Below, in pieces: positions 1 to 64,000 of a DNA stretch of 64,000 nt (positions within the stretch are counted from its first letter, which is position 1; every line of letters begins with the position of its first letter). This stretch comes from Heliocidaris tuberculata. Lineage: Eukaryota; Echinodermata; Echinoidea; Camarodonta; Echinometridae. The notes below the pieces were generated by a model. That model ran no database searches. It was given only the letters and a program-made list of their open reading frames with translations, and was not told the origin of the DNA. The position numbers and the translations under genes are program-made. The stretch lies in contig CM046833.1 of the NCBI GenBank assembly GCA_025618425.1, forward strand, positions 32,621,747-32,685,746, written 5' to 3'.

Positions 1-76
1 TCTGTGCACCTCTTACATTAGACATCCAGGTCTTATGTCCATATATGTAGAAGAATACTTTACCAGAGATACAAAT
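1..76 (-). CDS. Paralog 4 exon 4 (PR domain, second part, truncated by window)
   Basis: Acceptor GATTACAG|ATT at 77-78. Encodes ICISGKVFFYIYGHKTWM and NVRGAQ before the edge. By comparison with the paralogs about 165 nt of this exon lie beyond the window. Confidence 0.8.
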   Translation of the reverse strand, partial: MCISGKVFFYIYGHKTWMSNVRGAQ

Positions 77-2875
77 CTGTAATCAAACAGTTTCAGCATG
101 AGACAAGGCTAACATATTATAAGTACTATCATAAAATTATATTACTACCGCTTAAAGAAAACAAGTCCTTTCACACATGATGCATTTTTTGAGGGAATAT
201 TCATATCAACTTATCATGTATGAACAAGGATGCAGATTACCAAGGGGATTATATTATTACAGCTTAAAAGATTCTAAAAACATAGTCAAAAGCCTCGTTC
301 AAACATCTATACAAAATGTTTTTAAAAAACCACCTGGCAAAATAAGAACCAATTTACGTCTATATGAATAGTAAATGGGGTAAAAAATAAAATAAGCAAA
401 AGTACATGTAGCTACACACAGCACAACCCCTTAACCCTTACTATACAGCCCCCCCCCCCCCCCCCAGACAAATCTTGCCAACTTTCTGACTTTTTTCTTT
501 CAAGTCTTGCGCATCTTTTGACACCAAGTGGACAAAAATTGGTCATCCCATTACTGAGTCACATGAACTTTCATGACCCGTCAGCCCGAACACGGAGAAT
601 TTCTGACTTTTGTGTATGAAATGAATGGGAAACAGCCTTTCATCATGTTCCTCCTTTATTACTTATAATTTCTTCTTTAATCTGTAATTATCATTTATTC
701 TAACTGAATATTGGTTCATGTAACACTCTGCAATTGCAGACTTAAAAAACAATAAAAAAGTTAAAGTTGAGAAACAAAGAAATACATATGAAATTTGTAA
801 AACAATAGAATACACAAAATTGAAATCACTTTTAAAAAATGTTCTTATCTAATAATGATTTTAAGGTTTAGAGAGAACTTCTTGCATTAAGATTTTATCT
901 TCAAGGTCTATTTACTTGATTATCAATCAAAATGTATATGTACATGTATGCATATAATTTGCATAAATTATATTAAATGAAAAAATATATATACATTAAA
1001 AGAATAATGGAATTGTGTTTCATATGCGATTCTCGAGGTCCATGCAATATTTTGCACCGATCGGTCATGTCTCGGCCGAGAGCAGAGGAGAGGGCGGCCT
1101 CAGAGGCCCCCCCCCCCCCCCAACCCCCAGTCACAGAGGAGCTTGAAATAGCCCAGTACAGGAAGGATTAAACATATCAGGTATTCAGGTATCTTTGTGT
1201 TATAAGATATAGAAATATGAAACGTTTTACACTAATGTCACTTCATTTTGTTGCTGGAGCTTTTAGGGGGCAGCGTAAGACATCGAATTGGGAAATAGCT
1301 TTATTATTTATGGATCTGTAAAATGGATTGTATAGAAAATATCCAATTCTATCCAAAAAATTTTACAGAAAAATTACATTGTATTTCAAGTTCACATGCT
1401 AACAGAAATTGTCTTATCAAGTTTTGTACTGCCTACCTCCCAAGAAGTATCCTTAGACCAGCCCTGCTCCTCGTTCATCAATGTTCCTGTATAGGGTCCA
1501 AACTCCACCCCCTTCTCTATTGCTTCCTTGGCAACAACTCCCTCTACCTTGTCCAGTGAGACCACTCTTAAAGAGAGAGATGATGGAAGATCCCTAACAG
1601 AGCTGGTCTTTCTGAGATTGAGTGCTGCAAACAGCTGCGGCTCCTCAGCAGAGCTCCTTGGGGATGAAGGACTTGCAACAGGCTCATGTGACAAGGTTTG
1701 ACAATCCTCTCTTTGTTCTTCGGACTGTACTTGCTTTGAAGGAAATGATGCAGTATCTGGTTGAAGGTAATACAAACAAATTGAATAAAATCATGATGAC
1801 TATAGGAAACTGGAAACTAATTTGGTTATAAACTGGAAATATTCTTCTGAAGACAGACTTCTCAATATAACTCGAGAGAACACAATGTCATCAATTTACA
1901 GATTCCAATTCAAATTGATTACATGAGAATAAGCAAGTTTACTTGCTACATTTATAGGGTACCCATTTAATACACCTGGGTATGTACACATGGAATTGTA
2001 AATAAAACAACTTGTCTGAAGAAATCCAACCAGATTCAAATTCTGTCGCCGGAGCACGTGTCGCAGAACCGTACTACTGGCATCAACCAGTGTAATGAAT
2101 TCTCACCTGGTTGGGTTGATGTGTTGCCCTCTGTATGTGGTTTACGTGATGTCAAGAGCCGAATCTTGCTCTCTGTCACTGTTACATGACTCTTGACAGG
2201 CTGAATACTGTTCTCTGTAACTACTTCAGGAGTTGTCATGGGCACGATGTTGCTGTCTGTAACTGGTTCGCAAGGTGAGGTGGCTGGAATGTTGCTCTCC
2301 ACAGCTGATTCATGAGTTGTAGTGGCTTGAATGTTGCTCTCTACAGATGATTCATGAGTTGCAGTGGCTGGAATGTTGCTATCTACCACTGATTCACAAG
2401 TTGTGGGGGATGGAATGATGTCCTCTACGGATGATTTACAAGTTGTGGTAGGCAAGGTATTTCTTTCTATAACTGGCTCAGGAGTTGTAATGGGCAGGTT
2501 GTTTCTCTCTATGGCTGGTTCATGAGTTGTGATGGGCGGTGTATAGCTTGCAGATGGAGTTGCAAATTTGACCCCATGACCTCCGAAAGTGACAGGTCGC
2601 TGATGATGAGCAAGGTGCAAATGATTTGAAGTTGAATGCACAGGGCCAGGATCTTTTAGAAAAGAAATCAGAAATAAAATACAGATGACCTAAAACATGA
2701 CAACTTAAATGAAATATAAGGCCAAGTAAAATAACTTGAAGGTTGCTCTTCCATTGTGATACAGGCCATCTTTCTATTAATTGTTACTATGAGGAACCTT
2801 AAGTAAAGAGCACTATAATAACAAACTCTCGTTTGTTATAACAGTGTTCTGTGGAATCGGCTTTCTGACCAGCTT

Positions 2876-2949
<74 letters not shown>

Positions 2950-4497
2950 TGAGAGCACTGACAGATTCAGGAATGCCTTGAAGACTTGTTTGTTTTCAAG
3001 GTTTTCCTTTCCTGAGGCCGTCCTACATGCGTTTTCCTCAAGCTGGTTGGTGTTTGGTTCCACAGGATGGGTCATTTTCATTTTCCTAATACAGATCAGG
3101 TAATTTTACCATGGGCTAATGACTGATGCTTTGATTGATTGATTTTGTTTTAATTGCTCTTTACATGTACACATTTTACGTTTTCATTTGAAATGTTATT
3201 GCAATGTTTTATGTATGCATGTATTTCTAAAAGAATTGTAAAGCGCATAGAGAACTATCCGAGTTATTATGCGCTTAATAAGGATTCTCTATTATAATCA
3301 TTATTATTATAACAAGGTAATTTTCCTGGTCCCACTCCTTTGTATTTTATTGCTATTTAGTCCTGATACAACAAGGTTTCACTGTAAGATAATTTTCCTT
3401 GCTTCCATGGAGTTTGTTATAATTGTATTACTATTTTCACTTTTTGTATAAAGAATTTGAAATTAAAAAGTACCAATCACCTGAAAAAAAATTATTTGTG
3501 TACATGTACATCTAGAAAGTATAAAATCAACCTCAAAGAACTTTATCTGGCATTCTATAGGCCAGTGGCAGATCAAGGGGGCTAAGGACTTTTTTTTTTT
3601 TTTTTTTGCTTGTCAGAGATTTTTTTATTTAAAAATGGCCCAAAAATGCTGAGGAGCTTTTTTTTTTTTTTTGCTTGCCAAATTTTTTTGGTGAATATTG
3701 AGCCCCCTCCCTCAAGAAATCCTGGATCCGCCACTGCTATAGGTCACCAGTTTACAAGGAGTATGCAGGAAATAAAGGATAACATGAAGGTGCTCACGCA
3801 GAACCGAACTCCCAGTTGGGTTCCGCGCCAGCCCTTATCTTGGCGAGAGCACGTATGGGTGCATTGAGGAGTCTACTCACGAGTCGCTTTTACGCTTATA
3901 AAGAGAGTCATTAAACATGAAGGGGTTTACGTTTCACCATGTGGTTAGTCCTGAAAAGGACTATTGGGTTAAGAAGAGGAGAAATAGGGAGAGGAGGAGG
4001 AGAAGTGGAAAGTCGAGAAAGATGGAGCGAGAGAGTAGAGTATTCTTTCTTGAAATTAGGTGAAGTCCCGAGAAAGACTATAAATCAGAAGAGATGCAAC
4101 GAGTAGAGAAGGCGATGAGGTGAGTTGAGAAGGCTCGATGTTCCGGACAGCTTGACTGTCCGTCATTACTCCTGAACATGATATTTTCCAACATTTGTCC
4201 TTTTTGACCTAGGCATATTAAATGGTTACCTGGTACTGCCAGAGTAATAATATTGCAGGGCCCATAGGCCCATGAGGCTACCTTTTAAAATGAAGAGTAG
4301 ACTACATATTTTGTATTTTCTAAAGTCAAATTTTCAAACGATAGTGATTACCATGATATATTGAACTGTACATTGGTGCCATAGGCCCAAGGTGTGGGGT
4401 AGGAAACACTCTGGTAGGCTGGTCCTCCACATACGCAGACTGATGTTGAGAAGTTGTGTGGTATGGTATTGGTAAGTCAAAGGGATAGTGTGCAACA

Positions 4498-4529
<32 letters not shown>

Positions 4530-4610
4530 TTGTTGTTGTTGGGAAGGTTGTCTGTTTTCTTGTTGATCTCTTTCAGCGCAGTAGAAACTAGGCGGGTAAC
4601 TTCCTTCCAT
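1..4610 (-). CDS. PRDM-family PR/SET zinc-finger gene, paralog 4 (partial, cut by window edge)
   Basis: Visible exons: 4352..4610, 2107..2652, 1437..1756 and 1..76, in the same order and phases (1,1,0) as the other paralogs. The PR domain is truncated by the window edge and the zinc-finger exon is outside. Exon 2 carries ten 14-residue repeats, against 1, 2 and about 4 in the others. The PR exon 2 fragment has changes at positions invariant in the other copies (FYIYG for FYIDG, RGAQ for RCAQ), so this copy may be diverging or losing function. The frame is open in all visible exons. Confidence 0.8.
1437..1756 (-). CDS. Paralog 4 exon 3 (PR domain, first part)
   Basis: Acceptor CAACCAG|ATA (weak pyrimidine tract) and donor GGGAG|GTAGGC; 320 nt. 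Encodes a Ser-rich lead, LPSSLSLRVVSLDKVEG, GVEFGPYTGTL and TSWE. Confidence 0.83.
2107..2652 (-). CDS. Paralog 4 exon 2 (expanded 14-residue repeat exon)
   Basis: Acceptor AAAAG|ATC and donor CCAG|GTGAGA; 546 nt, phase 1 to 1. After a GGHGVKFATPSASYTPPIT lead the exon consists of ten tandem 14-residue repeats. Confidence 0.82.
2114..2533 (-). repeat. Coding 42-bp minisatellite, 10 copies, in paralog 4 exon 2
   Basis: Ten in-frame 14-residue units of the type TTHESAVESNIPA run without interruption. Conserved positions are Thr-Thr, Glu/Pro, Val, Glu/Asp-Ser-Asn and Pro/Ala at the end. The same unit occurs once, twice and about four times in paralogs 2, 3 and 1. Confidence 0.9.
2830..3305 (+). 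mobile_element. LINE 3'-end fragment with a 71-base G tract
   Basis: Codons read VLWNRLSDQL, then after the G tract ESTDRFRNALKTCLFSRF, typical of the C-terminal end of CR1/L2-like non-LTR retrotransposon reverse transcriptases. A 3' UTR follows with AAAGCGCATAGAGAACTAT and an ATT-type tail near 3295. The 5' truncated copy is inserted in a pogo-like MITE whose halves flank it. Confidence 0.65.
2877..2947. repeat. 71-bp uninterrupted poly-G tract
   Basis: Seventy-one consecutive G on the plus strand, inside the LINE-derived coding remnant. Confidence 0.95.
3563..3736. mobile_element. hAT-like MITE
   Basis: Ends CAGTGGCAGATCAAGG and CCTGGATCCGCCACTG, flanked by CTATAGGC and CTATAGGT, a 7-of-8 target duplication of the length used by hAT elements. 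Two T tracts inside. Confidence 0.75.
4352..4610 (-). CDS. Paralog 4 exon 1 (N-terminal, Gln-rich)
   Basis: ATG at 4610 in GAGCCATGGAAGG context, with a TTTTGTAG acceptor-like site 11 bases upstream. Encodes MEGSYPPSFYCAERDQQENR, a run of about 14 Gln coded by mixed CAG and CAA, and HVAHYPFDLPIPYHTT. Donor CATG|GTAATC, phase 1. Confidence 0.83.
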
Positions 4611-4983
4611 GGCTCACAGATCTACAAAACAATGGAATAAAAAAGGAAAGAATAGATTTAAAATAAACCAAAACGACAAATTTAGATATAGATCTACTGT
4701 AAAAATTGAAACATTTGTGACATGAAACTTTCGCAATTTCTAAACGAAAAGACATTTTCACAGCAAGAAACTTTCGCAGATTGCAAAAATTCAGTGGTGT
4801 GTCGGTTGTACTGTAATTCAATATTTTCGCAAGTCGAAACCACTCGCACAATTCAAGAACATTAAAGGCTACATATTCGATTTTGATTTCACAATTTTTC
4901 TGGCCAGGGTAAGTTACAAACCAACAAGAAGTGGAAACTCCACAACCCGCCCCCCCCCCCCCCCATACATCAAATTAAATAAT

Positions 4984-5584
4984 TAAAGGCCAAGTCCACA
5001 CTATATCAAGTTGAATTGAATAAACAGAGTAAAAAAAGATTTCAAACAGTAAACTGAACAACTTTTCAAGCAATTTGTCACAAGTTTTTCACAAGATAGG
5101 TTGAAAATCATATGAATTGCAAATATTCACTGATTTTAGTGTTACTTGATGCTTATTTTTCGTAAATAATGGCAAAATTGACAGGCTAATTTTTGTTAAG
5201 TGTGTCTGGACAAACAACCCCTATCCTACTTGTAGATCTATCAAAATAAGTTACAATAATGACGATTTTACATGTTCCATAAGGAGTCAAACCATGTTTT
5301 ACATCACTGAAGCAAAAATTAGAAATATATATTTCATAATCATATAATAAAATACATAAGGAAAAGTGTGTGTCATCATCAGTTCATCATCTGCACAGAT
5401 CTACCAATGTTAACTTATTATGCATATCACTCATTCACTGTTTCAAGAAATAATGCGAAACTTCAAAATGCCGTAACTTTCAAAGATTATTTTACAGCCA
5501 ACTTTAAATTTTCACTGTTGTACTTGTTTAATTTTACTCTATTTTTTCAAATCAACTTGATATTAGTGTGGACTTGGCCTTTAA
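4984..5584. mobile_element. Foldback MITE, family 1 (about 600 bp)
   Basis: Starts TAAAGGCCAAGTCCACACTA and ends with its inverse, TAGTGTGGACTTGGCCTTTAA-like. The arms are inverted along most of their length. Further copies lie at 49579-50184 and 58378-58979. Confidence 0.85.
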
Positions 5585-6404
5585 TAGCAGGCACAGTGCA
5601 GTGCCACTACGTATAACCTTGTTCATCATGTTCATTGGTCATGTTGGTGGCTGGTACATGCACATGATGCAGTGCAGAGCCGGCGCCAGCGCTAGTACAG
5701 TATCAGACTCAGCTCAAGGACGGAGCTCGGAGTGCTAATTTAGGTTTTAGTGCAGCACACTCACACTTATGCGAGGTTACTGGAGATAACCTAGCACTCT
5801 GTACCTTCATCCCGTACCCGTGAGCAATTGCCTCCCATAGCAAGTGTGTGATAATACTGATTTCTTGCAGTTGCACATTGTGAGGCAGAGGAGCAAGATC
5901 ATCGACCAAAAACAGCCTGAAAATTTCACTAATGAAATTAGATATTCTATCATTATAAAATGTAGAAGGTAGTATTTTCTCAAAATTTTGCCGATTATAT
6001 TGGTGTTTTTACCTCTTCAACTTTAAGGTCGTGACAGGCCGAAATTGATACAGCTCCATATAGTGATGGTCCCGTGAGTGAGTGAGTGCAGCAAAACAAA
6101 AATTGACAGGGACGTCCTGCTAGAGTCAATAACGAGTCTGACGGTTTAGCTGGGGAATTGTCCAGTACATGACATAATGAAATGTAACAAAATGGAAATG
6201 TATGGTAGTCATACCCAGTCAAAAGCCGTTGATCTCGTGTGAAAAAAAACACAATTTTCAATGCAAAATTCTCTGCAAAGTGAGGCTCCCCTAATCATCA
6301 CCAAACAGACATTATGGTGTCTTACCTGAGACAAAAATTATAAATAAATAATATCATGAAAGGGGCGGTGCTGCATCACACCCACCGCCGAAGCAGACCC
6401 CCAG

Positions 6405-6405
<1 letters not shown>

Positions 6406-6452
<47 letters not shown>
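6406..6452. repeat. 47-bp poly-C tract
   Basis: Forty-seven consecutive C on the plus strand, preceded by a C-rich stretch from 6379. Confidence 0.95.
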
Positions 6453-6856
6453 ACTCAATAATGCTTTCAGTGGTTTAATTTGGTGGTTTGATCTGGAAAT
6501 TTATCCCAAGAAAACCATACCAACAAAGTGTGTAATATTTACCAACAATAACATGTAAAAAACATTTTTTTAATCACCGTATAAAGTAGGCCTAGTATTA
6601 TAGATCTATTATAAACCAAAATTTCAAAATAGACCAACCGTGTAGAAATCTGGAGGATCATTTAGCATTTATGGTACCCCTTATATCCGATTGACATGTG
6701 TTCCATCTCAATTTCCTGAAAAGTATTCCTACCATATGAGGACATCAAGAATGTCTAATATCACATCCCCCTTTCTCTCTCTTTTCTTTTCTCCTCCTTC
6801 TCCCTATACTTGTCAAGAAAATTTGAAATAGCAATTTTTCATTGGGCCATCACAAA

Positions 6857-6922
6857 TCTCTCTCTCTCTCTCTCTCAAACACATACATACACACACACAC
6901 ACACACGCACACGCACACACAC
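6857..6922. repeat. CT and AC dinucleotide microsatellites
   Basis: A (TC)n tract of about 20 bases is followed by an (AC)n tract of about 40 bases with two G interruptions. Confidence 0.9.
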
Positions 6923-7310
6923 CTCTTTTCATTCCCTAAGCGCATGAAGACACCCAAAGGAAAACTTTTGAATCTTTTCAAAGACTTTATAACTAGTAAA
7001 TCTTTCCACAAACATCACTGGCACCGTATACAGCACATGGAAATGTGATATAATTCATAATAAATTGGAGATGAAAATACTACTCTACATCAATACATTA
7101 TCATAATCCAGCTTTAATTGTGAATATATTTCAGTTGTATGAAGAAAAATTATTTAACATCACAAAAGCTGAATGGAATCAGGAAATGATTTATACCACA
7201 GATGATTTCTGCACACATTGTGTCCTTTTTTGTTGCATGTCCATATTGCATTCAATGACAGGAATTTTTAAAAGAAGAATAAGCTTTAAAATCCTTAAGC
7301 CTTAGGGTAA

Positions 7311-7775
7311 TGTTTAGTTTTGTTTTTTCAAAAAACATTCATCAGATTTCTTCTATTTTTGTTGATAAATAGCAAGATACTAGCAATACTAAGACACAGA
7401 AGATTTTGCCTCCCAAAGTTTAATATCAAACAAATAAAAGGCAAAAATTATTTACATGCTGTGCCAGGCACGTAAATAGTAACACACACATGTAAAACCA
7501 TTAAACCAATGAATAGCCACACACAGTGACACACATACTGTCTCCATGCGAAGCCCCAAGATTGCTGTGCGGTGAGCCGTCAGGGTGGAAAGGCCCTAGC
7601 ACAAGGCATTAATCTAGTGTTCCTTACATATATTTACAATGAAATTCACCAGAAATCATAGATTGAATACCAAATAATCTCTTACAAACATCTTTTAATA
7701 CAAGGAGAACAACATGAGACTATATTTAGCATGTTTCTTTCCAATTTCCTTTATGCTACCAATACTGTACATGAG
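7311..7775. mobile_element. MITE-like insertion present in two copies in the window
   Basis: Matches 62846-63357 over most of its length, including TAGCAAGATACTAGCAATAC and GAAGCCCCAAGATTGCTG. Flanks here join seamlessly to the paralogous downstream flank of paralog 1, so it is a clean insertion. Confidence 0.7.
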
Positions 7776-8429
7776 CTTTAAATTGGCAACACATTGAGAG
7801 GGTGAAGTCATTGGTTTTCATCAAAATTGGCAATTTAAAAAAAAAACTTCTCAACAAAGTTCCTAGCCATATACATGTACGTTGTTTTCAAAGACATTAC
7901 ATTTTAATTGATTCTTCCTTCTTATTCATAAGAATTTTTTTCAAAATTATCTCCCCCCCCCCTCTCTCCCCCCATATACAATTTATGTAATGATTATATG
8001 ACACACATAATTGTCACATTCAACAGTGTACGGTACGTTTATTGCCTGACATTTTTTTCTCAATAGTTTATTGTACAGTAGTACATTGAACAATAAACAT
8101 ATACACAAGGACATATATAAATATAGGACACAATTAATTTCACATGATCATTTCTATGACACAAGGTTGTAGGAATATATTCTTCTATTAATAAATTAAA
8201 TCAATGAAAAGAACATGATGCTGACATTTTTTCTACTTACAACTTAAAAGTATACACTGATTAACAACTGTGTCAAAGGTATACCTAGCTTTTTAAAATT
8301 AAATTTGAAAATGGTTGCACAATGCAGTTCATTCTTGAAAGGCCAGTTGCAGGTGTACATGTATGACTCTTTCAAGCAAAAACAAATTTAGTCTTGTGTA
8401 TCATAAAAACAGAAGGGCTATAATAGTAC

Positions 8430-8584
8430 AGTATAAAACAAACTCTCGTAGTGAAAAGGTAATTTGACTGGTCCCACTTCTTTTTATTCTATTGGTGTTT
8501 TTTTTAGCCCTGATATAACAAGGTTTCGAAATAATAAGGTAATTTCCGTAGTCCCAAGGCATTTGTTATAACGAAGTTCCACTG
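8430..8584. mobile_element. pogo/Tigger-like MITE
   Basis: ACAGTATAAAACAAACTCTC to GAAGTTCCACTGTA with family interior. Confidence 0.65.
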
Positions 8585-9205
8585 TATTTCTTTGTTTTCT
8601 GACTGTATTTCATATATATGTATGCACTCTGGGCAAGACGTCAAATTAACCAAAAAACATATCTGGGAAAAGGACACAGCTGTCTCTCTGACTAATTTAC
8701 AGTTATGGCCACGAATGTGTTGTTAGTAACCAAAAACTAAACAAAATGGAGTTGCTAGTTGTCTAAATGGTTGCACAATCATACCTCAGCATTGCTAGAG
8801 TTATAATGTACATGTATCCTCTTCACATATCTACATGAATGTACATTTAGTGAACAAGACTTCAATCAATATCATGAACATCTTCACATTCCAAGAATAT
8901 AAATTTTCACACAAATTTGAAGGTTCTCTTATGAATTATATTAATGTATCATGTCACTGAACATCCAGAGTCCCTCATTTAAAAAAAGATGACTTCAGCA
9001 GAAGCAGGAAATCTGAGAAGCATATCAATGAAAGTTATTGAAAATTGGATTCAGAATGAGAAAGTTTAAGAATTTTTTCAAGTTTAGATCACTATGATTG
9101 GGGAAATCTCTCACTGGCTATGTTTTCTGTATGTGTGACGATTCTTCCCTTTGGCATGTACAAAAGCCATTTATTCTATCCCCCTTTTCCATTCATAGAA
9201 AATAC

Positions 9206-9800
9206 TTAAAGGAGAATGAAAGCCTGGGAAAAAAATCATTTTTAATGAAAAGAGAGGATAGAGAGAAGCAATTTAAAAAAAGTTCCATCAAAATCGGTTA
9301 AGAAATGAGAAAGTTATGAAAGTTTGAAAAGTCTCAATTTATTTTCTATGGTGATCCTCAAATTGGCAATGTTGCTTCAAAGTGACAGGTTTAGTAGTAC
9401 AACTCTCCATGTTTTGTGCACAAAATTTCATATTTTCCCCATTATCTCTCAAGGTGCAGCTTGTCTCCTTCTTAGCTCAAGATATATCATGGAGAAATGT
9501 ATTTGACATGACATATGTTGAGTTCACAAAAAGACAAGCATCATCTTAAGAGATAATGGAGAAAATATGAAATTTTGTGTACAAAACACATGGAGAGTTG
9601 TACTACTCTACCTGTCACTTTGAAGCAATATTGCCAATTTGAGGATTGCCATAGGAAGTAAATTGAGACTTTTCAAACTCTCATAACTTTCTCATTTCTT
9701 AACCGATTCTGATGGAACTTTTCAAAAATTGCTTCTCTCTATCCTCTCTTTTCATTAAAAAAATTAATTTCCCCCCAAGGGTTTCCTTCCCCTTTAATGT
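9206..9800. mobile_element. Foldback MITE, family 2 (about 590 bp)
   Basis: Arms of about 270 bp starting TTAAAGGAGAATGAAAGCCT are inverted copies with a short centre. A shorter relative is at 32039-32394. Confidence 0.85.
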
Positions 9801-10525
9801 CCATACATATAATATATTATAGCATGGGTAACATATTTGCACAATCCCTTCTCCAAAAAGACATCTGTCCCATCAACAGAACAGAGAAAACATATTCAAC
9901 ACTTTGAGTATTTTTGCTACAAAACAATGGACAGTTCTCCATGTACATGTACATGTATGATATCACATGTCATAGAACTGCAGTGCAAATGTAAGATTCC
10001 CCAGGCCATATGCATGTAATTAGTAATCTAAAGTTTCAGAAATCCATAACTTGTATAATTGTCCCCTTTCTGACACTCTCACTATTCTGCTTCTTTATTC
10101 TTCTGCTACTCCCCAATCCTACTTTCTAAGAAGGGTTAACTATCTTTTGATTTCTGGGCTAATGATAAAATGTACTCTTTAAATTGTCTACCAAGAGCTT
10201 ACCAGTGTTGTAGTGGATTTTCCCTTCAGAGACTGTGACCACCTCATTCAAGACCGAGACCTTATTAAGTTTAAAGGAAAAATGAAATCCAACAACCTTT
10301 TAATAGCTCATAGCCTTTTAAAAAATTGTAAAGCTTTCAAAAGTTCGAGACTTTGAGGTCCAAGACTGAGACTTTGTGGTCCAAGATGGAGACTTTGTGG
10401 TCTGGGACCCAGATCAAGACAGAGACTTCTAGGTCCGAGACTGAGAGCCTATAAAAACAGGTCTCAAGACCAACAACACTGGAGCTAACTTTGATTTACA
10501 ACTGACAGACAATGAGTTTAGAGTG

Positions 10526-11805
10526 TTAATGTTGAATGCTACTAGCATCTCCCTGTATCTTATGTTTGATCATGTGATGAGTGTAGTGATTGTTCAGTGA
10601 AAACTCTTTACCACAAATCTCACAAGAAAACGGTTTCTCTTTGGTATGCATAGTTTGCTTGTGAGTTGCTAGTGAAGTCCCTGCAGTGAAACCTTTGCCA
10701 CATTCCAAGCAAACATATTGCCTGATGCCCTTGTGCCGTCGTTCGTGTTTGGTCAGATTGCCCTTATCAGCAAAACCTTTATTGCACACGGAGCAGAAGA
10801 AACGCAAAGGGCGTTCCTGGTGCATGCGTCGCTTATGAGCATGGAAATGATTTTTCACCCTGAATCCTCGGCCGCATATTTCACACTTGAATGGTTTCAG
10901 TCCAGTATGTTCTCCTTGATGGTTGTTGAGGGCGCTCTCTGATCCAAAACTTCTTGGACACAGTGTGCAGCGATAGAATCCTTTTTGCTCATGGCTTATG
11001 AGGTGTTCTATAAGCCGCCGCTCACTTGTGAAAACCCTAGGACAATGAGTGCACTTGTAAGATCCCTCGTTGGTGTGAGCCTCTTTCTCATGGTCCCTGG
11101 CACTACAACGAGAAATATATCTCTTAGGACAAAAACGACACTTGTAGGGCCGCTTCTTAAGGTAGTAACTGGAGGTTTTACCTAGCATATCTTTAGTCTC
11201 ATCAGTTGCTGATTCAGATGCTTCGCTCTTCTCTGCAGATGTCTCCTTCGTAGCAGGCTGCGACAATTTGAAAGCTTGGTGTGTCTTCTCATGCTTCACA
11301 CATTCATTCTTCCTGGTGAATCGTTCCAAACAGAACTGGCACCGGTGTCCATGGGCTTCCCTCTCATGTTTATTGAGTGCGGCTTCTGATTTGCATTTTC
11401 GGTTGCATTTCATACACTTGTATAGTTTGGATTCATGAGTCGTCATGTGTTTTGCAAGGGTCTGTGCATTTGTCTGTCCTTTACCACATACAGGACAAGC
11501 ATGTTCCTGGTTGTACTCATGAAACAACTCATGGGCTTTCAGTCTGCCGCAGGAAGGGAAGACCTTATCACAAGTTCCACACTTGAAAACCAGCTCTTCC
11601 TGGTCATTCAATAATTTCTCTTTCTTTGGCTGCAGTTTAGAGCTGACCTCAGTTTCTGCTGGTTTCTTCCTTTTCTTCTTCCATGTTAGCACAGGGATCA
11701 TCTCATCAGGTTTACCAATGGTGTGTTCACATCTGATGTGTCTCAAGATTATTTTAGCTGACGGGAACAGACCCTCACACTGGCTACACTGGAACTTCTG
11801 TGCAT
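10526..11805 (-). CDS. Paralog 3 exon 5 (zinc-finger exon)
   Basis: Acceptor TTCCAG|ATG, phase 1; stop at 10526. Proximal finger starting DAQKFQCSQCEGLF, then four fingers, a linker with DMLGKTSSYYLKKRPY, and seven fingers ending KHKIQGDASSIQH. The third array finger has Cys in place of the usual Phe/Tyr core residue, which could weaken its fold. Confidence 0.93.
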
Positions 11806-14800
11806 CTGGAACATTAAAAGAAAATTAAACTGTATTTTAAAGGATTCCTTTCAAATCCTCATACAAGTGCATGTGGAGTACCTCAAGGCCAAGTTCTAGA
11901 TCCCCTTTTATTTCCTAACATATATGAATGATATATTTAACTGTACCAATATCTTCAACTTCATTCTCTTTTCAGAAGTGCAGATCAGGGGGTGTTTCAC
12001 AAATAACTGAAAAAATTAAACTGAGATACCAAAAGCCTAAAGCAAAAAAAAAGATAAACCCCACACTATTCATTACCGTAGTCAAAATTATTCCATAAAC
12101 ATTTTAGAAATGACATTCATTTAATTTACCCTGGTTAAATTCAAGATCGTTCAGTCTAGTCTGGATTCCAACACGTTTCCTGTATTCCTCACTGTAGAAT
12201 ACTTTTAGTTCATTTCCTGGTTCAATATCTTTTGTAGTTCGGAAGGAGATTTCACCATAGTACTGAAAGGCTTCTATATTCTGTTCCTCCTCACTCTGTG
12301 CACATTTAAGATGAGACATCCAGGTTTTACGTCCATCAATGTAGAAGTATACTCTGCCTGAAATACACACCTGAAATTATAGGAAGTGAACAGTTGTTTT
12401 CAGATTGGGACTCATTGCTAATGAGCAAGTCATCTCAGATATTTTGAAAACTGCGAGTGAAATAACCTTGGCAGTGAGTTGCTAGGAGTGAGAGTAATCT
12501 TATCATTGAAGGTGGATTAATCTAAATGACAAGTTATAGCAGTGGCGGATTTAGGGGGGGCACATCCAGCCCGTGCCCCCCCCCCCCCCCCCCCGAAAGA
12601 AAAGTATGCATTGTGGCCCCCTTTTAGAACCGAAACCTTTTTTTTTTCTTTTTTCTTTTTTTTGCTTGTCAGAGAATTATGGAGGGGAACTGGACCCCCA
12701 TAACCCCCCCCCCAACTGGGCGAATTATGGAGGTCTAGTGATTTTTGTTTTGTTTTGTTGACCCCCCCCCCCCCCCCCCCCCCCCCCCAACCCTCCGAGC
12801 AACTTTTCGAGAGCTGGCGAGAACAAAAAAATACGGGTCTCCCTTTTCCAAAAGTTGACAAACCTGCATTTGTGTTCCCCCTCTTATACAAAATCCTGGA
12901 TCCACCCCTGAATTATACTATAACTAGAAATTTAATTCGTCACTGAAGACGAATTAGGTGGTCTGTCCCAGAGGCAAATTGCTTTGTCAGATGTGATAAT
13001 ATTTCTGCATGATAATAATCATGATAATGTTGACGAAAATGATGATAAGATGGTCATATAAGTGATGACAATGACGATAATGATATATTGATAATGATGA
13101 TCATAATGATAACAATAATGAAAATCACCACGATAACCTAAGTGGCATAGCGCCCCTTCAAGTTCAATTTTATGGGCGATTTTTTAAAAAGTGCTTGAAA
13201 TGGCATAAAACATGTGCAAAATGAATTTAGGAGGATTTGGAGAATTTCTAAATTTTACGCGCACACGGACGCGTACGCGCGCGTTTAATGTAATGACCTT
13301 GACTGGAATGACAGTGACCTTAACCATGCCAAATATGAAAGAGAAATGACATTTGGTTATGAAGATATGACCATAAGTTGATTTTCACAAAATGGCGCCT
13401 GGATGACGTCACAATAACCTGATGACCTTGAAAAAGATGGGGGAACTTGACCTTATTAGGACTGATGACTGACGAAAATATGAAGAAAATTGACTGAGCC
13501 GATTTTGAGAAATCGGGATAACGAACTGGACGATTTGATATTGCAGGACATGTGGGAGATTATCCCCTTAGCTTTAATACACGACAGGGAATGAGATTGT
13601 ACACAAACTACTGCACACTACTTTCCAATAGACATAACATGCAAAATTAGGCAGTTTATTACATTGTTTGTGATGGTATATGTTATAATAGTCGAAGAAG
13701 ATGGTAAAATGAAAGGCAAAAAAAAAATTTTTTTAAATGGACCCACCGGGAATCGAACCGGGGTCGCCGGAATGGGAGGCAAGTGCTTTACCAATGGACC
13801 AAAATATTTCCAATAGAGATAACACGTAGACGAAAAACGGGATTCTCAAATGACATTTTGTAGTTAAAAAATGGGCATGATCCCGACATCTGATCAAAAA
13901 TTGGAGGGCACACTTGTGAAAGCTTATAGTCTCAGCTATAACATATTAAAATTTGGAAGAAAATCGAGCAGAAATTACAAAGATACTGCTCAAAGAAGAC
14001 GGGAATGTAGAATCAAGATTTGAGAAAAAGTCATGTCCCATAGAGAATACATGCAAAATGAGAAAAATTGACATGCCTCCTTTAATCGCAAAAATACGCC
14101 ATGATCCCTTTGTCAAAATGAAAAATCGTGGTAACTGATCTTGTAGAGAATTGTCTCAGCTACAACATATCAAAATTTGGAAGAAAATCGACAATCTATT
14201 ACTGAAATATTGTCAAATGAATACAAAAATTATGACGTCATTTTTTCAAAATCAAATTTTTGAGTTCATAGGCAAATATGATGACGTCACAAAATGCGAT
14301 CGGCCAAAATTTTACATGAATCCAAATCTACAATTCATAGGCTTTCAGAATATGTAATAAAATTTGGGGGTATCCAGGCATTCTGACGAGCTATGGCGGA
14401 TTCTAGATAGGCATGTTTTTAGCACTTTTTACATTATATTGCCCATTGACGCGCACACGAATTTGAAAGTTTGACGCGCGCGTGTGGCATTATGGAATGT
14501 CGAGAATGACTGTAAATAGTTGGAAATTGTCAAGAATTGTGTCAGGAATACAAACCATGCAAAAAAACGGCGTTTTTACGTTGTGTACGAGTTGTGCGCG
14601 CGCATAACGCACGCGCGGACGCGCACGCACGGACGGACTCTAATTTGATTAAAAAGTAATTTTGAGCATTTCTAAATTTTGACGCGCGCGTACGTGCGCG
14701 TCATGATGCGCGTGCGGATTTTGTTGACATTTTATCTTGACCCATGACCTGAAGTTAATGTGTGTCGAATATGGTTTATTTTTGATGACTCGTTATGAAG

Positions 14801-14989
14801 ATATGATCGATAATGTGATTTCACAAAATGGCGCCTGGATGACGTCACAATGATCTGATGACCTTGAAAAAGATAGGCGCACTCGACCTTGATAGGCCTG
14901 ATAACTGACGAAAATTTGAAGAAATTTGATCCAGTTGATTTTGAGAATTTACGGTCACAAGAAATGGGGAGAAAAATAAAAATAAAGAA

Positions 14990-15025
<36 letters not shown>

Positions 15026-18000
15026 AAAGGAAATTCGTACGAAATTATGAGGTGATCTGTCGATACCGACAGACCACCTAATTAAATTCTTCTTGGCCTT
15101 TGCATGGAATTACAATGATGTATTATGAAATGAGATTTTAAGACTTCATATATGCATGCCCCCTAAATTTTGTTGCTACTGATTCACGGTTGGGGAATTG
15201 ACACATCGCTGATCCATGATCATCTGGCTTTGTATGTAATTGTAATACATTGTTATTTGAAGCAGAAAATTGTGGGGTTACATCTGAAGGAACAAAAGTT
15301 TGTCAGTCAAATACCCTGTAGTACTTGCACCTACCTCCCATGTTGTAGCCTTGAACCACCCTAGATCCTCATCCAGCAATGTTCCTGTATAGGGTCCAAA
15401 CTCCACCCCTTTATCTATCTTTTCCTTGGCAACCACTCCCTCAATGCCATCCTGCGATGTCCTTTGAAACGAGAGACCCAGCGGAAGTTCTGGACTTGAA
15501 GATAGTGCCCTACTCTTTTTGAGATTAAGTGCTGCAAGAAGAGGAGGCTCAGACACAGAGGTACTTAGGGCTTGGGGACTGGCACTAAGTTGAGGTAAGG
15601 AGGTTGGACACTGGTCTCTCTGTTCTTCACACTGGATTTGCTCAGGAGGATCTGGTGCAATATCTGTTTTGCCTAACAATAAAAGATTTAAGTATCATCA
15701 TATGATCATTAGCATCTATGATGCTCACCTTAAATTCTAGATTGTTTTGCCTGAAAGAGGGTAAGCCAAGTTTTCAACATCACCAAAGAAAGGGTTTCTC
15801 ATACAAAATCTAATTGTTGAAATAAAATATTTCTTCAAAAAAGCAATCTCCTCAAGCCAAAAAGCAAAGATATAAAGAAAAAACAGCATGCATGTAGGCC
15901 TATGCCAGACATTACCTATTGATATGAATTTCCACAAGTTATTAACAGCTTTTCCCTGTTCCTGATACATGTATGTTGTTCCTTGTTCAACTGTGCATTC
16001 CCACGCTCTCCTTCTTTTCTCTACTGTGTTTCAAGTTTTATTATCATTTTTATGAAGTCAAAGTTATTTATGTATTTTGAATCCCACATGTTTTAGATAC
16101 TGAGACAACAAGACAGATTCTGCTCAGGACTGAGAAGCTCATTCCTATTCTTTACCTTGCACTTGTGCTGTGTTGCTACTTAAAACTTGTTCACGAGTTG
16201 TGATAGGCAGAATATTGCTTTCTACCACTGGTTCTGGAGTTGTGATGGGCGGGGCATAGTTTGCGGACAAGGTAGCAGATTTGACCCCATGACCCTCAAG
16301 AGTGAAGGGTACCTGCTGGCGAGCTTGATGAATGATACTTGAGCTTCCAAGCACAGGAGCAGAATCTTTAAATTACAAGAGAAATACATGAACTACTTTA
16401 ATATATAAAACTATAAAATACTACATTTCTATTAGCAATAGCAGGAAATCTGTGCACTTGTGTGGTAATACATGTATTTATCTTTTGAAAGCACATGTTA
16501 AAAACAATATTAGTCCAAAAGATTGAGGGAAGCAAAATTATATGAGAGGGGAAAATTATGATAATGGGGAATGGAAATTCCTTTGAAATTACTCCAATAA
16601 AGACAATGATACCAATGATATAAGAGTTATTCACAGTACATTACTAATACAAATCAAAATCACCATCCCTTTACTATACATGGACAATTGTGTAAATTTT
16701 TCTGGGATCCATTTTAGATAGAATTGATAGACAGGAAGGGATGATCCATTTCACAACATACATAATTGGAGGTGTTGTGGTCTAGTGGATGCGTCACCTG
16801 ACCGTGGATCACATGGTTCGCGGTTCGAGTCCCACCGCGGCACTGATGTCCTTTGGCAAAGCATTAATCTACATTTGCCACTCTCCACCCAGGTGTTAAA
16901 TGGGTACCCGGTAGGATGCGAATGTCATTGTGACTGGAATAGTACACTACCGCTTAAAGGTTTTGGCACATTGGTTCGGTAACGGTAATGTATGCAAAGT
17001 CCTCGGTGAAGCTTCCCGCGGTTCCTCCCCGAGGTTTTGCTGTTCGTCGAGAAACCGCGGGAAGCTATCGGTTCGCTATAGGTTCGCGAACGGTAAGGCA
17101 TCGGTAAGGCAACGGTTAGCAAGAGAGCGCACACGCACGAATTTCTTTCGGTGAACGGTGAACGGTTTGGCTAAGAGCGCGCACGCGATGAACGCTGTAT
17201 TGTGACGTAACAATGACTGACTTTGTAAAGCTGTAGCGCATGCAGGAACCACGTTTGCTCTTCCATGATTGCGTCGACGGAACAAATTATTCTGCATTCG
17301 AAACAAATCTGGTGATGGTGCCGATTGATTAAAATGATGATGGGATGGTGGTGTTTGTCATAATGATGGTGAAGAAAAATGACACTTGTGAACTTCATGG
17401 TGACAACTCTTTTTTTTTCTCTCGTCCAATTATAAATACGGATCATTCAAAGGCTTTATTCTTAACCCGCAAATGTATCGCATTTCTCGATTGGTTTAGA
17501 TTGTTGTAAACCTAAAATATATCAAGAAAATAAGAACATACCTTCATGTAAACTGTGTATTAATTTATTTTAAAGAAAATGTTCTTAAACCCCTTTGCCT
17601 GAATTGCGTTTGAAAATGTGTAGCGTACTAGCTTTTAGACAATAGTCGATATTAGAATGATATTTTTAAAATTCATCTTTCAATAACTATTAATGTATCA
17701 TGATGATATGAAAATGAACTATCATATCATCATCATCATCATATGATATCATCACATCATCATACCATATCATATCATATATCATCATATCGTCATTAAA
17801 CTCATAATCATTATATCAATTCATCATGATCATAATTATATTATCATCATCACATCATCATAGCACCATTATATAATCATGATCATCATGATCATCATCA
17901 TAATCATCATCATCATTATCTTGATAATCATATCTTCAAAACAATTATCATCTTCATCAAACGCATCATTAACAAAAAAAAAAATATATCAAGCCAACAT

Positions 18001-21000
18001 TTTCTTCCCTGCCCGACCGTAACTTCATCCTTTCACACACGTGCGGTTCCCTTTTGAAATTCGATCTGTATCATGATGAGATGAAAATAAACTATTATAA
18101 TCATCATCAAATATGATCATATCATCATCACATCATCATCATACCATCATCATATCGTCATTAACTCATAATCATATCAATTCATCATGATCATCATAAT
18201 TATATTATCATCACATCATATCATCATTATCATCCTCATCATAATCTTAATCACCATCAGTATCATCATTATCTTGATAATCATATCGTCAAAACAATCA
18301 TCAATATCATCTTCATCAAACTCATCATTCATTAAAAATATCAAGTTTTCTTCCCTGCCGACCGTAACTTCATCCTTTCACACGCATGCGGTTCCCTTTT
18401 GAAATTCGATCTGTATCATGAGATGAAAATAAACTATTATAATCATCATCACATCATCATATCGTCATTAACTCATATAATCATATCAATTTATCATGAT
18501 CATCATAATTATATTATCATCATCACATCATCATAGCATAATTATATCATGATTATCATCATTATCATCATCAATATCATCTTCCTCAGCTCAACTTATC
18601 ATTCATAAAAAAAAAAAAATATCAAGCCAACATTTGCTACCCTGCTCGACCGTAACTTCATCCTTTAACACACATGCGGTTCCCTTTTGAAATTCGATCT
18701 GTATCATGAGGTGAAAATGAACTATCATATCATCATCATCACATCATGATACCATCATATCATATATTTATAGTTTTTATATCATCATTAGGGGTGGGAG
18801 TTTCGGGTATTTTTTCAATTCGGGAACCCGACTATTTTTCGGGCGGGTTCCCGGTTACCCGAAAATGATATAACACGAATTACAAGCCAATATTTACCCC
18901 TAAGAAGCTACAAACACTGTGGGAAAACTCCTTTGTGTTTGGCAACTGAAATTAAACCATTCGAGGAAAAAAAAACAACAACAAAAACAACAACAACAAC
19001 AACAAAACAGGCGGAGGAAATCGCGTGGGCGCAAGACAGGATAGGCATAAGCCGCCTAAATCTAATCTGTAGAAATTGTCTACCGTCTAATCATGCCAGC
19101 GCGCCAGCGCCTTAGGTAGTCACGCGCGGTCAACAGTCCCCTCGCACATGTTTATCCAAAATACATGAATGTACATGTACTTATAAAAAAGGAAGGGGAA
19201 TACAAAGAAATTTTATGAAGAAAAACTCGTTTGAGAAGATGATCATGATGATTCTTAATAATTTTGTACGGGCAGCTCTTGGGAATTTTGACATCGTGAT
19301 CGTAGAGATCGAGTCACTTACTCACTTTGTACACAAACTTCACTGTTCACACGGAGTATTGATTTGCCTGGCGAAAATGGCGAGCTTTCTGTAGTATCTA
19401 CACTCCTCATACTCTAATTATACACATTGCGAGTCCTCACGCACGCGGTCATCGTCTCACCAACAGTTTCATTCTCAACATGTGATCAACCCGCCAATTA
19501 TTGAAATTCACACACACGTACCACTACTAGTACACATAAAATCATCAATACATGCCGGGTCCTCTCTCTTCGCCAGTAGCACCATTGATATCATCATCGA
19601 TCATCATAATCATCAAAGACATCATCATCATATCATCATTATCAAGATAATAACATCACCAAAACAATTATCTTCATCAGACATCAAATATCATCATTCA
19701 TCAAACTCATCATTCATCAAAAAAAATCATCAAGCCAACATTTTCTTCTCTGTCCGACTGCAACTTCATCCTTTAACACACACATGCGGTTCCCTTTTGA
19801 AATTCGATCTGTTTATACAAAGCGCCTTTCCGCCCAATGCCGCCGCGGTATATGAAAGGAAAAAAGAAAAAAGAAAAAAAAAAAAAGGCGCATACCTTCA
19901 TTGGCTGGCTGGCATATGACTTGTCATGACTTGTTATTAACGGACCGCTCATGAAATGACGTCACAAGCCCAATTTTATGAATGAAAATGTTAATCGCGC
20001 GCACTGTAGACATCCTTTGCTTCTCACAGCCTTGCTTTTCACTTTCGCATGAACAATGAAGGATATTATTTTGGATATATCGTTCATGTACTCTTAATCT
20101 GATTTCAGTAATTGGTAACTTCTTTGCTAAAGTTTCAGGATATTGTGACAGTGTCAGATCGTGATCGTCGATGTTAAAAATACCTGTTTAATAGTGTACG
20201 AGTTGTGAGATGCCACGTGCGAGTGTGGAGCGACTGTTGAATATGCATGAGTTTGTAAACCTTACGCCCGTTAATCGCTCATAGACTTATCGTTCACTGC
20301 AAAGAAGGGGGAAGGGCACTAAATGCAAATTATGTCATGGGTTCAATGAACCAATGAGCAGTTATGTCATGGGTTCAATGAACCAATGAGCAGTCTCCGA
20401 ATAGCGGCAGTGAGCTTTGCTCTCTGTGTATACGAATGTGTAAGGTTATGTTTCACAGTGAGTTGAACGAATCAAAAGCGCATCACTGCAATGGTGCGCT
20501 AGAGCGCTACTAGGTCTATATAGTAAATGGCTGTTCGACGTTCATCTACCGCCTTGTCGTGTACATACATAGGTGATAATTAAATACTCATTTTCGGGTA
20601 TCGGTTATCTAATATTTTGACCCGGGTCCCGAGGCTCTCGGGCGGGACTCGGGTACCCGGTTTTTAGTCCCAGCCCTAATCATCATATCGTCATTAACTC
20701 TTATAATCATATCAATTCATCATGATCATCATAATTATATTATCATCATCACATCATAGCATCATTATATCATGATTATCATTATCATCATAATCATAAT
20801 CATCAGCATTATCTTGATAATCATATCGTCAAAACAATTATCATCATCAATATCATCTTCATCAAACTCACCATTCATAAAAAATACCAAGTTTTCTTCC
20901 CTGCCCCACCGTAACTTCATCCTTTAACACACATGCGATTCCCTTTTAAAATTCGATCAGTATCATGAGATGAAAATGAACTATCATATCATCATCATCA

Positions 21001-23600
21001 AATATGATCATATGATCATCACATCATCATACCATCATCATATCATCATACCATCATCATATATAATATCATCATCATATCGTCATTAACTCATATAATC
21101 TTATCATTAATTCATCATGATCATTATTATATTATCACATCAAGGAAGCATCATTATATCATGATTATGATCATTATCATCATCATAATCATCATTATCT
21201 TGATAATCATATCGTCAAAACAATTATCATCATCATCACTATCATCTTCATCAAACTCGTCATTCATCAAAAAATATCAAGTTTTCTTCCCTGCCCGACC
21301 GTAACTTCATCCTTTAACACACATGTTGTCCCCTTTTGAAATTCGATCTCTTTATACGAAGCGCCTTTCTGCCCAATGCCGCCGCGGTGTGAAAGGAACA
21401 ACAACAAAAAAAGAAAAAAAAGGCGCATACCTTCATTGGCTGGTTGGCATATTTCTGCACGTGTCTTGACATGTGATTAACGGACTGCTCGTCAAATGAG
21501 GTCACAAGCAGGTCACAAGCCCAATTTTATGAATGAAAATGTTGATCGCGCGCACTCTAGACATCCTTTGCCTCCCACTGCCTTGCTTTTCACTTTCGCA
21601 TGAATAATGGAGGATATTATTTTGGATATATCGCTCATGTACTGATTTCAGTAATTTCTTACTTCTTTGCTAAAGTTTCAGGAAATTGTGAGTGTCAAAT
21701 CAAGCTCGTTTATGTTAAAAACATCTGTTAGTGTACGACTTATGAGATGCCACATGCGAGTATGGAGCGACTGTTGAATATGCATGAGTTTGAAAACTAC
21801 GCCCGTTTAATAATCGCTTGTTCTGCAATAATACAAAACTGCCCAATCTTGAATATACAAATTATAACGTGGATGTGAAAGGCGACACTTGAGAAATGGT
21901 CGGTCAACATACACGTGTATGTTATTATGTGGTTACGATCAGGGATATGCAGGCGGCAAGATGGTCGTGAGCATTATATCAAGCACCATGCACAACTATT
22001 TTCGTAAACATCGTGCAATTATCATTGACGGATCCGGAGGGGGAGGGGGGTGCGCAGCTGGCCCGTAACCCCCCCCCCCCCCCTCTCCCCGACGAAAAGA
22101 GCTCATGGAAGCATGTGTGAAGCTTTCTTTGGGGCCGTCTTTAGTGCCCTACCTTTTGGGGAAAGTGCCGAAAAAGACACCTAAAAATGCTACTCACCAT
22201 TTTTGTTTGCTTGTCACAAAATTTTAGAGTTGGTGTCACACCCCTCCCCCCCCCCCCCCCCCGGTAAATCCTGGATCAGTCCCTGTGCAATTACTACAGT
22301 TTAAAAAAAACTTCTATGATCTTTAAATGCAATTAAAAATGATGGAAACCAACATGAAAATAAAACATTAACAATAACAAAGATGGCAATGAAAAACTCG
22401 TTCCGTTTTCAAGCCGGTATACATAAGTGGCACCTGTCGGTGTCGGACCTGTATGCGTGGACAGAAAGGACATATCTAAAGTTAAATTACACCAAATGTA
22501 ATTAATAAACATTAAAATACAGTTGAATACTATCAGCATACATGTACTATTAAGTAACTACAAGCACTTCCAATGTAAATTCGCGCAATGCATGCACTTC
22601 CAGGGGTGAATTTGGTCTTCGAATGTATGTTTTATGAAATGAGTGAGTTACCAAGTGCTCCATGTTTGAGTATGAACATATGATTTTTTTTTAATGTAAA
22701 TATAACTGGCTCAATAATGTGCATATCCTGACCAAATGTGTACAAGGTAAAATAAAAATCGTACGTGTACATCGTGAAACTCACTGTCCCGCATGCATGT
22801 ATCGTTTTGAGTCATTAAACAATGGCGCGCGATCCCGTACATCTTTGCAAAGTTAGCCATTATGACGTCACAATGCTTTTTTTTTTAATAGGGCGTGCGA
22901 CTTTCGAGAGTTATGCGCGCTTGCAGACTCAGCACACGCATCGGTTATTCACCGAAACTAATTCGGTAAGCCAGCGGTGAGCCATCGGTGAGCCAACGGG
23001 AAGCTAGCGGTGAGCTATCGGTGAGGCACCGAACATAGGGGATCGGGGAGATACCGTTCACCGTTAACCGTTCGTTGTTCGGTGCGGTTAACGGAGCGAC
23101 ACCGATGCCAAAACCTGTAAGCGGTAGTGTATTTGTGCGCCTGTGAAATGGCCGCCAGACTGGAATGCTCCCTAGTGGAGTGGAGAATGTGCACTATAAG
23201 TGCAGAATCGTAAATGATCCAATGACCGGGGTAATAATACACTGTAAAGCGCTTTGATCAGTTACTAACTGGAAAGGCGCCATATAAATGCAGGTATTAT
23301 TATTATTATTATTATTAAAGATTTATGACGGGGCAGTAATTTCAATTCTCAGATATTCTCAGACCAATCACCTTGATATACTGAGCGCAGTACCGGAGCG
23401 ACAGGATGAACAGGGAATGCTCTAAGCGGCTGATCAACCATGAACTCAGACTGATGGTGAGATGTTGTATGGTACGGCAGGTCCATAGGATAGTGTGCAA
23501 CATGTTGTTGTTGTGGGTGTTGCTGTGAAGGTTGATGTTGTCTGTTTTCTTGTTGATCTCTTTCAGAGCAGTAGAAACCAGGTGGGTAACTGGGCTCCAT
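10526..23600 (-). CDS. PRDM-family PR/SET zinc-finger gene, paralog 3 (complete, 5 coding exons, 765 aa)
   Basis: Join of 23372..23600, 16156..16365, 15335..15672, 12130..12370 and 10526..11805, GT-AG throughout, phases 1,1,0,1, no internal stop. Domain order equals paralogs 1 and 2: PPGFYC N-terminus with a broken Gln run, two 14-residue repeats, PR/SET domain over exons 3-4 (catalytic-equivalent Tyr at about 318), proximal C2H2 finger, 4+7 fingers. Intron 1 is 7.0 kb, over 0.6 kb of flanking plus a 6.2-kb CACTA-like element; intron 3 carries a Helentron-like element and a hAT-like element. The open coding sequence suggests the gene is still under constraint despite these insertions. Confidence 0.84.
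12130..12370 (-). CDS. Paralog 3 exon 4 (PR domain, second part)
   Basis: Acceptor TTTCAG|GTG and donor CCAGG|GTAAAT; 241 nt. Encodes VCISGRVYFYIDGRKTWM, HLKCAQSEEEQN and ELKVFYSEEYRKR. The conserved EEEQN and the catalytic-equivalent Tyr are retained. Confidence 0.9.
12540..12910. mobile_element. hAT-like MITE with poly-C tracts
   Basis: Begins CAGTGGCGGATTTAGG and ends ATCCTGGATCCACCCCTG, near-inverse ends shared with 3563-3736. Flanks AGTTATAG / AATTATAC match at 6 of 8 bases. Three C tracts occur inside (12577-12594, 12705-12713, 12760-12788). It lies in intron 3 of paralog 3. Confidence 0.65.
12952..15083. mobile_element. Non-autonomous element with 16-bp inverted ends, Helentron-like, 2.1 kb
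   Basis: AATTAGGTGGTCTGTC at the left is the exact inverse of GACAGACCACCTAATT at the right. The right end also folds into a hairpin at 15051-15078 (12-bp stem, one mismatch) preceded by an AAAT microsatellite at 14988-15025. That combination of short inverted ends, a near-terminal microsatellite and a terminal hairpin resembles Helentron-type non-autonomous elements. Two internal direct repeats of about 300 bp (13170-13520 and 14680-14960) share CACAAAATGGCGCCTGGATG and a CpG-rich GCGCGT block. No long ORF. Located in intron 3 of paralog 3. Confidence 0.65.
13739..13805 (-). other. Degenerate tRNA-Gly-like sequence
   Basis: Minus strand shows a B box GGTTCGATTCCC, a D-arm-like GGTCCATTGGTAAAGC and a CTCCCAT loop with a CCC anticodon. 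The acceptor stem does not pair and the anticodon stem has mismatches, so it is a tRNA-derived relic (SINE head or pseudogene), not a functional tRNA. Confidence 0.55.
15335..15672 (-). CDS. Paralog 3 exon 3 (PR domain, first part)
   Basis: Acceptor GTTAG|GCA and donor GGGAG|GTAGGT; 338 nt. Encodes GKTDIAPDPPEQ, LPLGLSFQRTSQDGIEG, GVEFGPYTGTL and TTWE. Confidence 0.88.
16156..16365 (-). CDS. Paralog 3 exon 2 (linker with two 14-residue repeats)
   Basis: Acceptor TAAAG|ATT and donor CAAG|GTAAAG; 210 nt, phase 1 to 1. Encodes a GHGVKSATLSANYAPPIT motif, then ITTPEPVVESNILP and ITTREQVLSSN repeats. Confidence 0.82.
16768..16942 (+). mobile_element. tRNA-derived SINE, 5' half
   Basis: Begins with a tRNA-like head (TGTGGTCTAGTGGATGCG as A-box region and GGTTCGAGTCCC as B box), then a body including TTTGGCAAAGCATTAATCTA and GGGTACCCGGTAGGATGCGA. 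Broken by the CACTA-like element; the rest is at 23132-23317. Confidence 0.8.
18789..20678. mobile_element. hAT-like non-autonomous element nested in the ATC array
   Basis: Ends TAGGGGTGGGA and TCCCAGCCCTA are imperfect inverted repeats, with GGGTACCCGG-type palindromic motifs just inside. Eight-base ATCATCAT flanks both sides, although this is also the local microsatellite and so weak evidence of a target duplication. The interior includes a second copy of the sequence at 21250-21820. No transposase is visible. Confidence 0.65.
20330..20393. repeat. Perfect 32-bp tandem duplication
   Basis: TTATGTCATGGGTTCAATGA followed by ACCAATGAGCAG occurs twice back to back without mismatch, inside the nested hAT-like element. 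Confidence 0.9.
22023..22286. mobile_element. Small hAT-like MITE
   Basis: Ends CATTGACGGATCCGG and CCTGGATCAGTCCCTGT, flanked by GCAATTAT and GCAATTAC (7 of 8 bases). Interior holds two poly-C tracts. Same family as 3563-3736 and 12540-12910; nested in the CACTA-like element. Confidence 0.65.
23132..23317 (+). mobile_element. tRNA-derived SINE, 3' half
   Basis: Continues the SINE body (GGAGTGGAGAATGTGCA, ACCGGGGTAATAATA, AAGCGCTTTGATCAG) and ends in an ATT-repeat tail. Matches the 3' part of the uninterrupted SINE at 32814-33172. Confidence 0.8.
23372..23600 (-). CDS. Paralog 3 exon 1 (N-terminal, Gln-rich)
   Basis: ATG at 23600. Encodes MEPSYPPGFYCSERDQQENR, a Gln run interrupted by His and Pro, HVAHYPMDLPYHTTSHHQSE and a short tail. 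Donor CAAG|GTGATT, phase 1. Lies 7 kb from exon 2 because of intron insertions. Confidence 0.83.
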
Positions 23601-24519
23601 GACTCATACTGATTGGACAGCAATAAAAGGAATTGAAACAAGCATGGTCAGAAATCGTAACTTGTCAAGGTCATTCTGTGTCAGATTACCCAGTGGGTTA
23701 AACCCTATTCCCTTCAAACAGGCCAAAATCGACTCTTTCGAAGCTAAAAATTACAAGTTTTAGCCCATTTAGCTGAATAGTTTTCTGAAAAGATGTTTGG
23801 TAAGGTCTACTACAGAATCTGAAAGTGGCGTTGAAGAGAGACATAGACTGAGGCTTTTCGTCTTGCACTCATCCGAGTCTTGCGGTACATACTAGCTCTG
23901 ATGAATGCAAGACAAAAAGCTTCAGTATACATGTCTCTCTTCAATGCCATTTTCTGAATAGTTTTCACCCTATAGGAAAGCATTCTAAAGGTATGTTGGT
24001 TGAAACCCAACACTTTTTTTTTTTCAATTTTGAAATGACCACATCTCTGTTACTACTGTACTGGGTCAATTTTGTTAATATTGACATACAGACTCTAACT
24101 GTGGTAAAGGCAAAAGGTAAAATAACACAAGCTATCTAAATCTGCCTTTATTTTCCATGTCCAACAGTCCGAACAACACAAAGTTCAATGACCTTTTGTC
24201 TTGATCTTTGTTTTAACATTGTCATTGATCGTCACTTAATCTGGAAAAAATTGGTGAATTTATTAGTCAGCATTTATTTTTCACATCATTATAGAAATAA
24301 AGGGCCTAATTATGGAATAAGGCCCCTCTCATTCAGTGTGTTCAGCGTGTTTTATCTATAAAGGGGGAATGAAGTCCCCATAGCATTGCATGCAATAAAA
24401 CGATAATGTGTGGAGTGGATGCGCGGGGACCTATTTCACGATATCGTCAAATAAAGAAAATAAATGTAAAAATTTCCCTGGTAGACTCTATAGTCATGCA
24501 TTGGATTTGTATTTCCGAA

Positions 24520-25105
24520 CAGCATTGTATTGCCGAACGCGTACAGTTAAGCACCTAAAATGGCTTTCATACGCGTGGGACTACCACTGACTACGCATAC
24601 ATGTATATGTTCTCCACATTATTTGACACACAGAACACAGGGCAGAAGATCATAAAATGGGGCAAAAAACATTAAGTAATATCTTAATTCTTATAACCTG
24701 TTCTTTCATCACCCTCGGTCTTTATCCCGCTGGCCTGAAATCAGGGTAGGTTGTCTTTTTCCCATAGGTTTCACACGTTTGGTAATCACAATACCTTTTT
24801 CAAGGGACCAAAACGCCACGTCGTTGGGAAGGGGTTCACTCAGAAGGGAATATCATAGTACGTTGTCTTTTGCCAATTCCACCAACTTCTTTTTCTGTAG
24901 GAAATTTAAGCATTCATTTTGTAAGTTTGACAGATTTTCGTTTGATATTTTATTTGCCATCGTTGATTTTCTGAAAAGTGTTCTTTTTCTGTAGGAAATT
25001 TTTTAAGCATTCAATTCATCATGTTCATTATGTAAGTTTGACAGATATTCGTTTGATATTTTATTTGCTATCGTTGATTTTCTGAAAAGTGTTTCGGAAA
25101 TAGGA
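24520..25105. mobile_element. Copy of the 56037-56490 family, rearranged
   Basis: Contains AACGCGTACAGTTAAGCACC, GGGACCAAAACGCCACGTCG and two copies of TGACAGATATTCGTTTGATA-type sequence with TATCGTTGATTTTCTGAAAA. Confidence 0.6.
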
Positions 25106-26162
25106 TCCACTACCAAACGAGGTTGTAATCATAACTTTCTACATGATTGCATTGGCATGATTGGATGAGTGGTAGCGCCTTCATCGCATCACCAGCCCGA
25201 CGCAGCGGGCCCCGCCCAACCCAACCCCGAGCTGCCTCAGGCTCAGCCTCAGCCAAATCTGAGCGGTTACCAATCTGAGCTGCTTCGCTAAGTTACTTTT
25301 TATCAATATCATATGGATCAAAATCTCATAAAATAATTAAATCTAATTTCACATGTTCACATGAGCGATTAGGACAGGAGGAGAATTAGTATATCATACC
25401 AAGTCTAATTGACACTGCTAATCTGCAAAATTTCCCAGCAAAATAAAGGAAACACGACGAAACACGACTCCCGAATTATGGCATCTTCGATGATATAAAT
25501 AAAAAAGGAAATAAATCATCCAAGCAAATTCGCAGTGACTATATCAGCAGTCGGGCTTGCAATCATGGACCTTCTACAATTCCCTGTTGCATCTCCCCAA
25601 AATACTACCGATGCCATGATTTTATTTCCAGTTTTTAAAAAACATTATGACAAGTTCCAAAAGAGAAATTACCTAGTGAGACGATGCTAAACAGTAAATG
25701 CAAAGAGCTAATTGCTGAACATATTCATGGTACATGTACATACAGTACCCATGCACATAAAAAGTCATTTTCCATTTAGAAATAAGTGGGCTATTCCACG
25801 CGGTATGTAGTTATGTGATAAAATCACTGTCACGTAACAATTTTAACAATACAATTTCTTGCATATGGATGGCTTATACCTCAACAGAATGTCAGTTGAA
25901 CCATGGATCAAATAATGGGGTGGAGCACTATATTTAAAAAAAAATTTTTTTAGTACAGTTGATACACCACTGGCTACATGTATTCTGTCACTTTTGCGCC
26001 GGGGGTGAGGGGGGTGGGGGTTAAAACTACAGTATACAATGATAATCTTACTTACATTGTATTTGGTTTATACATGTATTAGTTTCATCTTGGATGCTTT
26101 CCACTTGCTCAATGAAAGTACATGCATTCTCTTAATAGTGGATAAGCTTGACTCATCCATAA

Positions 26163-26271
26163 GCTCAAACTCTCTCCCTCTCCCTCTCTTCTGCCCCCCC
26201 CCCCAATAAACTCAAACTCTCTCTTTCTCTCTCTCTCCCTCCCTCTCTTCTACCCCCCCCCCCCCCCCCCT
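26163..26271. repeat. CT-rich microsatellite with poly-C, locally duplicated
   Basis: AAACTCTCTC...CTTCTGCCCCCCCC occurs twice in tandem (26165-26205 and 26212-26271). Confidence 0.85.
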
Positions 26272-27398
26272 GGGTTGAAGTTCTTAAAACAATGTGATAA
26301 ACTGAAAAGGGTATTACTGTATAAAAAATATTAGTCTTCAAATAATTCAACTGCATCTTTGTCATCATTTTCTACACATGAAACATGCCATTGTAAAATT
26401 AAATTACAAAAACAATTAAATATTTTCATAATAATTATGTAAGAAATGTTAGGCAAAAGTCTAAATATGAAATGTAAAGTGTATATATGTACAACAACAA
26501 AAAACAACAGATGACACCAGTTTATTCAATTTATTTGTTGTTTTATTTTTAACAGGGTAGCCCTTTCAGGTGGACAAACTGCTCGACCAAGGGGCCCTGT
26601 ATCAAAATAATAAAAATGCATTTACATAACATATTAACACATGTAAACAAGGAACGTATTACAAAATAAACATAATATCATGTTTAAACAAAGGAAAAAA
26701 GAGAGAAAAAGAGGAGCAGATAATACAACAGGAAAAATAAAAAGAATAGGAAAATACAAAGGTTAGAAACTTTTGTAAAGCTTCTGTCCATGTATTCCTC
26801 ATTATTCAATTAATATGAACAAAAAAATGAACTGACAGAATTATTCCAAGGCAAAAGATACATAGAAAACAAAAAAAATGCATGAAGTAAAAGAAGCAAA
26901 GTAATCACTTATTCCTACTCCTACAGTCTCTTAGAACCTTAATTCATAACCATATTCATGGTAAGAAATACAATGTACATCACCATTTCCTTTCATGTGT
27001 TTTGTCCTGGTATGAGCAAAAGCATGGTACAAACAAAGCATCCTAATTATCCTTATGACAAAAGGAGTGTGAGTGAAGAGTTGTACTCAAGACCTGGGTC
27101 CTTAGACCACTAATTATCACAAATAATCACAAAAATATCTTCTATGGTTTCATCTCTCCGAGCCAACTTGACCACAACTTTCTGCAGAGTCGGAGTTGAA
27201 CTTGTGGCGATCACCTGACCTCTTGAAATTAGGTGTACCTCTTAAGTACTTACACTGTATTTTATATATTTTAATCAAATAATCTCGGGAATATTTTTGT
27301 TCAAATGTATGTAAGGTATTGGGTAGAGAAGAAGACAGAGAGTTTAAACCATAAGAAACTAAAGGCCAAGGCTGGTTTTGCTAAATCAATATAATGTA

Positions 27399-27591
27399 CA
27401 GTTAACCTTGCATAACTCAAAGTCCCATAAGTCAAACTTTACCTAAGTCGAATCAATTTTTTTGGACCAAACTATGCAAAACATGTGCTATTTACATTTC
27501 CTAAGTCGAATTTTGCATACAGTAAGTCGAACTATTTTTTGTGTTCCCAACAGATTCGACTTATGCAAAGTTAACTGTACTTACTAACCAT
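27399..27591. mobile_element. Second pogo-type MITE family
   Basis: TACAGTTAACCTTGCATAAC and its near-inverse TTATGCAAAGTTAACTGTA close the element; interior repeats the AAGTCGAAT motif. The TA-flanked CAGTTAACC-type ends resemble pogo/Tigger elements but the sequence differs from the other family. Confidence 0.7.
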
Positions 27592-27902
27592 TCTGGATAA
27601 GAACAAGTCAATACAAAATATGATGCACAAATGCAGACCTTTTTTTTTTCTGTACTTATTAATTTTGGCCGCTTTTTTTTTCTCCAAAAGAAATTTCAGA
27701 ATAGGAACTGAAGATTAGTTTTAAGTTTATCGGGCAGCTGTGAAGCTAGTTTCTTCTGTATCAAATATTTCCATCACATGATGCTGAAAAACAACACTAA
27801 TATTCAAACATCTTGGTTGTCAAGATCATAAGTTTTATATTTTACTAAGGTCCAATTACTATGCATACCCAAATCCATAACGCAATTCCGATATCTTTCG
27901 TT

Positions 27903-28690
27903 CTTAAAGATAAAGTTGATAGTTGAATTCTGGTCATGATATTGAATTGTGAAAGAAACTGTCTCAAAGCAATTGGGAAAGGTTGATTATATAGCACATA
28001 AGAATTGGTGTATGCTGTAAGGTTTTGGAATCACCAAAATTATAAGAAATTGACTGAATCCTGCTGAGATTCACATGCACTGCACACAGAAATATGTATA
28101 TGGGACTACACAAATGTTCGACCCAAACATTTCAGCTGTTTCTTGTCATATTTTGAATGTGAGGGCATTTGAAGAGCAATCCTCTTGAGGGGACATATCT
28201 ACTATGATAATCTTCCAAACTAACATAATAAGAATGAGAAAGCTCACAAATTATTTTTTACCTTTCCCAGAACTCAAGCTTCTCCTTGAAGATAAAGTTG
28301 AGTTCTGGTCATGCAATTACACTGAGAAAAAAACTGTCTCAAAGCAATTGAGAAAGGTTTATCAGGTCTACATAAGAATTGGTATATAACTGTGAGGTTT
28401 TGGAATCATCAAAATGATAAGAAATTGACCAAATCTCGCTGAAAAGCACACGCACTGCACTCAGAAATGGGTATATGGGACTGCACACACACACACACGT
28501 GGCATGAATGTTAGGCCCGAACACTGCAGCTATTTCTTGTCATGTTTCAAATATGAGGGAAGCAATACTTTTCAGGGGACATTTCTACTATGATGTTCTT
28601 CCAAACTGACATAAAAGGAATGAGGAAGCTCACAGATTATTTTTCACCTTTCCCAGAACTCAACCTTCCCTTTTAAGCCATCAAAACGCA
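27903..28690. repeat. Dispersed repeat, two adjacent copies
   Basis: Two copies of a roughly 370-bp sequence starting AAGATAAAGTTGA and including AACTGTCTCAAAGCAATTG and CTTCCAAACTAACATAA. Related copies are at 33400-33960 and, reversed, at 50640-51045, both in third introns of the gene array. Confidence 0.75.
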
Positions 28691-28951
28691 CACAAGTCAC
28701 TTTCATATTCTTTTATACACATGTAATAGATCACCTTATATCATACTCAGTGGCGACGGTGCAAAATCAACAGTAATCCCATGTAATGTTAAATTACAGC
28801 AGGGCAAAATCTGTAATCCACACTACCCTGGAAGCGTACCAACGCAATCTCTGTGGACATGTAGGTAATACTTACATAGGGCATTTGGTGTAATTGGAAG
28901 ATTGATATATACCGAACAGCATAAAGCTTCCAATTAATTGAACTGAAATAG

Positions 28952-29127
28952 TACAGTGGAAACTCACTATGACAAGAACCATGGGACCATGAAAATTACC
29001 TTGTTATATCAGGAATCTCCTTATATCAGGATAAAAAAACAAAAGAACGTAACTGGGACCAGCAAAATTATCTTGTTATATCAGGAATTTTGTTATATCA
29101 GAGCTCTTATAGCAAGTTTCCTCTGTA
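28952..29127. mobile_element. pogo/Tigger-like MITE
   Basis: Starts TACAGTGGAAACTCACTATG and ends TTTCCTCTGTA, with internal TTATATCAGG motifs. TACAGTGGAAC...GTATAAC-type ends are typical of pogo/Tigger elements. Related copies: 8430-8584, 31108-31303, 33492-33677, 44848-45024, 54058-54222 and 61674-61860. Confidence 0.7.
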
Positions 29128-29221
29128 CATGTATATGGCAACCCAAGGGCTGAATTACATGTCCATACATGTTATGTATTCATGGATAGGTTACAGCATT
29201 AATGAATGAGTTATGTTGTAT

Positions 29222-30498
29222 TCATTGTTGTGTGCTGCTTAAATCTCCTTGTTCTTTATGTTTGAACATGTGATAAGTGTAATTCTGATTCAGAGAAAAC
29301 GATTTACCACATAGCTCACAAGTAAATTGTTTCTCAGGAGTATGCATAGCTTTTATATGGGTTGTGAGGCAAGTCTTTGCTGTAAAGCCTTTGCCACATT
29401 CTAAGCAAACAAACGGCCTGATGCCCTTGTGACGTCGTTCATGTTTAATAAAATTTCCTTTATCATAAAATCCTTTATTGCAGACAGAGCAAAAGAAACG
29501 ATTTGGGCGTTTCTGGTGTATACGCCGCTTGTGTTCGTAGACAGCTTTTTTAACTCGGAATCCCTTGCCGCAGATATCACACTTGAATGGTTTCAGTCCG
29601 GTATGCTCTCCTTGATGGTTGCTGAGGGCGCTCTCTGATCCAAAGCTTCTTGGACAAAGGGTACAGCGATACATACGATTCTCCTCATGGCTTCTGAGGT
29701 GATCTATCAGACGACAATGACTAGCAAAAAACTTTGAACAATGAGTACACTTAAAAGCTGGATCTTCTGAATGCACTTCTCTTTCATGGGTCCTTGCACC
29801 GCTACGTAAGCTATATCTCTTTGGACAAAAGCGACACTTAAAGGGTCGTTGGTAGTAATTAAGAGTTTTACCAAGCATGTCCTTTGGCTCATTAGGTGCT
29901 GGTACAGCTACTGAAGTCTTTACTGCATTTGCATTAGTCTTTGCAGCAGAATGTGATGACATGAAAGCTTGGTGGGTCTGTTCATGTTTCTTGCAATCGC
30001 TCTTGTAAGGGAACCGTTCCAAACAGACTCGACAGTGATGACCATGGACTTCATTCATGTGCTTGCGGAACGTAGATTGTGATTTATAGATACGGTTGCA
30101 TTCGTTACACTTCAATTGTGCAGGGTCATGTGTCTTCACATGTTCTGCAAGGGTTCTGGCATTTTTTTGTTTCTTATCACATACAGGGCAGGTGAGATCC
30201 ACGCTGAAGTCATGGAACATCTCATGTTCCTTCAGTCTGCCACGGGAAGGGAAGACCTTCTCACAAGTTCCACACTTGAACACTGGCTCCTCCTTGTTGA
30301 TAGCTTTATTTTCCTTCATTACATCTTGTTGGGAGCTGATGTCAATATCTGTTTTCTTCTTCTTTCTCGTCTTCCATATCAGCACAGGATACCCTTCATT
30401 CTGTCTGTCCTGGGAGTGTTCACATCGCACGTGTCTCAGGGTCAGTTTAGCAGATGAGAACAGATCCTCGCACAGGCTACACTGGAACTTCTGCGCAT
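29222..30498 (-). CDS. Paralog 2 exon 5 (zinc-finger exon)
   Basis: Acceptor TTTCAG|ATG, phase 1; the stop is at 29222. Proximal finger starting DAQKFQCSLCEDLF, then four fingers, a linker with DMLGKTLNYYQRPF, and seven fingers ending FKHKEQGDLSSTQQ. All Cys and His zinc ligands of the 12 fingers are present. Confidence 0.93.
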
Positions 30499-33400
30499 CT
30501 GAAACATTGAGAGAAAAACTCAAGCTCTAAAAGGGCAATCCAACCTTGGTAATAAGATTTTATTTGCCTGAAAGCAAAAAAATAAGAAATACAGGATGGG
30601 GAAAGTTTGAAAGAAACTGGACAAGGAATAAGAAAGTTATGGATGTTTGAAAAGTGATATGATATTTTACCAATGTATGCAAGTATAATGGAGAAATAAT
30701 GAATTCTATGTATGTATTGGTATGAAGTGCAGACTGCAGCTAGGTTACAAGGAGATTTTCTTTAATTACTGTGGGTGATCAGGTCATTTAAAAAATAATC
30801 TGTAGGGAGTATATAAAGAGTGATTATATTCTACTTACCATGGTCAAATTTGAGATCATTCAATTTAGTATGGATTCCAACACGCTTCTGGTATTCCTCG
30901 CTGTAGAACACTCTTAGTTCACTTCCGGGTTCAATGACCTTTGTGCTTCTGAAGTAGATTTCACCGTAATGCTGAAAGGCTTCCATATTCTGTTCCTCCT
31001 CACTCTGCGCGCATCTCATTTGAGACATCCACGTCTTACGGCCATCGATGTAGAAGAACACTCTACCCGAGATACAAACCTGAAATCATCATAAAATGAA
31101 ACGACTACAGTGGTAACTCTCTTTAACGAGGACCTTGCCAGACCTTGGGACAATGAAAATTACCTTGTTACTGTATATCAGGAATCTCCTTATGAATATC
31201 AGGGTAAAAAAATGAAAGAACATAAAGACCAGGGACCAGCAAAATTACCTTGTTATATCAGGAATCTTGTTGTATCGGAGCTCTTTATAACAAGTTTCTA
31301 CTGTACTAAAAAGGGTTGTCTCATAAAGAACTACACAAATGTTATGTACTTAAAGGAATTACCGATGTGATTCTTGGGAGCTCTGACATATGCACCAGAG
31401 ACATTTGCTCCAGGCTTTATATCGTCAAAGATACAGAGTTAGGGTTGGGGTGCAACTGGGATGCAGGTCAGGTTTAAGGTTAGGATTAGTGTTTGGGACA
31501 GGGTTAAAGTTTAATTTTCTTAGTGCATGAAATTTAAAGGAAAGTCCAACCCGGTATTTAGTTGATTTGAATAAAAGCAGAAAAATGAGAGAAATAGATT
31601 AGTAAAAGTTTGAGTAAAATCTGAGAAGAAATAAGAAAGTTATTATATTTTTCTGAAGTGGTAATCAATCAAACACAAATTAGGAACTCTGTTATGTATT
31701 TTGCGAACTCCTCTCCAATCTGTTAGTACAGAAAATTTCATTTTCTTGGAGTCTGATTAAGGAATAGATTTGTTTCATACAGGTTACATGTATAGATGTA
31801 TGTGTAAAAACATATGAGCATTGATTATATCTAAGGTGCATGTACATGTACAGTGTGTATATTTAAATAATTTCTTCAGAGAAAATGGAAATTAATGATA
31901 TTTTGGGTACAGGGCAAATGGGAGAGGAGCCAGCAAGATACGTCACAGACTTGCAAATTTGTGTTTGATTGATTACAACTTTAAAAATTCATAACTTTCT
32001 TATCGTATTTTGCTCAAACCTTCACCAATCTGTTTCTTTAAAGGAGAATGAAACCCTGGGGAAATATCCATTCTAATGAAAAGAGAGGATAGAGAGAAGC
32101 AATTTAAAAAATGATGCTTGTCTTTCTGTGAACTCAACATATGTTGGTCAAATAATGGAGAAAATATGAAATTTTGTGTACAAAACATATGGAGAGTTGT
32201 ACTACTAAACATGTCACTTTGAAGCAACATTGCCAATTTGAGGATCACCATAGAAAGTAAATTGAGACTTTTCAAACTTTCATAACTTTCTCATTTCGTA
32301 ACCGATTCTGATGCAACTTTTTTTAAATTGCTTCTCTCTATCCTCTCTTTTCATTAAAATTGATTTTTTTCCCCCAGGGTTTCATTCTCCTTTAATTTTT
32401 CTGCTTCTATTAAAACCAGCTTGTAATCATGGTGGACTTTCCCTTTAAGCATAGCAATCATTGCCGGAGCATGTGTCATACAACTGATTCATATACTTGA
32501 GTTATTAGAGTGAGAAAAAAAACCTACACACATATCTGATTCATTTACAACATGTATATTGAAGATATTAATGAAACAAGTCGTGATGTTATACATGTAA
32601 ATGTTTTGGAAATTACATATATTATATATTGGATTATGAAATTGAAAAACAGAATATGTACATGTACTAACTTATACAGAATATCAGAAAAGTTGGATTT
32701 TCTCCAAAGTAGCATTTCATATACACTTTGCTCAGAATATATCAAGGAGATGAAGGACTGCTGCTGAGCAGCATCAGGGCCCGGTTTCATAAAACTTGTT
32801 ATCAAGGACAAGTTACAATAATAATAATAATAATATTCCGCTTTTATATAGCGCCTAATACATCGGAGATGTCTCTAAGCGCTTTACAGATATATTATTA
32901 CCCCGGTCATCGGATTCTGGCTTGCCCGCACACAATGTATGCACATTCTCCACTCCCTGGGGAGTATTCCAGCAATGGGCCGTGGCGCTCACATTGCTAA
33001 GCAAACGACATTAACTTTCGCATCCTACCGGGTACCCATTTAACACCTGGGTGGAGAGTGGCAAATGTAGATTAACGTCTTGCCAAAGGACGCTAGTGCT
33101 GCGGTGGGATTTGAACCCCGGACCTCGTGGTTCAAAGTCCGGGGACTTATCCACTGATCCACAACACCTCTACACAATAATTGTTATAAGCTACTGAAAT
33201 CCTTGAATCTGATTGGCTGAGAGCAAACTCCTCATAGAAATGCGGCAATTGTTATTGATGACAAGTTTTATGAAACAGGGCCCCAGACATATCTATCATG
33301 AACTTTATTATGAAGCCAATAAATCCACATAAATCTTCTATAATCCAGCTTTCTGTGTGCTAAATTTTATGGATAAGTCACACTACTAGTGCAGAGAAAT

Positions 33401-36353
33401 TAGGTGGGGACTAAAGATGGAGTTGAGTGCTGGTCATACAATGACATTATAAAAGAAACTGTCTCAAAGCAATTGGGAAAGATTAACTATGTAGTACAGT
33501 GGAACCTCATAATAAAGAACACTTTTATAAAAAAAACTCTCATTACAACAAGGTAATTTTGTCAGTCCCACTTGTTTGTATGCTATTGTTTTTTAGCCCT
33601 GATATAACAAGGTTTCAAATTTAAAGAGGTAATTTCCATGATCCCACAGAGTTTGTTAGAATGAGGTTCCACTGTATTTAAAAATTGATGTATACTGTGA
33701 GGTTGTGGAATCATCAAAATGATTAGCAATTGACTCACTCTTTGCTGAATGCCACCTGCACTGCACATAGAAATGTGTATATGGGATCACACACACAACC
33801 ACGTGGCGTGAAAGTCTGACCAAACTTTTCAGCTATTTCTTTACTTATCTACTTTGAATATGAGGGCATTTAAAGAGCAATCTTTTTCAGGGGATATTTC
33901 TTCTATGATATTCTTCAGAACGGACTAAAAAGAATGAGAAAGCTCACAAAGTACTTTTCACCTTTACCAAAAATCTCATCATTACTATTTTATGTTGTTG
34001 TTTGTGATATATATCTTCTTAAAAGAAAATAAAGTCTACGTCCCGTATTCTCAAAAGTGGCCTAAGTTAAGCCTGGCTTAAGTTAGGCCACTGATTTATG
34101 GAAGGACATTTGTCAATCCCTAAGTCCTGTATAAATTACTATATTTACATTGTATGTAAAAAAATAAAGAAACAAAATTATTTTCTGGCATGAAATGGGC
34201 ATCAGAAACCTATAGTGAGTTTTTTGCATTTACATTTAGTTCAAGAACTAGAGGGAGTCTCACTATGGTGATTTTGAAGGATGAAAAGTGGGTGACATTT
34301 GGCTCTCCATAATTCAGTGGCCTAAATCTACACACTTAGGTGGGGGCTTAAAGTTAGGCACCTGTTGAGAATACAGGCCTTTGTCAATAATGTTAGGGTG
34401 TATTACTTACTTCCCATGTTTTATCCATAGAGAAACCCTCCTCCTCACTCAACAGATTTCCCGTATAGGGTCCAAATTCCACCCCCTTCTCTATCGTTTC
34501 CTTGGCAACGACTCCTTCAACCTTGTCCTGTGATGTCCGTTTAAAGGAGAGACCCAAAGGAAGGTCTGGACTTGACGATAACATCCGACTCTTTTTTAGA
34601 TTGAGTGCTGCAAGAAGGCCAGGCTCCTTGGCAGAGACGTTTGGGACCGGGGAATTTGCTCTAGGTTGATGTGATGAGGTTTGATGCCTTTCTCCCGGTC
34701 CTTTGTTCCGTATTTGTCTAGAAGGAGCTGGTTCGACACTTGTTTTCCCTGATAAAAAATAGCATGAAAATAACAACAACAAAATCATCACATATGGATG
34801 CTAGTAGAACTGGAGCTCTCTGAAGGATGTTTCCAATAAAAAAAGTAAGCAAGCATTGAAGACATTCAGCAATGTAACATAACCACAAGCATGTCATATT
34901 ATTGATTTACATTTCATTTCCTTCTAGGAAGATATATCACGATGTAACAGCTATGTGATATTACAGATATACATTTCATTTTCTTTTCAAAATCACGATG
35001 TAAAGACATGTGATATTATTGATTTACACTTCACTTTCTTTTAAGAAGATCTATAACTAAAAACAACTACACAACAACAAAATATGATAAGGGCCAAAAG
35101 CGAGCTGTGTATAGTTTCCCCAAAATTGTCACAAGTACTAGTTCGCTGACATACCATTGAAACGTATGTTAATCTTAATATGCACATCTCAAAGGGATGT
35201 TGGCGAACTTGTACTTTTGTCAGTTTTGTGAAACGCTGCCCTATTACAGTAATTTGACATGGTGAATAACATATAATGATGACTTAATTGCATAAAAGAA
35301 TTTACCTTGAGATGTGTTGCTCTCTACAAGTGGTTCATGAGTTGTGATGGGAGGGGCATAGTTTGCTGACAGAGTTGAGGATTTGACCCCATGACCTCTG
35401 ACATTGGCTGGAAGCTGCTGATGAGCTTGCTGCACAATGCTTGAGTTGGAAAGCACATGACTGGAATCTTTTATAAAGAAATTAAAGAAAAAGACTCTTC
35501 ATTGTCAAAACATGAAACTTATATAAAGGCTTGATAAATTAGCAGATAAATGGAGTGATATACATCAACTGATATTGCTTTTGTGTCATTGTTTTTTCCC
35601 CCCATGAACTTTGGTAGGCAATTGCTGGAAAAATAATGAATGACAAATTAATCATTACCAGTAACATTAAACAAGAACGTTAGCAATTAGCAAAGACCTT
35701 CAGTATGACAGTGTCAACTAAATTAACAGTTAATATATTTAGTAAATAGATTTACTAAGCTAAGAAAACAAAACTGAGGTACTGGTACTTGAATTGGAGT
35801 AACTAATTACCATCACTTATAGGTCCTTGCCTATGTGAGACTGTATCAAACATTCACTGTTGCAGTAGTCAAAAACAGACAACAAAACTGCTCTAAGCAA
35901 GATTTAATTTTCTTAAATTTGCTAGATTACCTGATTCAGGGACTCTTCAACTGTTACTATGCTACGAATTTGAGGTTTCAGAGTTGAAAGTGAAATTCAA
36001 ATAATTATTTTCCTCTCATGTATGAATAATCTAGAATGGATACACACAAAACCTATTAAAGCCTATTCACCCGGAAAAGCTATTGTGGAGTACAAGCTTA
36101 TCTTCAGATAAGCTTGTACATGTACAAGTGAATTACCATGATAAATTGAGCTCAATATGGATGGCCCAGGATGCGGTACAGAGAAAGCTCTGTGTGGCTG
36201 ATCTACTGCAAACTCAGACAGATGTTGAGTGGTTGTGTGGTATGGTAGGTCAATGGGAAAGGGTGCAACATGTTGCTGCTGTTGTGAAGGTTGTTGTCTT
36301 TCTTGTTGATCTCTATCAGTGCAGTAGAAACCAGGCGGGTAGTTACCTTCCAT
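29222..36353 (-). CDS. PRDM-family PR/SET zinc-finger gene, paralog 2 (complete, 5 coding exons, 744 aa)
   Basis: Join of 36137..36353, 35306..35467, 34411..34748, 30839..31079 and 29222..30498, all GT-AG with phases 1,1,0,1 and an uninterrupted frame. The protein has the PPGFYC start, a short Gln stretch, a single THEP-type repeat, the PR/SET domain across exons 3-4 (catalytic-equivalent Tyr at about 298), a proximal finger and 11 array fingers. The 557-bp intron 2 and 340-bp intron 4 are short; the 3.3-kb intron 3 carries nested MITEs, a SINE and a pogo-like MITE. Orientation and exon plan match paralogs 1, 3 and 4, indicating tandem duplication. The expected role is a sequence-specific nuclear regulator; targets cannot be read from the sequence. 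Confidence 0.85.
30839..31079 (-). CDS. Paralog 2 exon 4 (PR domain, second part)
   Basis: Acceptor TTTCAG|GTT and donor CATG|GTAAGT; 241 nt. Encodes VCISGRVFFYIDGRKTWM, QMRCAQSEEEQN and ELRVFYSEEYQ. The first codon is Val where paralogs 1 and 4 have Ile. Confidence 0.9.
31108..31303. mobile_element. pogo/Tigger-like MITE
   Basis: CTACAGTGGTAACTCTCTTT to AGTTTCTACTGTA with internal ACCTTGTTATATCAGGAATC; 30 bp upstream of paralog 2 exon 4. Confidence 0.7.
31536..32458. mobile_element. Foldback MITE, family 3, interrupted by a family 2 element
   Basis: Ends TTAAAGGAAAGTCCAACC and GGTGGACTTTCCCTTTAA are inverse, and the inner arms match too. The right arm is split by the element at 32039-32394. 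In intron 3 of paralog 2. Confidence 0.75.
32039..32394. mobile_element. Foldback MITE, family 2 (short), nested
   Basis: Ends TAAAGGAGAATGAAACCCTG and its inverse; interrupts the right arm of the family 3 element, whose CTGTTTCT...TTTTTCTGCTTC sequence resumes after it. Confidence 0.8.
32777..33284. mobile_element. MITE with GGGCCCGGTTTCATAAAACT ends, carrying the SINE insertion
   Basis: Left end GGGCCCGGTTTCATAAAACT and right end AAGTTTTATGAAACAGGGCC are inverted repeats of about 25 bp. The SINE at 32814-33172 fills most of the interior. Confidence 0.75.
32814..33172 (-). mobile_element. tRNA-derived SINE, full length
   Basis: Minus-strand copy, about 360 bp: tRNA-like head with TGTGGATCAGTGGATAAG and GGTTCAAATCCC boxes, body shared with the SINE split at 16768/23317, and an ATT-repeat tail. 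Flanked by a possible ACAATAAT target duplication. Inserted in the MITE at 32777-33284, inside intron 3 of paralog 2. Confidence 0.85.
33492..33677. mobile_element. pogo/Tigger-like MITE
   Basis: TACAGTGGAACCTCATAATA to GAGGTTCCACTGTA with the family interior (GGTAATTTTGTCAGTCCCAC). Confidence 0.7.
34036..34380. mobile_element. MITE in intron 3 of paralog 2
   Basis: Imperfect inverted ends built on GTATTCTCAAAAGTGGCCTA and GCACCTGTTGAGAATAC, with inner inverted GCCTAAGTTAAGC-type motifs. It ends 30 bp from exon 3. Confidence 0.55.
34411..34748 (-). CDS. Paralog 2 exon 3 (PR domain, first part)
   Basis: Acceptor TATCAG|GGA and donor GGGAA|GTAAGT; 338 nt. Encodes GKTSVEPAPS, then LPLGLSFKRTSQDKVEG and GVEFGPYTGNL, ending KTWE. 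Same length as the paralog 3 exon. Confidence 0.88.
35306..35467 (-). CDS. Paralog 2 exon 2 (linker with one 14-residue repeat)
   Basis: Acceptor AAAAG|ATT and donor CAAG|GTAAAT; 162 nt, phase 1 to phase 1. Encodes a Ser/Gln-rich segment with the RGHGVKSSTLSANYAPPIT motif and one THEPLVESN repeat, the fewest copies in the array. Confidence 0.82.
36137..36353 (-). CDS. Paralog 2 exon 1 (N-terminal, Gln-rich)
   Basis: ATG at 36353 in the context GAGCCATGGAAGG, which is conserved in three paralogs. A potential CATAG acceptor just upstream suggests a 5' UTR intron. Encodes MEGNYPPGFYCTDRDQQE, a short Gln run and the HVAPFPIDLPYHTT motif. Donor CATG|GTAATT, phase 1. Confidence 0.85.
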
Positions 36354-37355
36354 GGCTCATTATCTATGGTATGACGAGAGAGAAAAGTTCAGAAGAAAAA
36401 AAAAAAAGACTGTAGAGGTTTTATTTTCTGGTTGGTCAGCAGTAAAGGCTTACTGAGCTTCAGATATTGAGGCCATTTTTACCATAGTTAAGGTCATTTG
36501 TGTCATTTACAAGGCACATTTGCACTGCGATAAGGTTGCTGAGGCTACAACAAACTTAATATCAATAAAAGACCTGTGTATAAATATGGCATTTGTCATA
36601 ATTTCATGTGATTTTTCATTTGAAGTATAAGTCGCAGAGACATAGACTACTTCAAAATTTAAGAAAAGGTTAAATCCCATGCAAGATTAAATCATATTCC
36701 ATGTCCCCTAAAAAAATCTTTTGAAAGCTGTATAAAATTTTAATCTAAGTTAATCACCACATGAAAGACAGCTCATGAATTAGATCCAATTCCAAGATGT
36801 TTATGACTTTTCCGAGATTCACATCTTTCTTGGATAGTTATTTAATATGCGACTATGGACGGAAGAAAGAAAACCACCATCAGTGCTGGGTACTGCCACT
36901 GCCCACTGGAAATAACAATCAAAACGTAATTTCAATAGTAAGCATACATGTACACCCATGCAAATCCAAGTCAAACCGCAGGTCCCCCAAAAGTGCTCTA
37001 TTTTATTTCTAGTTTTGCTTGACTGGGTCAGTCTCTGAATACATAATGAGCAGGAATCCCCAGGAACATCTAATTTCCATATGACTGAATGGACTAGTTA
37101 ACATTTACCGATTGTCATGATTTACACATCAAATAAAAGAGGAGGAATTAGAGATTCATGACATACTCTATTTGTCTATGAAAAATGTGACAAAATTGGT
37201 GAAAAATAATGTTATTTTATGACCACAAAATGGAAATGAAACAAAAAGTAAACCTGTAAAAACTCACAGTTTTACTATGAGTCAGGTTGAATTTGATACG
37301 AGTATGAAGGGCAATATCTATACTTTACAAATATTGAAATAATATGAATGTACAC

Positions 37356-37639
37356 TTTATGACAGGGTCAGGATCCAGCAAAATTTAACCAAAGTACACA
37401 TTGACATTTTGTCTTTCAAATAGTTGATTCCAGCACTCTGATTGGTTACTTCACAAGCCCTTTCCCTAAAGAAGATCAACTTGTTTGTCACAGCCAGGAA
37501 CATGTTTGCACAAGAGGTTAAGAGTTCACCCAACAGGTGGCATGTGGATTCAAATATCACGCCCCTAATCTTGCAGGGTGGCCTTGCCAGCCAATCACAG
37601 TACTAGGATAGGATTCTATGGTCCTGACCCTGTCATAAA
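37356..37639. mobile_element. Short MITE (284 bp)
   Basis: TTTATGACAGGGTCAGGA at the left and its exact inverse at the right. Confidence 0.75.
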
Positions 37640-38137
37640 TGTAAGGGTGTTTTGAATATAATGTAAAAGATGAAACTTCAACATGTTCAACGCTTCCATA
37701 CATGTACATATGTAATTTAATAGAGGCTCATATACTTTTTATATGTATTTTATCGACTTGAAATCTTATAAAGAAAAGTGTTTTGTTTCACTATTTTATC
37801 ACTTATTTGAAACTACTTATTCTTTATAACTTAAACAAGGAATGTCTGTGTTGATAAACTATATCTACATGTATCTATGTATCTTTCCAGAAAGTTTGAT
37901 GAGCATAGCATTAATATTTTTTGAGTTAATTGGTGCTTGCTCGCGTTGCGCAGCACGCAGATGTCTCAACATGCTCCATCTCTTTCATCTTTAATTTTGT
38001 TTTAAAAAGGTTTGTTCACTGACACTGTGACAGAACATTGCAAACGCAGCAAATTTTGCACAGATATTAACCAACGAATTATCCTAATTTTGATTTGTTA
38101 TGACATTTGACAGAGTTTTACTAACATAAAACATAAC

Positions 38138-38608
38138 CAGTAGAGACACATGGCCGATATTGGAGACCGTTTCCTATTTGGGAGACCATCTCTCTTATCA
38201 GAGACTAAGATCTATCTATGTCAACATTTTTGGTAGCCTATTTGCCATTTGGGAGACAGTCTCCCATTCAGGAGGCCAATTTTCTTTATTTACATTTGCG
38301 GCAAAGGGATAACCTTGGCTCAAAATGAAAATGAGATAAGCAGATCCCTCATGAAAAATGACCCCTTTTGACCGTCTACTTTACACATCCACTGGTCCAC
38401 TTTTGTTTTCATATTTTTTGTTATGATCCACACAAAACTAATGGGCTTCTGATTTCAGAGAGGAAAAAAAATTGGCTGAGAAAAAAGTGCCTTGTTGTTG
38501 TTCTTCTTCTTTCTAATTGTCCTCTTGTTAGCAAAGTCTCCAATCACTAATCAGAGACTGTATCCCAAGTGGGAGAGAGTCTCCCAAATCGGCCATGTGC
38601 CTCTACTG
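38138..38608. mobile_element. MITE with 5-bp target duplication
   Basis: Inverted ends CAGTAGAGACACATGGCCGA and its inverse (TCGGCCATGTGCCTCTACTG), continuing imperfectly for about 45 bp, flanked by ATAAC on both sides (38133-38137 and 38609-38613). About 470 bp, no ORF. The superfamily is not identified. Confidence 0.8.
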
Positions 38609-38732
38609 ATAACATCGTTTCCTGAATGCAGCCCCAGAACCATGCCCCAGAACAGGCGAATCGCGTGCCAGAACCACATGGCCTGGTCAATCATTGTCAA
38701 TGCAGTGCCAGTAGGCCCAGTAGTAGTATAGT

Positions 38733-39430
38733 CAAGGATTGTAATTCCGAACAGATTGTATTACCGAACATGTACAGTTAAGCGCCTAAAATGGGTTTTC
38801 ATACGTGTGGGATTACGCGTATGAAAACCACACTATTGAAACAAAGGTTGTGTTTTTTTCCCATAGGTTTCACATGTTCGGAAATACAGTACAGTCAAGG
38901 ATTGTAATTCCGAACAGATTGTATTACTTAACGTGTACAGTTAAGCGCCTAAAAATATGGGTTTTCATACGCGTGGGATTACACGTATGAAAACCACACC
39001 ATTGAAACAAAGGTTGTGTCTTTTTCCCATAGGTTTCACACGTTCAGAAATACAGTACCTTTTTCAAGGGACCAAAAAGCCGCGTCGTTGGGAAGGGGTT
39101 CACTCGGAAGGGAATATCGTATTAAATCTACGTTGTCTTTTTAAAATTTCATCAACTTCTTTTTCTGTAGGACTTTTAGCATTCATTACCTAAGTTTGAC
39201 AGATATTCATTTGATATTTTATTTGCTATCGTTGATTTTCTGAAAAGTGTTCGAACACTGGATCAACCACCATAAATTTTTCAAGGGACCAAAAAGCCGC
39301 GTCGTTGGGAAGGGGTTCACTCGGAAGGGAATATTGTATTAAATCTATGTTGTCTTTTTAAAATTTCATCAACCTCTTTTTCTGTAGGACTTTTAGCATT
39401 CATTATCTAAGTTTGACAGATATTCGTTTA
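38733..39430. mobile_element. Copy of the 56037-56490 element with internal duplications
   Basis: Has the CAAGGATTGTAATTCCGAAC start twice, the CACGTATGAAAACCACACAT-type block twice, and the GGGACCAAAAAGCCGCGTCG block twice (39066 and 39283). The last copy breaks off at 39430 and its missing end resumes at about 42245. Confidence 0.65.
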
Positions 39431-39470
39431 AAGTAGATATTAAAAGCAAATCACAAATATGCTTAATAAT

Positions 39471-41320
39471 CAGGCATGAAAATTGCTGTTCATCAAAAAC
39501 ACTGAAAAACTTTCGTGAACCAAAGCGAGGGAGCGAAGTGAAAGAGTAGGGAGATTTTTTTCAAATTTGGGGTTCAGAATTGTGCAATCTAGTGCATTCT
39601 GTGGTGAGATATTTAACCTCATATTCAATGAGAATCTGGATCAGGATGATTTTATATAGCATAAGGCATACCAAAACAGGCTCTGAGTACATAATTTATC
39701 AATACCACCAAATGCGATTTAATGTGTATTATGTGCAGAGCACTTTCATGAATAAAACTGAGCAGTGAGCTGAATAAACATCAAATAATCCACTCCCCAA
39801 AATCCCAACTTACTTTTCTAGACCAGTAAGTTGACTTTTCTCGGTACAGAATGTCTATAGATTTTGCCTCTCCTGTATCATTATCTCTTTTGACAATGTC
39901 TTTGCGCTTTATTTTGAGGCCACAGAATGCCATGACTTCTGCAATGTTTATGACATGAAGTTGTTTTGACTTCCTGCGTTCAACAACACGGCCGCGCTGC
40001 AGTGGTCATGAGCGATCGAAATATCCCACACCACGTATAGTGGTCATACTGACCACTACGCGGGACGAATGCAAAAATACTAGTCATTTTCTATCGCATG
40101 TACTTAAGGTATGGGAGGAAAAGTAAGATAAATATTTAAAATACTTCCTTTCAAATTCAGCGCTTTAAAATCTCTTTCCTACCTTAAATGGCCGTTAGGA
40201 AAAACTTCTGATATTTCCAGCAAAATCCAAAGTCAAAATCATGTCCAAAACCTAAGAAATCCCCGCCAATTTTTTTTGCGATCGCATGTTGTTTTCATGG
40301 TGCCGATGTTTTTAGACTAAATCGGCCAATAAAATTTTGTCCACAACGAAACTCGGTATCGCGTGCACATCGATCTCTACGATCGCACACACGGAAAATC
40401 GGGACTTACGTGTGCGCGATAGGAACCGAACTTTTAACGACCGAATTTTTTAGCGGGAGATGTCAGCGCTCGCGGCGATCAGGAAATGTACATCATGACT
40501 TGCGATACCCCTTTTCGCTAGAAGTGACAGTAAATTACAGATTTCATTTTCGGAATTATCTTTTCCAACATCGGTGAGTTGAATTTATTGTATTTCATGA
40601 ATATGTTGGTGTCGTTTCTTGTAAATTAAATGCCGATTATGAGTGAATGTTGGTGACTTTTGTGCAGTGGTGTTTTGAAAGTGTCGAGGTGGATGACTGC
40701 CTAGAGTCTACACACGAAGTATAGTAATGTCGCTATGAGTGAAATATCCCATCGTCGATGATCACATACCTTGCAAAATGCATGCCGTTTACTTTTTCCA
40801 AAAGCCGTGATAATGTCAAACTCTACTCTTATCCACATGATCTTGCTGTAAAACTGGAAATTTTCAAGGCTTATCCTTTTAAAAGTACAATCCAAATCGG
40901 CAAAAGACAGATCATTCGCTTACTTGAGACATCGCAACTGCACTAGCAAACATACGGTGTGCATTGCACATGGGTTGTGTGACTGTGTACATGTAATTAC
41001 ATGCATGTGCTTGTAGTATGAATAGCCTTCCGCCTTCAAGCGAGTGCGCGATTACGGGAGGTATTTTGTGTAATCCTCGGCAGTTATTATGCGATCCCTT
41101 CGCATGTACGTACAGTATAAACACGGACACAAGTTGCTGTGTGAGTACATGCGTGAAGTAAGCCAAGGGATCGCCTCTGATTCCGTCTTTATTGCATGCC
41201 CATGTATACTGTGTATACACGATGACGTGTGCGCGGAAAAGTGTGAATTACGCGGAAAAAAAATCTAGGCTCGGAGGAAAAAGCGGAAATCCGCGGATAC
41301 GCGGAAAATTTTCATGCCTG
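39471..41320. mobile_element. hAT-like non-autonomous element (1.85 kb)
   Basis: CAGGCATGAAAATT at the left and AATTTTCATGCCTG at the right are exact inverse ends, with AATAAT on both sides. The interior is locally CpG-rich and contains no transposase frame. It sits within a larger insertion that splits a repeat between 39430 and 42245. Confidence 0.6.
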
Positions 41321-43340
41321 AATAATGTATCTCTAGAAACTAGAAAACTTGCAGATGGTAATCATATAAGTTTTACGTTAACTGCGTGTTTGATGATTAA
41401 AAAATGGCACAAATAAAAACGCTTCTCAGCATCTGGGATATCCGAGCGATTCGCCAGAAATATACCCATGTTTTCATGACGTCACATCAGGTACCAATCC
41501 TGCCTAAGCAGACGACGTCCTATATCAAGTGAACGTAACTGCAATGCAATTATTTTTAAATTATAAAGAGTTTGGTGTGTTTCACCATGACCGTATTTCA
41601 CATCATTCTAAAAGGGAAGTGAAACCGTTTCTAGTAACTAAAATCTTTTGTTTGTAAGAAGTCATGATAAGGGTCAATGATCAATCAAAGAAATCACACT
41701 TTCGAATTGTAAAGCCCGCTGAATTATAGCATGGATGGTATTCGTTCCCTCTTGAAACGCCGACATGCCGCGGTGCATGCAGCTGAAAATACAATGGCAT
41801 CTTATCTTGTTTACAAGCGATTGATTCCTTTATTTTTTTAACGCTGCATTTTTCATCAAAATAATACCATGCAGGAAATTTAGAGTGAGGCAACAAATAA
41901 ACATTTATACTGACGCTAGCGAAGTAAGAGAAATAAGTGAAGATGAGATGACAAAACAGGCACTGAAAATGTGTAAGATGTTATGGGGCATCGTCTGCTT
42001 AGGAAGGATTGCTCCCCGGTATGACGTCACATATCTCAGCAGCGTTCAAAGAGCTCTAGATCTATCTATAGGTGCTATAGCGGGGCTGTGTTATATCATT
42101 ATCATTTTATAATTGATAATAGACTAATCATTACTTCAAATGTTTCCAAGTGTTGAATTTTGATGAACCTTGTTCAATCTAAGCTTCACCTATGCAATAA
42201 TAAAAATTAAATCAATATTCAAAATCAATGAAATTCTACTTCAATATTTTATTTGCTATCGTTGATTTTCTGAAAAGTGTTCGGACACTGGATCCACCAC
42301 CATCTAGCAGTAGCTGCACTTCACGCCGCCGCCAGGCGGCAACAATTGAATTGGTGGACGTGGCCGTGGGCCACTCTCCCTGGACTCTGGAGTTAGTGGG
42401 GTGGTGTCCAGGAGCAGCTGGTACTGGTCGAGCAAGGAAAAGGTAAACAGCTAAAGCGATTTATCTTAATACCAAAAAAATTAACTGTACGATGAGTAGA
42501 CCTATAGATTGTATCTAATAAAATGATTATGATATTGTATTTGTAATTGAAATAAAATATGAGTAGATCTAAGTCTTACCGACCTGACGATATGTAACTT
42601 GACCGGAAGAGAAAAAAGCAAGCAGGTGCATAATTGCGATATGCGATGCACGACGCGACGACGTACGTGAAAATGACGTACGCGCGACGGACTGTGTACA
42701 CAATGGTATCTTTGATGATGCAAAACATAAAGAAAAAAATCAAATAAGTTGACATGAGGCAAGTCTGGCTTATCATACAACCGCGTATTTTATTATTAAA
42801 AAGAGCAGTAATTCGTAGATATATTTGTATTTTGCCTAGCAGCAATATCGTGTGAGATGTCTTCACTGTTATTCAAAACACTGCCGATGAGATTCTCCTG
42901 AGCTGAGCTGAGCTGCATTTCAAAGTTCAGACATTTCCACTTCCATTTTGAAAATTTGAAAGAAAAAAGAAAAAACCACAATCGTTTCTCAAATATAAAA
43001 TTGAACATTTACTGTTGTTCCAGTTGTAGCTCTTCTGTTAAATTATCAAGATTGGTTGTTTGGATTTGCATAGAGAGAGTATCCTCCCCGATTTAGCTTC
43101 CAGTGGCAGATTCAGGGATGGGAGGGGGCAAGAGGGTAAAATTAAAATGTCTCCAAATTTTGTCAAAATCACTACTATATCCCCACCTCTTCCTCTCGGC
43201 AAGATTGAAATTTCCGACTTTTAGCTAGGAAAACAAAAAGTCAGATTATTATTTGATATGTTTTAAAAAACATTTCTCAAATCTGGATCTAGAAAATTGA
43301 AGTTTGTGATAATCTGTTATGTTCCATCACCATTATCCTT

Positions 43341-43455
43341 CACCCCCCCCCCCCCCCCCCCGGTCCGTTCTCTCTCTCTCTCTCTCTCTCCCTTCTCCTT
43401 CTCTCCCTCTCATTATTTTTCTCTTTCTCATGTACTTTATCTCTCTCTCTCTCTC
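43341..43455. repeat. Poly-C followed by CT microsatellite
   Basis: A C run at 43344-43360 precedes interrupted (CT)n tracts. Similar structure at 60759-60860. Confidence 0.85.
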
Positions 43456-44847
43456 ACCTATCTATGGTAAATAGAAGTTCTGCAATATTTAATTGCAGAG
43501 GAATATATAATCTACACAACCCCCACACTCCATAGCTATATAGACCAATCCCCCCCCCCCAAAAAAAAAAAAAAAATTATGCTCATTTCAACCATTTCAG
43601 AACTTTGTTAATTTCCCTTTCTCTTTCTTGGTCTCTCTCTCCCTTTCATTCATTCTCCACAAAAAAAATAAGACATTGCAAAATATTAATTAGAAAAGTA
43701 TTTTTTTGAAGTTCTGTATTTTACAAGGCAAGATTTTTGTAATTGCCCAATGTAAAGGCTATGTTAAATACAACTCCAATGTTTCACAAGACCGTCATAA
43801 GTACAAGTTCACGGACATCCCTTGAAGCGAGTGTATTAAGATTAACATACGTTTCAATGGGATGTCAGCAAACTTGTACTTATAATTATTTAATGAAACA
43901 ATGCCCAGGGAGACACTGGGCTACCTGGAGATGGTTTCAATGTACACTATATTCATACTGCAATATGATGACACATGTCATTATCATATTGTAATAGAAA
44001 ATACAATAAAATAATAAAGTCTGGACGAAGATCACTTATAAAGTTCTGAAGTGAATTTAAAAGCAAAATTTTACAGGTTGATAAAGTATGATGAAATAAG
44101 ACCAATCACAAGTATGATGTTACTTTATATTTCATTAAAGGGCAATCTAACCTTGGTAATAAGATGATTTGTGTGAAAGCAGCAAAATAAAAAAAAACAG
44201 GATGGTGCAAGTCTGCAAGAATATATCACCAGCCTTTTCACAAAGGCTCCCACATGGTGTTACCGAAAGCCTTCAATTGTGAATACTCACTCACCATGTA
44301 AACCTACAGAGAACATCTAAAGGATGGTGAAAGTTTGAAAGAAATCGGACAAGGAATAAGAAAGTATGGATGTTTGAAAGATGAGATCACTACATCTATG
44401 CAAATTTCAAATTGGCAATTTGGTAAGTCGATTGTGACATCCTTGTGAACAACCCTCCCGTTTGCCGTACATCATTTTTAAAATCATAATACATGTACAT
44501 GTAGAATGATTCAGAAATGAAAAAAAGTTGAGTAAGAAATAGCACCTTTAACAGCTATAAGTACGTCATGTCACTTTATTACTTGCTACCTTAGAGTTGC
44601 CAAAATATGAAATATCAGTGAACATGTGCACTTAGTTTGTAGGGTAAATTTAAGTAATACATGTACATGTAAGTTGAGAGTAAGAAATAGTACCTCACTG
44701 ATGCATGCCTATGTCAAGTCACTTTATTACTGCTAACCTTGAATAAGTTGAATTGCTCCCAAAAATTAAATAATAGTGAACATGTGCACTATTTTGTAGG
44801 GCAAAGTTGAGTACTGTTCCCTCAATGTCTTTGTAACTGTAGGTACA

Positions 44848-45024
44848 GTAAAAACTCACTATAACAAGAACCTTAGGACCATGAAAATGACCTTGTTATC
44901 ACAGGAATCTCCTTATATCAGGGTAAAAAACAAAAGAACATAAAGATCAGGGACAAGCAAAATTACCTGGTTATATCGGGAATCATGTTACATCAGAGCT
45001 CTTAATAACGAGTTTCCACTGTAT
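44848..45024. mobile_element. pogo/Tigger-like MITE
   Basis: ACAGTAAAAACTCACTATAA to GAGTTTCCACTGTA; same interior as 28952-29127. Confidence 0.7.
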
Positions 45025-45489
45025 CAATCAACTTTCATATACACATTGGGTGATTTCAATTTCAGTGTTGGTGTTGGTGTTGGTGTTGAGAGCGTGAATT
45101 GGGCTGCTGATTCTAGCCCCAACACCGAATTTGCGTTTATAAAAATAATACCAATCACATTATTGATAGCTCAACACCTAGTGAAGTCAATCCTAGCACG
45201 AGCTTCATTTCAGGTTCGGTGTTGTGGCTGGTGCTAGTTTTGCCCCAACACCAACACCAGCTTTCAACACCGAACATGAATTCAGTGTTCACCCATTTCA
45301 TTGGGTATTAAAACCAGAATCTTTTTGTGTAAAACCTAAAGAGTCAAGACACTGTTACAGATTCTGTGAGTGATCATGACTTGCTCAAGTTTCAAGCCAC
45401 AAGTCAACTGAATAACGAAGATGAATAGTTTAAATAAAGTGAAGTTTCTTGCAGCAAAAACAACTCACAGTTGTTTCTGGTGGCATCTA

Positions 45490-45700
45490 GGGCCTGAATT
45501 CACAAAGGAGGTTCAAACCATGGGTAAGGTTTAAACCTCCGTAAGCGTACTAAAATAAACGTAAATAAGTGCGCATTGCCCATGCGCAAGCCCTCAAAGA
45601 AAATAATATGATTGGATCGGATTCCGTGCGCATGTACTCTTAACCCAGGAGGGGGTTTAAACCATGGTTTAAACCAAACTTCCTTTGTGAATTCGGGCCT
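45490..45700. mobile_element. Short MITE with GGCCTGAATTCACAAAGGA ends
   Basis: Inverted ends (GGCCTGAATTCACAAAGGAG and inverse) enclosing further inverted GGTTTAAACC motifs; about 210 bp. Confidence 0.75.
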
Positions 45701-46015
45701 ACAATGTATGTGTCTGGTTTTAACCCTTTCGAGACAACTGACCACATTTTGTGGATTGGCTCAATAACTTTTGTTTCAGGGCCCTAAAAAATATATCAGA
45801 TATATGAGTGGAAAGAGCAAAAATTTCGGCAGACACTGTGTCCATATTTGTTGCATTTGATGCCAGAAATTTTAAAAAGGAGAATAAGCTTTAAAATTCT
45901 TAAATTGGCAACACATTGAGAGGTTCAAAATCATTGTTTTTTTGTCAAAATTGGCAATTCTCTCAACTTTTCAACAAAGTTCGAAACCATGTATGTTGTT
46001 TTCAAAGACATAACC

Positions 46016-46021
46016 TTTATT
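46016..46021 (-). promoter_or_regulatory. Candidate polyadenylation signal of paralog 1
   Basis: AATAAA on the minus strand about 115 nt after the stop codon. Position fits a short 3' UTR; not verified. Confidence 0.4.
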
Positions 46022-46134
46022 AAAATCATGTAGCATTAAAAAAAAAAGATTATTGTTGACAATTTGAAGAACAGAATGTGATCAATTAAGCCTTTCAATA
46101 ATTCCTGTTATGAAAGAGTTAAAGTGGTGATTAT

Positions 46135-47510
46135 CTATTGCTGTATGCCATTACCAACATTTTCATCTCCCTGTAGCTTATGTTTGAACAGGTGAAAAGT
46201 ATAATGATCATTCAGGGAAAATGTTTTACCACAAATTTCACAAGAATAAGGTTTCTCTGCTGTATGAAGGCTTTGCATATGAGTTGTAAGTGAACTCTTT
46301 GCTGTGAATGCTTTTCCACATTCAGTGCAAACAAATGGCCTGAGGCCCTTGTGCCGCCGTTCATGTTTTATCAGATTTCCTTTATCAGCAAACCCTTTAT
46401 TACACACAGTGCAAAAGAAGCGCATAGGGCGTTCCCGGTGCACGTGTCGCTTGTGCTGACAGACTGCTTTTCTCACTCTAAACCCTCGACCACAAAGCTC
46501 ACATTTAAAGGGTTTCAGTCCATTATGTTCTCCTTGATGGTTGTTGAACGCACTCTCTGATCTGAAAGTTCTTGGACAGAGTGTGCAGTGATATGTACGG
46601 TTCTGCTCGTGGGTTTTGAGGTGTTTCAAAAAGACAGACTCTTTGCTAAAAGACTTTGAGCAATGACTACACGTGAAAGGTTTATATCCGAAATGCACAT
46701 CTTTCTCATGGTTACTGACAGTGTTACGGGTCAAATATGTTTTAGGGCAAAAGCGGCACTTGAAGGGGCGTTCCTTGAGGTAGTAAGTGGCAGTTTTTCC
46801 AAGCATATCCTGAGGCTCATCAGGTGCTGGTTCTGCTACAGGTGCTGGTGTTGCTGATGGAAGAGTCCTTTCATCAGAATGGGATGTTAAGTAAGATTGG
46901 TGTGTCAGCTCATGCTTCAGGCAATCTTTCTTTTTAGAGAACCGTTCTTTACAAAACCGGCATGGGTACCCATGGATATGATTTTCATGCTTCCGGAGTG
47001 CAACCTTTGATGTGTACCTTCCGTTGCATTCATTACACTTGTGTGGCCTGGGTTCATGTTCTGGTTTGTGCAGCATCATGTGTTTTGCCCACGTCTGGGC
47101 ATTCCTCTGTCTCTTACCACATACAGGACAAGTGTGATCCGGGCTGTACTCGTGGAACATCTCATGCGCCTTTAGTTTACCGTAAGAACTGAAGACCTTG
47201 TCACAGGTATCACACTTGAAAACAGAGTCTTTGAGGTTGCTTGCTCTTTTCCTTTTCTTGAGAGGCTGTTTTAAGCTGACTTCACTTCCTTTCTTGAGAG
47301 GCTGTTTTAAGCTGACTTCAATTCCTTTCTTGAGAGGCTGTTTAAAGCTGACCTCAATTCCAGCTGATTTTTTCTTTGGCTGTTTCATTGTCTGTACAGA
47401 GATCATCTCATCAGGTTGACCATTGGTGTGCTCATATCTGATGTGTCTCAGGATAAGTTTAGCTGATGTGAACAGACCCTCACACAGGCTACACTGGAAC
47501 TTTCGTGCAT
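46135..47510 (-). CDS. Paralog 1 exon 4 (zinc-finger exon)
   Basis: Acceptor TTTCAG|ATG, phase 1; the stop is at 46135. Begins DARKFQCSLC (proximal C2H2 finger with H-x4-H), followed by a Lys-rich linker with three near-identical 12-residue repeats (GIEVSLKQPLKK type), four fingers, an Ala/Pro linker with the DMLGKTATYYLKERPF motif, then seven fingers. A possible AATAAA signal lies at 46016-46021 (minus). Confidence 0.92.
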
Positions 47511-50500
47511 CTGAAACATCGAGAGAAAATTCATCCTTATTAAAATGCTATCCTACAGCTAACAAATACACATGGATTTCCTCATGGTTCAGTATTAAGT
47601 CCATGTTAATTTTCTTATGTGCAATGCCACAGGTTGGACATGGACCTTAAAATTTAAATTTGGTATTTCACTTAGCAACAAATGTATGAATCATTTTTTT
47701 TGGTGCTACATAATTGCAGAAACTTGTGCAAACATTAGTAAACCTATCATCAGTGGTTTACTTTAAGAAAACAATATTAAAATTTATAAAATTGTAAAAA
47801 TCATCTATTTTTACACTTTTTAGTGATGTTTTGCCTATAAATTGTGCATTTTTAAATTGCTTTTCTGGAAGTAAAATATCTAAAGTTTTCCAGGATTTAT
47901 ATGGAAATTAAATTGAAAAGGTCCACTGATTATTTTTCATTGAAAAAAAACCCCCAAAGAAGTATGCAAGTCCTGCAAGTTAGAATGAAACCAAAGCTGC
48001 AGCTATCTCATGGAAAAAATGTAACGTGAGTAACCATTATTCCTGTGAAATCTGCAAATATGATGGGTCCAGTAATTTTCAGTTGTCACCCAGGGGAGGT
48101 CTACCTAGCATGGTTCTTTGAAAAGGATAAAATAATTTTTCAAGAAAGCCTCATATTAGCACACTTTTCATTAAGTCCTCTTTGCAATTTATGCATGTCC
48201 AAAGTAATGTGAATAACCGACACATTAGTTGGGCTAGCAGTAACTACTGTTCTTCTTCTATTAGGTTTTGGTTATATATATAGGTACTCCAACATGTATG
48301 CATTGTGTCAACTAAAACTGATTTAGCTGATACCTGTAATAAGAGAATTCGAGCTGAAGATGTAACCCAATACATCTTCAACTGTAATGTGAGTAACTAT
48401 GAAATTGCCCTTATGTATTGAACATACCTGTATTACTGAAATACATATAGTCTGAGTGATTAACAAAATCACAAGAAATCCCATCTACTGTATAAGCTGT
48501 TTTTTTCGCGTACAGATATTTTCGCGATTTTGGACTAGGTAGGGAAATTCACGAGGGTTTAATTTCGCGATTTTTGTGATGTTTTTGTTACCTATAAACA
48601 GCCATATATTGAAGTGGAAATTTTCGCGAGGACCGACTCACGAAAATCGCGAAAATAAAACCACCGCGAAAATAACCACTTATACACTATCTTCAAAACT
48701 AATCTTAAATAGTCATCACTGTGACTGTCATTCTAGCAGCATGGCAGATGCCAGGTGGATGCAGATTGATTGTTTTGAATATGTTATGAATATGCAGATT
48801 TATTGTTTTGAATATGTTTTGAATATGCAGATTGATTGCTTTGAACATGTGATGAATATGCAGATTGATTGTTTTGAATATGTTATGAATATGTAGATTT
48901 ATTGTTTTGAATATGTTTTGAATATGCAGATTGATTGCTTTGAATATGTTATGAATATGCAGATTGATTGTTTTGAATATGTTATGAATATGCAGATTGA
49001 TTGCTTAGAATGTTATCAATATGCTGATTGATTGCTTTGAATATGTTATGAATATGCAGACTGATTGTTTTGAATATATGTTATTAATATGCAGATTGAT
49101 TGCTTTGAATATGTCTTGAATACTGATGTTTTGGTTGACGTCAGAGATCAGGATGTAGCAAATGAAGTGGAAGATCAGCAGCTATTTAAACGTCTGATTT
49201 TAATGTTTGTCATGAGTTATATTGTTGGATGGGGGAAATAATCAATTAAATGTCATTCCACAATCGCCTTAATCCCAAAAGTGGGGGCTTGTCCAGGATT
49301 CGAACCCGAGACCTAACCAGTCTAATTTGCAAACATACGCAACCCGACTGTGAACAATGGATAAGAGTATAATGTGTCAAAATGAAGCTACTTCCGTAAG
49401 AGCCAACTACAGATACACAAAAGCTTGGGTGTCAGAAATTTGGTCAGCATTGGTTTCCTGGCAAGTCTAGAATCCATAAAGACAAGCAGTGTTTTAGGTA
49501 CCTTGGAAGCTACAACATTACATGTAAATGTGTAAAACTTTTCTTCTACTAGTACGATATGGGTAGCCTAGCTGATCATTAAAGGCCATGTCCACACTAA
49601 TATCAAGTTGATTTGAATAAATAGAGTAAAATTAAACAAGCATAACAGTGAAAATTTCACTGAAATCGGATGTAAAATAAGGAAGTTACGGCATTTTGAA
49701 GTTTTGTATTATTTCATGAAACAGTGATATGCATAACATGGGCGGTATGCAAATGAGTGAACCTATGATGTCACACACTCACTTTTCCTTATGTATTTTA
49801 TTATATGAAATTTCAAATATTTCAATTTTTATGGATGTGATAAAGAATCTCTCCCTTGTATCAATATAAAGTTACAATAATGACGATTTTACATGTTCCA
49901 TAAGGAGTCAAACCATGTTTTACATTACTGAAGCAAAAAATTGAAATATATGATGTTTCATATGATAAAATACAAGGAAAAGTGAGTGTGTGACATCATC
50001 GTTTCACTCATTTGCATACCGCCCATGTTACGCATATCACTGTTTCAAGAAATAATGCAAAACTTGAAAATGCCGTAACTTTCTTATTTTACATCCGATT
50101 TCAATAAAATTTTCACTGTTATGCTTGTTTAATTTTACTCTATTTATTCAATTCAACATGTTATTAGTGTGGACTTGGCCTTTAACAATCGCATATACAT
50201 CCAACAATGGGGAGGCTCAAAAGTGGAAGTTTTCTTCATCTTCCACATACCCTGGTTGAACATGAGATCCTTCAATTGAGTCTGGATTCTAACATGCTCT
50301 CTGTATTCCTCACTGTAGAACACTCTCAGTTCACTTCCTGGTTCAATGACCTTTGTGGTTCTGAAGTAGATTTTACCGTAGTATTGGTACGCCTCAATAT
50401 TCTGTTCCTCCTCACTCTGTGCGCACCTTAAATGAGACATCCATGTCTTATGTCCATCAATATAGAAGTGCACTCTATCTGATATACAAATCTGTAATAG

Positions 50501-52799
50501 TAAATTGAAACATAAAAGAGAAAATATTTTCACATCAACATAATCACAGACAAAATTTGTAAGAAAATTCACCTTGGCTATTACCTCGATTCTTTACAAA
50601 GTTTTTGGTCCAACTGTGTATTCAGTTACTTATATATTGTGTTTCTTAAAGAGAAAGTTGACTTCAGGGAGAGGTGAAAAATAATTTGTAAGCTTTCTCA
50701 TTCTTTTTATGTCAGTTTGGAAGATTATCATTGTGGAAATGTCCCCTGAAAAGGAAAGCTCTTCAAATGCCTTCAAATTCGAAATATGACGAGAAAAAGC
50801 TGAAATGTTCAGGCCGAACATTCATGCCACTTGTGTGTGCAGTCCCATATACCCATTTCTTTATGCATTACATGTGCTTTTCAGTGAGATTGGGTCAATT
50901 TCTTATCATTTTGATGATTCCAAAACTCACATTATAAAACTGTTCTTATGTATACATGATCAACCTTTCCCCATTGCTTTGAGACAGTTTCTTTCACAAT
51001 GTAATTAGTGACCAAAAGTCTACTTTATCTTTAAAGAAGGAATCCCAATTTTTTACATAAATTTACTAGAAAAATCATTGTCCTGATTAATTTTTATTAT
51101 TCATGACAAAGTTTATTTCATCTTTCATGTGATACAAAATATGTTACGATATTGTCATGCATGAATGAATTTGAAAGGTTTTAAGTGAGTGATGTCAAAA
51201 GTAGTTTGCGCACTGAAGTAACACATTTCGTATTTCTGTTAAGTACAATGCAAAGAAACAAAACACATGATAAAGACACAAAGCAGAGATAAGTGATATT
51301 TTATGATGATCCTTGGTCATCTTTTAACATGCATGCAATACTGACTGAGATAGGAGTAAAAAAAGTAATAGCCCCAATATCCTTCTAGATGATTGCACTG
51401 TCTGTCCATAATATGTGCTTGAGTCAAGACAAAAAGGAAACGAATGCAGAGTGAGGTTCAATGAATGGCCATTCACTGTGTCGATGAATAGATCCTACTT
51501 TAGTTCAATCATTCCAGGCTCTATCATAAAAAATGTGGTATCATACATAAGGGGATAAAATTTCCTACTTTATGATGCACTACAATAAATCTAATTATGT
51601 ATATTTTATGAGATGTTGCTGGAGAAAGTTGGGTTTCCTTTTTTAAGAAACACACTCTACATCACACTGTGAAAGCTCTCTTTCATTGTGCGATCCAGAT
51701 AGCATTACATATGGAGAAATTCCAGTTTTGCTGGCCTGAAACTAAAAGAAAAGTAATTGTTTGAAGCCCCAAGCTTGTCAGCCCAGTAAAGTTACCTACC
51801 TCCCATGTTGTATCCTTAGACCATCCCTTCTCCTCATTCATCAGTGTTCCTGTATAGGGTCCAAACTCCACCCCCTTCTCGATTGTTTCCTTGGCAACAA
51901 CTCCCTCTACCTTGTCTTGCGATGCGCTTTTAAATGAGAGACTCTGCGGAAGTCCTCCACGGGGATACAAGACTGTACTATTCTTTTTGAGATTAGGAGC
52001 TCTAAAAAGTTGTGGCTCCTTTATAGTAGAGACTTCAGTATCTGTAGGATTTGTACTATTTTGATGTGATGAGTTTCGACACTTCTCTCTTTGTTCATCA
52101 TGTTGCACTTCTGCAGATGGAATTGGTGCAATAGCTGTCTGGCCTAATCATTAATAACAAAAAAAATTTAAAGTATGAGAGAGAACTTAGAAGTACAGAT
52201 AATGTCAGAGAGAGAGAGAGAGAATATACGGATAACAGCTTAATTTCACTGTAAAGTGACACTTTAACACAATCATTACTCTTATTATCATTATCATCAT
52301 TGTTATCATAATTACTTTTTACTACAATACTTCATGAGTTTCACTACTTTTATTACATGTATGTTATCAAATTTAGATGAAGAGTCGGTTATGAAGGGTG
52401 ACAGAACAGCATTCAGGGCAACACTAACCTTGCGACTGTGGTACATTGCCCTTTACAGTTACTTCACGGGTTGCAACAGGTACATGTAGGTTATTTCTCC
52501 TTACAATTGGTTCGCAATTTGTGGCAGATGGAATGCTGCTCTCTACAACTAGTTCGCAAGTTTCAACCACCAAGTGATTTCTCTCCGTGACCGGTTCATG
52601 CGTTGCGATGGGCGGAACATGGCTTGCTGATAGATTTAGTGATTGGTGGCCTCTGACAGTGACTGGTGACTGCTGAAACATTTGAGCTCCAGGGAATGGT
52701 GCAGTGAACATTCTCAGTGGTTGATCAACCCCAAACTCAGTCTGGTGTTGAGATGCTGTTTGGTATGGCAGGTCCATGGGATAGTGCGCAACATGTTGC

Positions 52800-52847
<48 letters not shown>

Positions 52848-52906
52848 CTGTGTTCTTGTTGAGCTCTTTCAGTGCAGTAGAAACCAGGCTGGTAATTACC
52901 TTCCAT
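46135..52906 (-). CDS. PRDM-family PR/SET zinc-finger gene, paralog 1 (complete, 4 coding exons, 812 aa)
   Basis: Join of 52429..52906, 51800..52143, 50251..50491 and 46135..47510. All junctions are GT-AG and the phases (1,0,1) keep one frame to a stop at 46135. Predicted protein: PPGFYC-like N-terminus (here QPGFYC), 17 glutamines at 21-37, about four Thr/Glu-rich 14-residue repeats, PR/SET domain at about 224-345 (FGPYTG motif; EEEQN; VFYSEEY, whose Tyr333 aligns with the catalytic Tyr of PRDM9), a proximal C2H2 finger at 359-382, a basic 12-residue triple repeat, then 11 C2H2 fingers from 452 to about 797. PRDM proteins are nuclear DNA-binding regulators, some of them histone methyltransferases; activity here is inferred only. 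Unlike paralogs 2-4, its first two segments form one exon. It lies 9.8 kb upstream of paralog 2 in the same orientation. The exact PRDM subfamily is not settled. Confidence 0.85.
47255..47362 (-). repeat. 36-bp in-frame tandem repeat inside paralog 1 zinc-finger exon
   Basis: Three copies of a 36-bp unit encode 12-residue GIEVSLKQPLKK-like repeats between the proximal finger and the main array. Paralogs 2 and 3 show one degenerate copy at this point (SSQQDVMK and VSSKLQPKKEK), so the expansion is specific to paralog 1. Confidence 0.85.
48766..49125. repeat. Minisatellite, about 34-36 bp unit, about 11 copies
   Basis: Unit approximates ATATGCAGATTGATTGTTTT then GAATATGTTATGA, repeated with small substitutions. 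In intron-free DNA it would read NMQIDCFEYVM, but it lies within intron 3 of paralog 1 and is not coding. Confidence 0.85.
49579..50184. mobile_element. Foldback MITE, family 1 (about 600 bp)
   Basis: Same ends and long inverted arms as 4984-5584; here inside intron 3 of paralog 1, close to exon 3. Confidence 0.85.
50251..50491 (-). CDS. Paralog 1 exon 3 (PR domain, second part)
   Basis: Acceptor TTACAG|ATT and donor CCAGG|GTATGT; 241 nt, the same length as in paralogs 2 and 3. Encodes ICISDRVHFYIDG, then HLRCAQSEEEQN and ELRVFYSEEY. The PRDM consensus Asn of the RYVN-type motif is Arg here (residue 296), while the Tyr of the VFY motif is kept. Confidence 0.9.
50640..51045. repeat. Dispersed repeat copy in intron 3 of paralog 1
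   Basis: Reverse-oriented copy of the 27903-28690 repeat: shares TTCTCATTCTTTTTATGTCA, CAATTTCTTATCATTTTGAT and CCATTGCTTTGAGACAGTTT. Confidence 0.7.
51800..52143 (-). CDS. Paralog 1 exon 2 (PR domain, first part)
   Basis: Acceptor ATTAG|GCC and donor GGGAG|GTAGGT; 344 nt, entering in phase 1 and leaving in phase 0. Encodes a variable Ser/Thr-rich lead, then the PR-domain start with VEGVVAKETIEKGVEFGPYT and the closing TTWE. The homologous segment is found in all four paralogs. Confidence 0.88.
52429..52906 (-). CDS. Paralog 1 exon 1 (fused A+B exon)
   Basis: The start ATG is at 52906, preceded by a potential acceptor ending CAG at 52917-52919 that suggests an upstream 5' UTR exon. Encodes the start MEGNYQPGFYC, a run of 17 Gln coded mainly by CAA, a HVAHYPMDLPY motif shared with the paralogs, and about four degenerate THEPxxERN-type repeats. 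The donor is CAAG|GTTAGT, phase 1. Elsewhere in the array the Gln-rich and repeat-rich parts are separate exons; here they are continuous. Confidence 0.85.
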
Positions 52907-54057
52907 GGCTCACAGATCTGTGGTATGATGGGAGAAAATTGAAGTGACTATTATAATTCAATTTCAATCTAATTCAATGTTTATTTCCTCTCAGACAATT
53001 ATCAATATATACAGAGCAGAATCTAAAAGTTGGTTGTTACTGTTGTTGTCTGTGTTCTTGTTATAAAGACAAAAGTTGCAGCAATTTGTCATCTTCTTTT
53101 CCCCCATTTTGTATGCTGTTGTTTTGAGGACACTACATTTTCAGTATAAGAACTGATTTCCACTCATTTCCATTTCAATGAGGATTGTCTTTTTGCAACC
53201 ATGTGTTGGTCACATCCACAATCAGCATTAAAGACATTTCAAATTGTGGCATATTTAAAAGTATTGGGTTACCAGCACTCATCCAATTACAGTCACAGTG
53301 AACACATAATGGCATTTGCTGCTCTCTATGAATTACAGTGAGTCCCAGAAAAAAAGTCAAAGGGCCAGTCAAATGAGAACTCAAGGGGAAATGAAATCGT
53401 GCGGAATTTGCAAAAGGCTTGTTTACTTGTACACATAGCACACCCGTTGTGCGAGGCCATCGGACTAATGCCATAAATGATCGGACGGCATGAAGTTAAC
53501 CGAACTAGAGCTAGGCGAATACTTCGGGTTTAACTGGTCACAGGCCCTTAGTCTTGTAACTGGTCGTAACCTCGTTCACCCAAACAAGTTTAGTGTAATG
53601 CTGAAATATTTCGAAATACAAAACACGGTTTACTTCTGGTTGATTAGTCTAGCCATCGCTTCTGCACTGCCCTGCCGCGACGCGTTGTCACCACGATTAC
53701 ATAACTACCCCCAGGCTCTACCAGAGAGCCGACTCTGTAATTACTTTTCCATATGTTTGATTACTTTCCCATCGCGCGAAATTTAAAACACAAGCCAGTC
53801 TTCACCAAACTATCTCAGAGGTGATCCAATATGAATCACATGTTTTAGCACGTGTGATGGAAGTCCTTGTATCGAAAGTGACACGAAGCTCCGAGTATAT
53901 TTTCCCCTCTCATCGGAAATCACTTATGCAGGCCCACCAAAGTATCCCTTTAACAGTTGGAAAGAGTCTCCCCAAATAAATGTTTCAAAATATTTTAAGG
54001 AAATTCTCATACTCGTGGATAGCTTAGCGTCTCTTCTATCAATGACACCAAAAGCAG

Positions 54058-54222
54058 TGAAACCTCATTACAACAAACTCAAGGAAATTACCTCTTTATA
54101 TTGAAACCTTGTTATATCAGGGCTAAAAAACAATAGAATACAAAGAAGTGGGACCAGCAAAATTACCTAGTTATAATGAGAGTTTGTTATAACAGTGGTC
54201 TTTATTACGAGGTACCACTGTA
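54058..54222. mobile_element. pogo/Tigger-like MITE
   Basis: Reverse-oriented family copy ending GAGGTACCACTGTA, with GTTATATCAGGGCTAAAAAA inside. Confidence 0.7.
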
Positions 54223-55467
54223 TCTCACAATATTTTACGCTTGAGTGAGCAAAAGTCAGTTTTGTGAAAGGGTACAAAATCCAGACTTGACAAGAATTGA
54301 AAATGGCGCTGGTTGGTATCAGCCAAGCTGAGAGTCATGAAAAGAGTTAGAAATTTCCATATTCTGATCAATAAAAGACAATTTATGAAAGAACAGCTTT
54401 ATTCTCTGTATATCCTTACACATCCCAGCAACATCTTTATGCTTGAGTGAGCAATTAACTACTTCGGTCAGTGTTTCAAAATGTTAAGTAATTTGGCGAG
54501 TCTTTTAATTTCATCTGGCTTGCTCACTCAACCATGGGATATATCAGGACATACAGTGAACAAAGTCTGTTCTTCCATAAATTGTCTTTTAATGATCAGA
54601 ATGTAATATTTCTAAGCCTTTTCATGACTCTCAACTTTGCTGATGCCTGATACCAGCCAGAACATAAACAAACATTTGTCATCAAGTATGGATTTTGCAC
54701 CATTTCACAAAAAGGGCTTTTGCTCACTCAAGCATAAAATATTGTAAGATATTTTTGTGCCATTTGATAGACGAGACCCTAAGCTATCCACAGGTATGAA
54801 AACTGCATGAAAATATTTTGAAATATTTAACTGAGGAAACTTTTTTTCAACTGTCAATTTTAAACGGTTCTCAACTTTGTTGATACAAGCCAAAACAAAT
54901 ACCAATTCTTGTAAAGTCTGAATTTTGCACCATTTCACAAAAGTAGTTTTTGATCACTCAAGCATAATTAACTAGTCAGATTTGTTTGTGTTATTGCATA
55001 GGAGAGACCCTAAGCTATCTACAAGAATTTCAAAAATATTCTGAAATATTTATTTGGGGAGACTTTTTCCAACTGTTAACTTTTTTTTGGACGCACTGTA
55101 AATTCTACTACTGCTCACAACAGGCGAAAGCAATTCCCATACTAGGGTTGATGAAATGACAGTGACAAACATGACAAACAGACAATGCATATGTCACATG
55201 AGAACTCTCTCATCTTAAGAGGGCAGTGGGTCTAGTTACTTCTTCTGCCAAGCCCATGGTATGTTGTCTAACAAATGTTGCTGAAGTCTTGCATTTATTT
55301 ATGCTTCAAGCTTCAAATGCCATTTTTCTGGAATTGAAGTTGTAGACGTAGTTGGTTACATGTACCATTCCCTGACTTGTTTCTGAAAATCAAATATTAT
55401 TTCATGACATTTCATCCTTACATCATCAAGGATCATTATCATTTTAACACTTCACAGCACACAGACA

Positions 55468-56765
55468 GTAGACCAAAAATTCTGTCTCTCGTTCGTTAGC
55501 CTCTTGTTTGGGTAGGGTCGGCTCTTCACTTAGAGACAGAAACGCTCCTATCACTCTGCTGTGCAAACTTACTGAGAGCCGATGAACTGACGGCATGTAG
55601 TTGTAAAAAGGCTTGTAGACCCCTTTTTTAGAAATATTTGTACAAATTGAATAGATTAGGCCTAGGCTCTAAACATTCACAAATCTGTTCACTTACCAAT
55701 TTGACTGTTTTATTCCTTGTAATGCTCCTTTTTCAGGTAACTCAGGGTCCAAGTTATTTTCCATTTGAAAATTTTGCAGCTGTATTCAAACGGTTTTCAC
55801 TGTGCAGGAATGAAGATAACATCGCAGCCATTCTAGTCTACATACAAGGAAAAATTATTATGAAGGGAAAAAATCAACGTGTGCGAGTTCGTAATGAATT
55901 CATCACATTTTTCCCTTCATAATAATTTTCCCTTGTATGTAGACTAGAACGGCTGCGATGTTATCTTCATTCCTGCACAGTGGAAACCGTTTGAATACAG
56001 CTGCAAGATTTTCAAATGGAGAATAACTTGGACCCTGAATTATGGTGGTGGATCCAGTGTCCGAACACTTTTCAGAAAATCAACGATAGCAAATAAAATA
56101 TCAAACGAATATCTGTCAAACTTACATAATGAATGCTTAAAGTCCTACAGAAAAAGAAGTTGATGGAATTTTAAAAAGACAACGTAGATTTAATACGATA
56201 TTCCCTTCTGAGTGAACCCCTTTCCGACGACGCGGCGTTTTGGTCCCTTGAAAAAGGTACTGTATTTCCGAACGTGTGAAACCTATGGGGAAAAAGACAC
56301 AACCTTTGTTTCATTAGTGTGGGTTTCATACGCGTAATCCCACGCGTATGAAAATCCATTTTAGGCGCTTAACTGCACACGTTCGGTAATACAATCTGTT
56401 CGGAAATACAACCCTTGAGGCTTGACTATACCAAGGAGTTATCACAGAACTGCAGTTACAGCAGTTCGGAAATACAATCCTTGACTATACCTGAAAAAGG
56501 AGCATTACAAGGAATAAAACAGTCAAATTGGAAGTAAACGGATTTGTGAAAGTTTAGAGCCTAGGCCTAATCTATTCAATTTGTACAAATATTTCTAAAA
56601 AAGGGGTCTACAAGCCTTTTTACAACTACATGCCATCTGTTCGTCGGCTATCAGTAAGTTTGCACAGCAGAGTGATAGGAGCATTTCTGTCTCTAGTCTA
56701 AGTGAATAGCCGACCCTGTCAAAATACTATTAAGAGGCTAATGAACGAGAGACAGAATTTTCGGT
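55468..56765. repeat. Giant inverted repeat (hairpin), one arm interrupted
   Basis: The left arm (55468-55883) is repeated in reverse at 55912-56036 and 56491-56765, with a centre of about 30 bp. Shared landmarks include TGTATTCAAACGGTTT, AGGCCTAGGCTCTAAAC and the AGAGACAGAAATGCTCC region. The right arm is split by a 455-bp element. Confidence 0.85.
56037..56490. mobile_element. TA-flanked repetitive element inside the hairpin
   Basis: Interrupts the right hairpin arm with TA at each side. Contains TCCGAACACTTTTCAGAAAA, AACCCCTTTCCGACGACGCG and CGCGTAATCCCACGCGTATG, also found at 24520-25105, 38733-39260 and 42240-42305 (other orientation). Confidence 0.75.
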
Positions 56766-57562
56766 CTACACAGTTCTCAAAAAAAATAAATTGAAATGAA
56801 TGAAATGAATGCGATAACATCAATTATCAAAGAAAAACAACATCGCACACAAATCAGAAAGCTTTCTCAAGCAGTCACAGTCATACTTTTACTAGAGTCT
56901 AGACTCTACTCGTCTCTAGACGGAGTCACAGAAAATAGACATTCACTTTCACAGTCACAGACTCTTCCTCGGCCTCTGGCACCTTTCAATCATGTCAATT
57001 TCAACAAGTAATGCATACCAGTGCAACTGACTCTAAAAGTGCAGGGTCAGTACCAGTGAAGTGGAGGCTGACAATCCCCCAAAGGCCCCAATGTCAATGA
57101 AACTTGAAAGACCCGAAAGCGCCACACTCATTCGCCCATGCCAGCATGCAGCTCCTCCTGGCCGACGGGCCCTTTGATTCCAGTGTCAGCCAGAGCCGCG
57201 GCGCACCCCAGCTGAGCAGTCTGAGCAATGACGAATTAACAGGCTGAAATGATGATAGGACGTCGACGTCTCGGCCTTGGCATCGGAAATGGAAAACCTC
57301 TCACCTGATAGCATTAACGAGATTTTCAAAACATATTACAAAATAGATTCTCCAACCAATTATTACATGTAATTAGCAGGAAACAAGCATAGCCTGATCG
57401 GGAGGCATCGAATTTTCACGAAAAACTTACATGATCCGGGATTATGCTGTCTTTTATGATACAAACAATGAAGGAATTTGTAGAAAGAACAATTCGAAAT
57501 TATCTTTGCTTCTCCCGTGCTCTCTTTATTTTCTCTCCCAAACCAAGGGCGTAGGCTGGGGG

Positions 57563-57594
<32 letters not shown>

Positions 57595-58377
57595 CCCCCC
57601 CCGCGGAGGCATAGGAGTTCCGCCCCTGAAGAAAAAAACAAACTTTTTTCCTCCTTTCAACAGCTTCAAAAACAAGGGGGCACATGACCCGAAACATTCG
57701 GTAAAACAATTAGTAGTCTTGATTTCTGCCCCAAACCTTATACTAAAAGTCAGGCCATCCATAGAGGTCGGCCAAATCCATTCTTGTCTCATGACGACAG
57801 TACCGCGAGACTTATAGTTAATTAAAACCCTTTCGCACCTATAACACCCGAAACTGACGCCCGAAACAGAGATTACTTAAACGCCCCGGAACCTGGGGGG
57901 GGGGGGTCACTCGCGCCGACTGAAGTGGTACCCATGCTCGTCTAAGCACCTCAAAACTGGACCCAAAAGGAAGTAATTCTTGGTGTCAAATTCTACCTCT
58001 AAAAGGATATTGTAAAATATACCCTTAAAAGGCATAAATGGCGTAGGAAAATGTACCAACAAATGTCGAAGAACGCCTATTTCTCAAAAAACGTCGAATG
58101 TAATAGATTTGATTTGATTCGATTTGAATTTATTTAGACAGTATAAAAAATGTCTAGTGAAGACAAAATATGTTCAAATAAACACATACAGGTCTGCTTT
58201 CCGGACAGAAATACAATAACATTAACAACATCATAAGCACATTTTGCAGAATCAATATAGGATCAAGGTATAAAATACTAATACACACCAGCTATGATTG
58301 CCAGAAAAACGTACATTGTAACATTTCAAGCACAGAGTTGCATGGTGATATATATGCAATGATAGGTTTTTGTAAAA

Positions 58378-58979
58378 TTAAAGGCCAAGTCCACACCAAT
58401 ATCAAGTTGATTTCAATAAATAGAGTCAAATTAAACAAGCATAATGCTGAAAATTTCATCAAAATCGGATGTAAAATAAGAAAGGTTTGACATTTTAAAG
58501 TTTCGCCTATTTTTACAAAACAGTTATATGCATAACACGGTGGATATGCAAATGAGATAGCTGATGGTGTCACACACTCACTATTTCTTTTGTATTTTAT
58601 TATATGAATTATAGAATATTTCAATTTTTGCAGATTTGACAATAAGGAATCACAATATCTTACAACAATGACAATTCCACAAGTTCAGTGAGGAATCAAT
58701 TTTTGTTTCACATCATAATGAGGAAAAAAATGAAATATTTCACATTTCATATGATAAAATACAAAAGAAATAGTGAGTGGATGACGTCATCGGTTCCCTC
58801 ATTTACATACCGACCAGGATGTGCATATAACTGTTTTGTGAAATTAAGCGAAACTTTAAAATTTCGTAACTTTCTTAATATTTTACATCCGATTTTGATG
58901 AAATTTTCAGCATTATGCTTGTTTAATTTTACTCTATTTTTTCAAATCAACTTGATATTAGTGTGGACTTGGCCTTTAA
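58378..58979. mobile_element. Foldback MITE, family 1 (about 600 bp)
   Basis: Same family as 4984-5584; inserted immediately beside a LINE coding remnant (58976-59760). Confidence 0.85.
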
Positions 58980-59760
58980 CTCTGCAGGTTGAGGTGGTTT
59001 TTAACACTTTTTTGAAACAAGCCAAGAGTTTTCATGTTGACTATACTTTTAGGGAGTTTGTTCCAGTCGTTTGTAGTTCTCGGATAGAATGAGTTCATAT
59101 AATGATAATCTGTTCTTGCTGTTCTGGGTACATGCATCTTTAAGTTATGATGATCTATTCTTCCAATTCTGTTCGCAGGTTTGCACATGTTATTACGTCC
59201 TACATCTGTGATGTCATTAACAAGCTTATAACACTAAAAAAATAAGTTGGAGGTACTTTCGTCTACTCTCTAATGTATTCATACTAAATTCTTGTAACAA
59301 AGTGTTGTGACTACATGTACTACTCCAGTCTTTGTTCAACATTCTTACGTATAACGTTTTTTTAAATCTTTACAATCAGTTGGCTACCGCTTTGTTTCTG
59401 TATGGATCACATGCTGTGCAACAATAATCCAAACATGAGCGTACTAAAGATTCTGTAAAGGGTTTTTAAAACTGGTTTTGGTCAGTCAACGCAATCCCTC
59501 CGTATTATGTACCAAAAAGGTCTATTGCACTTTACATGTAATTCGGTACAATGATCATTCCAATTTTAAGAGTTATTTATCACAAGACCCAAGTATTTCT
59601 CAGTTGATGTACTTTGTAACCCTTGACCATTATTAGTATATTTAAAACTAACATTATGAACCTTCCTAGGCATCATAATCTTGGATTTAGATATGTTGTA
59701 ATCAAGGAAGCAATGTGGCCTGACAGAATTCAGCATAAGCTGAGATTAAATCGACATTTA
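58976..59760 (-). pseudogene. Decayed LINE reverse-transcriptase C-terminus
   Basis: Minus-strand codons include YCCTACDPYRNKAV, then CYKLVNDITDVGRNNMCKPA, then the segment FYPRTTNDWNKLPKSIVNM and GLFQKSVKNHL. This is the usual C-terminal pattern of CR1/Jockey-type non-LTR retrotransposons (DYCCTxWDPY ... RTxxxWNxLP). Frame breaks occur between segments; not functional. Confidence 0.7.
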
Positions 59761-61673
59761 AATTAAAATAAAACCAGCCATCTTCAAGAGTAAATGTTTT
59801 TACTGGAAATAGTTTTGACTTGTTGAATGATATTTTGCTGATTGAATGATTACTGACATCAGGTAAGCAATCATTTGATTAACAAAGCAGCTTATAGGCT
59901 AGGTACCAAATCACAAGCTTTATAATTTTCTGAACAATACTTAAACACCTACATAACCTACACTGTATCGTCCAGGAAAAGCTTGCTTGTGATGTGATAT
60001 CTATTCTAATTTTCTACACTTTAGTTCCACCTCCCCAAGATGTGCACCTCCCCATGCCCAAACCAGCCTACGCCCTTGCAAACGCAAAATACATGTGTGT
60101 ACAGAAATTCATGCGGTGGCCAGTGGGGAGGGGGATAGGGGTACGAACGGGGGAGCCGCTACCGTAGCCCCCCCCCCCCCCCGCCCCCGAAATTTTGTAA
60201 TTACTAAGTACCCGGGGGACCCGGGGGTCACCTCATATTCACATTTTCATGACAAAAAATACACTTTCACTAAGCGTCAAAATAACATGGAAAACTTGTA
60301 TTCGGGATAGCGACGACAGCCCCCCCCCCCCACCCCCACCCCTTCTCCCCTTCTCCCGCATGTTGCACTCACAAATATGGGCCCATTGCAAGGTGATATT
60401 TTCCGGGGGTATCAGCATCTTCCTCCTCTCAGTGTGATGCCCCTACACTTTGAGAGAAAAACAAAAGCTCCACCTCCCATTGGGCCTAATTGTTTCACGA
60501 TACTGGAACATGGAAATATCATATCTCATGATCTGCATGACTGGAGTCTGAAATAGGTTAAAACCAGATGTGCGTAATTTGAATTTCTCTCACTTTTATC
60601 AAAATATCAATTGGTTATCATAAGAATATAATGGTATTGTGTACGGTCATGTAGCCTTTCCCTTTTCAGATATTCTCCATTAAGCTATATACATCCTTTT
60701 ACAGTTATTTTGTTTTTCCTCCATTGTAGGCCTATATTCATGATGTATAAAATACCCCCGCCCCCCTCTCTCTCTCTCTTCCTTTTTTTTCTCTCTCTCT
60801 CTTCCTCTTTATTTCTCCCTCCCTCCTATAGCTCTCTCTTCCCCCTCTCTCTTCCTCTCTTGAACTTCCAACCGCCAACAATAATTAATTTCCCCTTTGC
60901 AACTTCATCAAAAAAGGTTTAGTAATTGACATTACAGTATTCGCATAAATAGTCCCCCTTTTTCTCACGGTTACGATCAGAATAATATTTATCAAACAGA
61001 TTTTAGCTAGTTTACATGAGAGGGGAAAAATGCTTTATTTGTTCAAACAATATTATGCACATACAAAACATTTCTTACTTGATTTCAACTCCCGTATAAA
61101 GCGATAGAAAAAAAAACAAAAAAACTCTACTTAAATTTTCCGTAAATTATCCAACTATGAAAGAAGATAATTTTCATTTGGTAAACCATACTGACAACTG
61201 TCACAACTCTTTGATTAAATATTCCTTACACGTAACAAAACATACTGAATCACATGAAGTTATATAAGTACATTAATCTCCTTTCCACTGAGAACTGACA
61301 TCTGTTCATAAGGGTATATTGAGTTCTGTTAATAACGGAAATAAAAACCTGATACATGTAAAACGAAACCTATGCTGGATGAGGCTTAAAAAAAAAAAAG
61401 GAATTAAAAAAAAAAACACCAAAAACTAACCAAAAAAAAAAAGAAAAGAAAAATGATATCTGCCGAAATATTTTTGCAGAAAGTAATCGTTAATGAGCTA
61501 ACGAAGGCAGGGAATCGAGAAAGAAATCCGAAAATCTTGCGACTTCAGCAAGTTTTGGTTACATGGTTATACTATTTTTGGTCCTATAAACCCATCTAAT
61601 ACTTGCTAAATAATTCAGAATGACTATAAAGCAACTCAAGCAAGTTTCCGTCCGAACTCAAGATACATGTATA

Positions 61674-61860
61674 GTTGAGCCTCGTTAAGAACACTGTTAG
61701 AACAAACTTTAACAAGGTAATTTTCTGATCCAACCTCTTTGTACACGTACATGTACATGTATTTTAAAAAAATTTTTTTAGCCCTGACATAACAAGGTTT
61801 CAATATAACAAGGTTTTCCTTTGTCTAAATGAGTTTGTTATAATGAGGCTGTCCTTGAAG
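61674..61860. mobile_element. pogo/Tigger-like MITE (decayed)
   Basis: Begins GTTGAGCCTCGTTAAGAAC and contains TAGCCCTGACATAACAAGGT and GTTTGTTATAATGAGGC; terminal bases have diverged. Confidence 0.6.
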
Positions 61861-62138
61861 TCAAGTTTCAGTTGGATCTCTGCTATTCAAGGCAAGACAA
61901 GTGCTTAGAATATTTTTAACATTTCTGCGATAAATTTATATACACGTGGAGGTAGCTTGAGACAAAATGGAATGTAATATTTTTTCATCACAAAGGCTTA
62001 TGTTTAAATAAGCAATAAAAATAGAACGAAATTTTTAAACAGTGTCATATTTACACACAGGGGGTGGGGTGGTAGTGGTTTATCAGTTTTACACTAAAAT
62101 CTAAAATTGTAATTTCTAATCTTAAAACACACCAATGT

Positions 62139-62226
62139 TCCTGATTCAATTTCTTCTTCATTATGTTCTTGGTGTCATCAATCTGAAACGCTTTAGAAAA
62201 ACCCTCGTCGTCCAAATGATCCAAAA
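62139..62226 (-). pseudogene. Degenerate partial copy of the homeobox exon 3' end
   Basis: This stretch repeats, with small insertions, the 3' end of the homeobox exon and its flank at 62400-62475: shared blocks include CTGATTCAATTTCTT, TTCATTA..GTTCTTGG and CGTCGTCCAAAT. It looks like a local direct duplication about 250 bp away. It could lie in the 3' UTR of the gene. Confidence 0.6.
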
Positions 62227-62420
62227 TATGTAAAAGATTTCATCACGTAACCATTTCAGTTGTGGTCATTGGTTGAATTTATGTAAATCACTCATATCTT
62301 AAGAAATAACGTTTTACTTTAAGAATTAATGTGATTCTAAATGATTTTTTTTCAGTCTGTGTCTGTTTCGATTTAACTTAACCAGGTCATCCCATGTTTT
62401 CTGATTCAATTTCTTTTTCA

Positions 62421-62603
62421 TTAGTTCTTGGTATGCAAAGTTTTTGTTGAACCTTCGTCGTCCAAATCATTATTGAAGTCAGCTTCATCGTCAAAGTCTA
62501 GTTCATCGTTGGCATCGTCGTCGTCGTCGTCGTCGAAATGATGTTCGGAGTCTCGGGAAAGTTTCTTCTGTTTCATTCTCCTGTTCTGAAACCATGTCTT
62601 TAC
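62421..62603 (-). CDS. ANTP-class homeobox gene, last exon (partial gene)
   Basis: A 3' splice site (TTGATCAG|GTA at 62604-62605) opens an exon beginning VKTWFQNRRMKQKKLSRD, the second half of homeodomain helix 3 with the invariant Trp48, Phe49, Asn51 and Arg53 and Gln50. The intron therefore falls between homeodomain positions 44 and 45, a common site in ANTP-class genes. A 42-residue tail rich in Asp and Glu, with seven consecutive Asp coded by GAC/GAT, ends at a stop at 62421. Helix 3 resembles Bsx/Bsh proteins, and Hox1 proteins are close; both comparisons are from memory. The N-terminal exons must lie upstream, past 64000. Confidence 0.85.
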   Translation of the reverse strand, partial: VKTWFQNRRMKQKKLSRDSEHHFDDDDDDDANDELDFDDEADFNNDLDDEGSTKTLHTKN

Positions 62604-64000
62604 CTGATCAAGAAAAATATTAGAAAAGACATACTGGTTAAAAGCTACGAAAGACAAAGGTATATAAGATCTGGGCCCCGTCTTCTAAAATTTCCAGTTG
62701 CTCTGAATATATTGCAAGTTCGCAACTCATCAGAAGTTTGATGATATCAGTCGAAACTGAACTCCATAACATATTTGAAATATATAGGACAGTGCAACTT
62801 TAGGACTTTCGATCTATTCCGAATTTCGGATCAATGACATAACTCTTTAAAGGTCATGTAAAGTTTTGGTAAGCCCTCAAAAACTGTTCGTCAGATTTCT
62901 TCAGTTTTTATTGATAAATAGCAAGATACTAGCAATACTAAGACACTGTGCAGATTTCGCCTCCTAAAGTTTAATATTAAACAAATAAGAGGCAAAAACT
63001 AATTTATATGCCGGGACAGGCACGTAAAATCCCAACAAAGGCAGCATGTGCTATACACTGTGCACACACGTGTAAACCAATGATGAGTAGCTACACACAG
63101 TGCACACACGCAGTCTCTTTGCGAAGCCCCAAGATTGCTGTACGGGGAGCCGTCGGGGTGGAATGGTCCTAGCATAATGGCAGTGATCAAGCATTCCTTA
63201 CAGATATTTACACTGAAATTCACCAGAAATCATAGATGGAATACCAAATGATCTCTTACAGACATCTTTTGATACAAGGAGAACAACATGAGACTATATT
63301 TAACATGTTTCTTTCCAATTTCCTTTTTGCTACCAATACTCTACATGAGCTTTAAACTCTTTATACAAGGAATATCCTTTATGTTTACAAATTCCAGTAG
63401 AACGCGAACGAGACTTTCAAAGACGACGTTGAACAATGTATTCCTTATTAAGTAATTAAGAAAACAAACAAACAAACAAACAAATAACAAAAACAACAAC
63501 AAAACAAAACATCAACAACAACAAATAAACTAGGGCAGAAACTGATTCAAGATTGTTTTGTGTCAATAGTCCGACAAGCATCGACCTTTCTTTCGGAAGG
63601 GGGGGGTGGAGGAATTTCGAGAGAGAACCCCCCTCCCCCCCCCCCCCCCGGGCCCCAGCACTAAGTAAGTTCTGATGGTCGATAACCGAGATGCAACAAG
63701 TTTTCATTATGAACACATCCCTTCCCCTTACGACTGGTTGATATTCATTTGTCCAGATAATTTAGCTTCTTTCAATTATTTAACAATTTCTCCAACAAAT
63801 TAGAAGTTTCAGTCCTCCTCAACCTATGTATTCGTGCACGATTGAAAACACAATGTATTTTGGGCAAATGGCAACTCCACGCAAACCACTAAAAACAGGT
63901 GGCACTGAGGAAAGATAAATAGTTGGATGAATGGGTCATTTTCATCGAATTATCGAGGCTCTTGTGCCATATGGGGGTCGCATTATGTAATCAAGAGAGG
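62604..64000. other. Putative homeobox intron and upstream sequence
   Basis: Follows the homeobox 3' splice site on the minus strand. Holds a MITE (62846-63357), an AAAC/AAC-rich stretch at 63460-63530 and poly-G/poly-C tracts at 63598-63652. No other homeodomain exon is visible, so the intron probably exceeds 1.4 kb. Confidence 0.6.
62846..63357. mobile_element. MITE, better-preserved copy
   Basis: Ends TTTAAAGGTCATGTAAAG and CTCTACATGAGCTTTAAA are inverted repeats with few mismatches; interior as in 7311-7775. Confidence 0.7.

Follow-up and report, generated by a model that had tools for sequence, protein, structure and literature searches.

What kind of gene family underlies a row of neighbouring genes that each encode a PR domain and, where complete, a long series of zinc fingers? 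The question is raised by a 64-kb window from the sea urchin Heliocidaris tuberculata (the window being the whole stretch of 64,000 nucleotides that was analysed), in which four such genes, here called A to D, are found. The explanation that we favour, and hold to be rather probable, is that they belong to an old tandem family of PR-domain poly-zinc-finger regulators, found so far only in echinoids, whose PR domain would serve as an interaction module more than as a strong methyltransferase.

The four genes have GT-AG introns and lie head to tail on the minus strand, with a transcription order from right to left of D, C, B and A (Table 1). Their coding parts are separated by about 9.8 kb (D-C), 5.6 kb (C-B) and 5.9 kb (B-A). 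Rebuilding D, C and B from their splice signals yields the same protein lengths of 812, 744 and 765 residues as in the original prediction, which had also assigned the same exon order, phases and orientation to all four copies. The number of copies and their common head-to-tail orientation are borne out, but the exon structure is not uniform: B and C have five coding exons each with intron phases 1,1,0,1, whereas D has four with phases 1,0,1. Gene D is without intron 1 because its first exon is a fusion of exon 1 with a shortened form of exon 2. As predicted, the array leaves the window at its left edge, where gene A is cut at base 1 before any stop codon. The truncation falls after 76 nucleotides of exon 4 and places the zinc-finger exon of A outside the window. 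The longest stop-to-stop frame in the window measures 470 amino acids, compared to a maximum of 200 in 30 Markov-1 simulated windows, and the gene models are therefore more than a chance occurrence.

Table 1. Positions of the genes, PR/SET-like domains and zinc-finger exons in the 64-kb window.
Feature	Position	Strand	Description	Evidence
Gene D	52906-46135	minus	complete, 812 aa; coding exons 52906-52429, 52143-51800, 50491-50251, 47510-46135	splice signals; orthologue P0007 (S. purpuratus)
Gene C	36353-29222	minus	complete, 744 aa; coding exons 36353-36137, 35467-35306, 34748-34411, 31079-30839, 30498-29222	splice signals; orthologues P0003 (S. purpuratus), P0004 (L. variegatus)
Gene B	23600-10526	minus	complete, 765 aa; coding exons 23600-23372, 16365-16156, 15672-15335, 12370-12130, 11805-10526	splice signals; orthologues P0001 (S. 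purpuratus), P0005 (L. variegatus)
Gene A	4610-1	minus	5' part, 400 aa, no stop; coding exons 4610-4352, 2652-2107, 1756-1437, 76-1 (window edge)	splice signals; groups with P0012/P0022 (L. pictus)
PR/SET-like domain of D	51960-50251 (approximate outer limits)	minus	split over D exons 2 and 3	alignment
PR/SET-like domain of C	34570-30839 (approximate outer limits)	minus	split over C exons 3 and 4	alignment
PR/SET-like domain of B	15495-12130 (approximate outer limits)	minus	split over B exons 3 and 4	Pfam PF21549; PDB PRDM9
Zinc-finger exon of D	47510-46135	minus	12 C2H2 fingers; DMLG motif between fingers 5 and 6	pattern
Zinc-finger exon of C	30498-29222	minus	12 C2H2 fingers	pattern
Zinc-finger exon of B	11805-10526	minus	12 C2H2 fingers	pattern and Pfam

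In each of the four genes the ATG is preceded by an acceptor-like CAG or TAG at 8-11 nucleotides and, at a distance of two codons, by a TGA in the same frame. A separate 5' UTR exon therefore likely precedes each ATG, and additional N-terminal coding exons in that frame, or a hidden N-terminal domain, are unlikely. A tblastn search (E ≤1e-3), for which 18 proteins of the family served as queries (P0001-P0014 and A-D), gave no matches on the plus strand or to the right of 53 kb, nor in the intergenic regions at 4.7-10.3, 24-29 and 37-45 kb. Seven other long open frames in the window have no Pfam match, and Rfam and tRNA searches of the window were empty. The surroundings of the genes are rich in repeats, and the window contains long homopolymer runs, which can mark assembly trouble.

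The domain composition of the proteins is that of the PRDM superfamily, with a PR domain in A to D and 12 pattern-matched C2H2 fingers in each of the three complete proteins. The Pfam scans, which covered B and A, detect the PR domain PF21549 with 99.2 bits in B (cut-off 27) and 36.1 bits in the truncated A, as well as many C2H2 fingers in B; the domains of C and D, including the N-terminus, were assigned by alignment with B. Pfam by itself cannot separate the PRDM subfamilies. The fingers of B, C and D are laid out in a 1+4+7 arrangement, in which a DMLG linker precedes the last seven; the D, L and G of this motif are the same in all 21 relatives. Twelve fingers are also present in the S. purpuratus orthologues of B, C and D, while some other relatives contain 9 or 11. 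TGEKP linkers are absent from B-D, and the fingers within a protein are on average only 17-18% alike, and thus do not form a homogenised array. The N-termini of B, C and D are Q-rich. An AlphaFold2 model of P0001 (21 rows; mean pLDDT 54.9, pTM 0.27) is patchy in the PR domain, too weak to serve for fold comparison, and has no confident structure at the N-terminus, which we would regard as a flexible effector region. No KRAB or SSXRD domain was detected by Pfam in B (E ≤0.001) or A (E ≤1).

Among structures in the PDB, a single-sequence search ranks PRDM9 first with 73.8 bits, followed by PRDM14 (67.4) and PRDM11 (59.3). A profile search likewise places PRDM9 (109.4 bits) above PRDM1 (97.3), and PRDM chains occupy the first 15 of its 28 rows. 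In a PR-domain tree the 25 echinoid rows group together in a single clade, apart from five PDB rows (100/99), where the PDB rows represent PRDM1, 9, 11 and 14 only, other families scoring lower in the PDB profile search, and where long branches were flagged. When the echinoid rows are constrained to group with PRDM9 the resulting tree is not the best one, nor is it rejected, at a p-AU of 0.131 for these four families and their long branches. The best reading of these results is that A-D represent one echinoid expansion, and not a set of old separate PRDM families. An early S. purpuratus assembly contained 7 putative PRDM orthologues, and the excerpted text of that report makes no mention of an array (PMC2082429). 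No description of an echinoid PRDM array was found among the open-licence papers listed. As possible known relatives, the Compass-like protein of Paracentrotus, which is a homeodomain protein, and MBF1, for which the excerpts do not mention a PR domain, were considered and set aside.

Three protein searches yielded 24 sea-urchin clusters (P0001-P0024), of which 8 are from S. purpuratus, 5 from L. variegatus, 10 from L. pictus and 1 from Diadema setosum; two of these searches (14 and 10 proteins) returned sea urchins exclusively. The third, a profile search, gave 42 proteins, comprising 15 sea-urchin proteins with at least 770 bits and 27 others with at most 239 bits, which are mostly general zinc-finger proteins but include P0026 and P0034 with PR domains according to their listed Pfam matches. 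Since this search scored no more than the 7985 candidates with the most words in common, and missed P0013-P0021, 9 of the 21 rows of its own alignment, the missing of other echinoderms and hemichordates is no proof of absence, and the family may range beyond echinoids. Relatives P0001-P0012 carry database names such as PRDM9(-like), MECOM-like and ZNF 676, 665, 345, 624-like, 431-like and 658B-like, among others, which appear to be automatic best-hit names.

P0001-P0012 are members of the same family and the same array clade in other species, and resemble A-D over most of their length; the best protein-level match of B is P0001, with 79% across the whole protein. In a whole-protein tree of 28 rows, B groups with P0001, P0005 and P0024 (100/100), C with P0003, P0004 and the extra Lytechinus pair P0006/P0011 (100/100), D with P0007 (100/100) and A with P0012 and P0022 (97/95, with a row for A that is 37% filled and flagged for odd composition). 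Together these proteins are part of an 18-row array clade (100/100), in which the pair P0008/P0010, without a member in the window, adjoins A. In groups B and C the window copies branch outside the Strongylocentrotus and Lytechinus copies. A finger-only tree of 16 rows retains groups B (81/99), C (100/100) and D (99/97). In the PR-domain tree described above, A, B and C do not pair with their orthologues, and the PR domain of C is closest to that of P0001 (78%) and not to that of its orthologue P0003. Because each copy joins its own orthologues in the whole-protein tree, the copies predate these species splits; we read this as a duplication that preceded the split from Strongylocentrotus for B, C and D, and from Lytechinus for A, B and C. 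The split between the latter two genera is dated at about 50 million years (PMC10273620, excerpt).

The predicted local expansion, within a single PRDM-type family and with its frames intact, is thus upheld, the PR domains of A-D falling into a single echinoid clade, and the tree that would have contradicted it, with the copies as old orthologues of different PRDM families, was not obtained with PRDM1, 9, 11 and 14. The suggested lineage-specific set holds at the level of echinoids so far, but not for this genome alone, because orthologues of A-D occur in Strongylocentrotus and/or Lytechinus. Where contigs are listed, same-species relatives lie on a contig of identical, chromosome-like length (5 of 5 in L. 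variegatus, 3 of 4 in S. purpuratus, with P0018 as the exception, and 5 of 5 in L. pictus). Sharing a contig says less than forming a cluster would. The L. pictus protein P0024 combines an N-terminus of type A with a finger exon of type B (94% to P0005) and has no PR domain listed, as would be expected of a gene model that fuses neighbouring genes. Gene conversion between A and D was considered for the last 117 nucleotides of exon 3, which are 92% alike compared to 61% in the 5' part. The four-fold sites there differ at 2 of 14, within the range of the other five pairs (2/14-5/14); constraint therefore suffices, and gene conversion is not claimed.

A basal echinoid group, P0013-P0017 (S. purpuratus, L. 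pictus and Diadema), also contains a PR domain and fingers in an alignable layout, and P0013, P0014 and P0017 have the finger 10 contact residues DGNK in common. Unlike the array proteins, the members of this group retain a 4-residue loop in the PR domain; they are 898-924 residues long and fall outside the array clade.

Nei-Gojobori estimates for six pairs of window genes, made over overlapping segments and including A in its visible part only, give dN/dS values of 0.10-0.50 in all 24 segment-by-pair estimates, at dS values of 0.56-1.05. In the three full pairs the PR domain (0.14-0.18) is more constrained than the finger exon (0.26-0.34). That the array is an assembly artefact, or consists of decaying copies, is extremely improbable. 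The homopolymer runs and two unusual PR residues in copy A might raise the thought, but the paralogue dS shows that the copies are not haplotypes, the frames are intact, each copy has its own orthologue, and B, C and D contradict it.

Positions -1, 2, 3 and 6 of each finger were used as what we take to be the DNA-contact positions. Contact changes were compared with changes at other finger positions, pairwise and by permutation rather than with codeml. No significant difference was found in 15 of 16 scored pairs, fewer contact changes in the remaining one, and one further pair was unscorable. Permutation of the total contact changes gave p values of 0.22-0.93 in four sets. The window paralogues differ at 64 of 144 contact sites, where 60.3 are expected (p=0.31). 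Hence neither pairwise dN/dS nor permutation reveals positive selection at contact residues of the KRAB-ZNF type. Positions -1, 3 and 6 are given as contacts in PMC2604467 (excerpt), and the pattern in B-D is unlike that of PRDM9 and of the vertebrate expansions described there. Fingers 8 and 10, chosen after seeing the counts, have 0 contact changes in 24 among the window paralogues and 0 in 24 between window genes and S. purpuratus orthologues; in P0005 of L. variegatus, a single contact change is seen in finger 8. Divergence of specificity in fingers 5, 6, 7, 9 and 12 (contact 75%, other positions 43%, Fisher p 0.0002) is not claimed, these fingers having been chosen after the counts. Heterogeneity between fingers gave permutation p values of 0.25 for the window paralogues and 0.03 for the S. 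purpuratus paralogues, the latter in one of four sets and with two statistics used.

These data bear on the idea of an arms-race family like the KRAB-ZNF genes, silencing transposons and gaining copies as new elements appear. The tandem poly-finger organisation, the extra Lytechinus copies P0006 and P0011 in the C group, the differing contact residues of the paralogues and the repeat-rich surroundings would all suit such a family. We nevertheless consider it quite unlikely: the orthologue groups are stable, the 12-finger layout is common to B, C, D and their S. purpuratus orthologues, dN/dS is below 1 throughout, and the contact changes show no significant excess, whereas positive selection at contact residues marks the vertebrate expansions (PMC2604467, excerpt). 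Like the vertebrate KRAB-ZNF clusters (same source), the echinoid array consists of putative tandem poly-finger regulators with an N-terminal effector domain, but this is a PR and not a KRAB domain, and both TGEKP linkers (in B-D) and visible positive selection are missing.

In the preferred reading, that of an old regulator family, the fingers would bind DNA sequence-specifically. Fingers 8 and 10, whose contact residues do not differ between B, C, D and the S. purpuratus orthologues, could recognize a common core site, while the remaining fingers, which differ between the copies, could direct each copy to its own targets. After the species splits purifying selection would have retained the copies as separate regulators.

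The function of the PR domain was judged from its active site, using PRDM9 numbering counted from Tyr357; the key PRDM9 tyrosines are those named in PMC5519329 (excerpt). The residues aligned to Tyr276, Tyr341 and Tyr357 are Tyr, Phe and Tyr in B, C and D, so that the PRDM9 triad is incomplete there; in A only the position of Tyr276 lies within the window, and it is Tyr. Among relatives P0001-P0021 position 341 is Phe in 17 and Tyr in 4. It has to be considered whether the proteins are active histone methyltransferases, each aiming its own mark at different loci. The strong constraint on the SET-like PR domain would agree with this, as would the Tyr357 position, invariant in 21 of 21 relatives; loss of Tyr357 strongly lowers activity (PMC4919437, excerpt), and the residue is retained here. 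Apart from Phe341, A-D carry Lys or Arg in place of the Asn preceding Cys321, in copy A Cys321 is itself replaced by Gly and an otherwise invariant Asp by Tyr, and the 4-residue loop between DG and W, present in PRDM9 and 9 other rows, is missing in 16 array-clade rows. The catalytic argument is mixed, with Tyr276 (A-D) and Tyr357 (B-D) retained and other residues altered, and we regard active enzymes as unlikely. The PR domain would probably act mainly in protein interaction or cofactor recruitment, with weak or no methyltransferase activity. Of the two roles that the original prediction had offered as possibilities, DNA-binding regulators would fit the 12 fingers, whereas a role as chromatin modifiers is put in doubt by the partly altered PRDM9 active site.

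PRDM9 and PRDM7 of vertebrates are similar in having a PR/SET domain followed by C2H2 fingers. That A-D are PRDM9-type genes, which place meiotic hotspots by means of fast-changing fingers and the writing of H3K4me3 and H3K36me3, is nevertheless very improbable. It is suggested by the best PDB match, by several of the database names and by the retained residues at Tyr276 and Tyr357 in B-D. A gene that goes by the name Prdm9, and that may be one of these, has been reported to be expressed in sea-urchin germ-line tissue (PMC2779102, excerpt). Unlike PRDM9, the echinoid proteins form their own clade, show no KRAB or SSXRD domain when B and A are scanned with Pfam, with an in-frame stop just upstream of every ATG, and have diverged, non-homogenised fingers whose contact residues are not significantly accelerated, in addition to the altered active site with Phe341 in B, C and D. 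Swordtail PRDM9beta, which has similar losses (no KRAB or SSXRD, slow fingers, Y341F, and in addition Y357P), is predicted to be knockout-like (PMC5519329, excerpt), which argues further against such a role.

A more specific version of the regulator reading can be put forward tentatively. The array might be a KRAB-ZNF-like regulatory cluster that was built independently in echinoids from a PR-domain founder, in which loss of the loop and of catalytic residues turned the PR domain into a recruiting domain, and in which a two-finger core plus copy-specific fingers has specified a combinatorial set of related sites, retained over tens of millions of years.

Gene regulatory networks are commonly studied with sea urchins as a model, and these predicted regulators carry misleading names such as PRDM9 and ZNF 624-like. 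If they constitute a separate lineage of PR zinc-finger proteins, the name PRDM9 would falsely imply PRDM9-directed recombination in echinoderms. The array also offers a contrast case, of tandem zinc-finger genes that stay put rather than race.

Gene D, one of the three complete genes in the head-to-tail array of PR/SET zinc-finger genes, lacks intron 1, and its exon 1 is fused in frame with part of exon 2, an arrangement that is consistent with a genomic deletion. In addition, the finger exon of D contains a short repeat, located between fingers 1 and 2, which encodes a lysine-rich KQPLKKG-EVS repeat. Exon 2 of A, the gene cut at the window edge, carries a 14-residue repeat; as judged by eye, the other three genes hold fewer copies of its unit. 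The dispersed elements around the genes show a mutual likeness of about 83–97% and are partly in opposite orientation. The homopolymer runs of the window may be either real or a trait of the assembly.

Sequence features of the array and its surroundings
Feature	Position	Location
71-G uninterrupted homopolymer run	2877-2947	
47-C uninterrupted homopolymer run	6406-6452	
27-C uninterrupted homopolymer run	12762-12788	
Dispersed repeat elements	38725-39429, 56040-56418, 24503-25115	intergenic and upstream flank of D
36-bp repeat, three copies	47249-47361	finger exon of D
33-bp tandem repeat, 11 copies	48759-49122	intron of D
42-bp (14-residue) repeat, ~6 units	2280-2530	exon 2 of A
Fused exon	52429-52906	D
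Tyr and Gly replacements in the PR domain	1-76	A

In the PR domain of A, a tyrosine replaces an aspartate that is invariant in 21 of 21 relatives, and a glycine replaces a cysteine. PR function may be in the course of being lost in A.
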